Shown: one piece after another, positions 1 to 64,000 of the stretch
Numbering within the stretch: position 1 is the stretch's first letter
Layout: the number at the start of each line of letters is the position of its first letter
From: Agelas oroides
Taxonomy: Eukaryota; Porifera; Demospongiae; Agelasida; Agelasidae
Direction: 5' to 3'
DNA length: 64,000 nucleotides
Assembly (NCBI GenBank): GCA_949130485.1
Contig: OX422184.1
Coordinates: forward strand, 25,589,674-25,653,673
Program-made: the position numbers and the translations under genes
Notes under the pieces: generated by a model
Database searches by the model: none
Told to the model about the DNA's origin: nothing
The model's input: only the letters and a program-made list of their open reading frames with translations

Positions 1-540
1 ACTCTGTACTGCCGACAGTGCGCGCGTGGGAACTGTTTGTGTCGAGGCGGAGCAGAAGAACGACAAACAGAACAATCGGATACGGCTTCAAGGATTGCTT
101 ACCATCAGAGAATACCAAAACTTTCTGGAAGAAGGTAAGCTTGTTTTTGGTGGTGCTTCTGTAGCGTGCGTAGTGTCTCACCGCTAGCCAATATCTATGG
201 TTTTTGGCATCATGCGGGAATACTGTAGAAGGCTGCTGGTTCTTCCAGATACTTTCATGTATACTACCTTCAGCTGAATTAGCATAGTAAGTTTGGTAGC
301 GAGCAACCGTCTTCTTCTGCTCCGCCTTCGACGATATATTCTCAAATATTTGCTTAATTGATATTAGTGGTAATTGATAGCAACGCCCACATATACGGTT
401 TCCATGGTAACGTACGTAGAGCTTAGAGCTTCATATATACACAAATCAAGTTTCATCTGGTCTTTCAGATTTCCATACACACTATTGATTTTTATAAATA
501 CCTGTGTATCTAGTGTAAAAATCACATGTCCCATGCCTTA
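1..540. repeat. Dispersed repeat, copy 1 (second copy at 14.9 kb)
   Basis: This stretch closely matches 14917-15465 in the same orientation, with scattered substitutions and small indels. The match begins at base 1, so the copy may continue outside the window. Inside it a motif around GGCGGAGCAGAAG near 45 recurs in inverted form near 310-335 (CTTCTGCTCCGCC), suggesting an old inverted-repeat element. No coding potential was recognised. Confidence 0.75.
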
Positions 541-913
541 GTTCGCCTGAGTATTAAAGGCATGTTATATATGCTTGCCATGCTGTCTATGCTTTTGTAT
601 ACCTACTTTGTCCAATTTCTGCTCATCATTGTTAATTTCTGGGGGGAAAAAATCACTTCCTGTACTTTAGAAGCACTTTAAATGCACTTCCTGTACTTTA
701 GAAGCACTTCAAATGCACTTCACGTTTTGTAATAATAACAATAACAACCCGCCCGCCAGCATTACTGCTCGAGAAGCCACTGAACAGAAACTAAACATTT
801 TATTGGAGTGGCCTAAAGCATGGCCGGCTGCCACTTTGCAGTTCAACAACTACACTTTGAAACAGATAAACATATACTGGGCCACTGTATCTCATGCTAC
901 AAGAACAAGAAAG

Positions 914-1191
914 GTAGTCTGGCGAAGCCAGACCCGAGCGCAAAGCGCGAGGGTCTGGTCGCAAGCCAATATTGCGTTTTGTAAGGTAGGAATGCAATTA
1001 TCACGTGATTACATAATGGATAATAATTCGGGTCGTTGTAGCCCAGTTCCTACCTCTGGCAAGTTCTGACTGTTGTAATTACGCGTTCTGCAATCTGATT
1101 GGACTGCAATAATTCTGCAGCGGATAAAAATCGCAATATAGGCTTGCGACCAGACCCTCGCGGTATGCTTGGGTCTGGCTTTGCCAGACTA
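914..1191. mobile_element. MITE with terminal inverted repeats and 8-bp target duplication
   Basis: The left end reads GTAGTCTGGCGAAGCCAGAC and the right end is its near reverse complement ending GCCAGACTA(C). Both sides are flanked by CAAGAAAG (906-913 and 1192-1199), read as an 8-bp target-site duplication. The arms also share the inner motif CAGACCC..GAGGGTCTGGTCG and a CGCAATAT stretch. The size is about 280 bp and there is no transposase. The 8-bp duplication fits hAT-like or P-like elements; the superfamily is inference. Confidence 0.7.
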
Positions 1192-1294
1192 CAAGAAAGG
1201 GGCAGAGTAATGTTGGTTGGGGAAGCAGCACAAGGCCGTTCAGGCAACAGCATGCTGTGAATGAGAACAAAATGGAATTGAAAATGTCGACAAG

Positions 1295-2070
1295 AATTGC
1301 ATCATGGTGCATTCCACATGAACGAAGTTATACCTCAAGAGGGTCAGAACTCCCACAATGCTGCCTGGAACTACAAGGTCCAGATGAAGTGCTACTCCTC
1401 AAGACCTGGAGAAATGAATGAGCCATATGTAACAGAGTACATGGTGCCTTGCAGTGACCACAACTGGGCAGATTGGTTTCAACAATTCACTCTACAGACA
1501 GGATGTGAATACACAATTTGCTCAGGAAACAAGAGCAACACACAGTTAAGAGAGACAGGAAGATGAAAGGAAAACTCTTCACATACACTTGTCACACGCC
1601 TATAGCTGCTTGCGTGGTGGTACAGGTCGATTCAAGTCACTTGGTCTTGAGGAGAAAAATCACTAATCACTTGGAACTAGACGATTTGGACATAAAGCAA
1701 ATTTGCAGGTGTGACTCTTGAATGTGAGTAATGGTGTGCAAGTTTATCAACTCCTCCATCCAAGGTTTAGGGAAAGCCTTAAAGCCCTTTGGTTCAGAAA
1801 GGACTCTTGAACGAGTTCAGCAATTTTCTCCTTAATTATCTGTGGAAGTGGCTTCATGGTCAGTGACCGAGGATGGGTTGTGTACAGATAAGTGAGCACT
1901 CATCATTGGTGTTTGGATTTCCAACCAAAACACCTCAATGAAGGTGTAATAACCAGCAAGCCATCTGATTACAATGGAACATACTACCCAGCGGATGAAG
2001 ACATCAGAGTGATGGTGAAAAAGGAAATTGCACGAGAGGGTAATCTGGGAGTGGCCCGGGAACAAGGCTA
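1295..2070 (+). pseudogene. Decayed protein-coding relic, possibly a transposase-associated protein
   Basis: Plus-strand reading frames carry protein-like segments broken by frameshifts. Around 1297-1566 there is a conserved-looking stretch containing VTEYMVPCSDHNWADWF and TGCEYTICSGNK. Around 1930-2050 another frame reads SDYNGTYYPADEDIR followed by a Lys/Glu-rich segment. These resemble, from memory only, the N-terminal part of long unclassified proteins that are abundant in marine invertebrate genomes and often carry transposase-like domains. No catalytic motif is visible and several stops interrupt the frame, so I treat it as a relic. A MITE lies just upstream at 914-1191. The family is uncertain. 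Confidence 0.35.
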
Positions 2071-2279
2071 ACTACAATTAGTTTGGCACAACAAAGTAAT
2101 GATCCACACACACGCAAAAAAATTCATGCCAAAATTCATACTTCATAATAACATTTCAAACTGCCAGCAGATTCGAATATACCAACAGATTCCTGGAATT
2201 ACTGCTTTGAGGACTGGGAGTCCAAACACTTCGGTACTACATTGAAGTATTTGGACAGGGAGTCCATACTCAGTGCAGT

Positions 2280-2743
2280 TAACCCTTTAAACCCTATAGT
2301 ACACTTTTGATAACGTCATACTGCGCACTGCGCAGAGAAGATAGTCTCTGCACGCTGGCGCGCAGGTTCTGCGTGAGCAGAAAGGGTAGGACAGGGGGAG
2401 GTGGGTGGGGTCACCCGCAGGGTGCTGTGCACATGGCAGCTGCTAGGCTTGGCTGCAAAAGGACCGTGGTTGGCACCGGGTGGGCCAACTCTTGGCCTGG
2501 CTGCATGAGCAGGCTTAGAAAATGCTACTCTCACCCTTCAGGGGGTTGATTTTTGGCCGGGAAGGCTTCTTGGGCTCTAAGCGGGTGTTTGCCAATCGAG
2601 AGTGCTGACCATTGCATGCTCGTTAATGAGGGGGCGTGGTTAAGGTCACGTGTCTGCTTGCTAAGGCTGGAAGTGGAGTTGGGCTCAGTTTTGGAGTCAG
2701 AGCTTTGACACAAATGGAGATACGGTGCGTTAAAGGCATGTTT
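2280..2743. repeat. Diverged copy of the repeat that precedes the Penelope-like ends
   Basis: The order AACCCTTTAA, then GGTAGGACAGGGGGAGGTGG, then GTGCACATGGCAGCTG, then CTGACCATTG..CTCGTTAATGAG parallels 21500-21690 and 27585-27930. It is an older and more diverged copy of the repeat lying 5' of the GIY-YIG fragments. It is interrupted by the insertion at 2744 and appears to resume after 3065. Confidence 0.5.
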
Positions 2744-3064
2744 CAGGGGCGTAGCTAGCAATGAGGCAGAGGAGGCAGTTGCCTCCTCACTTTTCTGCGT
2801 AAGAACGCGCGCACGCATTGGCGATGTATCCAGCGCATGCGCAAAGTAAATTACATCGGAACTCACTCGCTCCTGGTTGGGAAAAGACCAGCAGCATTGA
2901 CAACGACTTTCTTTACAAAGCGTGGAAGGAAAGGTAACTTCGATATTTTGTACATTTACGTACTTTTAACGTTGGTTAATTGAATTAGTTAAGTTATGAA
3001 TAAATAATTAGCGAAATTAAGTAAGTATTGCCTCCTCACTCAATAAATCCTAGCTACGCCCTTG
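2744..3064. mobile_element. Non-autonomous hAT-like MITE
   Basis: The left end is CAGGGGCGTAGCTAG and the right end is CTAGCTACGCCCTTG, an imperfect terminal inverted repeat of hAT type. Inside each end a sub-terminal GCCTCCTCACT motif occurs. TGTTT flanks both sides (2739-2743 and 3065-3069); only five bases of a possible 8-bp duplication are preserved. No ORF fits a transposase. It interrupts the repeat described at 2280. Confidence 0.65.
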
Positions 3065-3109
3065 TGTTTAGGCTAAAATTAATCTCCAGTGAAAAAAATT
3101 CAGTGTTTA

Positions 3110-5190
3110 AAGAGTTAAGGCTGGCTCATTTTTTTTTGGGCGAATCTGTACAAGTGTGCGCACGCCTCTGCGTTTATCTAATTACCTAACCGCTTAATTC
3201 GATTACATTTTCAATTAGTGTAGAAGCCTTAGGTGTGGTTCCGTGTTTGCCACGTAGGTCGTGCGAAGTAGGCTGTGTAACTTATCAGTGTAAGCTGTGG
3301 CGTCGCCATAGCTAGCCTCAGCGAGTGTCTCGTGTGTAAATCTAAATGCCTGGAGTATAGTGGAAAGGATGCCATGCATGTGGCGGTAGCTATTTTTTTT
3401 TCAGTGCTACTATCTATATGCTAGCGATGGTACCGAGTCCGTTTACTATCCTGTAACAGGTCTGACAGCCTGAAGATCGACGAGCTGACCTTGTACCCTC
3501 TCTCTCGGCTTGATCCAGCACCGAATTTCCTGAAGTGGACCCGAGGGCTCGCTAATAGTTCACTATTCACGTACTCAGGTAGCTTTAGGCATAATTAGAT
3601 TCATATACGGGCCGCACAGAGCCGGCTGTAGTGAACAGTGTAACTTTGTGCCATTTTTGCGGAAGGTAGAATGAAGCTATTTTGAGCTGAAATTTTCAAC
3701 AATTTCTCTGCAGTAGTTGTTGTACTAGAATCCGGTTGGAAACAGCGCACAGATAAATCGTACAAGCCAAGGTAAGTGGTAATGCGCAAGTGTTTGTCCG
3801 TTTTAGCCCAAAAATCGCCACTTTTCGCCGGAAGGGTGCTGTACCCAGTTTCCAGGCACATTCGTGTTCTTCAGATGGTAAGCTTTCCAACGGTGCCAAA
3901 ATTGCTGCAATTTACCTGTTGTTTACCATCCGCATTTTGAGAAATAGCTGCAAACAGTGTGCAATAATTATTTTGTTTACAATGGGCGGGGTCGTTGCCA
4001 TGGAAACGGAGTGTTTGTGGTTACTCTTTGGGGTATGTAGGACACAAATATTACCTTTGCTAGACCCAAGAGTGTAGCTGTTAGCAATCAGAATGATTTC
4101 AAAACTCCATGCATGCACACTTTTTGAACTACAAAAAAAGGTTGAGCCAGCCTTAACTGCACTGAGTATACAGTAGTTGGGCACCATGGGAATCTACTTA
4201 TTTCAGAGTACTCTGAAGTAATTTTGGGGAGGGGGGGGTCCCCGTGACCTGCCAATTTGAGTGCATTCCTGGAATACTGAGAACCACAGCCTCAAGCACT
4301 ATGCACTCTGAGGTAAAGGAAATTTCATGTTAAACTTCACTAAAGGTTATTATTACAAGATGACTTTGTGTAGAGCAACATATCTAATGTGGCTGTGCTC
4401 ACTAGCTACACCACACTCACAGCCATTCAGAGTGTTGCATGTCATCAGGACCTGAGCTTCCAAGACCCATGGCTACGTTGTACATTATTGCTTGTCTAAT
4501 AAACCTTTGAGGGCAATGAGTCACTACAAGCCTGGTTAGATGCAAAACACTTAAGAGTGCCCCCTCTGTCATGTTGTGACATACAGAGTCATGACGTGAC
4601 ATGAATACATGACATTTTCTCTTATCATTTTTTAGCACAACAATCCTCATCTCCTTTTTCACTCCACCGGGGCCTAATTTGTAAAAAGCTAATTACTATA
4701 TATAACAAGGCTTTCTTTATGCCTCAGCTCATTGTAAGCTGTTTTAGTGACCTTCCCATTCTTTTCTAGATCTCTAAGTTACGACTCAGCTCAGCTTGTT
4801 CTCCTGGGTTCTCCCTTGGGTTAAATTGCCTCTAAGGCAATATTATGTGTATGTATGATTACTATAGATTGGGTCAGAGGAAGCTCACAAATGGATAACT
4901 TTAGGAAGATAAAAACCCTACAGGAAATTGCGATTTTAAAGAGTGACACGACACTTGTTCCACCTTGATCTGTGCAAGGGGAACAAGCTCATGTGCACAA
5001 ATTAAATATCATATTGGAAAGGTGATCAACAGAAGCTTGCAAATATATCTATGAAGAGTGCAGAAGTTTGCATCAAAAACTGATATATTAAAAAATATTT
5101 ACATGGTACATCAGCCAGTCAATCAGTCAAGATTGTTTAACATGTCACATAGCCAGATTGAACCAGGATAAACTTTTTCTAAATGCATTT
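3110..5190. other. No gene recognised
   Basis: AT-rich sequence downstream of the kinase gene's stop codon. I see short ORFs without conserved motifs. No transposon ends were found. Confidence 0.4.
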
Positions 5191-5197
5191 CATGACA

Positions 5198-5520
5198 TTA
5201 CTGTTCAAAATTAGGACATTTCACAGTGCTTATATCATCAGCTAGGGTGTAGAGTTCAGTGTCACGTAAGACCTCAACAAGGGTGGCCCAAGTCACTGGC
5301 TGCTTGCCTTTCCCAGCTAGCCACTCTTGAAGGATTTCTGTATTGATTTGGGAGGGATTGGATTGGTGATTGGATTTGATGCTCTTAACTTTCTGTCCAT
5401 TTAAATCTTGCAGGAGAAAGATGCCAAAGCACCTATATTCATCACCAATCTCTTTTGTAATGTTAATAGTTTTGTTCTCAGCACATGCGAACTTCAGTAG
5501 CTCTGGCATAGTAGGTTTAC
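5198..5520 (-). CDS. Terminal exon: C-terminal Death domain
   Basis: The acceptor is TCTCTCACAG ending at 5521. The frame enters in phase 1 and runs 107 codons to a TAA at 5198-5200. The segment from LLKFACAENKTINIT through WATLVEVLRDTELYTLADDI has the six-helix Death-fold pattern: an Ile/Leu-rich first helix, ILQEWLAGKG before a W..L..VLRD segment, and a terminal A-D-D-I helix. It supplies the interaction end of the kinase gene. The linker exon at 6240-6296 splices into it in phase (G plus GT gives Gly). The polyadenylation site was not assigned. Confidence 0.8.
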
Positions 5521-8500
5521 CTGTGAGAGAACAAGCATACAAGTGCTTTACACACAGTGGCAGCGATTAGCTGTTTAGTTAAATCTAGTCACACATTGTA
5601 ACACATTTGTCACTTTGATACTATTATGTACGTAAAGAATAAACAACTTTAATATCTTCTAGAAGCTATTGACAAGGGAGTAGATGTACCCTATATATAG
5701 GGCTACCCACTGTGATACTGATGAGAGAACAGGCACACAAGTTCTTCATACAGCTGTTTAGCTCAATCTAGTTACACATTTTAGCACATTTGATACTGAG
5801 CAAGTCAAATGAGAGGAACAGAATTAGTGATTAGCTGTTGAGATAAAATTGTTACACACTTTGTTGCTATTACGTAGTATATAGGGCTATAATGAACAAC
5901 TTTATTGCCTTCTAGAAGGCATTGATAAAGGTGTACTCTGTATTCATGCTACCACTCTGATACTGATGACAGAACCCAAACAGTTCACTTTTGCATAAAT
6001 GGTGGCAGTGATTAGCTGTTTATCTAAATTTAGTTACACGTTGTAGTACATTTGTCACTTTGATACTACTACATAAGTAGAGCTATAATAAACAACTGTA
6101 TATAACATCTTCTAGAAGCCATTGACAAGGAAGTAGATGTACCCTGTATTCATGCTGTGATGCTGATGATAGAACCCAAACAGTTCACTTTTGCATGGCA
6201 ACCTACCACAGAGTAATTTCAATACTCACCAGCCTCAAGGCTAGCAGCAGCAGGTGGAGTTGAGAAAGTCAAATGAGAGGAGCCTGCTGTGAATGAGAGA
6301 AACAGAGTTAGTTACAAGGGAAACTAGGAACTGTATAGGTCCAACTACAGTGCTCCAAAGCAAGAAATCTTGATACTGGAAATTTTAGTAGTTGACACAC
6401 CAAAATATACATAGTACATAAAAGGATTGACTCAACATGCTTCTGCTAAATTAATTTAGCACCACGTGATGGGGCCTACCTACTTTCTGGAGTGGGATAA
6501 AGCAGGACACTTCTGAAAAACGTTCCAGAAAGTAGAACTGATTTGTGACAGATTTGTAGTGTCAAACTCATTAAGTGATATTAAGATTTAACCACAATTT
6601 CTGTGATTGCCCTGTCATTCCAGAAATTAGGTACGTGTATTTTCAGAAGTGTCCTGCATGCCTCACCTCATTCCAGATATAGGCCCACATCATGTGATGC
6701 TTACAGAAGCGATGAATTGTGGTTAAATCTCGATATCACTTCACCATGAGTTTGACACTATATACAAATCTGGGAATCATCATCACGGCATGCAGAATGG
6801 TACAGCAACTACAAGCCAACTAGTTGCACAAGTCATTGGCACTCATTGCTGACTGAAGCTCCACCCCACAGCATAAGACAAGTTTGTAGTGTAATGCTAC
6901 ATAACTACGTTGGTCTACTGTTTCGCCATCCCAGGAATTAGGCATTTCACAATTAACATTATCCTGGGATATAAGCAAGTTAAAATTTCTTTAATAGTCA
7001 TCTCAGAAGTTAGGTGTGTATATTTTGGAAATAACACTGTCTTGTCCCATTTGTCCTGGAAAAATAACTAGATTCCTACTTTGTCAGTCAGACACTTAAG
7101 ATGTGCATATAATATACAAACAGAAAAGAATACACTACAAACCTATGCACTTCACTCACCTGCTGACTGGGTTCTGGGACTAAGTAAGGGCTCCGTGTCT
7201 GCAAGCAATTAATGAATCCATTGACTATATCTGAGAGTATTAACACTATTATGGGTTATCTCAGATCCTATGAGTATACTAAACTAAACTACAGCTCAAG
7301 AAGTATTGAGGCACTATTCTTGAGAGAATGCAAAACTTATGAAATGCTACCTGGGTTCACAATGAGGTGGATGAAGGTTTGTGGTGCTTTGGCTCCAGTG
7401 AGAACCACTTTATGTCTCAGTCGAACAGGTTTCTGGTCCTCCTTCTCCCACTGTACAACTAGCTGACATTCTGGTATCAGCCGACCTTTTTTAAACTGGT
7501 CTACATCCTCCCTGCAGATCTGATGTATGGGTAAATCCAATTCAATGTTGATAACTAATATGGTAGTTGAAACTATAATGATTACCTGTTACTACTGTGG
7601 TATGCACTAGTACTCATGTCTAACTCACAGTGGGGGCAGTGAGTGGTGTTATTCTCCAGCCCTCCTTTGTCACCAGTCCATCCGCAGAAATGTCCAGAGC
7701 AATTTCACTGTGCTCAAATCTAACATGAAATGTGGCTTCTCGATTGGCAAAATGGCGATAGTGCTCTCTCACAACCTGCAGTGAGGTTTGACCGATACAG
7801 TAAAGTGATACCTAACAATGCATCAGAAGAAATTTACCATATTCTTTGTATCAAGATCTTGTATGATGACAAAGTAGAATCTCCACTCATAGTCCTCCTT
7901 CTTAGTGTGGTATAAATGTGCACAGTATGATCGCAGTGTTCCTTTTCTCCCAGTCACACCAACCCCAGAGAAATGGTTCAGCTGGATGCTACCATACGTG
8001 CTGTTTGTGGTAAACACTCCTCCAACCAACTGTCTAAATCTGTATGGAAGGTCCCTTTGAGAGCATTTGGTGAAGACAAAGCTAAGGTTAGACAATACTG
8101 CTTCATCCTCTGTGACTGCACAGTGTTGGATTTCCAAGGTCACAAGCTTTGTGAACTTGCATGGTGCTGAGATCCAAAACATGGGGCTCAGGAGATCTGA
8201 ACCTTCAGGTAGCTGAAACTGCCCAGAAAGGCTCACTCTGATGTTGATCCTGCACTCTCCCATGCCAGGTGGAAGGCTGTCTTTGGGAACATGAAGCCTC
8301 AGTCCATATCCCTTCCACTGAAACAAGCCTCCTTCAGTTGAAACTGAAAACTCGACTTCCCCAGCCACCTCCACTCCATGAATGGAGCCTGGAAAAAGTG
8401 AGTGTGAGTTTACCTTACAGTTTTACATTTGTCTATTTCTTCACTTTGCTGCTCTGTTTACCTACAATAATAATATAAACAGAGAGTGTTAATTTACCTT

Positions 8501-11500
8501 TCTGTGTCACTATCTGCTGTTGCAAAACTTTGTCTAAGTCCTGTCGTAAGTGTAGTTTCTCTTCCTGCAACTCCTGGATCATTTTCTCTTTCTGCTGAAG
8601 GTTTTGCTGGAACTGTCCAGTTACCTGCTCACTGGCTGTCAGCTTTTGGTTCAGCTCTTGAAGTCGTCTCTCTCTGGCATCAATATCAAAATCTTTCTCC
8701 TGAGTTACCTGTTGAAGTTGCTGTATCTTTTGTTCTCTTGTGGCTATCACTGCATCCTTTTCTCTGACTTGATCATCACTCACTTGTAACTGTTGCTGGA
8801 GGTCTTGAATTTGTTTTTGCTGCTGTTGCAGTTCCCTGAGTTGTCTTTCTTTGTCCTCTTTGACTGCTGTGGCTGCCCTTCTCTCTTGAGCTTGCTGCAC
8901 ACTCTCACCATATTGGGGAGCTTCTTTCAGTGCAGCTAGGCGACGGCAGAGTTTCTGAGCTGAGGGCCTGTATTTCTCATTGTAGATCAGGCAGTCAGTG
9001 GCCATGGGGAGGAGGGGGTGAGTGGGGTCAATCAGGTCTATGTGTGACTTACGACGTTCAGTTTCAAGAACTGGCACATACTTACTTCCAGTTGGAGATA
9101 GTGGGTCTCTGACTTTTTTGGTACGAGGGCTGGGATCAGGAAATTGCCGAGTAATGATTTGTATGTCCAGTACACCAAACGAGAAGGAGTCCAACTTCTT
9201 GGTGTAAACTGGTGGATCACCTAATGCCTCAGGGGACATGTATGCCAGTGTGCCTGGGCACATGGTGAGGGGGGTCATAGTAGCACGACTGATGTTGAAA
9301 AGCTTTGCCATTCCAAAATCTGTGACCTTGACCCTGTTTCCTCCAGCAATCAGGAGGACATTGTTGCTAGAGAGGTCACGATGTATGATGTCATTTGAGT
9401 GGAGGTAGGCAAGAGCCAGGGCTACGTCATGGCAAAGATCCACTTGGGTGTGGTAGGGAAGTGGTTCTTGGGACTGCTCAAGGAATCGGGTCAAATTGTC
9501 ATCCATCAACTCCATTAGGAGCACTGGCAGTCGCGTTTCTTGGTCTTGGTATAACCCTAAGTACTGTACAATGTTGGGATGCCTTATTGCACTCAAAACA
9601 CTGCACTCCTGCTGGAATCGTTTCATGATGGTCATTGATCCAGGGTCACCAGACTGAAAGAGAGTGGGATGGAGGATTTTCCCAGCAGAGGGCAGGTCGT
9701 CACACATAGCCTTGTAGACAGCTCCATAGGCGCCAGTACCCAGGGGTTCAGTTTTGATGAGTTGGATGTTTCGGTAGCCAATCTGTTCCTGGGCTTGCTG
9801 TGGCACTGCAGAATGAAAATTATGACAAGAAAAGTGACTAGTGGAATGCAAGTCATTGCGGGGAAGTCTAAAAGGGTGTATGCAGAACATGGAGGTATAA
9901 CCACTCTTCCCTCGATATGGTATTTGATTGACGCAGCTAGTGCTATTTAAAATACAGAGGAAAAGGAATTGAGGTAACAAATTACTTTTGCCAAAGAATA
10001 GACAACCCTGCTGGCATCCAGCCACAAGAACTAGAGATGCGTCTATAACGCCAGCATAATTTCCAGAATAATGTGAAGCACTGGTGGATCTTATGATGGG
10101 TCTAGTGGCTCAGCAGCATTTCCAAACACTGGGAGAGAGCAAAGGATTCAAGGATGTGTTAATGAACAGGCCACATTCTCTTATAAGTTAAAAACCATCT
10201 GTGCAGAAGCATAGAGGCCGTGAGAACATTCAAGAACTGAAGACAATTGAACCTGAGAAAACACACAAGAGACTACCCAAACAAACCACTTATTGTGGCA
10301 CATGCTCAAATAGTAAACGATTTGCTGTACTTGTTATGAGCACAACAGGCACTTTCTTCAGCATAATGGGTGCAAATTGCTTGTTACACCCCAAGTGGAA
10401 AGAAAGAATAGTAATCAATGAATGAATAGCCACAAAAGTGCACATGCATGCCCAAAGTTTCAGTGTTTCATTCCCAGCCTGAGTGGACTTACACACCAGG
10501 GACAAGATGCTCTGAGCATTTAGAGTGAGAAAAACCACTCAGCATGGATTCTTTCCCGATGGAGAGAATTTTCCGGTCGACCCCTAACGGAGTTCTGACG
10601 GCACATGCTGAGTGGCTGCCAGGTGTGCGACTGAGGCATTCAGTACCCCTGTGCAGTACATATAGAGGATTGTGGGGGTTGGTGGTTGTCCAGCTGCCGT
10701 AGCTCAGGGGCAGAGCACTGGCAGAGCACTGGCAGTTCAAGCCAGGTGTCCTGGGTCCGACTCACGGCGGCTGTCTGCCTTTTCACTTTCGTCTATTTTC
10801 GCCTATCATCTAAATTCCTTTATTTCTAGCATGAGGCAAGATGCTCAAAGCATTTAGAGTGAGAAAAACCACTCAGCATGGGTTCTTTCCTGATGGAGAG
10901 AATTTTCCAGTCGACCCCTAAAAGAGCCTTGACGGCACATGATGAGTGGCTGCTAGGTGTGCGACTGAGGCATTCAGTACCACCTGGTGGGGGTTGGTGG
11001 TTGTCCGGTTGCAGTAGCTCAGTGGCAGAGCACTGGCGGCTCAAGCCAGAGGTGTCCTGGGTTCGACTCCCGGCGGCTGCCGGCCTTTTCGCTTTCCTCT
11101 ATTTTCACCTCATAACATCACTTTATAAGCTAGATCTATTAGCTACAACTTTCTGGTAGCAGACTACTGATACAGTACGGCCACACTGAGCTACAAGTCA
11201 CTTTGACACTTCAGCGAAATGCACACTTAGCTGCTGGCTTGATGCACTACAGCACATTTCGTGCGTCCACAGCGCTTTTGATGGCCATCTTCTGCCCAGC
11301 CAGTCAACACTAAATAGGCCTGCTTAGAGCGCATATAAACATGACATGGGCGCTCCACCCCCCTCTTTGGCAGACTTGTAAGGTGCTCTGCCCATGGGCG
11401 CTCTTTTGCGAGATTACAGTATTATTTAAACAACTAGTAGCATTGTAGTTACTTATTTTACAATCGTAACTATGTGAGATCCCAACAGCTGTACTGATCT

Positions 11501-12794
11501 AATCAATGCCCATAATTCATTACTAATGGCTGAGCTACAACATTCAGATGTTAGCATATTCATCAATGTGCCAGCCACACTTGACACACAACTCATAGTG
11601 CACAGGTGTCCTCAGATAACTTTGCACTCCCAGATTAAGTCTCACTTTGTGGGTAGCTAAATTGAGTGGAGCATTTGTAGCTAAATGCATGTGGTAGTTA
11701 CAGCTAAATGATTGATCCATAGTCTACTACAGAAAGTGTGGGAACATTCCCCGCCTAAGGCTTGCTTTGAGGAGTCCAGCTCTTGAGTTTGTATTGACAT
11801 TTATTTTTTAGGTTACAACTACAAAAATTGAGGGGCTTCAGCTCTTGGGTTTGCAGCTGATAAAAAAGGGGGGTGGGGATTGTGGATCTTTAAGGTTACG
11901 GGATACAGTTTGCTTATTAATATTCATAAGAGATTACCTTCCTTTTTTCTCCATGCAGGAACCAGCCACAGCATGCAATAGAAGTGACATATAACAGTAC
12001 TATGAGTACCTTTTAACCAGTATAGTATTAATTCTTATGTACAGCGTACTAAGGCGAGCTGAGCGGCGATGACAAAGTTCGTGACTTTTGGTGTCAGATT
12101 TCGTCTTCAGAGAGGATTGCAGGTACAACTTTTCAACACCTACGGGTAATACTCATGAGGGTGGCTCGGAGCAACTTTGTCGCTGTGTACCAGGGGAAGC
12201 GAGTGACATGTGTTTCTACCCCGACCAAGCAACTAAATAGGCATATCTCACAAATGGTAAGTCGTCTCAGTGAATTTTTCGAGCTGCCCTGTGCCTGTCC
12301 TTTTAGAATTCGAATACAGTATAATATGCGGTAAGATGTTCTTCCAACAGGAAATAACTGATGCCGAAGTCAGTACTTCGTATGCAGACTGTTAACCGCA
12401 GGCACTGCTATCAAATTGCCTGCTCCGCCCACCCAACCACCACAGCTGTTACAGGCTAATGCAACTTTTTTAGCAGTAAAGTTAAACACATGCATGCCTG
12501 GATTCTGCACGAAGAAGAGGAAGGTAATGTTTTTCATGAATATTAATGAGCAAACTATCCCGTAACCTTAAATAACTTGGGAGATAGGCAAACCAATTTT
12601 CTGGCAGCTTATGGGGCATCCGAGAGGCTTGCTGTTTACCACTAGAAAATGTAGAACAAGCCTGAGCAAGAATGCAGCTACTATGGCTACACATGAATTG
12701 GCTTCATGCTGAAATCATGAGCTAAATCGCTAGCGTTTATGAGTGCTGTTTATGCACGACTCTTACCTGAAGCGATCTCAACCCAGCGTGTCAT
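5198..12794 (-). CDS. Multi-exon gene: protein kinase, coiled coil, ZU5, UPA-like and Death domain
   Basis: Spliced by eye on the minus strand: 12794-12767 (ATG exon), 9805-8498 (kinase and coiled coil), 8388-7838 (ZU5), 7775-7629 and 7519-7351 (UPA-like), 7198-7160 and 6296-6240 (linkers), 5520-5198 (Death domain and stop). All introns have GT/AG borders and the reading frame is continuous through every junction. The product would be a cytosolic signalling kinase of the tyrosine-kinase-like/RIPK type. Known ZU5-UPA-Death modules (UNC5, PIDD, ankyrin) form regulated supramodules that recruit other Death-fold proteins, so a kinase activated through Death-domain assembly is a reasonable inference. 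The 5' end is the weakest part: the ATG exon codes only nine residues and upstream Death exons could be used instead. A CCAAT motif lies on the minus strand near 12952. Confidence 0.75.
5570..6200. repeat. Intronic diverged tandem repeat
   Basis: Motifs such as AGCTGTTTA.CT.AATCTAGT and TTCTAGAAG(C)CATTGA.AA.G recur about every 180-240 bp (near 5571, 5754, 5835, 6017 and near 5660, 5910, 6112). This gives three to four decayed tandem units inside the last intron. No coding potential. Confidence 0.6.
6240..6296 (-). CDS. Short linker exon, Ser/Pro/Ala-rich
   Basis: The 57-nt exon lies between CATTCACAG and GTGAGT and is phase 1 on both sides. It codes GSSHLTFSTPPAAASLEA plus split codons. This low-complexity linker joins the UPA-like region to the terminal Death domain. 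Its frame agrees with both neighbours. Confidence 0.6.
7160..7198 (-). CDS. Short linker exon
   Basis: The 39-nt exon has acceptor TTGCTTGCAG and donor GTGAGT and is phase 1 on both sides. It codes TEPLLSPRTQSA plus split codons. It is flexible sequence and could be skipped without changing frame. Confidence 0.6.
7351..7519 (-). CDS. UPA-like domain, second exon
   Basis: The exon enters in phase 0 after CATACATCAG and leaves in phase 1 at GTAGCA. It codes about 56 residues starting ICREDVDQFKKGRLIPECQL, with VVQWEKED and a KAPQTFIHLIV strand. Beta-strand-rich sequence directly after ZU5 and before a Death domain is where UPA sits in UNC5, PIDD and ankyrin, so the assignment rests on order plus general character. 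An alternative AG a few bases inside the exon would shift the frame and is not favoured. Confidence 0.6.
7629..7775 (-). CDS. UPA-like domain, first exon
   Basis: The 147-nt exon (49 codons, phase 0 both sides) lies between CACTGCAG and GTGAGT. It codes VVREHYRHFANREATFHVRF, then ALDISADGLVTKEGWRITPL. It is mostly alternating hydrophobic beta-strand sequence. With the next exon it forms the region between ZU5 and the linkers. The frame matches the ZU5 exon, which ends after a whole codon (ATG) at 7838. Confidence 0.6.
7838..8388 (-). CDS. ZU5 domain exon
   Basis: A 551-nt exon, phase 1 in (after CTCACTTTTTCCAG) and phase 0 out (GTAAAT). The ZU5 signature is clear: GGLFQWKGYGLRLHVPKDSL, then RINIRVSLSGQFQLPEGSDL, PMFWISAPCKFTKLVTLEIQHC. 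After it comes a stretch that continues the beta fold (SIQLNHFSGVGVTG). ZU5 in UNC5 and ankyrin packs on UPA and Death domains; here the same order follows in the downstream exons. Confidence 0.88.
8498..9805 (-). CDS. Protein kinase domain plus coiled coil (TKL/RIPK-like)
   Basis: A 1308-nt exon coding 435 whole codons, phase 1 on both sides (acceptor TTCATTCTGCAG, donor GTAAAT). Numbering from the first complete codon: glycine loop LGTGAYGAVY near 21-30, lysine in AGKIL at 42, HRDLSSNN at 141-148, DFGMAKL at 163-169, SPEA near 190 and RPSA near 279. All residues for phosphotransfer are present, so the kinase should be active. The motif set fits tyrosine-kinase-like Ser/Thr kinases. From about 297 to 430 the sequence is a Gln/Glu/Leu-rich coiled coil (QQQQKQIQDLQQQLQ), likely for oligomerisation. 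The open frame runs on upstream through the intron to about 10025, but the AG at 9806-9807 and poor conservation argue that this extra part is not coding. Confidence 0.92.
10693..10774 (+). tRNA. tRNA-like sequence, disrupted (repeat copy 1)
   Basis: The A-box-like TAGCTCAGGGGCAGAGC and T-arm CTGGGTCCGACTCACGG are recognisable. The acceptor halves GCTGCCG and CGGCTGT pair mostly. A 12-bp internal duplication (CAGAGCACTGGC) between D and anticodon arms would disrupt the fold. The anticodon loop would carry TTC (Glu) if read conventionally. Most likely a tRNA-derived repeat relic rather than a working gene. Confidence 0.4.
11008..11080 (+). tRNA. tRNA-like sequence (repeat copy 2)
   Basis: It has the cloverleaf order with D arm TAGCTCAGTGGCAGAGC, anticodon arm CTGGC-loop-GCCAG, and T arm CTGGGTTCGACTCCCGG with a good B box. 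The anticodon read conventionally is CTC (Glu), but position 33 is not T and the acceptor stem (GTTGCAG/CGGCTGC) has mismatches. A short T tract follows. Since it sits in a repeated unit, it is better called a tRNA-derived repeat. Confidence 0.4.
11120..12480. other. No gene recognised
   Basis: This lies in the first intron or 5' region of the kinase gene. I see no further spliceable exon in frame and no transposon ends. An isolated plus-strand ATG followed by a GTACAA donor near 12069-12125 is noted but has no partner exon. Confidence 0.4.
12767..12794 (-). CDS. Candidate first coding exon of the kinase gene
   Basis: On the minus strand an ATG opens nine codons, MTRWVEIAS, and ends in TTCAG|GTAAGAG, a strong donor in phase 1. 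That phase joins directly to the kinase exon at 9805 (G plus TG gives Val). The surrounding 12.5-13.0 kb sequence is a diverged copy of blocks at 17.4-17.9, 23.9-24.2, 30.4-30.7, 36.4-36.7 and 43.3-43.7 kb. In those blocks the ATG or donor is lost, so only this copy still looks functional. Confidence 0.5.
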
Positions 12795-13511
12795 TTTGTA
12801 GGGTCTGCGAGCAGCCTGCCGTTGATGCCAGGTTGGTCTGTAGCTGTTGTGACAGAGAAGAAGGTACCATGCATGCTTCAACTTGAGCCGTCTCTGATAC
12901 GGTTGCCGATGCTGCACTCTAGCAGTAGCCCAGCATTGCCCTTCACCTATTGGCTAAGTGCACAAGGACGTTCAATTTTCGGGAAATATCTAAAATGCGC
13001 TTTTAATATATGACCGCAAGCATAGATACACACACAGTACTGCAATGCGGTCCCGCTAGTGTGGGGCTCACTCAGGCTCGCCCCAAATAACTGTTTGTGC
13101 GGTTGCCAAAGATTCTTGCCTGGACTGGGTGTTACAGTCTACACTGTGGCAGCTTTGTTACCGTGAGTATTCAAATTTGTACAGAGACAGGCTTAAAATA
13201 GGAAGATGCTTGTCTTAGTAATGGTTCTAGTGACGATGTGCTTACGCTAGTCATGGCATCTGCTTTGCCATAGTAACAGTAAGCCTGGGGCATGGTCGGT
13301 GTTTGTAAGGCTGAGCTAGGGCTGGAGTTGTTCAAGGGCTAATTAAGCTCCCAGTGTGAGGCTCACTCAGTTAAGTTCCAAGTGCACATTCAACAGGTGT
13401 GAGGCTCACTTGATAAGATGGGTAATACAATACCACAACTATTCAATACCCAGCTATGAATGTGCAGTTGAACATACGTACCACTGTGAACACAATCAAT
13501 GACACACTTAC

Positions 13512-13559
13512 TCATTTGTGCTTCCCCTTGCAGACTGAGTTGTACTGACATCTTTACCA
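13512..13559 (-). CDS. Linker exon of the Death-exon array
   Basis: A 48-nt exon between CTTGCTGCAG and GTAAGTG, phase 1 both sides, coding VKMSVQLSLQGEAQM plus split codons. It is a diverged relative of the linkers at 23065, 29767, 35536 and 41070 (shared QMSV, PLSLQGEPQM pattern). Confidence 0.5.
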
Positions 13560-13975
13560 CTGCAGCAAGGAGGGTAGCATTATTGTTAATTCCAGGACTA
13601 CAATATGACGGTGAAGGATAGAAACGTTCATAGCAATCTCAATTCTAAGATGGTTTTCATGGGACATAGCTTCACTTTCGGAGGGCAAGAGTTGAGGTCT
13701 GTGTTTACTTCAGCTGTGTGCAAAAATAGTAAGTGCTACAGTGAGTGCTACATAAATTAAGCTGCTTCTAAAAGTGAAATGTCTACTGTACAGCTGCCTC
13801 TTGATCTTGTGTTTGCCCTCCGGAAGTAGGACGCTTAATTGACATTTGGAAACCATCTATAGTGGTCATGCATTATCTCAGAAAAGCATGGTGCTCAATA
13901 TATGTACATGCATAACATGGTAACATAAATGGTACCTGGCATCATATATTTAAAAGAGGTGGCTAATAAACATAC

Positions 13976-14272
13976 CTCCAGCCTTATGCTTCTCAGCTAT
14001 TGTCCTTGCAAGTGCTTTGTTTGCTCCACCAGCAGGATGTCCCACTGCTTCTACCAACTGCCGCCATGTTGGCCTACCAAACCTCCCCACATTGTATTCT
14101 CCCTTCAGCCACTTTGTTATCAATGAAGTCAGGCAAGCAGTCTGGTTATCCCTCCACTCAGCTTCAATGTCCTTCAAGAGATCAGGATTTAGTCGCAGAG
14201 CAATTGCAATGCCCTTCCAGTTTCTGGTGACTGGAAGAAGCTCACTTAGCACATCAAAGTGATCATCAAGAT
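13976..14272 (-). CDS. Death-domain exon
   Basis: A 297-nt exon with acceptor TTCACTTCAG and donor GTATGT, phase 1 both sides. The first helix region is DHFDVLSELLPVTRNWKGIA, then ALRLNPDLLKDIEAEW, ITKWLKGEYN, TWRQLVEAVGHPAGG and a final ALARTIAEKH helix. The W..L..A pattern and the central D..I..E helix are typical of Death domains. It is much more diverged than the exons at 24-49 kb, so it is an old member of the array. Confidence 0.8.
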
Positions 14273-14916
14273 CTGAAGTGAACAAAATTAAACATTTAGG
14301 TCAAGCAAAATTTTCTCCTCTATTAACTATCACACTAGAGATGGTAGTAGGGTTTTAAAGTTCATGTTGTATTTAACTTCTGGTCATAGTTCAAAAATTT
14401 TCACCAAACCTGGTAGTGTAGTCATATTTTTGCCAATCAATCATTGGCAAAACTGCTAGGCAACTTATGAGCTCACAGCTAATGCATTCCTGAGAGAATT
14501 TCACTAATTCTTGTGTACGATAGGCTTTTGCCACACACTGCAGGTCTTTGTCTCATGTCCACTGCTTACTTGCAGCCGGAGAGTAACTCACTGCATGTGA
14601 GAGGCAACATATCTGGACCAAAGTAACATTTAAATTGCCACTTAGTTAATGTGGAAGGGCCCGTATACTCAGGGCGATTAAGGCATGGGATTTAATTTTC
14701 ACGTAATGTCAACGTAAATCTCACGTGACTAACAGAAGTGGGCGTTATCGTAAAATGCGAGTGAGGTATAGTGACTTTCTACGTCGTGCAACTATATCGT
14801 TGTATTAACCTAGTGAATGAAGTATGCGGCTTGTAAGCTGTACTTAGGACGCAGGAGCGAGGTCTTTATAGGCCGTTCAGCGGTTGAGCGCTTCAACTGC
14901 AAGTGACCTTTGTACT

Positions 14917-15465
14917 CTGTACTGCCGACCGTGAGCGGGGGAACTGCTTGTGTCGAGGCTGAGCAGAAGAACGACAAACAGAACAATCGGATACGGCTTC
15001 AAGGATTGCTTACCATCAGAAAATACCAAAACTTTCTGGAAGAAGGTAAGCTTGTTGTTGGTGATGCTTCTGTATCGTGCGTAGTGTCTCACCGCTAGCC
15101 AATACCTATGGTTTTTGGCATCATGCAGGAATACTGTAGGAGGCTGCTGGTTCTTCCAGATACTTTCATGTATACTACCTTCAGTTGAATTAGTATAGTA
15201 AGTTTGGTAGTAAGCAACCATCGTCTTCTGCTCCGCCTTTGACGATATATTCTCAAATATTAGCTTAATTGATATTAGTGGTAATTGATAGCCACGCCCA
15301 CAAATACGGTTTCCATAGTAATGTACATAAAGCTTAGAGCTTCATATATACACAAATCAAGTCTCATCTGGTCTTTCAGATTTCCACACACACACATTGA
15401 TTTTTGAAATACCTGTGTACCTAGTGTGAAAAATGACATGTCCCATGCCTTAGTTCGCCTGAGTA
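14917..15465. repeat. Dispersed repeat, copy 2 (matches 1-540)
   Basis: Nearly collinear with the window start. The internal inverted motif GAGCAGAAG (near 14963) / CTTCTGCTC (near 15224) is also here. It lies in the intron between the exons at 13976 and 15879. No coding content. Confidence 0.75.
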
Positions 15466-15878
15466 GTACAACTCATGAAGCTAAGAAGCTTAACAAGACT
15501 TGAGGTTAGGCCCCTTTATGTTAAGTAGTAATGAGGCTAGGCTGACCTTTAGGCTAACATCATCACTCTGGAAAGGCAGGAAGAAGGGTACTAGTTCGTA
15601 GGTCATCATGAATTTGGCGAAGGCAGCCAGACACAAAGCTTTTACTTGAACATAGGGAACAAACAGCCTGCAGTTTCTCTCAAGGTACATGTAGGAGTTT
15701 TGCCTTCAAGCAGCTTGGAAACTGGCTGATATGTCAGGGGTGTATATATATATATATATAAGTATTAAGCAGTATAGTAGGGGCATTTCAAATCACTAGT
15801 GTATAGCTACCTGGCCATAGAACACAATCTCATGAGGATGATGGGGTTGGGGTAATAGTATTTTAAGTAATTACCCAC

Positions 15879-15932
15879 CTAGTGGAGTAGAATCAACTTG
15901 TGAGGGATTGTTGATACCAGGACTTTGTACAG
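15879..15932 (-). CDS. Linker exon of the Death-exon array
   Basis: A 54-nt exon between TTCTTCTCCTCTAG and GTGGGT, phase 1 both sides, coding VQSPGINNPSQVDSTPL plus split codons. Ser/Pro/Asn-rich, probably flexible. It sits between two Death exons on the same strand. Confidence 0.5.
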   Translation of the reverse strand: MYKVLVSTIPHKLILLH

Positions 15933-16249
15933 CTAGAGGAGAAGAAACAAACAGAAACACAGTCATGATCAAAGATAAAAGTACAGAATTAAAATCAATG
16001 CATTTGGAACTGCCCTATAATTCCAACAAACATCACAGTAGAGGCAAAAATGTATTCTCAGACTGATATATTTTCGGACCACAGACTTCAAAGGTCTAAG
16101 CACGGTAGGAACTGTGCCAGATCATCAGAGTAACAAGACATGCTGGCACTGGGATAGTTTTCGATACCCGGGACAATTGTAGTATGCAGGGACAGAAAAT
16201 CATGTCCAAAAATACATCGTAAAACAACACAAAACATTTTGCTGCCCTC

Positions 16250-16465
16250 TCCTAAAAGGAAAGACTAAAGTTCTTGCCCTTACCTTGGCCTTGCCTACGA
16301 GCCATACCATAAATTTGCCTAGCGACATGATATAATACATGATTATCAGACTTGTCCGCTAGTAGAATTTTTTTCCGAGGATAGGTGCTTGTAATATTTC
16401 GTTTGCTAAATCCTGGGTAGAAGACTGTTTGGAGTTGAATTTCAAGTATATTGATTATCAAACAT
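16250..16465 (-). other. Unassigned open frame
   Basis: A minus-strand frame codes RKKILLADKSDNHVLYHVAR and then IYGMARRQGQ with a possible donor CAAG|GTAAGG near 16284. I do not recognise a family and found no partner exon in phase. It may be chance or a relic. Confidence 0.15.
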
Positions 16466-16936
16466 TAGCCCACCAGTATCCTACAGTTCTTATGTCTGCT
16501 GGACCTCTGCGTGCACAACAAGAGCGCAATGTTTCTTAAGTGTCCGAGCATCAATTACTGCCTCTACATAGAAACAATCATTCTTGTCACACTTTATATA
16601 CACACCTAAACACTGCATGCAGTAGTCATTCTCCATAGACTAGCCAGTCAATACCAGGTGATAATGCAATATAACTACTTGTTCAGCCTGGAAGGTTGAA
16701 CCGCCACCTTAATGATGACGAACAAGACTATGAGGTTGGATTCCAGGTTTGTCAACCTTGATAACGTTAGCCTCGTTCCCAGTCCTCCACCACAGCTATC
16801 GTCGCTTGCAGTACGAATAATGCATACGAGGCCAGATAACATGCCTTCCTAACCCAACCATCTTGTCAGATGACAATGCAATACATAACCCCATCAACCA
16901 TCTTTGTCTTTACTGCCTGCTAGTGCTAGTGCTTAC

Positions 16937-17236
16937 CCTCAAGAGTGTCCTTCATTCGGCCGTACTTTGCCTCCAGAATATCGGCCAGCGGACTTGCTCC
17001 CACACTTTGACCCCTGAGAGCAACTGTAAGAGTCTTCCAGCTAGGATAGTCACCGGTGATCAACCAAGTCTTGAGCATCTCCCGGAGCTGATCTCTATCG
17101 TCAGAGAATTGTGCTCTGATCCTGTCCAGTGTCCCAGCACTCAATCTGAGCTGGAGCCCCAGGGGATACCACTGTGTACGCACATCCAGAAGTTCCGCTA
17201 GCAGAAGGCTAAGGTCATCCAAGGTCAGTATGTTCC
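16937..17236 (-). CDS. Death-domain exon
   Basis: A 300-nt exon, acceptor CCTGATCTCCCAG, donor GTAAGC, phase 1 both sides. It codes DDLSLLLAELLDVRTQWYPL, GTLDRIRAQFSDDRD, MLKTWLITGD, SWKTLTVALRG and ADILEAKYG, a clear Death fold. Its 3' half is essentially identical to the exon at 49000-49299 while the 5' half differs (see findings). Upstream at 17569-17543 is a relic of the short start exon with its ATG lost. Confidence 0.85.
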
Positions 17237-17542
17237 CTGGGAGATCAGGAGTGGAATAATACGTGGTGTGCTGAAATAACCTTACTTGAAGTGCAGTAGC
17301 ACTTATAACAACAAAATGACTACATTTACTCTCTTACAAATTCAATGAAAGCAAAACTCTCGGCATTGGAATGTTGTCTGTTTAGTACAGCGAGCCTGAG
17401 TGAGTAGCAAATTGCATTTAAAATGCCCACATATAGGTGACCGCACATGCTGACATGCAGCTATTCGTCTAGCTAGAGTACTATGGCTACATGCATGGGC
17501 TAAGCTTCACAGTTAAACCATGAGCTAGCAGGGGAATCCCTG

Positions 17543-17569
17543 TATGAGCGATCATGCAAGGTGCTTACC
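17543..17569 (-). pseudogene. Relic of the short first exon
   Basis: Ends GTTTGCTTCAG|GTAAGC, matching the 12.8-kb start exon (GATCGCTTCAG|GTAAGA). The ATG has been replaced and the frame is one base shorter. The surrounding 17.4-17.9 kb block is alignable by eye to the block at 12.5-13.0 kb. Confidence 0.4.
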
Positions 17570-18059
17570 TGAAGCAAACCTCACCACCGTACCTTCTGCT
17601 GTCTGTCACTCACAGCCTGCTTTGTCGTGCAATTGTCCTACTCATACCATAGTTTTATCAGAAAGTTGCTGTACGTGCTGCCAATGCATTCAATTTAAAT
17701 CGTCTTCGCTCTCGCTCTTTTCTCGCTCTTTTTCACACTGACCCTTGAGTCTGGCAGTAGCCCTTCCCACTCGCTCTCACAGCTTAGCTGAAGTACACGT
17801 TAGGATGGACATTCAATCATCATGAAATATTTGAATGTACTCATTTCAAAACTGGTAAGTGGTTCGTCCAAACAATCATACCCACATGCGTGCGCAATGC
17901 AGTCACGCTAGTGTGAGGCTCGCTCAGGCTCGCCCCAATACATAATTATGTAATTTAATTTAGTTGCTATAGTAGTTATTATTAGTAATTAAGTTTGTAT
18001 GTTTCAGTTTTATGAGTGGGTATATGAGCTTGCTATTAAGCTGATGTCTAGTTTTAGAA

Positions 18060-19060
18060 CCTACTTCCAGCCATTGTGAGGCCCCTGAGAAGTCCTGCAG
18101 TTCTCCTTCAAATTCAGGGGGTGAGTCAAGGACAAAACTTTGACCTTGGTGCGCTGGAGGTGGTGTTTAGGATTGGTCTCGTTCCCGGACCACATTGTTC
18201 GCACCCGCCGGAGAAAAGCAGTCTGGGTACGAGACTAGTTTGGTTCCCAGGCCCTCACATTTTGTTCACTCCACTTTTTCCGCTGAAGGGTCTGGGAGCC
18301 AAACTAGGTTCGGTCTTCAATAGCCTAGAATGGTTTCAAGTTTGCTGCATAAGGGTCAAGTTTCAGTCACCATTTTGTTTCTTTTCAAAATGGTTTTGTA
18401 CACTGTTCCACTCTCCCCAAGGAGGTGTATATTACCTTTAAATACAGTATTTCCTGTTACAAATTCAAAATCTATCTGAGAGCATTTTAAAATGCACTAC
18501 AATTGCCTCAACCTGATATTCCTCATTATACCATGGATAATATAGTACTACGTGTATTACATTATCCATGATTATACATGTATATAACATCACCGGTGAA
18601 TAACTTTTATTCTCAATTCAATTAATTTCACATAAAAAATAGTTATATATCATAATTATAAACAAGGTTAATATACATACCATAAAACTTAATGCAGTGG
18701 CATGATACCAATTAAACCAGTCACAATCATCTTATTTTTAAGGCTCACAAGATTATCAATACAGTTGATACATTAATGTGGCATGTTAAAACGACCACAG
18801 TTTGATCCATGTTGATGATGTTTTGTGGAGCAATGCCCTTGTTCTTCTGGACCATGATGACTACTCCGTGAAAGGAGCATACTGAGCCTCACTTTTTGAC
18901 TACACGAAACTGAAGAACTGAAGATCAGTCTGTGCTTGTGTTCTGCGATTAACTTTCACCTTTGATTCCATTACAACTCAGAAAGATACGGTTGCACCAT
19001 TACTAGCGTCAGCCACCAATGTTGTCACAATCAATAATTGACTGCTAAACACAAGTAGCA
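18060..19060. other. No gene; dispersed-repeat fragment at 18.1-18.3 kb
   Basis: 18090-18260 shares motifs with 51160-51300: a GTCTCGTTCC...GCTCGCACCC..C.GG.GA..A...CTGG..ACGAGACTAG arrangement, itself an imperfect inverted repeat around GTCTCGTTCC/ACGAGAC. The remainder is AT-rich without features I can support. Confidence 0.4.
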
Positions 19061-19171
19061 ATCAGTGAATTCCAGAGGATGCAGTTAAGAAGCAGTTGTA
19101 CTGTAGCCTTGTGACCAATGCGTGACCTGATCGAATGGTAAGTTTTTTAATATGGATAGCTACCAATTTAC

Positions 19172-19279
19172 CTGCTCCTAGATGTGGGAGAAGGTGAGAA
19201 GAAGAGGAGGTCTCTCCCTGAGCTACAGCAGGTTGCAGGGTAGGAGGAGGGGAGGGATAGTCGGAGACGGAGGGTGGAC
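19172..19279 (-). CDS. Pro/Ser-rich linker exon
   Basis: A 108-nt exon between CTCCCAACAG and GTAAAT, phase 1 both sides. It codes PPSVSDYPSPPPTLQPAVAQ, then GETSSSSHLLPHLGA. The composition is that of an extended linker between folded domains. Confidence 0.5.
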
Positions 19280-19873
19280 CTGTTGGGAGACAACAACATT
19301 GATTCCAGTTAACCTTGCTCCTGCTTTTGTCCATAACAGTTCTATTGCTAGGTCCAATGCTCCCATTGCTGATGGCAGTACAATGTTTCTCCCCAGCTTT
19401 TTGTCACATAGTAAGCAACAAAAGCAGGAATTGTGAAATGATAGCACATCATTTATAAAACTGAAGTAAGCATTACTGATTCCAAACTGACAATATTACA
19501 ATATAAAGTTTATGTACTATTGCAAATGCCATATCTGGTTTACTGTATCTTTGCGTATCAGCAACTTTGTAATGATGTAGCAAGACTGGTTGCTAAGGTA
19601 AACTTGTGTTTGATGTCACAGACTCCAAAATGGTTTCTAATGTGAACAGTTTATATAGTTTGTTTCTTCCACTGACACAATACTACATGATTGGGCAACA
19701 CTACACTGTGCAGTGGGACAAGGCTTGTATACCCCATTCACAAGACCCTCTCAGTTTCTTGCAAAGAGTGGCAGGCTTGCAAAACCAACTAAAAATTGTC
19801 GGTCTGACTATGATGAAGAATCTAGTGGCTATCAGTCAATGAGCTAACTAATCTGTGTACAGCATTGCTTTAC

Positions 19874-19927
19874 CTGACTTGTCTTCATCTTGAGTAGTCA
19901 CAGGCACTTGACTGATCTGTGGGACAC
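19874..19927 (-). CDS. Linker exon of the Death-exon array
   Basis: A 54-nt exon between CTTTGTACAG and GTAAAG, phase 1 both sides, coding VPQISQVPVTTQDEDKS plus split codons. It lies 77 bp downstream (minus strand) of the Death exon at 20005-20283. Confidence 0.5.
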
Positions 19928-20004
19928 CTGTACAAAGAAAGGCATAGAGTGGCATACACCCTCACCTTATACAGCTCACTGACACCTACTACAATTTCAC
20001 AAAC

Positions 20005-20283
20005 CTTCATGATTTGCTTTCAGAGTCAGCACAACTTTGGCATGTCCTCCCATGTCCTTTACAGCACGGGCCAGTTTGCTCCATGTGGGTTCTGGATCAT
20101 GGTGAAGCCAAAATTGTATGACTTCGATTTTGCATCGCTCAGGGTGCCTTTCACATTCCTTCTCAATTCGCTTCAGATCAGAATTTCCAATACCAAGCTG
20201 TTTACCTAGGGAGTACCAACTTCTCACTTCTTTGGTATCCCTCAAAATTTGTTTGAGAGAGATGGGAATAGCAGGGTTTTCAC
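20005..20283 (-). CDS. Death-domain exon
   Basis: A 279-nt exon with acceptor CTCGTCAG and donor GTTTGT, phase 1 both sides. It codes PISLKQILRDTKEVRSWYSL, GKQLGIGNSDLKRIEKECE, IEVIQFWLHHDPEPTWSKLA and a short final helix. The pattern 'W..LG..LGI...DL..I' and TWSKLARAV is characteristic of Death domains. It is the most diverged member of the array. Confidence 0.82.
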
Positions 20284-20289
20284 CTGACG

Positions 20290-21140
20290 AGAAATAAAGA
20301 GTTACTACATGTGAATCACAAATGTTAAGGGAAAATAATGCACAATAGTGAGGTGTTCAGTCTTAGCCAGATACAATCACTGAAACAAAATCTGTGTTTA
20401 TATTACAAAGTCAATATCTGCGGTCATATTCAGTTGGGCATGTGACTATTAATATGCATAAACAGCCTGATATACTGCTCTGTAAACATAAATGGGGGTT
20501 CTACAAAATGCAGAACACAGAATAGCAGCTGCAGAATAGAAACAATGAGATTCCAAGAATGCATATGCACAACGCGCATGTTTTGCAAGCTGCCCCCCTT
20601 CCCTGAACTTCAGCTTATGGCTGGCAGTTGAAGCACACATCAGCTTGGCTCAGAGTGATTTAAAATCATCACGAGTAATACTCTCCACACTATTTCCGGT
20701 GGGAACATGTTAAGTCAAATCATTAAGGAGTACGTCCCTGTACATCATCAGAATAAATTTCTACCTATTGCAGAAAAACAAAAACAACCCATCCCACTTA
20801 AAATGGCTATGTATGAATTATAACTTGGACAAGGCAGTTTGTGCTAAGCACATTGCTGCCATCATCTGTGCACTTTGAGTACATGAGCATGTGGAGGTGA
20901 CATGAAACGCTTGACTATGGATAACTGCTGAACTGAGAGTGTATGGCAGTTAAAAGTGCACAGGTGTCCTCAGAAAGAGTAACTTTGCACTCGTGTTCTG
21001 TTTCTGTCTGTTGCACGGTTACTACACATGAATTGTAACAACTGCAAGTGTATGTGTGCTACCTTATATGGAAGGAGTTAATTACATGCGCAGTGACTTC
21101 CGCGGGCACATGGAAGTATAGTTTGCATCTCAGAGGGAAA
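20290..21140. other. No gene recognised
   Basis: AT-rich intronic or intergenic sequence. Nothing beyond short, unconserved ORFs. Confidence 0.4.
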
Positions 21141-21775
21141 AATTGTACAATTTGAAGCAAGTAATGATCACAGACAAGGAATATCTAGGTTGGGTAGTAT
21201 GAGTAGCACTTCAACTAGTGAAAACCCTCCAGTGAGTTGAAGCCATAGTTCTTCCAGAAGTACAATCAGACTTTTGCCACCAGTTAGTACATCCATAGAA
21301 AATTTTGCAGATCTGCAAAAGCCTCTCAAACTCTTGAGCTCAGATTAGCAACCATCTTCAGGAAAACTGTGACATAGTGTGTAAACACAAAAGGTACGGT
21401 ACACTTCTGTACAGCAAAAAAAAAAAAGCGGACCTACTGAAATCACTTTCGAACGCTCTCGGGAATGCACAATGATTGTATGGCAATCTTGGCATATTAA
21501 CCCTTTAACCACTGATGACAAGTGTACTCGTCATGCAACTTTGGCCGCATGTTATCAGTTGCCACAATCCGTTTTGAAGGTAGGTTTTGGGCTAGCAAAA
21601 AAGGTGGGATAGGGGGAGGTGGGCGGGCATAGTCATGACATGCCGTGCACATGGTGACTGTCTTGGGTGGCTGTAGAAAGGCCTTCCACTCTCACTTCCT
21701 CAACCTATGATCCTACGTATAATCCATGCTAAGCTCACTCTGCTAAATAGTAGTGATGAGGAATAGGAGGAGGAG

Positions 21776-22400
21776 AAGGGACCACTGGTGGTGATACCCT
21801 ATGTGGCTGGGATGAGTGAGGACATTAGGCGCGTTTGCAGGAAGTTCAACATCAGAGTAGTCTTTAAGTCCAGGTGGATTCTCCGCTCAAGGTCAAGGAT
21901 ACATTACATGTACCTCTTGTAATGTGGTATATCGTATACCCTGCAGCTGCGGCCAGGTCTACATCAGGGAGACGAGACGGAGACTGGAGACAAGACTGAA
22001 GGAACACCGAGATGCCTGCGAGAGGGGGATGATAGAGAAGTCAGCTGTAGTGGAGCATGTGTGGAAGAATCACCACCCGATCGACTGGGAGGAGACCACA
22101 GTGCTGGATCATGGCAGAGGACAGGAACTGTTGGTGAAGGAGGCCCTGCACATCCAAATGACACCTTCAGAGGAGCGCTTCAACTGAGATGGAGGATGGG
22201 AAGTCCCTGGTTGCTGGACCGCTGTGATGAGGAGGCAGGGAGGGAGGAGCAATCCTCATTGACCTCCAATGACGTGTATCCTCAGTAGTGCATGGCTATA
22301 AATAGCAGTGGTTGTTCAGACTTCTTCACTTTCGCCCTGATGACAACTCTCACCCTGATGATGACTGGAGCATTTAGTCGAAACATCGGCAAGTTATTTT
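21776..22400 (+). mobile_element. Penelope-like element 3' end (copy 1, frameshifted)
   Basis: The coding part reads IPYVAGMSEDIRRVCRKFNI, then (after a frameshift near 21915) VVYRIPCSCGQVYIRETRRR, LETRLKEHRDACERG and an HIQMTP end with a stop at 22185. This is the GIY-YIG endonuclease region that ends the single ORF of Penelope-like retroelements. The reverse transcriptase is absent, so the copy is 5'-truncated. A degenerate hammerhead-like motif follows near 22338-22390. Confidence 0.75.
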
Positions 22401-23064
22401 CCAAGCTCAAGTTGGTAACAGATAACCTCCATCTTCATTTAAATAGTAGTTGTCTTGCACGACATGTAAGCGTGTCTACTACCAGTCAGTTCACTCCTAC
22501 CCTGTAGTGTGACAGTTGGACAACTACACAAAACCTTGGGACATTCTATTTTTACAGCACAATAAATTGTGTACTCATTACATAGCTAAGTCATCAGACG
22601 CCAACTGTGTCAGGCGTCGGTAGTTTGGGCTAGTGCTGGCCAAAGTCATCCAGCATGCTTCATGGGCATTCGCTGTCTTCATAAGCAACTACTGTAATTC
22701 TGCTAAAGTGGTATCATTCAGGAATAATCTTGGTAGACGGGGAAGTCTTTTCAAGCCACTTATAGTCAATAAATTGGCACAAGAGCAGAAAACTACCCTC
22801 TCCATTGTTCCCAACAGCACCATTTCTCCCTAACCGGATGTTACCTAGCTCCATATAATTAAAAATTGGGCATATTTGTAATGCTTGTGAATTGACTGAA
22901 CTGAGATTACAGGACAGTCTACCAGTGACTTCACAGGTGATGTTTTGATAAGAACACTTTCTGTGCACTACACTGCCTCTCTCTGTCTGTGAGTTACTGT
23001 CTAGTTTAGATGGGCAATACAATACCACAATTACTGGTACTACCGATATTCTAACCTGTCATAC

Positions 23065-23124
23065 TCATTTGTGGTTCACCTTGCTGACTGAGTGGTATCT
23101 TCGGGGTTTCTGTCGATACTGATA
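23065..23124 (-). CDS. Linker exon of the Death-exon array
   Basis: A 60-nt exon between GTGTGTAG and GTATGAC, phase 1 both sides, coding SVSTETPKIPLSQQGEPQM plus split codons. It is shorter than its relatives at 29767 and 41070 because the original CTGCAG acceptor was replaced; the new TAG acceptor keeps the phase. Confidence 0.45.
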   Translation of the reverse strand, partial: YQYRQKPRRYHSVSKVNHK

Positions 23125-23389
23125 CTACACACTACCTACACAAATGAAAGGCACAGAAGTGCCAAACCCTTGGCGCAGCAGTGCATGTGATTGTACTTGT
23201 GTGTTGACTGGAATGGACGACTGTCTCGTGAATAATAGTATCATGACGTTTGCTCTTGAGTTGATATGGCATGCCTTTTGATATTAATTTATTCCTAACT
23301 GTCTGTCCTCGAATCTGTTCTGACAGCTAGGCACTTGGGCCTAATATTAACACAGTGCAGTTGCATGCACTACAGTATTACACTGTGGG

Positions 23390-23800
23390 CATACCTTCCT
23401 CAACCTCTTGTAAAAGACAGTCACAAACGGCCAAGTTCGACGGAAAAATCACAATACCGCATGCTCCAAGTCACGTGATCATACATTACCGCTATGTCGT
23501 GTTATGGAGAGGTATACGGAAACATTGCACATGAAGAAAATGGCTGACTTCGTCGCCGTAAGTTTATAGGTTAACGCTTCTAACTTTTGAACTAAACAGT
23601 TTTAGAGAAAACGGATTTTTAGTTTTACTGCATTTTCCACGCTGTAGTCGCTGATACCTCTCGTTGAACGCCTAAAAGCGCGAGAAGGCAGAATAGAGAA
23701 AACGGACAGACAGACAGACACACACACAGACACACAGGACAACTACTGTAACCCTCACTGCGCATGCGCACCGAGGGTTAATGAGGTCACTGGCACTAGC
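23390..23800. repeat. Dispersed repeat ending in CAGA/CACA microsatellite and GCGCATGCGC motif
   Basis: Contains GACAGACAGACAGACACACA and then TAACCCTCACTGCGCATGCG...CCGAGGGTTA, a self-complementary end. It recurs at 35860-36260. Related ends (CCCTCGGCGCGCATGCGC.. followed by GTCTGTCTG) occur in inverted orientation at 47021 and, more diverged, at 25258, so this is one mobile-repeat family. Confidence 0.6.
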
Positions 23801-24646
23801 CAGGGCCTGTTAGCACAATTGTCCACTTTGACTCTCAGACATGATAGTGGTAGCTAGGGAGATACTGCATCATCCTGGGGCAGGCCTGAGCGAGTAGCCA
23901 ATTAAACAAAGGCCCAAGTGACCACATACGCTGACAATGCAGCTACTTGCAGGAGCAGCTATTGTGGCTACACAAGAGGCATGGGCTAAGCTTCACACAC
24001 ACAGCTAGCATGGAAATTTCTGCCATATACCGGTATGAGCAATCTAGCTTGTCATCCATGCACGGTCCTTTAATAGCTGAATTAAACTTTACATTCTGCC
24101 ATCTGTGACTTGCAGCCTGCCTTGCCATGTGGCCGTTAGACTCACAGCACAGACTTATCTGGAAGTAAGCTGCCGTGTAGGCCACAGATGCAACTTAAAA
24201 TTGATGGTAAGTAGTCAGTCCAATCAAGCAAGCAAGCGTGTGTGTGCGCAATGCAGTCATGCAGTAGTCATTGTCCATAGACTAGTCAGGCATTATCAGG
24301 TGATAATGCAACAGATTGACCCTACCCACCGACCATCTTTGTCTTTACTGACAGCTAGTGCTAGTGCTTACTCTCATGTGTGTCCTTCATATTACTACCG
24401 TTCAGCCCAGAAGGTTGAACCGCTACCTTAATGATGATGAACAAGACTATGAGGTTGGATTCCAGGTTTGTTAACCTAGCCTTGTTCCCAGTCCTCCACC
24501 ACAGCTATCGTCTCTTGCAGTATGAATAATGCGTACGAGGCCAGATAACGTGCCTTCCTAACCCAACCATCTTGTCAGATGACAATGCAATTCATTACCC
24601 CATCAACCAACTTCTTCTTTACTGACTGGTAGTGCTTATTGGTTAC

Positions 24647-24946
24647 CCTCATGCATGTCCTTCACCAGGCAGTACTTTCTCTCCAGATCATCAGCCAACA
24701 GACTTTCTCTCACACTTCGACTCCTGAGAGCATCAGTAAGAGTCTTCCAGCTGGGATTGTCACTAGTGGTCAACCAAGTCTTGAGCATCTTCAGGAGCTG
24801 ATCTCTAGGGTCAGCGAACCGTGCTCGGATACTGTCGAGTGTGCTAATCTTCACTTTGAGCTGGAGTCCAAGGTGGTACCACTGTTCAGATACATCCAGA
24901 ACCTCCTCCATCACTTGACCAAGGTCATCCGAGGTTAGCATGTTCC
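24647..24946 (-). CDS. Death-domain exon (duplicated copy 1)
   Basis: A 300-nt exon with acceptor CCTGATCTTCCAG and donor GTAACC, phase 1 both sides. It codes SDDLGQVMEEVLDVSEQWYH, STLDSIRARFADPRDQ, MLKTWLTTSD, SWKTLTDALRS and LADDLERKY. All Death-fold helices are present. The protein is identical to the copy at 31080 and differs from 37118 by two residues. A relic of the start exon lies downstream near 24.1 kb, where the ATG is followed at once by a stop (ATGTAA). Confidence 0.85.
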
Positions 24947-25310
24947 CTGGAAGATCAGGAGTGGAACAATATATACACTGCTAAAATAACCTTAATTGAA
25001 GGGCAATCTTGCCAGTAGTAACTATGAAGCAACTGACCGACTGTATGAAACAGTGTTATTCAAACAAAATGACAGCATTTACTCTCTTATAAATTCAATG
25101 AAAGCACAAAAGTGCAAAACCCTCAGAACATTGGAATGTTACCAGTTTGACTATTGATACATGTGACTAGTTACACTATAGTAGCTATAGTTAAATTTGT
25201 ATGATTCATTCTGCTATAAACCACTACTAAAGAGGTGAGTGGGCATACTGTATAGTTACCCCGCGCGCGCATTACCCCGTGCGCGCATGCTCGAAGGGGT
25301 TAAGCAATTG

Positions 25311-25387
25311 GTTTTGTCTGTCTGTCAGTCAGTCTGTCTGTCTGTCAGTCAGTCTGTCTGTCTGTCAGTCAGTCTGTCAGTCTGTCC
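25311..25387. repeat. GTCT/GTCA microsatellite
   Basis: Alternating CTGTCTGTCAGTCAGT blocks. Shorter versions occur at 31744-31799 and 37783-37838, so it changed length after duplication. It follows a CCCCGCGCGCGCATTACCCC / GCGCGCATGCTCGAAGGGG imperfect hairpin. Confidence 0.85.
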
Positions 25388-25618
25388 AGTGAAAAATTTT
25401 GAAATCAGCACATTTACTGGGTTAATGGATTGCTGTACGCGGCAGTGATATGGCAATCTAAAAAAAAAAAAATGTATGTGTACCTGATAGAGACCAAAGC
25501 AGTTCACTCCTCTGCATTTCCAGCTCTTTTCTATTTAACGTTGGTATTGTCCACCATTTTGATACAGTCAACCACTTGGATACGGTGGAGACCGGGCATA
25601 TGCTGACTCCAAGCACGT

Positions 25619-26025
25619 AGCCTCGTTCCCAGGCCGTTCCCGCCTCCAGTTTTGATCGCTTGCAGTATAAAAACGGAGGGGAAGGCCTGGGAGAAAGAGT
25701 CACGTGCGTGACGTCAGGTAGACGTGAGGGTAGACGAGAGGGGGGGGGGGCGGTGCCCGATGAAGAATCTCGAGATCCTTCCTGTAATATCTTGTCCAAG
25801 AACTTGAGACTGTAAAGATAGCGTCAATACAGCTCATTTTTTGGGAGACTCGAGGCTGATCAACGCAAACTTTGTGAAATACCGCGATCGGGCACCACCC
25901 CCCTCATGTCTACCCCCACGTCTACCTGACGTCACGCATGTGACTATTTCTCCCAGGCCTTCCCCTCCGTTTTTATACTGCAAGCGATCAAAACTGGAGG
26001 CGGGAACGGCCTGGGAACGAGGCTA
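25619..26025. mobile_element. Inverted-repeat MITE with 10-bp target duplication
   Basis: The left end is AGCCTCGTTCCCAGGCCGTT and the right end its reverse complement; arms of about 150 bp extend through TCCAGTTTTGATCGCTTGCA and the GACGTCAGGTAGACGTG motif. CCAAGCACGT flanks both sides (25609-25618 and 26026-26035). The 9-11-bp class of duplication points to Mutator-like elements (inference). Related single ends occur near 16758, 51330 and 57952. Confidence 0.75.
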
Positions 26026-26759
26026 CCAAGCACGTGTTCGTGTTCACCAGCCTCCTCGTTCCCAGGATTACGAAAAGCTGGGCGGGGGCCTGGGAACGAG
26101 GCAACGCATTCGCCTGGTGAGTGAAATATGGCGTGTTATTAGTGTCAAAAGAACCGAACGCTCCTTGATGAGGTCGGTCAGTTACTCTATGAAGTTCATT
26201 TGCTGACAGCATCAGGGGGTGTGGCAGGCGGGCACAAGTTCTGTTGGAAAGTATAACAACCCTTTGATCTTCCATCCCTACAAATAGTAATAAATACTCT
26301 TCACACTATTTCTGGTGGGAACATTTTAAGTCAAGTCATTAAGTAGTTTTCAGCATACTGGAAGAGTTTTTTAAATTCCAATACTGCAGTTCTATAATGA
26401 GCTTTCCAATCTCCCCCATGTTTTCCACGTGTAGTACAAAAATTTGTGTAAGGACATTGATGCTTCAGCATGCCAGTGAAATGTACAAACCATATATACA
26501 TCATAATAAATATGACTGTAATAAAATGATGTGTGCATGAATTGAATGAATGAATCTTGTGTCCGTGCTAAGGCTTAAATATAATGAAGAATGATCATAA
26601 TTAATGTCTTAAATACAGAATGAGCATAAGACTAGTACAGAAAACCTCGATGAATCAGGTCAAGTGTCACCTGTGTTCATCTGAATCACCCTTGAATCTA
26701 TACAGCAGGCAATGACTGACAGTGGGTAAATAGTTTGTGCACAAAGCTAATTTTCCTAG

Positions 26760-27255
26760 ATGTCGCAGTGTGTCAAGCATGTGTGTAAAAGGTTTGTAAA
26801 GTATCACACATGTGAGACAGGTTGCACGATTGGTACCAAAGAAAGATGCCGGCGTAAGTGTTGTGCAGTAGAAGGGTATGGGGAGATATCGCTTACATCA
26901 ACAACAAATAACATCAGACGGGAGCATTTAGACCTTGTAGAGACTGCAGACACTGACAGTAGTCCATTGGCACTCTGCAACCCCCATTATGAGCAGCTTT
27001 ATAAGGCATTTTAATTTCCACTACCATGTGCGGCGTGTGTGTCACAGACACGGTGGAGATTACACACATTGATGTCTAAACCCCATTCAAATCACCACAT
27101 ACTTGCAGCAGACAGTGGAGTTTGATGGCATCCTTTCGGCCAACAGCATAGTTTATGAATCATGTTACGACTTCCATCGACGGGCACTCCAACAACAAAA
27201 TGCCGGTCAACCAACACCTTTTTCTACTCTACATGATATTGCATCTCAGCTGTAG
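26760..27255 (+). pseudogene. Cys-rich and helical coding relic of unknown family
   Basis: An 84-codon ATG frame (CVKHVCKRFVKYHTCETGC, ending NPHYEQLYKAF) is followed after a gap by another frame reading ILSANSIVYESCYDFHRRAL and ending TLHDIASQL stop. The spaced cysteines suggest a zinc-binding region. I do not recognise the family. It is duplicated at 33184-33680 and partly at 38180-38540. Confidence 0.35.
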
Positions 27256-28216
27256 GGAAAAATTGTACAATTTGAAGCAAGTAATGATCACAGACAAGGA
27301 ATATCTAGGTTGGGTAGTATGAGTAGCACTTCAACTAGTGAAAACCCTCCAGTGAGATGAAGCCCAGAAGTACAATCAGACTTTTCCCACCTCAAAACAA
27401 ATCCACCTGCTAATTGATGACTCTTGAGTTCAATCAATAACCATCTTCAGGAAAACGGTGTAAACACAAAAGGAATGGTATAATTCTGTACATGTACAGC
27501 AAAAAAAAATGGGGACCTACTGAAATCACTTTCAAAAGCTCTTGGGAATGCACAATGAATGTATGGCAATCTTGGCATATTAAAACTCTTTAACCACTAG
27601 TGAATAGTGTACTCGTCATGCAACTTTGGCCGCATGTTATCAGTTGCCGCAATCCGTTTTGAAGATAGGTTTTGCACTAGCAAAAAAGGTGGGATGGGAG
27701 GAGGTGGGCGGGCATAGTCATGACATGCCATGCACATGGCAGCTGTCTTGGCTGGCTGTAGAAAGGCCTTGGTCAGCACTGGCTGGACCATTTCTCTCCT
27801 TTTAACACAAACATAGAAAAGGCTCCTCTGCCTTTGTAGGGGCTCCATTTCTGGCACTGTAGAGAGCTTTCAGTTGGGAGAAGCGTTCACTGGTTGGAGA
27901 GCCCTGACCATTGTGACCTCGCTAATGAGTGGGTGTGGCAGGTCATGAACCCAGAGAGGCTTGATGGAAGAACCCTTAGCTCATGTTTCCAGTGCTAGCT
28001 TGCAGCAGAAGTGGAAATAAGGATCATACAAGGTATCAATAGCCTCAGAAGCCAACCAACTAGCATGCATGTTCTTTCTATCATACATACAGTGGGCATG
28101 GCATGGTTGGCTATACTTTTCCTCTGAGCTTCAACTCTCACTCCCTCAACCTATGATCCTACAATCCTGCTAAACTCACTCTGCTAAATAGTAGTGATGA
28201 GGAATAGGAGGAGGAG

Positions 28217-28850
28217 AGGGGACCACTGGTGGTCTATGTGGCTGGGATGAGTGAGGACATTAGGCACATTTGCAGGAAGTTCAACATCAGAGTTACTGTA
28301 GTCTTTAAGCCCAGGTGGACTCTCCGCTCAATGTTGACCAAGGACAAGGATACAATACCTCTTGGTAAGCAATCCAATGTAGTATATCGTATCCCCTGCA
28401 GCTGCAGCCAGGTCTACATCAGGGAGACCAGACAGAGACTGGAGACGAGACTGAAGGAACACCGAGACGCCTGCGAGAGGGGGGTGATGGAGAAGTCAGC
28501 TTAGCGGAGCATGCGTGGGAGAATCACCATCCGATCAACTTGGAGGAGACAACAGTCCTGGACCATGGCAGAGGACAGGAGCTGTTGGTGAAGGAGGCCC
28601 TACACATCCAGATGACACCAGAGGAGGAGCACTTCAACTGAGATGGAGGACTGGAAGTCCCTGCTTGCTGGACCACTGTGATGAGGAGGCAGGGAGGGGG
28701 GAGCAATCCTCACCGACCTTTGACCTTCAATGACGTGTATCCTCAGTAGTGCATGGGTATAAATAGCAACGATCGTTCACACTTCTTCACTTTCGGCCTG
28801 ATCACGACTGGAGCATTTAGTCGAAACGTCGGCAAGTTATTTTCCGAGCT
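28217..28850 (+). mobile_element. Penelope-like element 3' end (copy 2)
   Basis: GIY-YIG region readable from VYVAGMSEDIRHICRKFNIR through SNVVYRIPCSCSQVYIRETR to RDACERGVMEKSA. A lost base near 28501 shifts the frame, and the tail (EALHIQMTPEEEHFN) continues in another frame to the stop at 28639. No reverse transcriptase domain. A hammerhead-like remnant with a damaged core follows at 28797-28837. Confidence 0.75.
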
Positions 28851-29766
28851 CAAGTTGGTAACAGATAACCTTCTCTTCATTTATGCAGAAGCCAACAGAG
28901 AAGCCACTGAAAGTGTACAAATTATTAGAAATTCTACGGTACAAGCCCGTTAGCACAATGAGGCCGCATTTTCGGGACTCTCCATTGCTGTACAACGGTG
29001 AGAAAAGCTAGCACGATATGCGACAGTGCTAATATAATGCTCAATCCTTGAATCCACCAGCGCGAAGTCAATTTAGGGCTCCGAAACAGGGGATTCCACT
29101 TAAATTGTTAAGTACCCACGTAAAACATAATATCTTGAGTCACTGGAATATACAACCACTGTAGCAGTGTTGTGTTGGTAATCCAATTAGTTCTCATCAT
29201 TTAAATAGTAGTTGCCTTGCACGACATGTAAGCGTGTCTACTACCAGTCAGTTCACTCCTACCCTGTAGTGTGATAGTTGGACTACCACACAAAACCTTG
29301 GGACATTCTATTTTTACAGCACAATAAATTGTGTACTCATTACATAGTTAAGTCATCATACCCCAACTGCGTCAGGTGTCGGTAGTTCGGGCTAGCGCTA
29401 GTCAAAGTCATCCAGCATGCTACATGGGCGTTCGCTGTCTTCATAAGCAAACGCAGCTTTAGTTTTCTCCTATTGTACCAATTCATTGACTATAAGTAGC
29501 TTGAACAACCATTGTTCCCACCAGCACCATCTCCCTAACCAGATGTTACCTAGCTCCCATATAATTACAAATTGGGCATATTTGTAATGCTTGTGAATTG
29601 ACTGAACTGAGATTACAGGACAGTCTACCAGTGACTTCACATGTGATGTTTTGATAAGAACACTTTCTGTGCACTACACTGCCTCTGTCTGTGAGTTACT
29701 GTCTAGTTTAGATGGGCAATACAATACCACAATTACTGGTACTACCGATATTCTAACCTGTCATAC

Positions 29767-29835
29767 TCATTTGTGGTTCTCCTTGCAGACTGAGTGGTAT
29801 CTGCTGGATTTCTGTCGATACTGACATCTGTGTCT
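29767..29835 (-). CDS. Linker exon of the Death-exon array
   Basis: A 69-nt exon between CTTTTGCTGCAG and GTATGACAGG, phase 1 both sides, coding TQMSVSTEIQQIPLSLQGEP plus QM and split codons. It is the best-preserved version of this linker. It lies 79 bp from the left end of the truncated Tigger element. Confidence 0.5.
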   Translation of the reverse strand, partial: RHRCQYRQKSSRYHSVCKENHK

Positions 29836-29913
29836 CTGCAGCAAAAGGGCAACAATAAAATATGATTGTGGCTGAGAACTAGGACATATACATGTAACCC
29901 TATTTTTGACATA

Positions 29914-30377
29914 CAGTAGGAAGTCACTTATCCGAACTTCAGTTATCCAAACACGTCAGTTATCCGAACCCCTCAGAAAGCCACGCCCACCACTGCAATC
30001 GCCACGTGGTCTATGCACGCAAGCAGAAGCAGCTGTACGGTGTGGTTAGTACTAAATGGAAGAGAGTAGTTCTTACCATAAGGGAGAAGCTGAAGATTTG
30101 CGAGTTAGTAGATAGTGACAGGAGTTTAGCAAGCGTAGCGAAAGACTTTGATGTTGCAAAATCTACCGTTCACAACATTGTCAAAAGCAAAGCCAAGCTT
30201 CAGACGTTTCTCACGGAGATTCTGGAGGGGGAATGCATCAAGAAGAGAAAGGTTGTGAGAAGATCTGACTTCCAAGAGCTCGACAAAGCTGTGTATCTTT
30301 GGCTTATTCAACAGAGATGCAAAGGGACACCTATCAGTGGCCCGCTGTTGATGAGCAAATCATTGCAGCTGTATCCT
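29914..30377 (+). mobile_element. Truncated Tigger element (5' part only)
   Basis: Starts CAGTAGGAAGTCACTTATCC after a TA, exactly as the complete copy at 41217. It matches through the first ~120 codons of the transposase and stops at ..GCAGCTGTATCCT, where sequence of the Death-exon block (ACTTGCAGGAGCAGC) begins. The right terminal repeat is missing. The break marks a duplication junction. Confidence 0.9.
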
Positions 30378-31079
30378 ACTTGCAGGAGCAGCTATTGTGG
30401 CTACACAAGAGGCATGGGCTAAGCTTCACACACACAGCTAGCATGGAAATTTCTGCCATATACCGGTATGAGCAATCTAGCTTGTCATCCATGCACGGTC
30501 CTTTAATAGCTGAATTAAACTTTACATTCTGCCATCTGTGACTTGCAGCCTGCCTTGCCATGTGGCCGTTAGACTCACAGCACAGACTTATCTGGAAGTA
30601 AGCTGCCGTGTAGGCCACAGATGCAACTTAAAATTGATGGTAAGTAGTCAGTCCAATCAAGCAAGCAAGCGTGTGTGTGCGCAATGCAGTCATGCAGTAG
30701 TCATTGTCCATAGACTAGTCAGGCATTATCAGGTGATAATGCAACAGATTGACCCCACCCACCGACCATCTTTGTCTTTACTGACAGCTAGTGCTAGTGC
30801 TTACTCTCATGTGTGTCCTTCATATTACTACCGTTCAGCCCAGAAGGTTGAACCGCTACCTTAATGATGATGAACAAGACTATGAGGTTGGATTCCAGGT
30901 TTGTTAACCTAGCCTTGTTCCCAGTCTTCCACCACAGCTATCGTCTCTTGCAGTATGAATAATGCGTACGAGGCCAGATAACGTGCCTTCCTAACCCAAC
31001 CATCTTGTCAGATGACAATGCAATTCATTACCCCATCAACCAACTTCTTCTTTACTGACTGGTAGTGCTTATTGGTTAC

Positions 31080-31379
31080 CCTCATGCATGTCCTTCACCA
31101 GGCAGTACTTTCTCTCCAGATCATCAGCCAACAGACTTTCTCTCACACTTCGACTCCTGAGAGCATCAGTAAGAGTCTTCCAGCTGGGATTGTCACTAGT
31201 GGTCAACCAAGTCTTGAGCATCTTCAGGAGCTGATCTCTAGGGTCAGCGAACCGTGCTCGGATACTGTCGAGTGTGCTAATCTTCACTTTGAGCTGGAGT
31301 CCAAGGTGGTACCACTGTTCAGATACATCCAGAACCTCCTCCATCACTTGACCAAGGTCATCCGAGGTTAGCATGTTCC
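31080..31379 (-). CDS. Death-domain exon (duplicated copy 2)
   Basis: Same 300-nt phase-1 exon and splice borders as 24647-24946, with identical protein. The surrounding block is collinear with 23947-27260. Confidence 0.82.
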
Positions 31380-32032
31380 CTGGAAGATCAGGAGTGGAAC
31401 AATATATACACAGCTAAAATAACCTTAATTGAAGGGCAATCTTGCCCGTAGTAACTATGAAACAACTGACCGACTGTATGAAACAGTGTTATTCAAACAA
31501 AATGACAGCATTTACTCTCTTATAAATTCAATGAAAGCACAAAAGTGCAAAACCCTCAGAACATTGGAATGTTACCAGTTTGACTATTGATACATGTGAC
31601 TAGTTACACTATAGTAGCTATAGTTAAATTTGTATGATTCATTCTGCTATAAACCACTACTAAAGAGGTGAGTGGGCATACTGTATAGTTACCCCGCGCG
31701 CGCATTACCCAGTGCGCGCATGCTCGAAGGGGTTAAGCAATTGGTTTTGTCTGTCTGTCAGTCAGTCTGTCTGTCTGTCAGTCAGTCTGTCAGTCTGTCC
31801 AGTGAAAAATTTTGAAATCAGCACATTTACTGGGTTAATGGATTGCTGTACGCGGCAGTGATATGGCAATCTAAAAAAAAAAAAATTATATGTGTACCTG
31901 ATAGAGACCAAAGCAGTTCACTCCTCTGCATTTCCAGCTCTTTTCTATTTAACGTTGGTATTGTCCACCATTTTGATACAGTCAACCACTTGGATACGGT
32001 GGAGACCGGGCATATGCTGACTCCAAGCACGT

Positions 32033-32448
32033 AGCCTCGTTCCCAGGCCGTTCCCGCCTCCAGTTTTGATCGCTTGCAGTATAAAAACGGAGGGGAAGGC
32101 CTGGGAGAAAGAGTCACGTGCGTGACGTCAGGTAGACGTGAGGGTAGACGTGAGGGTAGACGAGAGGGGGGGGCGGTGCCCGATGAAGAATCTCGAGATC
32201 CTTCCTGTAATATCTTGTCCAAGAACTTGAGACTGTAAAGATAGCGTCAATACAGCTCATTTTTTGGGAGACTCGAGGCTGATCAACGCAAACTTTGTGA
32301 AATACCGCGATCGGGCACCACCCCCCTCATGTCTACCCCCACGTCTACCTGACGTCACGCACGTGACTATTTCTCCCAGGCCTTCCCCTCCGTTTTTATA
32401 CTGCAAGCGATCAAAACTGGAGGCAGGAACGGCCTGGGAACGAGGCTA
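32033..32448. mobile_element. Inverted-repeat MITE, duplicated copy
   Basis: Same element and same flanking CCAAGCACGT (32023-32032, 32449-32458) as at 25619. The shared insertion site shows it was present before the segmental duplication. One internal GACGTGAGGGTA unit is repeated here and not in copy 1. Confidence 0.75.
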
Positions 32449-33183
32449 CCAAGCACGTGTTCGTGTTCACCAGCCTCCTCATTCCCAGGATTACGAAAAG
32501 CTGGGCGGGGGCCTGGGAACGAGGCAACGCATTCGCCTGGTGAGTGAAATATGGCGTGTTATTAGTGTCAAAAGAACCGAACGCTCCTTGATGAGGTCGG
32601 TCAGTTACTCTATGAAGTTCATTTGCTGACAGCATCAGGGGGTGTGGCAGGTGGGCACAAGTTCTGTTGGAAAGTATAAAAACCCTTTGATCTTCCATCC
32701 CTACAAATAGTAATAAATACTCTTCACACTATTTCTGGTGGGAACATTTTAAGTTAAGTCATTAAAGTAGTTTTCAGCATACTGGAAGAGTTTTTTAAAT
32801 TCCAATGCTGCAGTTCTATAATGAGCTTTCCAATCTCCCCCATGTTTTCCACGTGTAGTACAAAAATTTGTGTCAGGACATTGATGCTTCAGCATGCCAG
32901 TGAAATGTACAAACCATATATACATCATAATAAATATGGCTGTAATAAAATGATGTGTGCATGAATTGAATGAATGAATCTTGTGTCCGTGCTAAGGCTT
33001 AAATATAATGAAGAATGATCATAATTAATGTCTTAAATACAGAATGAGCATAAGACTAGTACAGAAAACCTCGATGAATCAGGTCAAGTGTCACCTGTGT
33101 TCATCTGAATCACCCTTGAATCTATACAGCAGGCAATGACTGACAGTGGGTAAATAGTTTGTGCACAAAGCTAATTTTCCTAG

Positions 33184-33680
33184 ATGTCGCAGTGTGTCAA
33201 GCATGTGTGTAAAAGGTTTGTAAAGTATCACACATGTGAGACAGGTTGCACGATTGGTACCAAAGAAAGATGCCGGCGTAAGTGTTGTGCAGTAGAAGGG
33301 TATGGGGAGATATCGCTTACATCAACAACAAATAACATCAGACGGGAGCATTTAGACCTTGTAGAGACTGCAGACACTGACAGTAGTCCATTGGCACTCT
33401 GCAACCCCCATTATGAGCAGCTTTATAAGGCATTTTAATTTCCACTACCATGTGCGGCGTGTGTGTCACAGACACGGTGGAGATTACACACATTGATGTC
33501 TAAACCCCATTCAAATCACCACATACTTGCAGCAGACAGTGGAGTTTGATGGCATCCTTTCGGCCAACAGCATAGTTTATGAATCATGTTACGACTTCCA
33601 TCGACGGGCACTCCAACAACAAAATGCCGGTCAATCAACACCTTTTTCTACTCTACATGATATTGCATCTCAGCTGTAGG
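33184..33680 (+). pseudogene. Duplicated Cys-rich coding relic
   Basis: The 84-codon first frame is identical to that at 26760-27014, and the second (ILSANSIVYESCYDF..) follows. Family unknown. Confidence 0.3.
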
Positions 33681-34315
33681 GAAAAATTGTACGATTTGAA
33701 GCAAGTAATGATCACAGACAAGGAATATCTAGGTTGGGTAGTATGAGTAGCACTTCAACTAGTGAAAACCCTCCAGTGAGTTGAAGCCATAGTTCTTCCA
33801 GAAGTACAATCAGCCACCAGTTAGTACATCCATAGGAAATTTCGCAGATCTGCAAAAGCCTCTCAAACTCTTGAGCTCAGATTAGCAACCATCTTCAGGA
33901 AAACTGTGACATAGTGTGTAAACACAAAAGGTATGGTACACTTCTGTACAGCAAAAAAAAAATGCGGACCTACTGAAATCACTTTCGAACGCTCTCGGGA
34001 ATGCACAATGATTGTATGGCAATCTTGGCATATTAACCCTTTAACCACTGATGACAAGTGTACTCGTCATGCAACTTTGGCCGCATGTTATCAGTTGCCA
34101 CAATCCGTTTTGAAGGTAGGTTTTGGGCTAGCAAAAAAGGTGGGATAGGGGGAGGTGGGCGGGCATAGTCATGACATGCTGTGCACATGGTGACTGTCTT
34201 GGGTGGCTGTAGAAAGGCCTTCCACTCTCACTTCCTCAACCTATGATCCTACGTATAATCCATGCTAAGCTCACTCTGCTAAATAGTAGTGATGAGGAAT
34301 AGGAGGAGGAGAAGG

Positions 34316-34935
34316 GACCACTGGTGGTGATACCCTATGTGGCTGGGATGAGTGAGGACATTAGGCGCGTTTGCAGGAAGTTCAACATCAGAGTAGTCTT
34401 TAAGTCCAGGTGGACTCTCTGCTCAAGGTCAAGGATACATTACATGTACCTCTTGGTAATGTGGTATATCGTATCCCCTGCAGCTGCGGCCAGGTCTACA
34501 TCAGGGAGACGAGACGGAGACTGGAGACGAGACTGAAGGAACACCGAGATGCCTGTGAGAGGGGGATGATGGAGAAGTCAGCTGTAGTGGAGCATGTGTG
34601 GGAGAATCACCATCTGATCGACTGGGAGGAGACCACAGTGCTGGATCATGGCAGAGGACAGGAACTGTTGGTGAAGGAGGCCCTGCACATCCAAATGACA
34701 CCTTCAGAGGAGCGCTTCAACTGAGATGGAGGACGGGAAGTCCCTGGTTGCTGGACCGCTGTGATGAGGAGGCAGGGAGGGAGGAGCAATCCTCTTTGAC
34801 CTCCAATGACGTGTATCCTCAGTAGTGCATGGCTATAAATAGCAGTACTTCTTCACTTTCGCCCTGATGACGGCTCTCACCCTGATGATGACTGGAGCAT
34901 TTAGTCGAAACGTCGGCAAGATATTTTCCAAGCTC
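34316..34935 (+). mobile_element. Penelope-like element 3' end (copy 3)
   Basis: First frame IPYVAGMSEDIRRVCRKFNI, then after a frameshift near 34435 an open GIY-YIG segment (NVVYRIPCSCGQVYIRETRR, ending TPSEERFN, stop at 34722). It shares subtype-specific differences with copy 1 at 21.8 kb rather than with copies 2 and 4. Confidence 0.75.
34857..34920 (+). ncRNA. Hammerhead-ribozyme-like motif in Penelope-like 3' region
   Basis: CTGATGA at 34864-34870 and GAAA at 34907-34910 frame a possible stem II (GGCT/AGTC). GAAA is followed by ACGTC, where ACGT is self-complementary as in dimer-type hammerheads. Stem I can form from GCC before the core and GGC after the cleavage C, extended by CTT/AAG. 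Penelope-like elements are known to carry hammerheads. A 17-bp insertion containing a second CTGATGA enlarges loop II, so activity is doubtful. Confidence 0.45.
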
Positions 34936-35535
34936 AAGTTGGTAACAGATAACCTCCATCTTCATTTAAATAGTAGTTGTCTTGCACGACATGTAAGCGT
35001 GTCTACTACCAGTCAGTTCACTCCTACCCTGTAGTGTGACAGTTGGACTACCACACAAAACCTTGGAACATTCTATTTTTACAGCACAATAAATTGTGTA
35101 CTCATTACATAGCTAAGTCATCATACCCCAACTGTGTCAGGCGTCGGTAGTTCGGGCTAGTGCTGGCCAAAGTCATCCAGCATGCTCCATGGGCATTCGC
35201 TGTCTTCATAAGCAAACGCAGCTTTAGTTTTCTCCTATTGTACCAATTCATTGACTATAAGTAGCTTGAACAACCATTGTTCCCACCAGCACCATCTCCC
35301 TAACCAGATGTTACCTAGCTCCCATATAATTACAAATTGGGCATATTTGTAATGCTTGTGAATTGACTGAACTGAGATTACAGGACAGTCTACCAGTGAC
35401 TTCACAGGTGATGTTTTGATAAGAACACTTTCTGTGCACTACACTGCCTCTCTCTGTCTGTGAGTTACTGTCTAGTTTAGATGGGCAATACAATACCACA
35501 ATTACTGGTACTACCGATATTCTAACCTGTCATAC

Positions 35536-35595
35536 TCATTTGTGGTTCACCTTGTTGACTGAGTGGTATCTTCGGGGTTTCTGTCGATACTGATA
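35536..35595 (-). CDS. Linker exon (duplicate of 23065-23124)
   Basis: A 60-nt phase-1 exon with TAG acceptor and GTATGAC donor. It codes SVSTETPKIPLSQQGEPQM apart from one base change that I read as Gln codon CAA. Same block as copy 1. Confidence 0.42.
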   Translation of the reverse strand, partial: YQYRQKPRRYHSVNKVNHK

Positions 35596-37117
35596 CTACA
35601 CACTACCTACACAAATGAAAGGCACAGAAGTGCCAAACCCTTGGTGCAGCAGTGCATGTGATTGTACTTGTGTGTTGACTGGAATGGACGACTGTCTCGT
35701 GAATAATAGTATCATGACGTTTGCTCTTGAGTTGATATGGCGTGCCTTTTGATATTAATTTATTCCTAACTGTCTGTCCTCGAATCTGTTCTGACAGCTA
35801 GGCACTTGGGCCTAATATTAACACAGTGCAGTTGCATGCACTACAGTATTACACTGTGGGCATACCTTCCTCAACCTCTCGTAAAAGACAGTCACAAACG
35901 GCCAAGTTCGACGGAAAAATCACAATACCGCATGCTCCAAGTCACGTGATCATACATTACTGCTACGTCGTGTTACGGAGAGGTATACGGAAACATTGCA
36001 CATGAAGAAAATGGCTGACTTAGTCGCCGTAAGTTTATAGGTTAACGCTTCTAACTTTTGAACTAAACAGTTTTAGAGAAAACGGATTTTTAGTTTTACT
36101 GCATTTTCCACGCTGTAGCCGCTGATACCTCTCGTTGAACGCCTAAAAGCGCGAGAAGGCAGAATAGAGAAAACGGACAGACAGACAGACACACACACAG
36201 ACACACAGGACAACTACTATAACCCTCACTGCGCATGCGCACCGAGGGTTAATGAGGTCACTGGCACTAGCCAGGGCCTGTTAGCACAATTGTCTACTTT
36301 GACTCTCAGACATGATAGTGGTAGCTAGGGAGATACTGCATCATCCTGGGGCAGGCCTGAGCGAGTAGCCAATTAAACAAAGGCCCAAGTGACCACATAC
36401 GCTGACAATGCAGCTACTTGCAGGAGCAGCTATTGTGGCTACACAAGAGGCATGGGCTAAGCTTCACACACACAGCTAGCATGGAAATTTCTGCCATATA
36501 CCGGTATGAGCAATCTAGCTTGTCATCCATGCACGGTCCTTTAATAGCTGAATTAAACTTTACATTCTGCCATCTGTGACTTGCAGCCTGCCTTGCCATG
36601 TGGCCGTTAGACTCACAGCACAGACTTATCTGGAAGTAAGCTGCCGTGCAGGCCACAGATGCAATTTAAAATTGATGGTAAGTAGTCAGTCCAATCAAGC
36701 AAGCAAGCGTGTGTGTGCGCAATGCAGTCATGCAGTAGTCATTGTCCATAGACTAGTCAGGCATTATCAGGTGATAATGCAACAGATTAACCCCACCCAC
36801 CGACCATCTTTGTCTTTACTGACAGCTAGTGCTAGTGCTTACTCTCATGTGTGTCCTTCATATTACTACCGTTCAGCCCAGAAGGTTGAACCGCTACCTT
36901 AATGATGATGAACAAGACTATGAGGTTGGATTCCAGGTTTGTTAACCTAGCCTTGTTCCCAGTCCTCCACCACAGCTATCGTCTCTTGCAGTATGAATAA
37001 TGCGTACGAGGCCAGATAACGTGCCTTCCTAACCCAACCATCTTGTCAGATGACAATGCAATTCATTACCCCATCAACCAACTTCTTCTTTACTGACTGG
37101 TAGTGCTTATTGGTTAC

Positions 37118-37417
37118 CCTCATGCATGTCCTTCACCAGGCAGTACTTTCTCTCCAGATCATCAGCCAACAGACTTTCTCTCACACTTCGACTCCTGAGA
37201 GCATCAGTAAGAGTCTTCCAGCTGGGATTGTCACTAGTGGTCAACCAAGTCTTGAGCATCTCCAGGAGCTGATCTCTAGGGTCAGCGAACTGTGCTCGGA
37301 TACTGTCGAGTGTGCTAATCTTCACTTTGAGCTGGAGTCCAAGGTGGTACCACTGTTCAGATACATCCAGAACCTCCTCCATCACTTGACCAAGGTCATC
37401 CGAGGTTAGCATGTTCC
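37118..37417 (-). CDS. Death-domain exon (duplicated copy 3)
   Basis: Same borders and phase as the copies at 24647 and 31080. The protein differs by RARFADP to RAQFADP and LLKML to LLEML. These two changes match the exons at 45.8-48.5 kb, so this copy is closer to the 795-bp array. Confidence 0.82.
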
Positions 37418-38068
37418 CTGGAAGATCAGGAGTGGAACAATATATACACAGCTAAAATAACCTTAATTGAAGGGCAATCTTGCCAGTAGTAACTATGAAG
37501 CAACTGACCGACTGTATGAAACAGTGTTATTCAAACAAAATGACAGCATTTACTCTCTTATAAATTCAATGAAAGCACAAAAGTGCAAAACCCTCAGAAC
37601 ATTGGAATGTTACCAGTTTGACTATTGATACATGTGACTAGTTACACTATAGTAGCTATAGTTAAATTTGTATGATTCATTCTGCTATAAACCACTACTA
37701 AAGAGGTGAGTGGGCATACTGTATAGTTACCCCGCGCGCGCATTACCCAGTGCGCGCATGCTCGAAGGGGTTAAGCAATTGGTTTTGTCTGTCTGTCAGT
37801 CAGTCTGTCTGTCTGTCAGTCAGTCTGTCAGTCTGTCCAGTGAAAAATTTTGAAATCAGCACATTTACTGGGTTAATGAATTGCTGTACGCGGCAGTGAT
37901 ATGGCAATCTAAAAAAAAAAATGTATGTGTACCTGATAGAGACCAAAGCAGTTCACTCCTCTGCATTTCCAGCTCTTTTCTATTTAACGTTAGTATTGTC
38001 CACCATTTTGATACAGTCAACCACTTGGATACGGTGGAGACCGGGCATATGCTGACTCCAAGCACGTA

Positions 38069-38180
38069 GCCTCGTTCCCAGGCCGTTCCCGCCTCCAGTT
38101 TTGATCGCTTGCAGTATAAAAACGGAGGGGAAGGCCTGGGAGAAAGAGTCACGTGCGTGACGTCAGGTAGACGTGAGGGT
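38069..38180. mobile_element. Inverted-repeat MITE truncated by deletion
   Basis: Left arm and left CCAAGCACGT (38059-38068) are present. After ..GTAGACGTGAGGGT the sequence jumps to CATCAACAACAATAACATCA, which belongs about 1.17 kb further on in the other copies. The right arm and the Cys-rich frame start are lost. Confidence 0.85.
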
Positions 38181-39497
38181 CATCAACAACAATAACATCA
38201 GACGGGAGCATTTAGACCTTGTAGAGACTGCAGACACTGACAGTAGTCCATTGGCACTCTGCAACCCCCATTATGAGCAGCTTTATAAGGCATTTTAATT
38301 TCCACTACCATGAGCGGCGTGTGTGTCACAGACACGGTGGAGATTACACACATTGATGTCTAAACCCCATTCAAATCACCACATACTTGCAGCAGACAGT
38401 GGAGTTTGATGGCATCCTTTCGGCCAACAGCATAGTTTATGAATCATGTTACGACTTCCATCGACGGGCACTCCAACAACAAAATGCCGGTCAACCAACA
38501 CCTTTTTCTACTCTACATGATATTGCATCTCAGCTGTAGGGAAAAATTGTACGATTTGAAGCAAGTAATGATCACAGACAAGGAATATCTAGGTTGGGTA
38601 GTATGAGTAGCACTTCAACTAGTGAAAACCCTCCAGTGAGATGAAGCCCAGAAGTACAATCAGACTTTTCCCACCTCAAAACAAATCCACCTGCTAATTG
38701 ATGACTCTTGAGTTCAATCAATAACCATCTTCAGGAAAACGGTGTAAACACAAAAGGAATGGTATAATTCTGTACATGTACAGCAAAAAAAAATGGGGAC
38801 CTACTGAAATCACTTTCAAAAGCTCTTGGGAATGCACAATGAATGTATGGCAATCTTGGCATATTAAAACTCTTTAACCACTAGTGAATAGTGTACTCGT
38901 CATGCAACTTTGGCCGCATGTTATCAGTTGCCGCAATCCGTTTTGAAGATAGGTTTTGCACTAGCAAAAAAGGTGGGATGGGAGGAGGTGGGCGGGCATA
39001 GTCATGACATGCCATGCACATGGCAGCTGTCTTGGCTGGCTGTAGAAAGGCCTTGGTCAGCACTGGCTGGACCATTTCTCTCCTTTTAACACAAACATAG
39101 AAAAGGCTCCTCTGCCTTTGTAGGGGCTCCATTTCTGGCACTGTAGAGAGCTTTCAGTTGGGAGAAGCGTTCACTGGTTGGAGAGCCCTGACCATTGTGA
39201 CCTCGCTAATGAGTGGGTGTGGCAGGTCATGAACCCAGAGAGGCTTGATGGAAGAACCCTTAGCTCATGTTTCCAGTGCTAGCTTGCAGCAGAAGTGGAA
39301 ATAAGGATCATACAAGGTATCAATAGCCTCAGAAGCCAACCAACTAGCATGCATGTTCTTTCTATCATACATACAGTGGGCATGGCATGGTTGGCTATAC
39401 TTTTCCTCTGAGCTTCAACTCTCACTCCCTCAACCTACGATCCTACAATCCTGCTAAACTCACTCTGCTAAATAGTAGTGATGAGGAATAGGAGGAG

Positions 39498-40140
39498 GAG
39501 AGGGGACCACTGGTGGTCTATGTGGCTGGGATGAGTGAGGACATTAGGCACATTTGCAGGAAGTTCAACATCAGAGTTACTGTAGTCTTTAAGTCCAGGT
39601 GGACTCTCCGCTCAATGTTGACCAAGGTCAAGGATACAATACCTCTTGGTAAGCAATCCAATGTAGTATATCGTATCCCCTGCAGCTGCGGCCAGGTCTA
39701 CATCGGGGAGACCAGACAGAGACTGGAGACGAGACTGAAGGAACACCGAGACGCCTGCAAGAGGGGGGTGATGGAGAAGTCAGCTTTAGCGGAGCATGCG
39801 TGGGAGAATCACCATCCGATCCACTGGGAGGAGACAACAGTCCTGGACCATGGCAGAGGACAGGAGCTGTTGGTGAAGGAGGCCCTACACATCCAGATGA
39901 CACCAGAGGAGGAGCACTTCAACTGAGATGGAGGACTGGAAGTCCCTGCTTGCTGGACCACTGTGATGAGGAGGCAGGGAGGGAGGAGCAATCCTCACCG
40001 ACCTTTGACCTCCAATGACGTGTATCCTCAGTAGTGCATGGGTATAAATAGCAACGATCGTTCACACTTCTTCACTTTCGGCCTGATCACGACTGGAGCA
40101 TTTAGTCGAAATGTCGGCAAGTTATTTTCCGAGCTCAAGT
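39498..40140 (+). mobile_element. Penelope-like element 3' end (copy 4, open GIY-YIG frame)
   Basis: The longest intact piece: an open frame from VYVAGMSEDIRHICRKFNIR through LTKVKDTIPLGKQSNVVYRI, CSCGQVYIGETRQRLETRLK, EHRDAC to TPEEEHFN, stop at 39924. The IGET form restores the usual Y-I-G of GIY-YIG nucleases; the other copies have IRET. No reverse transcriptase. A hammerhead-like remnant with CTGATCA core follows at 40083. Confidence 0.8.
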
Positions 40141-41069
40141 TGGTAACAGATAACCTTCTCTTCATTTATGCAGAAGCCAACTGAGAAGCCAGTGAAAGTG
40201 TACAAATTATTAGAAATTCTACGGTACAAGCCCGCTAGCACAATGAGGCCGCATTTTCGGAACTCTCCTTTGCTGCACGATGGTGAGAAAAGCTAGCACG
40301 ACATGCTAGCACGACATGCGACAGTACTAATATAATGCTCAGTCTTTGAATCTACTGGCTCGAAGTCAATTTAGGGCTCCGAAACAGGGGGTCCCACTGT
40401 AAATTGTTAAGTACCCACGTAAAACATAATATCTTGAGGCACTGGAATATACAACCACTGTAGCAGTGTTGTGTTGGTAATCCAATTAGTTCTCATCATT
40501 TAAATAGTAGTTGCCTTGCACGACATGTAAGCGTGTCTACTACCAGTCAGTTCACTCCTACCCTGTAGTGTGATAGTTGGACTACCGCACAAAACCTTGG
40601 GACATTCTATTTTTACAGCACAATAAATTGTGCACTCATTACATAGTTAAGTCATCATACCCCAACTGCGTCAGGTGTCGGTAGTTTGGGCTAGCGCTGG
40701 CCAAAGTCATCCAGCATGCTCCATGGGCATTCGCTGTCTTCATAAGCAAACGCAGCTTTAGTTTTCTCCTATTGTGCCAATTCATTGACTATAAGTAGCT
40801 TGAACAACCATTGTTCCCACCAGCACCATCTCCCTAACCAGATGTTACCTAGCTCCCATATAATTACAAATTGGGCATATTTGTAATGCTTGTGAATTGA
40901 CTGAACTGAGATTACAGGACAGTCTACCAGTGACTTCACAGGTGATGTTTTGATAAGAACACTTTCTGTGCACTACACTGCCTCTCTCTGTCTGTGAGTT
41001 ACTGTCTAGTTTAGATGGGCAATACAATACCACAATTACTGGTACTACCGATATTCTAACCTGTCATAC

Positions 41070-41138
41070 TCATTTGTGGTTCACCTTGTTGACTGAGTGG
41101 TATCTTCGGGGTTTCTGTCGATACTGACATCTGTGTCT
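41070..41138 (-). CDS. Linker exon of the Death-exon array
   Basis: A 69-nt exon between TTTTGCTGCAG and GTATGACAGG, phase 1 both sides, coding TQMSVSTETPKIPLSQQGEP plus QM. It sits 78 bp before the complete Tigger element. Confidence 0.5.
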   Translation of the reverse strand, partial: RHRCQYRQKPRRYHSVNKVNHK

Positions 41139-41216
41139 CTGCAGCAAAAGGGCAACAATAAAATATGATTGTGGCTGAGAACTAGGACATATACATGTAA
41201 CCCTATTTTTGACATA

Positions 41217-43113
41217 CAGTAGGAAGTCACTTATCCGAACTTCAGTTATCCAAACACGTCGGTTATCCGAACCCCTCAGAAAGCCACGCCCACCGCTGCA
41301 ATCGCCACGTGGTCTATGCACGCAAGCAGAAGCAGCTGTATGGTGTGGCTAGTGCTAAATGGAAGAGAGTAGTTCTTACCATAAGGGAGAAGCTGAAGAT
41401 TTGCGAGTTAGTAGATAGTGGCAGGAGTTTAGCAAGCGTAGCAAAAGACTTTGATGTTGCAAAATCTACCGTTCACGACATTGTCAAAAGCAAAGCCAAG
41501 CTTCAGACGTTTCTCACGGAGATTCTGGAGGGGGAATGCATTAAGAAGAGAAAGGTTGTGAGAAGATCTGACTTCCAAGAGCTCGACAAAGCTGTGTATC
41601 TTTGGCTTATTCAACAGAGATGCAAAGGGACACCTATCAGTGGCCCGCTGTTGATGAGCAAATCATTGCAGCTGTATCCTCTTGTCTACCCAGATGATCC
41701 AGATCCTAGTGCATTCAAGGCAGGAACAGGATGGCTTAAACGATTCAAGGATAGGCACGGAGTAAGAGCATTGTCTGTACAAGGAGAATCACTATCAGCA
41801 GCTGCAGACACTGTAGGACCTTTCAAGAAGCAGCTTTGCAAACTTATTGAAGACAAAACTTTGACTTTGAACCAAGTGTTCAATTATGATGAAACGGGCC
41901 TATACTGGAAACTAATGCCAAACAAAACACTTGTTACATCCAGGGAGAAAGCTGCAAAGGGTTTTAAAAAGCCTAAAGATCGAGTTACACTAATGGCCTG
42001 TGCAAACCCAACTGGATCAATCAAACTCCCTCTGGTGTTTATCCACAAATCCTTGAATCCATGTTGCTTCAAGAATATCAAAAAAGAGGATCTTCCAGTA
42101 CATTACTATGCACAAAAAAGCTCCTGGATGGATACAACAATCTTTAAGAACTGGTTCCAGGAGCATTTTGTGTCACAATGCCGTAGAGCACTGGAGAAGA
42201 AAGGTCTTCCAAAGCGAGCTATTCTTGTGTTGGACAATGCCCCATCTCATCCAGATGTTGAAACGCTCTCCTCAGATGATGGGGAAATTTCATGTGTTTA
42301 CCTACCCCCTAACACCACTTCATTGATACAACCAATAGATCAAGGGATGCTGGAAATGATCAAGTGTCGTTACAAGCATCATTTGCTTCTTCGTCTACTT
42401 CATGAAGGAAGCGATGGTTCAATGGATATTGCTGAATTTTCTAAGACAATAAACATAAAGGATGCTGTTTTGATGTCTGCACAAAGCTGGGATGAAGTGA
42501 AGGAGGAGACCATAGCTAAGAATTGGAATAAGCTGTTGTCATTTTCTGATGCAGACCAGCAGGATTGTGAGTCTGCCGCCACCAATTCAGGCATTGACAC
42601 ACTTTTGGATGAATTGGATATTCCTCATACTGAGAGAAGAGACTGGCTCACATCCGATCAGAGTGATCCTGGCTATCATGAATTTACTGATGATGAAATT
42701 GTAACACTTGTACGAGAGGAGAACTGTAGTAACGAAGATGAATCTGATGATGATGAAGAGGTGGTTCCACAAACTGTTTCACATGCACAAGCCTTTAAGG
42801 CACTTGAAACAGTGCTGACATATGCTGAGCAACAGCCTGATGTACCAATGAGCACTACCATTATACTCAATGGCCTTTTGATGCAAACAGCAACTAAAAG
42901 AGTTAAGATTCAAAAACAGACCAGACTTAGTGAATACTTTAGTCCAAGCACATATACATGCAATACTAACTGATCTGTGCATAATAACATGTACAGTATA
43001 CATGTATAGACATGTGTTTAACCATCATTTTCTTGCAACTTCACTTATCCGAACATTTCAGTTATCCGAACACCCTCCAGTCCCAACGTGTTCAGATAAG
43101 TGACTTCCTACTG
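41217..43113 (+). mobile_element. Complete Tigger/pogo-family DNA transposon
   Basis: A 1,897-bp element. The left terminal repeat CAGTAGGAAGTCACTTATCC is mirrored at the right end (GATAAGTGACTTCCTACTG), with one mismatch in about 24 bp. TA flanks both ends (41215-41216 and 43114-43115), the pogo/Tc1-mariner target duplication. Sub-terminal GTTATCCGAAC motifs recur near both ends and may be transposase binding sites. It carries one long transposase frame. Confidence 0.95.
41309..42973 (+). CDS. Tigger-like transposase
   Basis: An uninterrupted frame of 554 codons between the terminal repeats. Numbered from the first codon of the open frame: a pipsqueak-type helix-turn-helix near 20-65 (LTIREKLKICELVDSGRS, SLASVAKDFDVAKSTVHDI), a CENP-B-type DNA-binding helix region near 85-155 (AVYLWLIQQR, GWLKRFKDRHGV), and the DDE core with D194 in FNYDETGLYW, D309 in LVLDNAPSHP and D344 in QPIDQGMLE. 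A C-terminal acidic tail follows. No in-frame ATG precedes the first HTH: the frame opens at GTG, the ATG at 41316 is in another frame, and the first in-frame Met is near residue 116. A start-codon indel, a non-AUG start or an upstream exon would explain this. Confidence 0.92.
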   Translation: MVYARKQKQLYGVASAKWKRVVLTIREKLKICELVDSGRSLASVAKDFDVAKSTVHDIVKSKAKLQTFLTEILEGECIKKRKVVRRSDFQELDKAVYLWLIQQRCKGTPISGPLLMSKSLQLYPLVYPDDPDPSAFKAGTGWLKRFKDRHGVRALSVQGESLSAAADTVGPFKKQLCKLIEDKTLTLNQVFNYDETGLYWKLMPNKTLVTSREKAAKGFKKPKDRVTLMACANPTGSIKLPLVFIHKSLNPCCFKNIKKEDLPVHYYAQKSSWMDTTIFKNWFQEHFVSQCRRALEKKGLPKRAILVLDNAPSHPDVETLSSDDGEISCVYLPPNTTSLIQPIDQGMLEMIKCRYKHHLLLRLLHEGSDGSMDIAEFSKTINIKDAVLMSAQSWDEVKEETIAKNWNKLLSFSDADQQDCESAATNSGIDTLLDELDIPHTERRDWLTSDQSDPGYHEFTDDEIVTLVREENCSNEDESDDDEEVVPQTVSHAQAFKALETVLTYAEQQPDVPMSTTIILNGLLMQTATKRVKIQKQTRLSEYFSPSTYTCNTN

Positions 43114-43319
43114 TACATGAAAACAAAGTACCTGGCATTATTTTTTGAAAGAGGTGTCCAATAAACTTTTATTGCAGACATCACACTTTTACTCAAACAT
43201 AGGAAGTAAACAGACTGCAATGTTTACCTAATGTAGGACTAGTTATCTACACAAATGAAGTCACTAGCACTAGCCAGGGCCTGTTAGCACACTTGTCCAC
43301 TTTGACCCCCAGACATGAT

Positions 43320-43773
43320 AGTGCTAACTAGATACTGCATCATCCTGGGGTGAGCCTGAGCGAGTAGCTGACAATGCAAGGGCCCAAGTGCAGGTGACCA
43401 CAATGCAGCTACACATGGGCTAAGCTTCATACACCATCAGCTAGCAATGCCCTTTACTGGTGTAAGTGGTATAGCTGAATCAAACTTTACATTCTGCCGC
43501 CTGTGACTCACAGCCTGCCTTGTCACATGGCCGTCATAGTACAGACTTATCTAGAAGTGTACTGCAAATGCATTCAACTTGAGTCGTCTTCACTCTTAGT
43601 CTTTCATGCCAATACTCTCATTCTGGTGAGCTGCAGTATACGTGGACAATATTCGTGAAATTTAAGTGGTCAGTCCAATCAAGCAAGCAAGCATGCACAT
43701 GCATGTGTGCAATGCAGTCATGCAGTAGTCATTGTCCATAGACTAGGCACTATCAGGTGATAATGCAACAGAT
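43320..43773. repeat. Partial copy of the first-exon block of the array unit
   Basis: GGGTGAGCCTGAGCGAGTAG, then CACAGCCTGCCTTGTCACATGG and CAGTCATGCAGTAGTCATTG align with 23.88-24.31 kb. The start-exon position reads ATGTAA on the minus strand, so it is dead. It ends at the foldback insertion, whose target duplication starts at 43765. Confidence 0.6.
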
Positions 43774-45717
43774 GGGCAACTGGAAAACACGGAAATGCGG
43801 GAACGAAAACGGGAGCGGGAAGGGGCGCCCAAAACGGAAGTCAATATTTTTGATTGGGTTGCTCACAACAAGTATTCTAGAGTAGCCAAGCCCCACGAGA
43901 GTCTGGCTACGCGACTAAGTCGTAGTAGCTGCCCTAGCACGAAAGATTGATGCATGAATGTTTGTATGTGTAGCTAGAGTAAGTTAGCAATCATCGGACG
44001 ACAGGTATATTCGGACACTCAAACGCGGAGGGAAAACTGCGTAAACATTCGGCGATACCACAAGACTGTAGCTGAGGTACGTGGTACCTGGTGTACCAAA
44101 AATGACGCCCGCGCATTGTTTCCTGTTGGCGCTAGAAGCGATAAAATGGCCGTCCGAAAAACATCAATATTCGGAAAAGTGTATGTATTTTCAGACACTG
44201 TTGTTTGTGCCTTCTCTGAAGCTGCTTTTGGAGAGATTTTAGCATCGATACGATGCCCCAAGACCTCCCCAATTCGCAATATATTTTGGTAGCGGTAGCT
44301 GCTTTGAACACTCAGGGGCGCAGCTGAACATGGACCAGTCCGATTCGATCGATATCGGACGGTGAAATTTGTCATTTCTTGCTGTGTTGTCTCCAAACAA
44401 GTTGAAGTCTCCACCATATTAGCATCAGTAGAATCTACAGGCTCTTGGCTACATGCTGGTACTTGTCCGGAGTTTGTGCGTTGAGTAGTTCTCGAGATAT
44501 AAATATATTTCATGTTTCTTTCATAAACTACGCTGGTTGATTTATGTGCAGCATAAAGAGGTGAGTTCAAACGATATCGTGCAATATCTCGAGAACTACT
44601 CAACGCACAAACACCGGACAAATACCAGCATGTAGCCAAGAGCCTGTAGATTCTACTGTTTGGAGACAACACAGCAAGAAATGACAAATTTCACCGTCCG
44701 ATATCGATCGAATCGGACTGGTCCATGTTCAGCTGCGCCCCTGAGTGTTCAAAGCAGCTACCGCTACCAAAATATATTGCGAATTGGGGAGGTCTTGGGG
44801 CATCGTAACGATGCTAAAATCTCTCCAAAAGCAGCTTCAGAGAAGGCACAAACAACAGTGTCTGAAAATACATACACTTTTCCGAATATTGATGTTTTTC
44901 GGACGGCCATTTTATCGCTTCTAGCGCCAACAGGAAACAATGCGCGGGCGTCATTTTTGGTACACCAGGTACCACGTACCTCAGCTACAGTCTTGTGGTA
45001 TCGCCGAATGTTTACGCAGTTTTCCCTCCGCGTTTGAGTGTCCGAATATACCTGTTGTCCGATGATTGCTAACTTACTCTACCTACCTGTCTGGTGAAAA
45101 CTGTCTTTGCCTATATACTGATATGAAAAGGTCGAGCAACGACTCTCAGGTTCACCCCTCAATACAGCTTAAATGCGAGCTAAGCTTCACTACGCCAGTC
45201 TACGGTGACATGGGAAGCTGCTTCTATGTAAAAGACACACAAGCCAGGCTGCTCATTGTCAAGAGATTGAGAGCTATGTACACTAGTCTGGCGCAGTCGG
45301 CCCCAGTGTGCTGCGCCCTCAGTTCTGGCTGAAGTTCTTGTGTAGGGTCATTAAGCCAACAGGCAGGACAAATGACTGTACTGTCGTATGCCTGTAGTTA
45401 GTCTCCTAACCCTAACCCGTTTATCATGTGAGAGTCTGACGCCACGAGACCAGCCAGTAGTGCAGCCGTCTACCTGGCTGCTACTCAGTTGATACAGAAC
45501 TACTCGCGGTCCTACGATGACGAAGCGGCTATGTCTCCCTGGTATAAGTTTACGGATTTAAGAATGTGCCCAGTGTGGTGCTAGTTCAGGCTTATCTGAG
45601 ACTCTTGGCGAGAGTATGGCCACGAGACTGGCTCACGTCCACCATATCTTTTGGTTGTTTCCGTTCCCGTTTCCGTTCCCATTTCCGTTCCCGCGTTTCC
45701 GTGTTTTCCAGTTGCCC
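43774..45717. mobile_element. Foldback element with long inverted arms and 9-bp target duplication
   Basis: Terminal repeats GGGCAACTGGAAAACACGGA (left) and its reverse complement at 45717. GCAACAGAT is duplicated on both sides (43765-43773 and 45718-45726); the uninterrupted site is seen in sister units as TGCAACAGATTGACC. Inside lies a large palindrome: 43973-44500 is the near-perfect reverse complement of about 44585-45081. The remaining 45082-45660 is unique. The open frames in the arms (44019-44687 minus, 44660-45037 plus) are one sequence read twice and match no family I know. Nine-bp duplication plus long arms suggests a Mutator-like foldback. Confidence 0.85.
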
Positions 45718-45778
45718 GCAACAGATTGACCCTCACCAACCATCTTTGTCTTTACTGACTGCTAGTGCTAGTGCTTAC

Positions 45779-46072
45779 CCTCAAGAGTGTCCTTCATGTA
45801 CTTTCTCTCCAGATCACTGGCCAACTGACTTGCTCCCACACTTTGACTCCTGAGAGCATCAGTAAGAGTCTTCCAGCTGGGATTGTCACTGGTGGTCAAC
45901 CAAGTCTTGAGCATCTCCAGGAGCCGATCTCTAGGGTCAGCGAACTGTGCTTGGATACTGTCGAGTGTGCTAATCTTCACTTTGAGCTGGACCCCAAGGT
46001 GGTACCACTGTTCAGATACATCCAGAACCTCCTCCATCACTTGACCAAGGTCATCCGAGGTTAGCATGTTCC
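45779..46072 (-). CDS. Death-domain exon (795-bp array, unit 1)
   Basis: A 294-nt exon, acceptor CCTGATCTTCCAG, donor GTAAGC, phase 1 both sides. It codes SDDLGQVMEEVLDVSEQWYH, STLDSIQAQFADPRDR, SWKTLTDALRS and LASDLERKYMKDTLEG. It is two codons shorter near the 3' end than the 300-nt exons. A complete Death fold. Confidence 0.83.
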
Positions 46073-46112
46073 CTGGAAGATCAGGAGTGGAACAATATAT
46101 ACACAGCTAAAA

Positions 46113-46419
46113 GCAGGAGATGACGACTCTGGAGTTGAAGAAAGGCTCCACAACAGAGACTGGTAAGAATCATGACTAAGATAATGCCAGTGTGTTTAAA
46201 ATTTCACGGACATAATAATATCATTATTGTAGGTGTCACTGTCAGTGTGGAAATTGTGTGATTATGGCGTGAGTGCATTTGCTGCTGTGAAGTATAGAAA
46301 AGGTGGTCATGAAGAAAGAAGAGAGTGCTAGTGAGATCAGTTGTATAACTGAGCATGAAGGATTCGAGTCAGTGTGTTTAAATGCATGGGTACCTCCCTT
46401 TAAAATTTATGGTAATTAA
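46113..46419 (+). pseudogene. P2X7-type C-terminal domain relic (unit 1)
   Basis: Two plus-strand exon pieces. The first codes AGDDDSGVEERLHNRDW and ends in donor GTAAGA at 46163. The second starts at 46233 after TTATTGTAG and, joined in phase, gives W-C-H-C-Q-C-G-N-C. A frameshift follows before RECICCCE and then CITEHEGFESVCLNAWV. The tryptophan, cysteine cluster and CITEH block match the cysteine-rich intracellular domain known from P2X7 and from many invertebrate proteins. Stops at TGA and TAG and the frameshift make it a pseudogene. Confidence 0.6.
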
Positions 46420-46573
46420 GTGGTCAGTCCAATCAAGCAAGCAAGCATGCACATGCATGTGCGCAATGCAGTCATGCAGTAGTCATTGTCCATAGAATTA
46501 TCAGGTGATAATGCAACAGATTGACCCTCACCAACCATCTTTCTCTTTACTGACTGCTAGTGCTAGTGCTTAC

Positions 46574-46867
46574 CCTCAAGAGTGTCCTTCATGTACTTTC
46601 TCTCCAGATCACTGGCCAACTGACTTGCTCCCACACTTTGACTCCTGAGAGCATCAGTAAGAGTCTTCCAGCTGGGATTGTCACTGGTGGTCAACCAAGT
46701 CTTGAGCATCTCCAGGAGCCGATCTCTAGGGTCAGCGAACTGTGCTTGGATACTGTCGAGTGTGCTAATCTTCACTTTGAGCTGGACCCCAAGGTGGTAC
46801 CACTGTTCAGATACATCCAGAACCTCCTCCATCACTTGACCAAGGTCATCCGAGGTTAGCATGTTCC
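46574..46867 (-). CDS. Death-domain exon (795-bp array, unit 2)
   Basis: Identical in protein to the exon at 45779, with the same borders and phase. Confidence 0.83.
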
Positions 46868-46907
46868 CTGGAAGATCAGGAGTGGAACAATATATACACA
46901 GCTAAAA

Positions 46908-48052
46908 GCAGGAGATGACGACTCTGGAGTTGAAGAAAGGCTCCACAACAGAGACTGGTAAGAATCATGACTAAGATAATGCCAGTGTGTTTAAAATTTC
47001 ACGGACATAATAATATCATTAACCCTCGGCGCGCATGCGCAGCGAGGGTTATAGTACTTCGTTTGTCTGTCTGTCTGTCTGTCTGTGTGTCTGTTACAAC
47101 TAGCTTGGCTCACCTGGCGGCTAAATCTCTGAAGTTTGGACGCAGATAGGCATCAAACCGAACGAGGATGTGTTTAAATTGAGCCGATTTCGCCAAGAAC
47201 GTTTTGTTCAAGAGTTATGCTGCGATTCGTTTGCCACGGCGAGCGCTAGTCGGCCATATTCTAGTCTGAGAACGAGTTCACGCACCCTGGTCTGGGATCC
47301 CGGGAGTGCAGCGCAGCGCCGCATTACTCCCGGGATCCCAGACTAGACCAGGGCGCGTGAACTCGTTCACAGACTAGAATATGGCCGACTAGCGCTCGCC
47401 GTGGCAAACGAATCGCAGCATAACTCTTGAACGAAACGTTCTTGGCGAAATCGGTCCTCGTTCGGTTTGAAGGCATATATGGGCAATACTGCTACAATAT
47501 GTATGTACATGCATGGTCAATAGTGCTGCAATATGTATGTACATGCATCGGGTCAATACTGCGGCTACAATATGTATGTACAGGCATGGTACATATCCAG
47601 GATCACCGCGCTGGGAATGTCCCACACATTCCCTACTCACTACACATGCTCACTACATTAGGAAGGGGTTTGTTGGGGCAAGATAAAGGGATACTAGGAC
47701 AACTTGGGACACTGTTATCTTGTACGACTTTGTGTAGTCTCAGCTAGCTATCTAGTGTACCATCATACCACATGAATTTCCTTCACCTACTTAGCTATGT
47801 CCTGTGACTCTGCGTTAATACTACGTGCCGAGGGTTAAGCACTTCAGTGCTCTTCATTATTGTAGGTGTCACTGTCAGTGTGGAAATTGTGTGATTATGG
47901 CGTGAGTGCATTTGCTGCTGTGAAGTATAGAAAAGGTGGTCATGAAGAAAGAAGAGAGTGCTAGTGAGATCAGTTGTATAACTGAGCATGAAGGATTCAA
48001 GTCAGTGTGCTTAAATGCGTGGGTACCTCCCTTTAAAATTTATGGTAATTAA
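46908..48052 (+). pseudogene. P2X7-type relic interrupted by an insertion (unit 2)
   Basis: The first exon piece (46908-46957) and the second (47865-48052) match unit 1. The intron between them is split by the 833-bp element at 47021. The same frameshift is present. Confidence 0.55.
47021..47853. mobile_element. 833-bp insertion with palindromic core
   Basis: Inserted into unit 2 with TCATT on both sides (47016-47020 and 47854-47858); sister units have an uninterrupted TATCATTATTGTAGG. It begins AACCCTCGGCGCGCATGCGC, followed by a GTCTGTCTG tract, and has a complementary CCGAGGGTT near its right end. Inside, 47180-47300 and 47340-47457 form an inverted repeat around GGGATCCCGGGAGTGCAGCG. Short AATATGTATGTACATGCAT units repeat at 47497-47590. 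No transposase. Confidence 0.8.
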
Positions 48053-48206
48053 GTGGTCAGTCCAATCAAGCAAGCAAGCATGCACATGCATGTGCGCAAT
48101 GCAGTCATGCAGTAGTCATTGTCCATAGAATTATCAGGTGATAATGCAACAGATTGACCCTCACCAACCATCTTTCTCTTTACTGACTGCTAGTGCTAGT
48201 GCTTAC

Positions 48207-48500
48207 CCTCAAGAGTGTCCTTCATGTACTTTCTCTCCAGATCACTGGCCAACTGACTTGCTCCCACACTTTGACTCCTGAGAGCATCAGTAAGAGTCTT
48301 CCAGCTGGGATTGTCACTGGTGGTCAACCAAGTCTTGAGCATCTCCAGGAGCCGATCTCTAGGGTCAGCGAACTGTGCTTGGATACTGTCGAGTGTGCTA
48401 ATCTTCACTTTGAGCTGGACCCCAAGGTGGTACCACTGTTCAGATACATCCAGAACCTCCTCCATCACTTGACCAAGGTCATCCAAGGTTAGCATGTTCC
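48207..48500 (-). CDS. Death-domain exon (795-bp array, unit 3)
   Basis: Same as units 1 and 2 except one residue near the start (TSDD to TLDD). Same borders and phase. Confidence 0.83.
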
Positions 48501-48540
48501 CTGGAAGATCAGGAGTGGAACAATATATACACAGCTAAAA

Positions 48541-48845
48541 GCAGGAGATGACGACTCTGGAGTCGAAGAAAGGCTCCACAACAGAGACTGGTAAGAATCA
48601 TGACTAAGATAATGCCAGTGTGTTTAAAATTTCACGGACATAATAATATCATTATTGTAGGTGTCACTGTCAGTGTAGAAATTGTGTTATTATGGCGTGA
48701 GTGCATTTGCTGCTGTGAAGTAGAAAAGGTGGTCATGAAGAAAGAAGAGAGTGCTAGTGAGATCAGTTGTATAACTGAGCATGAAGGATTCGAGTCAGTG
48801 TGCTTAAATGCGTGGGTACCTCCCTTTAAAATTTATGGTAATTAA
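48541..48845 (+). pseudogene. P2X7-type relic (unit 3)
   Basis: As in unit 1. The Cys cluster has one change (C-G-N-C to C-R-N-C), and the later stop codons are absent, so RECICCCEVEKVV runs openly into SCITEHEGFESVCLNAWV and a TAA at 48843. The shift between the cluster and RECICC remains. Confidence 0.6.
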
Positions 48846-48999
48846 GTGGTCAGTCCAATCAAGCAAGCAAGCATGCATATGCATGTGCGCAATGCAGTCA
48901 TGCAGTAGTCATTGTCCATAGAATTATCAGGTGATAATGCAACAGATTGACCCTCACCAACCATCTTTCTCTTTACTGACTGCTAGTGCTAGTGCTTAC

Positions 49000-49299
49000 C
49001 CTCAAGAGTGTCCTTCATTCGGCCGTACTTTGCCTCCAGAATATCGGCCAGCGGACTTGCTCCCACACTTTGACCCCTGAGAGCAACTGTAAGAGTCTTC
49101 CAGCTAGGATAGTCACCGGTGATCAACCAAGTCTTGAGCATCTCCCGGAGCTGATCTCTGGGGTCATGGAACTGTTTTCTGATCATATCTAGTCTCCCAA
49201 TCTTCACTTTGAGCTGCAGCCCAAGGGGATACCATTGTGAACATACATCCACAATCTCTTCCAGGACACGACCAAGGTCATCCAAGGTCAGCATGTTCC
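49000..49299 (-). CDS. Mosaic Death-domain exon (795-bp array, unit 4)
   Basis: A 300-nt exon with the usual borders. The N-terminal half is distinctive: LGRVLEEIVDVCSQWYPLGL, then GRLDMIRKQFHDPRD. From LREMLKTWLITGD to the end it equals the exon at 16937-17236. A complete Death fold is kept. Confidence 0.83.
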
Positions 49300-49427
49300 C
49301 TGGAAGATCAGGAGTGGAATAATAGAATATGAAAACTAAAACAAATTTACTCTCTTACAAATTCAATTAAAGAGCACAAAAAGTGCAAAACCCTTGGTAG
49401 CGTACGGTCCCCTATTATGGCCAGGCC

Positions 49428-49502
49428 CCTATTATGGCCACTTACTGTATTTAGCACTTTCTGAATAGAAAGTGCTAAATACAGTAAGTGGCCATAATAG
49501 GG
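49428..49502. repeat. Perfect long hairpin
   Basis: Two 34-bp arms (CCTATTATGGCCACTTACTG.. and complement) separated by TGAATA. A partial extra copy of CCCCTATTATGGCCA precedes it at 49409. No TA-flanked element could be delimited. Possibly the end-to-end remnant of a Tigger-like MITE. Confidence 0.85.
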
Positions 49503-49677
49503 TATTACTCAGCAATTCCACTTTTCCTGCATATGTGTAGTAATGCTATGGTAACGTAGTGCATGAAAAAACGGGGCATCTGCATTTTCTGGCCTCGGAG
49601 AAATATCACTTAAAGCAGTTGGCGGCAAACATGTCACTGACGATATTCGCGCGACAGCGTTCTGGTAATTCTAGAGA

Positions 49678-49752
49678 GGTAATACCATTGTGCAGATACA
49701 TCCCAAAGCTCCTCCATCACTTGGAAAAGGTCATTTGATGTCAGCATGTTCC
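49678..49752 (-). pseudogene. Truncated Death-domain exon
   Basis: Starts with the same acceptor (CCTGATCTCTCAG) and codes SNDLFQVMEELWDVSAQWYY, then homology stops at 49678. Only the first helix region is kept. It marks the outer edge of the array. Confidence 0.75.
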
Positions 49753-50081
49753 CTGAGAGATCAGGAGTGGAATAATATATAACCTTGAAAGGCAATACAG
49801 CTGCTGGAGTATGAAACAGCTTACTCAAACAAAATCACTACATCAAAGCGCTAAACTGTCGGCACATTGGAATGTCACAAGTTTGATTATTGGTACATAA
49901 GGTCCCAATTCATTGATTTTCAGTTTCTCATCAGGTGCTTCCCCTTCACACAATGCGGGCGGGCGGGTATATATATGTATTTATATCCTACCTCACCCTT
50001 GTATCCCAGGTAACAGGGGTGGTTAACCATGATATTTCCCTCCCCCTGGCACTTATTTTCCCCTTGTCATATTCCATGACT

Positions 50082-50448
50082 ACCGTGCTACCTGATTGGT
50101 CGGATACACGCAAGGCACATGGCGCTGGCCGGCCAGTCCAACCTAGCAACTTAAAAAGCGTAGCAACGTAAACATTACGCAGTGAAAGAGAAATGGTGTG
50201 TCCGTTTTCGATCGCCGGCCTAGGCTTATGCGAATGGACTACCACCACACCTACTACTGCCACGCCTACTACTACCGTCAGGACCCGGGCAACCGGTCCA
50301 TTCGCGTAGGCCAAGGCAGGCACTCGAAAACAGACACGCTATTCTCTTTCACGGCGAAATGTTTACGTTGCTACGCTTTTCAAGTTGCTAGGTTGGGCTG
50401 GCCGGCCAGCACCATGCGCCTAGCGTGTATCCGACCAATCAGGTAGGA
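50082..50448. repeat. Large imperfect inverted repeat
   Basis: 50082-50241 pairs with 50296-50448: CCTGATTGGTCGGATACACG against CGTGTATCCGACCAATCAGG, GCGTAGCAACGTAAACATTA against AATGTTTACGTTGCTACGC, and GCGAATGGAC against GTCCATTCGC. The spacer is a CCACCACACCTACTACTGCC tract. Likely a foldback MITE. Confidence 0.8.
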
Positions 50449-50455
50449 TATAAAA

Positions 50456-50575
50456 TAGTTATAGCACGGTAGCCATGGGATTTATCGTTGAAAACAACCG
50501 CTCGCCCTCGGGCTGCGTCCTCGGCCTCGGGATTGTTTTCAACGATAAATCCCTGGCTACCGTGCTATAACTATT
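50456..50575. repeat. Hairpin adjoining the large inverted repeat
   Basis: Arms ATAGTTATAGCACGGTAGCC.. (50456-50499) and the complement (50534-50575) around a GC-rich loop containing CTCGGCCTCGGG. The motif ACCGTGCTA also occurs at the left edge of the neighbouring repeat, so the two may be nested. Confidence 0.8.
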
Positions 50576-51593
50576 ACTTATCCATAGCCAGCAGATATTT
50601 CTCACGAACAACTTGACAAACATGATGTTAGGAAGATAATCGCTTGTTATTCGCCATTGTAGAAGGGTTCTTTCGGATGCTGTGCAATAGACAGACACAT
50701 TTGTTAGCATCACATTTATTGTTATGCTTAAGTCATCGTACGTCGTTAGTATGTGAAAATAAAAATGATGGTGATAAATTCTATTGCTGAAAATTCATGC
50801 CGATGAGAACCTAAATTGTGTAATCACTATAGTAACTACTATTAGTGGTTAAAATTGGCTGCTTTCCAGCACTCAAGACACTTCCAAGCAAGGTTATTCC
50901 CAGATCCTTCCTTGTGTGGCCAGAAGGGTTTGGGATCCAGACTGTGTGACGAAATCCCCCCCCCCCCCGTCCATAGTTCACCATAGCACAAAGTGAGGCA
51001 CTTGAAATCTTTTTGCTATAGATGCCTACACTACCTTCTCCATTTTATGTTCAGGTTTTGTTGTGCTGGGTTGGTATTTTCACAAAACACGCCCCCCGTG
51101 ACTATCCCATAGCCTTAAACGTGCAATCAGCTATACCCAACTAATGCTGAAGCTACCTCCCATGAGGTCCTGAAGTTCACCATTCAGAGGGCGAGTCGCC
51201 TAGTCGAGGACGACCTTTGTGTGGAGTTCAGTCTCGTTCCACATTTGCTCGCACCCATCTGGGGACGAGACTAGCCTGGTGCGCCGGGGACGAGGCTAGG
51301 TATGAGACTGGATTACCCTCTTGCATTCATCTAGCCTTGTTCCCAGACCGCCTCCAGTTTTTGCACATAAAATGTAGTCTCGTGACATCCGGCTGATTCC
51401 TCGGGCCTCATTAAAAATTTATAGCTTACTGGTTGTGAACTGATAACTAATTTAGTATTTATGCACCAAAAAAGTGCTGTGTCATCGTGTTGAAGTACCG
51501 GTAGTCAAGAATTTCCGGTGTTGCACTACAGATTGTGTTTTCTGTAATGTGATTGGCAGTTGCAAAATTGTCCGCCAAAAGCAATCAACATGG

Positions 51594-51968
51594 TTCCTGC
51601 TAGGTGCAGGGTGAAAGTCGCACTTACATCACATTGCAACAAGTGACATCGCGTATCGCCGGACTTTGGACCAGGCTCAAGCTAGGCCAGGAGGGCAAGA
51701 CAAAGGTGTTCAACACTTTTTAAAACAGAAAAAAAAAAAAAAAAAGGAGGAATAAAATCCATTTCCTGTCCCTAGCCCTAACCCTAACCATAACCTGCAC
51801 ACTAAACCCTAACCATTATACCACAAGCAACTTCGAACGACCATGCACACTGTTCCGTCTAATATGTGTACTGTGCAAACATCATGCAAGTGCCGTACTA
51901 CACTACGCATGCGCAACGCAACATACGTATGACGTAATGCGACTTTTACTCTGCACCTAGCATGAATG
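51594..51968. mobile_element. Inverted-repeat element carrying a telomere-like tract
   Basis: Ends TTCCTGCTAGGTGCAG and the near complement CTGCACCTAGCATGAATG. AATCAACATGG flanks both sides (51583-51593, 51969-51979), read as an 11-bp target duplication. Inside are an A-rich tract and CCCTAGCCCTAACCCTAACC near 51772, followed by ACTTCGAACGACCATGCACA, which resembles 63767-63792. Confidence 0.7.
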
Positions 51969-52013
51969 AATCAACATGGGGGGGGGGGGGGGGATACCAT
52001 TCCATGTAATTGG

Positions 52014-52612
52014 AAGGAAATATACAGAGGGTACAAACTCTCGGCCGCATGCGTACAACACTCTAAGTGTATATGTACATAGGAAATATACAGAGGGTAC
52101 AAACTCTCGGCCACATGCGTACAACACTCTAAGTGTATATGTACATAGGAAATATACAGAGGGTACAAACTCTCGGCCACATGCGTACAACACTCTAAGT
52201 GTATATGTACATAGGAAATATACAGAGGGTACAAACTCTCGGCCACATGCATACAACACTCTAAGTGTATATGTACATAGGAAATATACAGAGGGTACAA
52301 ACTCTCGGCCGCATGCGTACAACACTCTAAGTGTATATGTACATAGGAAATATACAGAGGGTACAAACTCTCGGCCACATGCGTACAACACTCTAAGTGT
52401 ATATGTACATAGGAAATATACAGAGGGTACAAACTCTCGGCCACATGCGTACAACACTCTAAGTGTATATGTACATAGGAAATATACAGAGGGTAGAAAC
52501 TCTCGGCCGCATGCGTACAACACTCTAAGTGTATATGTACATAGGAAATATACAGAGGGTAGAAACTCTCGGCCACATGCGTACAACACTCTAAGTGTAT
52601 ATGTACATAGAG
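52014..52612. repeat. 66-bp minisatellite, about nine units
   Basis: The unit GGAAATATACAGAGGGTACA..CATGCGTACAACACTC..GTACATA is repeated nearly perfectly. Variation is limited to CGCATG/CACATG and GGTACA/GGTAGA. Because 66 is divisible by three and the unit lacks stops in several frames, long ORFs appear on both strands; these are not evidence of a gene. A poly-G tract (51977-51993) precedes it. Confidence 0.95.
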
Positions 52613-52729
52613 GGTGAGGCATGGCAAGAACACTTACAAGAGATGAGCTGTTATTTAAAAATATACTTTTTACAATGTGACTAAAAATGTACACTATACT
52701 TATATAACAATGTGACTGTAAAGCAGGTT

Positions 52730-53651
52730 CAAAAAGACAACAAGGAAGGGGGTGACCAGCTGGGGGAGTTCCTTGCAAGGAAAATGTGGTAAGAGCATGA
52801 GATGGCAGCTTTGGCACAGCAGTCTAGGAGGTCCTGTGTTGGCCTTTTGTGAAGGTCTAATACTGATGATAAAAGAGGGCGCATCTCCCTTCGGTAGTGT
52901 CCTAGGGAGCCCATCTCTAGAGCTTCATAGTCAACTGTCCAGCCTTGGCTGGCCATGTCTGAGAATAGAATCCCATAAGCCTCTTTGTTCTGCTTTCTGG
53001 AGCGTGCTGCAGATAAGTTTCACTTTGTGTTTGTTGAGCAGGTCAGCTCGTTGCCTGCTTGTCACCATTGTGCAGGAGGACCAGATCTGTTTTAAGAGGA
53101 GTAACCAGAATGGATGGGGGAATTGTGCTGGGGGGTGTTCTGTAGCTCTTAAAATGGGGAGGTCTGCATATATAGTTGTTTCAATGGGGATGTGACATCT
53201 TAGAGCAGAGGTAATGGTGGACAGAACACAGTCATGGCGCCAGGTGTAACGGCCTTGCTCGAGTGCCACTGGGCAGGATATGTGCCACTGTTGGTCGGGA
53301 ATTTCCACACAGAGAACATTTGGCGCCACACTGAATCTTCCAGCAACGTAGGTTCAAGGGGGTGGGTAGGGTGTCTGATGCTGCACGTAAAATAAATGAC
53401 AGCTGGCCTGCAGGTAGGCCGTCTCTGATCCTTTTCCAGACTTGACTTTCCTGCTCCAAGTTTACTGCTTCTGTCAGTTTGCATTGCACTGAGAGGGATG
53501 ACAGGTGGGTATTCCAATGACTAGCTGTGTTGGACTTAATGCTGGCGGATGCCACTTTGATCAGTTGTTTGGCCTGGGGGAGGCCAGCAATAGAGGATTG
53601 AGCAGAGTGGAGAATGTTGACGGCCTCATTTGGGATGTGAAGTGCCTTCAC
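52730..53651 (-). pseudogene. C-terminal part of the retrotransposon ORF
   Basis: Frames 53651-53232, 53329-52931 and 52956-52729 continue each other through frameshifts. They hold the C-x2-C..H motif, the RYTWRHDCVLSTI motif and the endonuclease-like tail. I see no intact catalytic PD..D arrangement. Confidence 0.65.
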
Positions 53652-54255
53652 AAAGGACGGTGTGGAAAGGTGGAAGTTTATTTCCTATAGCTATCTTGTG
53701 TCACATGAGGTGGAGATGGCAGCTAGTTCGGAGACTTTCACCTTCAGCCTCTCAGTTGGAAGATGTGGACAATTGAGGGTGGAAAAGGATCGTTTGCGTT
53801 GCATTTCTGGGAAGTCTGAGCCACTTCTTTAATAAACTTCGTGACAGTGCTCTGGATGGATTTGATGCCATTGTCTGAAATAGGGTCCACTGTCCGGAGG
53901 AATCTGGACAATGGTACCACATGGAACGACAGCGAGTCTGCGAGAGACGGTACGTTGGTTCGCCCATCCCCCTAGTTAGTGTTATGATAACTCCACCCAT
54001 TAAGCCCCACCCCCATTTTGCCTAGTAATTAGAATATTCTTAGCTGTGTGAATGCCAACTGAGAGCTGGGCTCCTCACTCAAAGCAAACCTTAGGCGGGG
54101 AGTGGTCCCACCCTTTCTGTAGTAGGCCATGGGTCGGGAGTTCAAAGGGACCGAAACCCGTGGTCATGCGAGGACCGGAAAGGGTACTCCCCTGAAGACC
54201 AGTGTTTTTTGAGCATATCTCCCAAAAAAAAGAATAACTTTACTTTCCCATGACT

Positions 54256-54386
54256 GCCCCCACCCATTTAAGCCATAAATGCCCCACCCATTTAAGTCTT
54301 AAATGCCCCACCCATTTAAGCCATAAATACCCCACCCATTTAAGCCGTAAAATGCCCCATCCATTTAAGCCATAAATGCCCCATCC
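54256..54386. repeat. 24-bp tandem repeat, about five units
   Basis: Unit CCACCCATTTAAGCCATAAATGCC with small changes. It lies in a segment (53.99-54.41 kb) separating the YADD-bearing part of the retrotransposon from its C-terminal part, so it is probably inside a secondary insertion. Confidence 0.85.
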
Positions 54387-54409
54387 CCATCTCCCATTTT
54401 ATTTTAACT

Positions 54410-54880
54410 TCACATTTTATATATGTGTGAAATTTCGAACATCGATGTGCCAGCAGTGTTGGTGCTCCCCCACTCAACACACAACATCCAAACTTTATAT
54501 TCCCCTCGTATTGGTCTGCTGTCTATGGATTTCAGGGCCAGGGAGATCTTCTCCTCCAGTTGTTTCTTAGCTGTTGAAGCTGTGGACTGATGGGAGGTTG
54601 CAATTGTTGCACCGAGGAATTTTGTGGCTCCTTCAGATATTGATCTCGTCCAGCCCTCTGTGAGTTCAATCCAGTGATTTTTCAGGATTTTCTTCCCGTC
54701 AAAGACTAGAGTAACGCACTTGTCAGGGCACATCATGAGGTAGATCTCCCTTGATAGCTGGTCGATGGTTTGGACCGTTTCCGTGTGTTCTTCAAGGGAG
54801 CCAGAGATGATAGAGAGGTCGTCGGCATATGCTTTGACCTTGTGGGGTGCTGAGAGAGTGAATTTGGGTGTCTGAGACAC
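54410..54880 (-). pseudogene. Reverse-transcriptase fragment with YADD catalytic motif
   Basis: A 156-codon open piece: HKVKAYADDLSIISGSLEEH, then DQLSREIYLMMCPDKCVTLV and a thumb region (SEGATKFLGATI). YADD is the metal-binding pair of the polymerase. It should join the RT pieces at 55.2-55.8 kb, but stops lie between them. Confidence 0.8.
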
Positions 54881-55240
54881 TTTAGATTTTATGGTAGGAG
54901 GGTAACTACAGATAGGAAAGAATTTTCAACCATTCCTCCTTGCAGGCATCCAGTCAACTAGTCTGAGGTCAACCAGTTCTGTTATTTTCTCTTCACCGTC
55001 ATCTTTATAAAGGATGGTTACCTGACTGTCAGGGTGGTATTTCAAAACTGTGCAGTGATACTGTTCATCACTGGAATCCTCTTCCTCCCATTTCACGTAA
55101 ATATGAGTGCCAGGGTAGGGTAGGTGTGAACTGTTTGGGATTGGACTTTTGAAGCAGAAGCCATCACTTTGTATGGCATCAATGAGTCGGATTATGGGGC
55201 TAAATGCAATGAGAAAAATGATTGGTGAGAGAGTGTCCCC

Positions 55241-55840
55241 TTAGAATACTCCCCGTTTGACGCTGAACTCAGGGGACGACCGCTGCTTGATCCTAATAGT
55301 GGTCTTTAGCTGTGCATAGAGGTCTCGAATATATTTCCTCACTTGGGCTGGGACCTTCAGAGCTTCCAGTGTGTCGTGGATTAGCCCATGAACAATGGAC
55401 CCGAACGCATTACGCAGGTCAATAAAAGTGATGGCCAAGGTAGACCATTGCTTCTGGCGCATTCTAGGATAGCTGACATTGAAAACGTGTGTTCAATCAC
55501 ACCATTTATGCCTTTGAAGAAACCCTTCTGGATGCTTGGGTCATTGACCTCATTGTTGATGGCATACTGTTCCAGATGGGATGCTAGGATCTTGTGGAAG
55601 ATTTTCCCCAGCACTGAAGTTAGGGCAATTGGTCGAAAGTTGGCTGGAACAGCTGGGTCCCCAGATTCGTAAATCAGTGAGAGATTTGCAGTACACCAAG
55701 TGTGAGGGCATTCCTGCATTTTGAGTAGAATCTTGCTATAGAGGGTCGCAAGAAACATGTCTTTAGGATCTTTTTTTACCAACCCAGGAGTGATAGGTGT
55801 GAGGTCAGAAGTGTCTTGGGTTGTTACTGGTGTGTAGTTG
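55241..55840 (-). pseudogene. Reverse-transcriptase fragment, fingers and palm start
   Basis: Two overlapping frames (55782-55381 and 55462-55241) read continuously after one frameshift: WCTANLSLIYESGDPAVPAN, then FRPIALTSVLGKIFHKILAS, QKGFFKGINGVIEHTF and TFIDLRNAFGSIVHGLI, ending KRGVF and a stop. Motif A has FIDLRNAF. Confidence 0.8.
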
Positions 55841-56558
55841 ACTGTACTGGATCATTCTGTCTGAGAACACATTCTCAAAGTGAACTGTAGGCTTCCTCTG
55901 CTCAGAAATTTGGAGGAACATTTCTGGTCTGTCCACACACTGACTTTGAAAACTGCCAGGGGTTTTGCCAGAAGGCTTGTTCCTGTTTCATCGCTGACTT
56001 TGCGGCAGTTTAAGTTCTAGAGGTTTGCATGAGTCTGTGGTGGGCGTGCACTAATTGGAGAAACTGCCTAGGATTGTCCCTGAAAGTTGTTCTTGCCTAG
56101 TTTTTCTTTCTAGCGAGTCAAAGTTCGGTAGTGCGGGATGGTCTTGTCCTGTGGCGTTTCCTAGTTTGGGTGCTTGGCATTGGTTTGGTGGCACCATAGT
56201 CGGTCAGGTAACTGGAGCATGTGGAGAGCTCTGAGGTAAACTCCTGTCATTGTGGAAACTTCGTTCTGACATACATGTAGTAGCTCATATAGGGGGGAGA
56301 CGCAACCGTTTAATTCACTATCTACCAAATCCCAGTCTTTGGCAGCAAATGGCTGACGACGCAGTCTTCTTTCGCTGTGGGGTTGGACCCATACATACAT
56401 AATGAAGCCCGAGGGATCGGCCGTATGGCAAGCCATTTGTATCAAAATTCAACGTCGTTCACATGTCGATGTAAGAATCCCACACGTCAACGTAAAAGCC
56501 CAGACATCGACGTGAAAGCCCACACGTCGACATAAAACTCAGACGACGACATAGGGCG

Positions 56559-57508
56559 CAGACGTCAACGTGGAGTTCAGACGACAACACAGGCTCAGAT
56601 GTCGACATAAAAGCCCAGACGTCAACATTGAGTTCAGACGACAACACAGGCTCAGACGTCGACATAAAAGCCCAGACGTCAACATTGAGTTCAGACGACA
56701 ACACAGGCTCAGACGTCGACATAAAAGCCCAGACGTCAACATTGAGTTCAGACGACAACACAGGCTCAGACGTCGACATAAAAGCCCAGACGTCAACATT
56801 GAGTTCAGACGACAACACAGGCTCAGACGTCGACATAAAAGCCCAGACGTCAACATTGAGTTCAGACGACAACACAGGCTCAGACGTCGACATAAAAGCC
56901 CAGACGTCAACATTGAGTTCAGACGACAACACAGGCTCAGACGTCGACATAAAAGCCCAGACGTCGACGTGGAGTTCAGACGACAACACAGGCTCAGACG
57001 TCGACATAAAAGCCCAGACGTCAACATTGAGTTCAGACGACAACACAGGCTCAGACGTCGACATAAAAGCCCAGACGTCGACGTGGAGTTCAGACGACAA
57101 CACAGGCTCAGACGTCGACATAAAAGCCCAGACGTCAACATTGAGTTCAGACGACAACACAGGCTCAGACGTCGACATAAAAGCCCAGACGTCGACGTGG
57201 AGTTCAGACGACAACACAGGCTCAGACGTCGACATAAAAGCCCAGACGTCAACATTGAGTTCAGATGACAACACAGGCTCAGACGTCGACATAAAAGCCC
57301 AGACGTCGACGTGGAGTTCAGACGACAACACAGGCTCAGACGTCGACATAAAAGCCCAGACGTCAACATTGAGTTCAGACGACAACACAGGCTCAGACGT
57401 CGACATAAAAGCCCAGACGTCGACGTGGAGTTCAGACGACAACACAGGCTCAGACGTCGACATAAAAGCCCAGACGTCGACGTGGAGTTCAGACGACAAC
57501 TTAGGGCT
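56559..57508. repeat. 57-bp minisatellite with alternating subtypes
   Basis: About sixteen units of GTTCAGACGACAACACAGGC..CATAAAAGCCCAGACGTC. Two subtypes differ in a short block: GTCAACATTGAG and GTCGACGTGGAG. The left part is a run of the first type, the right part alternates the two, giving a 114-bp higher-order unit. Long ORFs here are by-products of a stop-free unit divisible by three. Shorter, more diverged ~30-bp half-units flank it at 56460-56558. Confidence 0.95.
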
Positions 57509-57539
57509 CAGACATTGACGTGAAAGTTCAGACAGGAGA

Positions 57540-58350
57540 GCGTTTGAGATAATGCGCAGGTGCAATTTTTATTGAACTTTAACCTTTTCGGAGCAAGGTT
57601 GCTACGCATAATTGAAAGAGTATGGAAAGTGTCAAGGCAAGAAATAAGCATGCGATCAGCCTTGTATTCAATGTAGGATAAGGTATGTATGCTTATAGCT
57701 ATGGAGACATGGAGGGGGGAATAAGCTGTACAATTCAGAGACCTCTATACAGCAAGTACAGCCTGTTTTGAGGCCTAAATTTGTATCCTCAGCAGCTAAG
57801 CTTGAAAAGCACCCTGGGTATTGATGCGTATTTTTCATCTGACTACAGGGATTTGTTGTCCAAGTGCTTACATGTATCTGTTAGTTCCATGGCAAAACCA
57901 TCATGCCTTTGATCTGTATGCACTGCAAATATGCACTCAAACTATAGCCTCATTCCCAGGCCTCCCTTCCAGTTACTGAAAGGCCTCTCCAAATCAATTC
58001 ACTGTTTTTATCTCCGAACACAGAAAAGTACATGTAGGTGGGTAAAGGCATGAACGTGAATACACTCGGTTGAGACAGTGCAAAAAAAACAACACCACTT
58101 CTTCAACTTTAGTTCTTTACACATTACTTATATACGTACTTCAGCAGCAAAGACATGCACACCCTTTTTGGGGTCACAGATCGATAAAGTAGTTGTTGGG
58201 ATTGTATTAATAAATTTTTGAAAATTGATATGGATGGAAACGAAAGGGTGATGAGAAACAAATAATTTGGAGAGGCCCGAAACTGGGAGGTCTGCAAAGG
58301 CATGTCTAAACAATCCATGAAATAGACCCGTCTCCATGACATATGCTTAT
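57540..58350. other. No gene recognised
   Basis: AT-rich with a repeat end TAGCCTCATTCCCAGGCC near 57952, related to the MITE at 25619. Nothing else supportable. Confidence 0.4.
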
Positions 58351-58357
58351 GATAATA

Positions 58358-58838
58358 GAGTGGAACCCCGATTAGCGGACAACCCTGAACAGCGGACACC
58401 CACGATATAACGGACAATTCTGAAAGTCCCGACTGTCCTTCCATTCACTTCAATACTTAAGCAACCCCTGAATAGCGGACACCCCGCTACTCCGTATAAC
58501 AGACAGTTTTCGTGGTCCCAATTGTACGCAAGCAACACTCAAAGACTCCGATTTAGCAGACACTCATCGAACTTTTTAGGAAGCAAGATCGTCCACCATC
58601 GCTGCTGTATTTAAAAACTTGACATTAGATTAGTGCTGTTACTCGTAGTACTAGCCTCTGTTTAGCCTTCCCTGCCAGCGTACAGCAAAGGAAAACGTAG
58701 CCACGTTGTGCTCAGCAGCCCGATTACGCAGTACCATGCCTACCGGAAATATACCGGAAGCTACTGAGTTAGGGACACCTCGCTATAAGGGACAAAATGG
58801 TGGTTCCCAATGGTGTCCGTTATAGAGGGGTTCCACTG
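58358..58838. mobile_element. Non-autonomous Tigger-like MITE
   Basis: Ends GAGTGGAACCCCGATTAGCG and GTTATAGAGGGGTTCCACTG with TA on both sides (58356-58357, 58839-58840). Sub-terminal motifs AGCGGACA and ATAACGGACA recur. 481 bp, without transposase. Different terminal sequence from the autonomous element at 41217. Confidence 0.8.
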
Positions 58839-58849
58839 TAAATACAGTA

Positions 58850-60850
58850 CATGATCAATATCTTGGCAACAGTCTTGCCGCAAAATTGGCCCTATTTTAG
58901 CGAGTATGCTTGTAATTACCCACACAGAAGATGATGCCATTATGACAAATTCAGCTTGCAGATTTACAAACGTGGTAGACAATAATCACTTTTTAGTAGA
59001 GTCAGCCAATAATTTGGGTCGATTAGGCTGAGCAACATAAGATTAGCTTGACATGGCCTCACTCGTGATGCAACCAACTTATATAATGAGACACAATCTA
59101 AAACAAGCTGTTTTGAGTGCTAGGAGCCAGTTCCCAGTGGTTCAGTTTAGAGGAGTTGTACTGTTTTATAGCCAAACTGTCCCTGGATTAATTGCACCAC
59201 TGCAAATTATGACACAAAATTAAATCAACATGTGCCATATGTAGAACATGGAGAGATAACAGTAAGCTAATAGGCATAACACTCAATACATTATGATGGC
59301 AGGGAACCTCTGCAAATGCAGACCTTATGGGATGCGACTTACTTAGGCTCACCCCAACAATGTAACATAAATACTGTAATTAGATGGTCTATGGAAATAA
59401 TACTAGTGTAGATGCAAGCTAAGGCATCTTGCGGCGAGCCTGAGTGAGCGGTAGAATACCACATGGATGGGTAATAGTAGTCAGTACACATTACATCACA
59501 ACTCTGAAAGTGCAATGCCGTTGTTTCGTCTCTTGTATACAGGTGTGCAAGTATAGATGACTCATTGATGGTTGAGCTGTGTTGTTAGAAAAAGGCGCTT
59601 TGTTAAATCACTGGGGCAATACACCTTCCCATGCAGTATAACAGAGTAAAGACAAGGTCAGTTTAATAAGTGGGGGTGTGTACTGCTTTATGCAGTGGTG
59701 TAGGGACACTTCAGAGGTTAAATTAGTTTTGTAGTGTATATACAATGTTGCTTCAAGGACAGTTTGCACACACTGGTAGTATTATGTTGCGTAAGTTATG
59801 CTGGCGAGTTCGCTATATACAGCTGTAAATATACCGTCAGCTATTCAACTGTCAAAAGAATCTCAGCCGCCATCTGCGTTCTGTAAGTAGCCAGGTTTAT
59901 CTTCACAACTTGCAGCCCTTTTACACTAAACTTTCACGCTCCAGCTACTCCTCCCAAGCCTCTCTCTCTTCGCCGTCTTCGCCCATTGAAAACAGTGCTC
60001 GTTCTGAAAAGTCAGAGCGAAAATGTTACTTATAGACCACACGCGGCGCGCGGTTGCATTAAATTACAGTCTAAACAGACATACGGAATACGTACGACAG
60101 ATATATAATAATAATAATAACTAGATGAATGCAGGGCATTGTGGGGTGAGCCTGAGCAAACTACGCCAAGTCAAGTCTGGCCTCCTGCTGACCTCTATTG
60201 ACTCTGAACACACTGCAACGCTTGTCATGTGTACTGGTTCATACACAATCAGGAAAGCTGTTGAAAAGTTGCAGCTATTCAATTATCAGCTACCTTGGTC
60301 CTATAGAATAATACTTAAAACAGCAAAATTTCCCATGTGTAACACATTTAAGTCACCTGTCCCACGTGTAACACATGGGGGACATATAAGTCACCTGTCC
60401 CTCCCTTGTCCCATGTATAACATAAGGGGACTATTAAGTCAGACTTAAACAGTGATTAACTTTCTCTATACTTTATATATTGGGGAACAGTTAAGTCACC
60501 TGTAATTAATTTGTTCAAAATGAAGGGTTAGTCCAAAAAGTATGAATACAATTAAAAATTTAAACCTTGCACAAGCAGAAACTACTATATAGTTCCCCAA
60601 GAACCAAGTATGGATATCACTTAAATGTTAGCTCAGCAATTACTATGCAGGTTATGCATCTCACACACACTCAGTGTCATTACTGTCGGTGACACTGTTC
60701 TGACATTCAGGCCAGGAAACTTCTCTAAGCATGTAATACATTTGGAGACCTGTAGAGCTGCTAGATGGATGGAACAATTTTAGTACGAACAGACTGTTGG
60801 TCTCTTCGTATCCTGTGACTCTCTCTGTCTTCCTCACATATTGTTGCTTA
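58850..60850. other. No gene recognised
   Basis: Contains copies of the GGGGCGAGCCTGAGCGAG-type motif (59344-59366, 59434-59452, 60142-60160) and a repeat GCGCGCGGTTGCATTAAATT..CATACGGAATACGTACGACA near 60048-60105 shared with 62055-62120. A CACCTGTCCC..CGTGTAACACA motif repeats near 60354-60430. Confidence 0.45.
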
Positions 60851-60863
60851 TTCTTCAGGGGTC

Positions 60864-61286
60864 TCATGGGTCAGTCTCCTCTGTTGCGCAAGGCTCACTC
60901 GCTGGAGACGGGCCATCTCTCTTATCCGGAGTCTCATGGGTCAGTCTCACCTGTTGTGCAATGCTCATTTGCTCGAGACGGGCCTCTCTCTGGTCCGGAA
61001 TCTCATGGGTCAGTTTCATCTGTTGCGCAAGGCTCATTTGCTGGAGACGACTAGTTCTCTGGTCTGGAGTCTCTGACGCTAATCGCCCTCTCCTGTCACC
61101 AAAAACTCTCTCCCGCTCAGCAGCAGACCGCGAAGCACGATGGGCTCTATCCCTTACTCTCCGTCTCGCTAACCGTGCCTCCCTTTGTTGAGCGCTTTCA
61201 GCAGCGCGACAATCCCTGTTGCATTGGTTTCTACGCCTTAGCCTTTCTCTCCTTCTTTCTTCGGATTCCATAAGTGAGTCCCACAT
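60864..61286 (-). CDS. Arg/Glu-rich repeat protein fragment, possibly mobile-element N-terminus
   Basis: 140 codons opening MWDSLMESEERRRERLRRRN. It has three imperfect repeats of about 23 residues with a core such as ETPDQREARLEQMSIAQQ. Similar RxRR..E..EQREARL repeats occur, from memory, at the start of helicase-bearing mobile elements in marine invertebrates. The sequence is highly charged and helical. No partner domain is seen on either side, so it may be a first exon or a fragment. Confidence 0.35.
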   Translation of the reverse strand: MWDSLMESEERRRERLRRRNQCNRDCRAAESAQQREARLARRRVRDRAHRASRSAAERERVFGDRRGRLASETPDQRTSRLQQMSLAQQMKLTHEIPDQREARLEQMSIAQQVRLTHETPDKRDGPSPASEPCATEETDP

Positions 61287-61299
61287 ACAACTTCTTTCT

Positions 61300-62080
61300 A
61301 GCTTTCAAAAGTAGCTAGCTTAGCTATATCTTTCGACATGTACATGTATAACATGTGGAAATATTGCATCATCTGCAATACGTTAAATTAGGGTAGAATT
61401 AGAATTTACGGAAAGACGTACGACGTCCATAATAATTGGGGCGAGCGTGAGTGAGCCCCACAATAGTGAGTTGAATTGAGATTTTTCATCGAATACTAGG
61501 GGAATGTACAACATTGTGGGGCGAGCGTGAGCAAGCTATGCAGTTGGCAAGTTAACGCTTCACCACTGTATTACCAGATCACAAGGTTGTCACTCTCTGC
61601 TGTCACAAGATTCTTACACGTGAGAGTTCAGAGAAATTGTCATCTGAATGAAGTAAATACCACTTCCATGCAAGGAGAAGTACTACACAATAGAGCCTAT
61701 TTATCTTGCCTAAGCCACTACTGTCGCTGGGTTTACTGTTCGCACACTGACAGGTAAAGACTGCCTCCTGGTGACTTCTGTTTTTGTGAACACTTAGCCT
61801 GGTTTGTCATGCATAGTCCTTTCACAAACAGCAGAGGAAAGTCGACACGCATGCTAACTACACAAGTGGACAGTAATATCTGCCACCTTCTGCGTTATGT
61901 AAGTAGCCTGGTTTGCACAACTGCTTGCCCTCGTACAGTATATGCTTACGTTCCAGCTTTCCCTCCTAGAAGTTTCTTGTAACTTGTGTCTTCACTCACG
62001 CAGACACGCTATATAGAACTCTTGGCTGCTTGCATGCAATTTTACTTTTGTCCGTACGCGGCGCGCGGCTGTCGCATTAA
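61300..62080. other. No gene; two copies of the dispersed GCGAG motif
   Basis: TTGGGGCGAGCGTGAGTGAG near 61436 and TGGGGCGAGCGTGAGCAAG near 61516. Otherwise unrecognised. Confidence 0.4.
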
Positions 62081-62084
62081 ATTA

Positions 62085-62215
62085 TAATTTAAGACATACG
62101 GAATACGTACGACAGATATATATACACATATATGAAAAATCGCAATTCAACTCACTAGTGTGGGGCTTGCTCACGCTCGCCCCAATTATTTTCTGTCGTA
62201 CGTCGTTCCGTATGT
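62085..62215. repeat. Hairpin MITE
   Basis: Left TACGGAATACGTACGACAG and right CTGTCGTACGTCGTTCCGTA are near complements about 75 bp apart. The TGGGGCTTGCTCACGCTCGC motif sits in the loop. The left part recurs at 60085-60110. Confidence 0.65.
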
Positions 62216-62915
62216 TTTTGACGCTGTAATTTAACGTGATAGGCGCGGGCCGCATGCGCACCTATTGTACGAGTAATAGCAGTTGTGTTTTGGCAATGAC
62301 ATTCGGGACAGGCTGCTGAAGCGTAGCACCTACTCAGTAAGTGTACAAGGGCTGAGGGCTAACAGTTGTGTAGAAATTTCAAAGGCTCATACAGCTTACC
62401 GAACACAGTAGGCGGCAGAGATTTTGCTACATAGCTGATGCGTGGTGACTTCCCTCTACTATTCTCAAAGATGCCTCAAGTCTTGAAGAACTATGCCAGA
62501 CTGTGTTCCGACTTAGCCTATAACTGCAACAACCAGAGTAGCTGCGTACGCTGGTAGGACAAACAGCTCTGTTGTGTGGTAGGTCTACTATCCCATGAAA
62601 AGCTCTTCTCTGCAACCATGACAATTTTTCTAAGATATTGAGCACTTCTGTAGACAGTAGAGTTACAAACCTCGTTTAGCTACATGCCATGCATGAATGG
62701 CCTGTGTGCTGTGATCTAATACTTCACTGGCAGTATAAAAGCCTTAGCTACATAGCAGTCAATGCTGTAGTGCATTGCTTGTTCACGCTCATCCCACAAT
62801 GTTCTACATTCCCCTAGTAATAATATCATTTATCATACGTCTAACTCACGCTAATGTATGGGAGTCAATGGGGAAGCCTTGCAGCTGCACGCAGTTTATA
62901 AAAAGCCATATTTTT

Positions 62916-63007
62916 TACTACAAGTCACGCGAGAATCCGTATCAGTACTGCAAGTCACGCGAGAATCCGTATCAGGTACTACAAGTCACGCGAGAATCCG
63001 TATCAGG
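62916..63007. repeat. ~30-bp tandem repeat, three units
   Basis: CAAGTCACGCGAGAATCCGT repeated three times with short variable joints. A partial ACAAGTCACG follows at 63172. Confidence 0.9.
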
Positions 63008-63232
63008 GATGTATCCCGCAGCTCTTATCAAAGCTTATGCAAATTTATATGCGCATATGCGCCGTTGCCCTAACAACACCTTAAATTAACCCTAACCCAA
63101 CCCTAATAAACCCTACCCAACCAATAAGATTCGAGCTTTGAAACGAGCTGCGGTACTATAGGTATCAGGTACAAGTCACGTGCGCTGCATCTGAACGTGC
63201 AATGAAATCGAAGGTTCGTATGATAAAATCAT

Positions 63233-63375
63233 TATCACCACAGTACGAAGCTATACCGGAAAAAATATCACTCGTTTGTTGCCGTTGGCATTGTTACTCG
63301 TGCTGCGCACTCGTAACAATACAGACAGCAACAAACTCGTGATATTTTCCGGTATAGCTTTGTACTATGGTGATA
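63233..63375. repeat. Inverted repeat
   Basis: TATCACCACAGTACGAAGCT..ACCGGAAAAAATATCACTCG pairs with CGTGATATTTTCCGGTATAG..TACTATGGTGATA. The loop is near GTGCTGCGCAC. Arms about 65 bp with few mismatches. Confidence 0.85.
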
Positions 63376-63422
63376 CTTATATAATATATATACAGAGAAA
63401 ATCTCAAGTTTCACCGCTAGTG

Positions 63423-63447
63423 TGGGGCTCGCTCAGGCTCGCCCCAA
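63423..63447. repeat. Representative of a short dispersed motif
   Basis: GTGGGGCTCGCTCAGGCTCG followed by CCCC. Variants in both orientations lie at 13063, 17923, 23878, 43348, 59344, 59434, 60142, 61440, 61516, 62162, 63482 and 63944. The TGGGGC/GCCCCA ends are complementary. Confidence 0.75.
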
Positions 63448-63498
63448 TAATATATGAAAATTCCACCGTTCGACTCGCTAGTGTGGGGCTCGCTCTAT

Positions 63499-63933
63499 GG
63501 CACGCCGTTAGTAACAAAAATACAGGACTCTAGACATCACGTTCAAAACACTCAACGTCACGTTCAAAACACTCGTCACGTTCAAAACACTCAACGTCAT
63601 GTTCAAAACACTCGTCACGTCGAAAGATTTATCATCCCAAAAAAAAAACAACTTAGAAACAAATCAACATCCAATAAAAAATAAAAAAAAACAGAACGAA
63701 AGGAAGAACTGTATTCCCTGGCTAGCCTAACCCTAACCCTAACACTAACCCTAAACCACTCTTCCACTAGCCACTTCGAAGGACCGGTGCACTGAACTGT
63801 CTAATATACGAGTCCTGTATTTTCACTTAGTTTTTCTTGTTCAGGACGTGACGTTGATAAACCTTTCGACGTGACGTTGAGTGTTTTGAACGTGACGTCT
63901 AGAGTCCTGTATTTTTGTTACTAACGGCGTGCC
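63499..63933. mobile_element. Foldback element with telomere-like interior
   Basis: Terminal GGCACGCCGTTAGTAACAAA pairs with the right end. Each arm holds direct CACGTTCAAAACACT repeats (several on the left, fewer on the right). The middle has an A-rich tract, then CCTAACCCTAACCCTAACAC near 63725. It is inserted next to a GTGGGGCTCGCTC motif. Confidence 0.8.
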
Positions 63934-64000
63934 TTACGCTTAGGCTCGCCCCAATTATAGAACTATATATCCATAGTTTACCTGTCTTGTCGTCTCTGTC

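Follow-up and report, generated by a model that had tools for sequence, protein, structure and literature searches.

The Death-domain exons that lie in tandem on the minus strand of this 64-kb stretch (C2:25589674-25653673; the window) are best explained as parts of one gene, here called gene C. It would have two first exons, and a cassette of Death exons together with the gene's own Death exons would be spliced to a kinase exon, giving proteins with 2 to ~11 N-terminal Death domains and a putatively self-cutting ZU5-UPA unit. Judging from the sequence, we give this reading a probability of about 0.6. The exon anatomy, the paralogy, the open frames and the cleavage motif are established directly.

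Gene C is one of four tandem paralogues, A to D, that occupy ~160 kb of the minus strand and have the same parts in the same order. The cluster was compared over 260 kb, made up of 200 kb around the window joined with the window, and the genome searched comprised 259 Mb in 141 contigs. In window coordinates the genes are placed as follows.

Gene A, minus strand: terminal Death exon at -64.8 kb (-64766), kinase at -62.7 to -61.4 kb
Gene B, minus strand: terminal Death exon at -37.2 kb (-37161), kinase at -34.2 to -32.9 kb
Gene C, minus strand: terminal Death exon at 5.2 kb, kinase at 8.5-9.8 kb
Gene D, minus strand: terminal Death exon at 75.4 kb (75378), kinase at 79.8-81.1 kb

The 3′ part of gene C consists of the following exons, given from the kinase to the stop codon.

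8498..9805, minus strand: kinase and coiled-coil-like exon, phase 1 at both ends; Pfam Pkinase 1.7e-40; acceptor conserved in A-D
7838..8388, minus strand: ZU5 exon, with HFS at the end of ZU5; Pfam ZU5 31.7 bits against a cut-off of 21
7629..7775, minus strand: first exon between ZU5 and terminal Death, phase 0 borders; conserved in A-D
7351..7519, minus strand: second exon between ZU5 and terminal Death (UPA by position); conserved in A-D, splice sites chosen in the model
5198..5520, minus strand: terminal Death exon, acceptor in phase 1, stop TAA; Pfam 21.7 bits, below the cut-off of 22.6

The kinase of gene C has the motifs HRDL, DFG and AGK, and the AGK, HRD and DFG residues are present in the kinases of all four genes. 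It may be called IRAK-like from a PDB sequence search, in which IRAK4 was among the best solved relatives (2.3e-21), with the top listed match labelled EGFR and with CDK, LIMK and ALK kinases scoring close to IRAK4. In other data, close relatives of this kinase (P0013, P0019 and others) have kelch-type domains in place of ZU5, so that this kinase has been joined to several kinds of partner. The HFS motif was found in each of the five ZU5 exons examined, those of genes A-D and of a paralogue on C11 (L049). Two conserved exons separate ZU5 from the terminal Death exon in all four cluster genes, and a Pfam scan of these presumed UPA exons gave no UPA match. The terminal Death exon of gene C has a weak PDB match to the Fas Death domain (E 0.056). 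Those of A and B are 84% identical, whereas those of C and D are ~20% identical to A/B and to each other; the C-terminal domain has thus been exchanged, or is very old.

The initial annotation described ten complete Death exons upstream of the kinase and a terminal one, all on the minus strand, and this is borne out. The open-reading-frame listing of the window contains ten complete Death-type frames at 13.95-49.35 kb and one at 5.2 kb on that strand, and nine of the ten upstream frames score above the curated Pfam cut-off for Death. The frame at 13953, of class alpha, has no Pfam match on its own; it is placed as Death because a profile of ten Death exons, led by the 13.98-kb exon, matches the Death domains of FADD (2.3e-7), RIPK1 and PIDD.

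13976..14272, minus strand: Death exon, class alpha, 297 nt, phase 1-1; 74-78% identity to alpha of genes A and D; splice sites
16937..17236, minus strand: Death exon, class beta, nearest to gene C exon 1; Pfam Death 28.7 bits; splice sites
20005..20304, minus strand: Death exon, class gamma, 300 nt, shortened to 279 nt if the acceptor at 20283 is used; Pfam 30.6 bits; 77% identity to gene B gamma, both forms being common to both
24647..24946, minus strand: Death exon, class beta, unit 1 of the ~6-kb repeats; Pfam 30.5 bits; splice sites
31080..31379, minus strand: Death exon, class beta, unit 2; Pfam 30.5 bits; splice sites
37118..37417, minus strand: Death exon, class beta, unit 3; Pfam 32.5 bits; splice sites
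45779..46072, minus strand: Death exon, class beta, in the short repeats; Pfam 32.3 bits; splice sites
46574..46867, minus strand: Death exon, class beta, the same as the 45779 exon over the compared codons; Pfam, repeat alignment, splice sites
48207..48500, minus strand: Death exon, class beta; Pfam 32.2 bits; splice sites
49000..49299, minus strand: Death exon, class beta, grouping with the 16937 exon in the tree; Pfam 29.3 bits; splice sites
49637..49834, minus strand: partial beta Death exon covering no more than the first ~38 residues, from the open-reading-frame listing; probably a relic

The symmetry claimed for these exons is equally clear. All ten upstream exons have AG at the 5′ border, GT at the 3′ border, a length that is a multiple of three and phase 1 on either side; they are 294, 297 or 300 nt long, the 20-kb exon being 279 nt if its second acceptor is used. 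The beta-class acceptor falls at the identical codon in 10 of the 12 genome relatives outside the cluster for which borders were printed, the other two being L024, printed to a point short of the acceptor, and L049, which is two codons off; a 13th relative, L016, has no clean frame. Places for symmetric exons common to the four genes number 14, 29 and 8 in phases 0, 1 and 2 on the minus strand, and 4, 17 and 4 on the plus strand, where 14 of the 17 in phase 1 are the antisense of Death exons.

The paralogues differ in the number and class of their N-terminal Death exons. The order from 5′ to 3′ is beta-alpha in gene A, beta-gamma in B, eight beta exons followed by gamma-beta-alpha in C, and beta-beta-alpha in D. 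Gene C has nine complete beta exons in all, of which one, at 67.8 kb, lies outside the window. In the Death tree the alpha exons form one clade (98/97) and the gamma exons another (100/97), while relations within beta are mostly unresolved. Beta exons are also found away from the cluster. A 474-aa open frame at C11:381078 encodes, besides beta Death, a stretch rich in proline and an unidentified domain; 3′ of it on the same strand come ZU5, a pair of UPA-like exons and a partial match to Death. Thus beta Death is an N-terminal part of ZU5-UPA-Death genes elsewhere too, there without a kinase. Upstream of a ZU5 exon at C10:1064915, on the same strand and within 8 kb, lie three Death matches (1067950, 1069015 and 1072419), and this region is possibly a second multi-Death gene. 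Death-like exons are very many in the genome as a whole: a first look with the Pfam model gave 870 candidates, of which 150 were scored.

Between the Death exons lie short linker exons, for which the following can be listed in gene C.

13512..13559, minus strand: linker L22, 48 nt, in the alpha Death/kinase interval; CTGCAG acceptor and ATGA|GTAAGT donor common to A (66 nt) and D (93 nt, ACGA|GTAAGT)
15879..15932, minus strand: linker L18, 54 nt, phase 1-1; CTAG acceptor and CTAG|GTGGGT donor; 57 nt in A, B and D, an in-frame difference of 3 nt
19172..19279, minus strand: linker L35, 108 nt, proline-rich; 92-93% DNA identity to A and B, both splice sites, a 3-nt in-frame indel
29767..29835, minus strand: copy of L22; conservation, splice sites
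41070..41138, minus strand: copy of L22; conservation, splice sites

At least eight linkers had been proposed initially. Conservation supports these five in the window, but further copies of L22 near 23.1 and 35.5 kb differ in their left part and gave no acceptable exon in the linker alignment. L18 is 57, 57, 54 and 57 nt long in A, B, C and D, L35 is 108, 105 and 108 nt in A, B and C, and L22 is 66, 48, 93 and 69 nt in A, C, D and the copies in the gene C array. All these differences are multiples of three, and acceptors and donors are kept. Taken with the conserved phase-1 borders, the frame-keeping indels indicate that exons can be gained or lost without a break in the frame. In A, C and D it is L22 that separates alpha Death from the kinase, and this position ties Death to the kinase. 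We considered L35 as clearly coding in phase 1 and rejected this, as identity is 91% in phase 2 against 86% in phase 1; the frame of L35 therefore rests on its splice sites and the one 3-nt indel. The upstream cassette of gene C yielded no copy of L18, a linker that gene B has.

Where would transcripts begin? A first exon could be recognized by its repetition in the cluster.

18065..18074, minus strand: coding part of gene C exon 1, ATG GCT GGA A, with the phase-1 donor GTAGGT; six genome copies, conserved leader 5′ to ~18127

Six beta exons are preceded on the 5′ side, at a distance of 0.8-2.2 kb, by the sequence ATG GCT GGA A|GTAGGT, with its ATG at -39839 in gene A, -24427 in B, 18074 and 69595 in C, and 87273 and 97309 in D (window coordinates). 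Five copies are identical at the donor, and the one at 97309 carries an insertion. When the genome was searched with 111 bases of the first exon, in a procedure that skips common words, there were six matches, all in the cluster. The phase-1 donor fits the Death exons, and the proteins would start MAGR or MAGG-like. A start at 12.8 kb was also considered, and the cluster alignment revealed no conserved first exon there; around 13.0 kb there is a short element with many matches across the cluster, apparently a dispersed repeat. Two first exons can thus be assigned to gene C, one at 18.07 kb before two Death exons and the other at 69.6 kb, outside the window, before nine. The upstream cassette comprises this outer exon 1, the beta exon at 67.8 kb, and eight more Death exons inside the window, seven of them beta and one gamma.

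Models spliced from these parts are open. The short one, exon 1-beta-L18-alpha-kinase-ZU5-two exons-Death, is a single open frame of 1052 codons, and the longest, with nine beta exons, gamma and alpha, is open over 1980 codons, L22 being left out of both. In the short model Pfam recognizes a kinase, ZU5 and two stretches of Death. When the two N-terminal Death domains from the full-length model served as the query of a protein search, not one of 5171 candidates received a score. With the Death-linker-Death piece alone there were 81 matches, mostly of 50-80% identity to one Death domain and none covering >53% of the query. The searches yielded no Death-Death or Death-kinase protein, which would be expected if the library is without spliced proteins but lends the models no support. 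In other sequence sets, P0121 (an alpha Death exon) and P0035 (a related kinase) are both given on 36,960-base contigs.

That the Death exons belong with the kinase gene is supported by the comparison of the paralogues. The upstream exons had been regarded as a reservoir for the kinase gene. This stands in that the order Death-linker-Death-linker-kinase recurs in related form in all four, but there are two cassettes with two first exons and not one reservoir. The second cassette might instead be a gene of its own: a front end of gene-B type (exon 1-beta-gamma-L35) would have lost its kinase and would make Death-only adaptors, leaving gene C with two N-terminal Death exons. The cassette has its own exon 1 at 69.6 kb, gamma and L35 stand together 5′ of the 18.07-kb exon 1 as they do 5′ of the gene B kinase, and kinase matches in this stretch of the cluster occur at 8436 only. 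Such adaptors would, however, end in intron sequence or in a 3′ exon so far unseen, and no terminal exon for the cassette was seen. Moreover, because the 18.07-kb first exon lacks an acceptor, L35 would most naturally be spliced to the Death or kinase exons of gene C, whose acceptors are all in phase 1. We consider a separate gene unlikely, while giving it some weight.

Judged by the identity of its units, growth of the Death array is recent. The ~6-kb units at 21-41.7 kb are 96-99% identical over long stretches, the short units at 45.7-49.3 kb are up to 99.8% identical, and several Death exons are identical or one or two codons apart. The suggestion that copy number changes by unequal exchange is upheld by this visibly recent unequal duplication, in units of 96-99.8% identity. 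With identities of 99.2-99.8% between some units, the copy number could in part be an artefact of the assembly, through haplotypes left uncollapsed or contig ends repeated; we think this very improbable, as the units are nested at ~0.8, 2 and 6 kb, differ by 0.2-4% and have a transposase gene between them, unlike one duplicated haplotype block. The copies might also be a decaying exon graveyard, produced by unequal exchange and left out of transcripts. A graveyard would suit the partial exon at 49637, the weak donors of the cassette (the 24.6-, 31.1- and 37.1-kb exons have GTAACC, the gamma exon GTTTGT), the frameshifted outer beta exon of gene D (two overlapping frames), the gene A alpha exon (acceptor AG lost, one extra base) and a beta dN/dS near 1. 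Yet the frames are open where drift would introduce stops into most lineages: simulated unconstrained drift on the beta tree left all eight beta exons stop-free in 0 of 5000 runs, with stops alone modelled and eight intact exons as the chosen set, and 30 of 99 columns are invariant across the eight, tryptophans included. We find the graveyard distinctly improbable. Pseudogene patterns of stop codons and dN/dS had been named at the outset as a check on the array; the open frames speak against them, but the beta dN/dS is not different from 1.

The array region and its surroundings contain other repeated sequence. A Tc5/pogo-like transposase with a 586-aa open frame (HTH_Tnp_Tc5, CENP-B_N, DDE_1) lies on the plus strand at 41213-42973, inside the Death array. 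Palindromic elements at 43970-45086 (1.16 kb, 90% self-complementarity) and 47184-47454 (0.28 kb, 91%) are probably the remains of mobile elements. Minisatellites occupy 52015-52610 (66 bp x 9) and 56538-57513 (57 bp x 17), and Pfam matches at 52 and 56.5 kb to the insulin and toxin families are artefacts of these repeats and were rejected. On the minus strand at 54410-54925 there is a weak reverse-transcriptase match of 24.2 bits, below the cut-off of 29.6.

Between the paralogues, dN/dS is 0.18-0.42 for the kinase and 0.24-0.34 for ZU5, and 0.86-1.36 for alpha, 0.88 for gamma and 0.47-1.30 for beta Death exons (pairs with dS above 0.05, the outer beta exon of gene D left out). The nonsynonymous/synonymous ratio of the Death exons is 2.3-3.5 times that of kinase plus ZU5. 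This contrast is found in six of six gene pairs (Fisher p 0.002 to 1.5e-5), which have sequences in common and so are not independent, and two of which use the damaged gene A alpha exon. For the eight beta exons a one-ratio model is no better than dN/dS = 1 (2 delta lnL ~2.5; kappa at six values). Strong purifying selection on the Death exons was considered and receives no support from dN/dS. In our reading the Death fold may be kept, with its surface free or driven to change.

On the preferred reading of gene C as a gene with two first exons, the short form would run from exon 1 at 18.07 kb through beta Death, linker, alpha Death, linker, kinase, ZU5 and UPA to the terminal Death exon. The second 5′ cassette would derive from a gene-B-like front end and be spliced in frame into the same kinase, skipping the inner first exon, which lacks an acceptor. 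We infer transcription, this joining to the kinase, autocleavage and a role in signalling. Two promoters and phase-1 exons would then yield proteins with 2 to ~11 N-terminal Death domains, which might act as fast-changing docking parts that nucleate Death-domain assemblies, their number setting the valency. The IRAK-like kinase would be the output, and the ZU5-UPA unit would cut itself at HF|S in the manner of PIDD, creating a releasable UPA-Death piece. A broader proposal, to which we would give rather less than even odds, is that this locus, with nested first exons and a growing Death cassette, makes self-cleaving kinase scaffolds whose Death domains vary in number and choice by transcript and by individual and serve as a fast-evolving specificity layer.

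Death-domain assemblies usually gain valency by the oligomerization of proteins with one Death domain. If Death domains are instead stacked by exon duplication, valency and choice of partner could be changed by unequal exchange within one locus, which would give immune or cell-death signalling a set of docking parts that are easy to alter. The four paralogues stand at different stages, with one, two or many N-terminal Death exons, and this makes the origin of such architectures testable. The cluster would also link a predicted PIDD-like self-cleavage with an IRAK-like kinase in what we take to be an early animal lineage, probably a sponge to judge by the domain families and the published work on Amphimedon.

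How does gene C compare with known systems? In Dscam arrayed variable exons are chosen one per transcript, and the protocadherins have clustered first exons. Gene C is like both in having repeated exons or promoters before a constant 3′ part, but its symmetric phase-1 exons would permit the use of several at once. IRAK and Pelle have an N-terminal Death domain and then a kinase, as does the gene C model by its predicted splicing; gene C differs in having more than one N-terminal Death exon and a C-terminal ZU5-UPA-Death part. The order ZU5, putative UPA and probable C-terminal Death would be that of the autoproteolytic PIDD1 and FIIND proteins NLRP1 and CARD8. These have leucine-rich repeats or NACHT in front, whereas gene C has a kinase and several Death domains; in the Pfam scan of the model, kinase and Death take the place of the N-terminal leucine-rich repeats of PIDD1. 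According to the available part of PMC3210808, PIDD cuts at HF/S after each ZU5; gene C and PIDD are alike in having HFS at the ZU5 end, from which cleavage in gene C is predicted. Among the titles and abstract openings that literature searches brought up, none described a Death-exon array of this kind. The initial view that no gene of this layout was known was nonetheless too strong, since the accessible portion of Kaur et al. 2021 (PMC8195603) describes Amphimedon TRADD-N proteins of the NCOA6 clade with 1-3 N-terminal Death-like domains and variable C-termini that include kinases. As far as that portion goes, both are lineage-specific expansions with N-terminal Death units, and gene C stands apart in its up to 11 N-terminal Death exons and two first exons. 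The Pfam scan of the gene C model gave no TRADD-N domain, though a divergent one could escape. Gene C would thus appear to combine a PIDD-like back and an IRAK-like middle with Amphimedon-like Death units in front.
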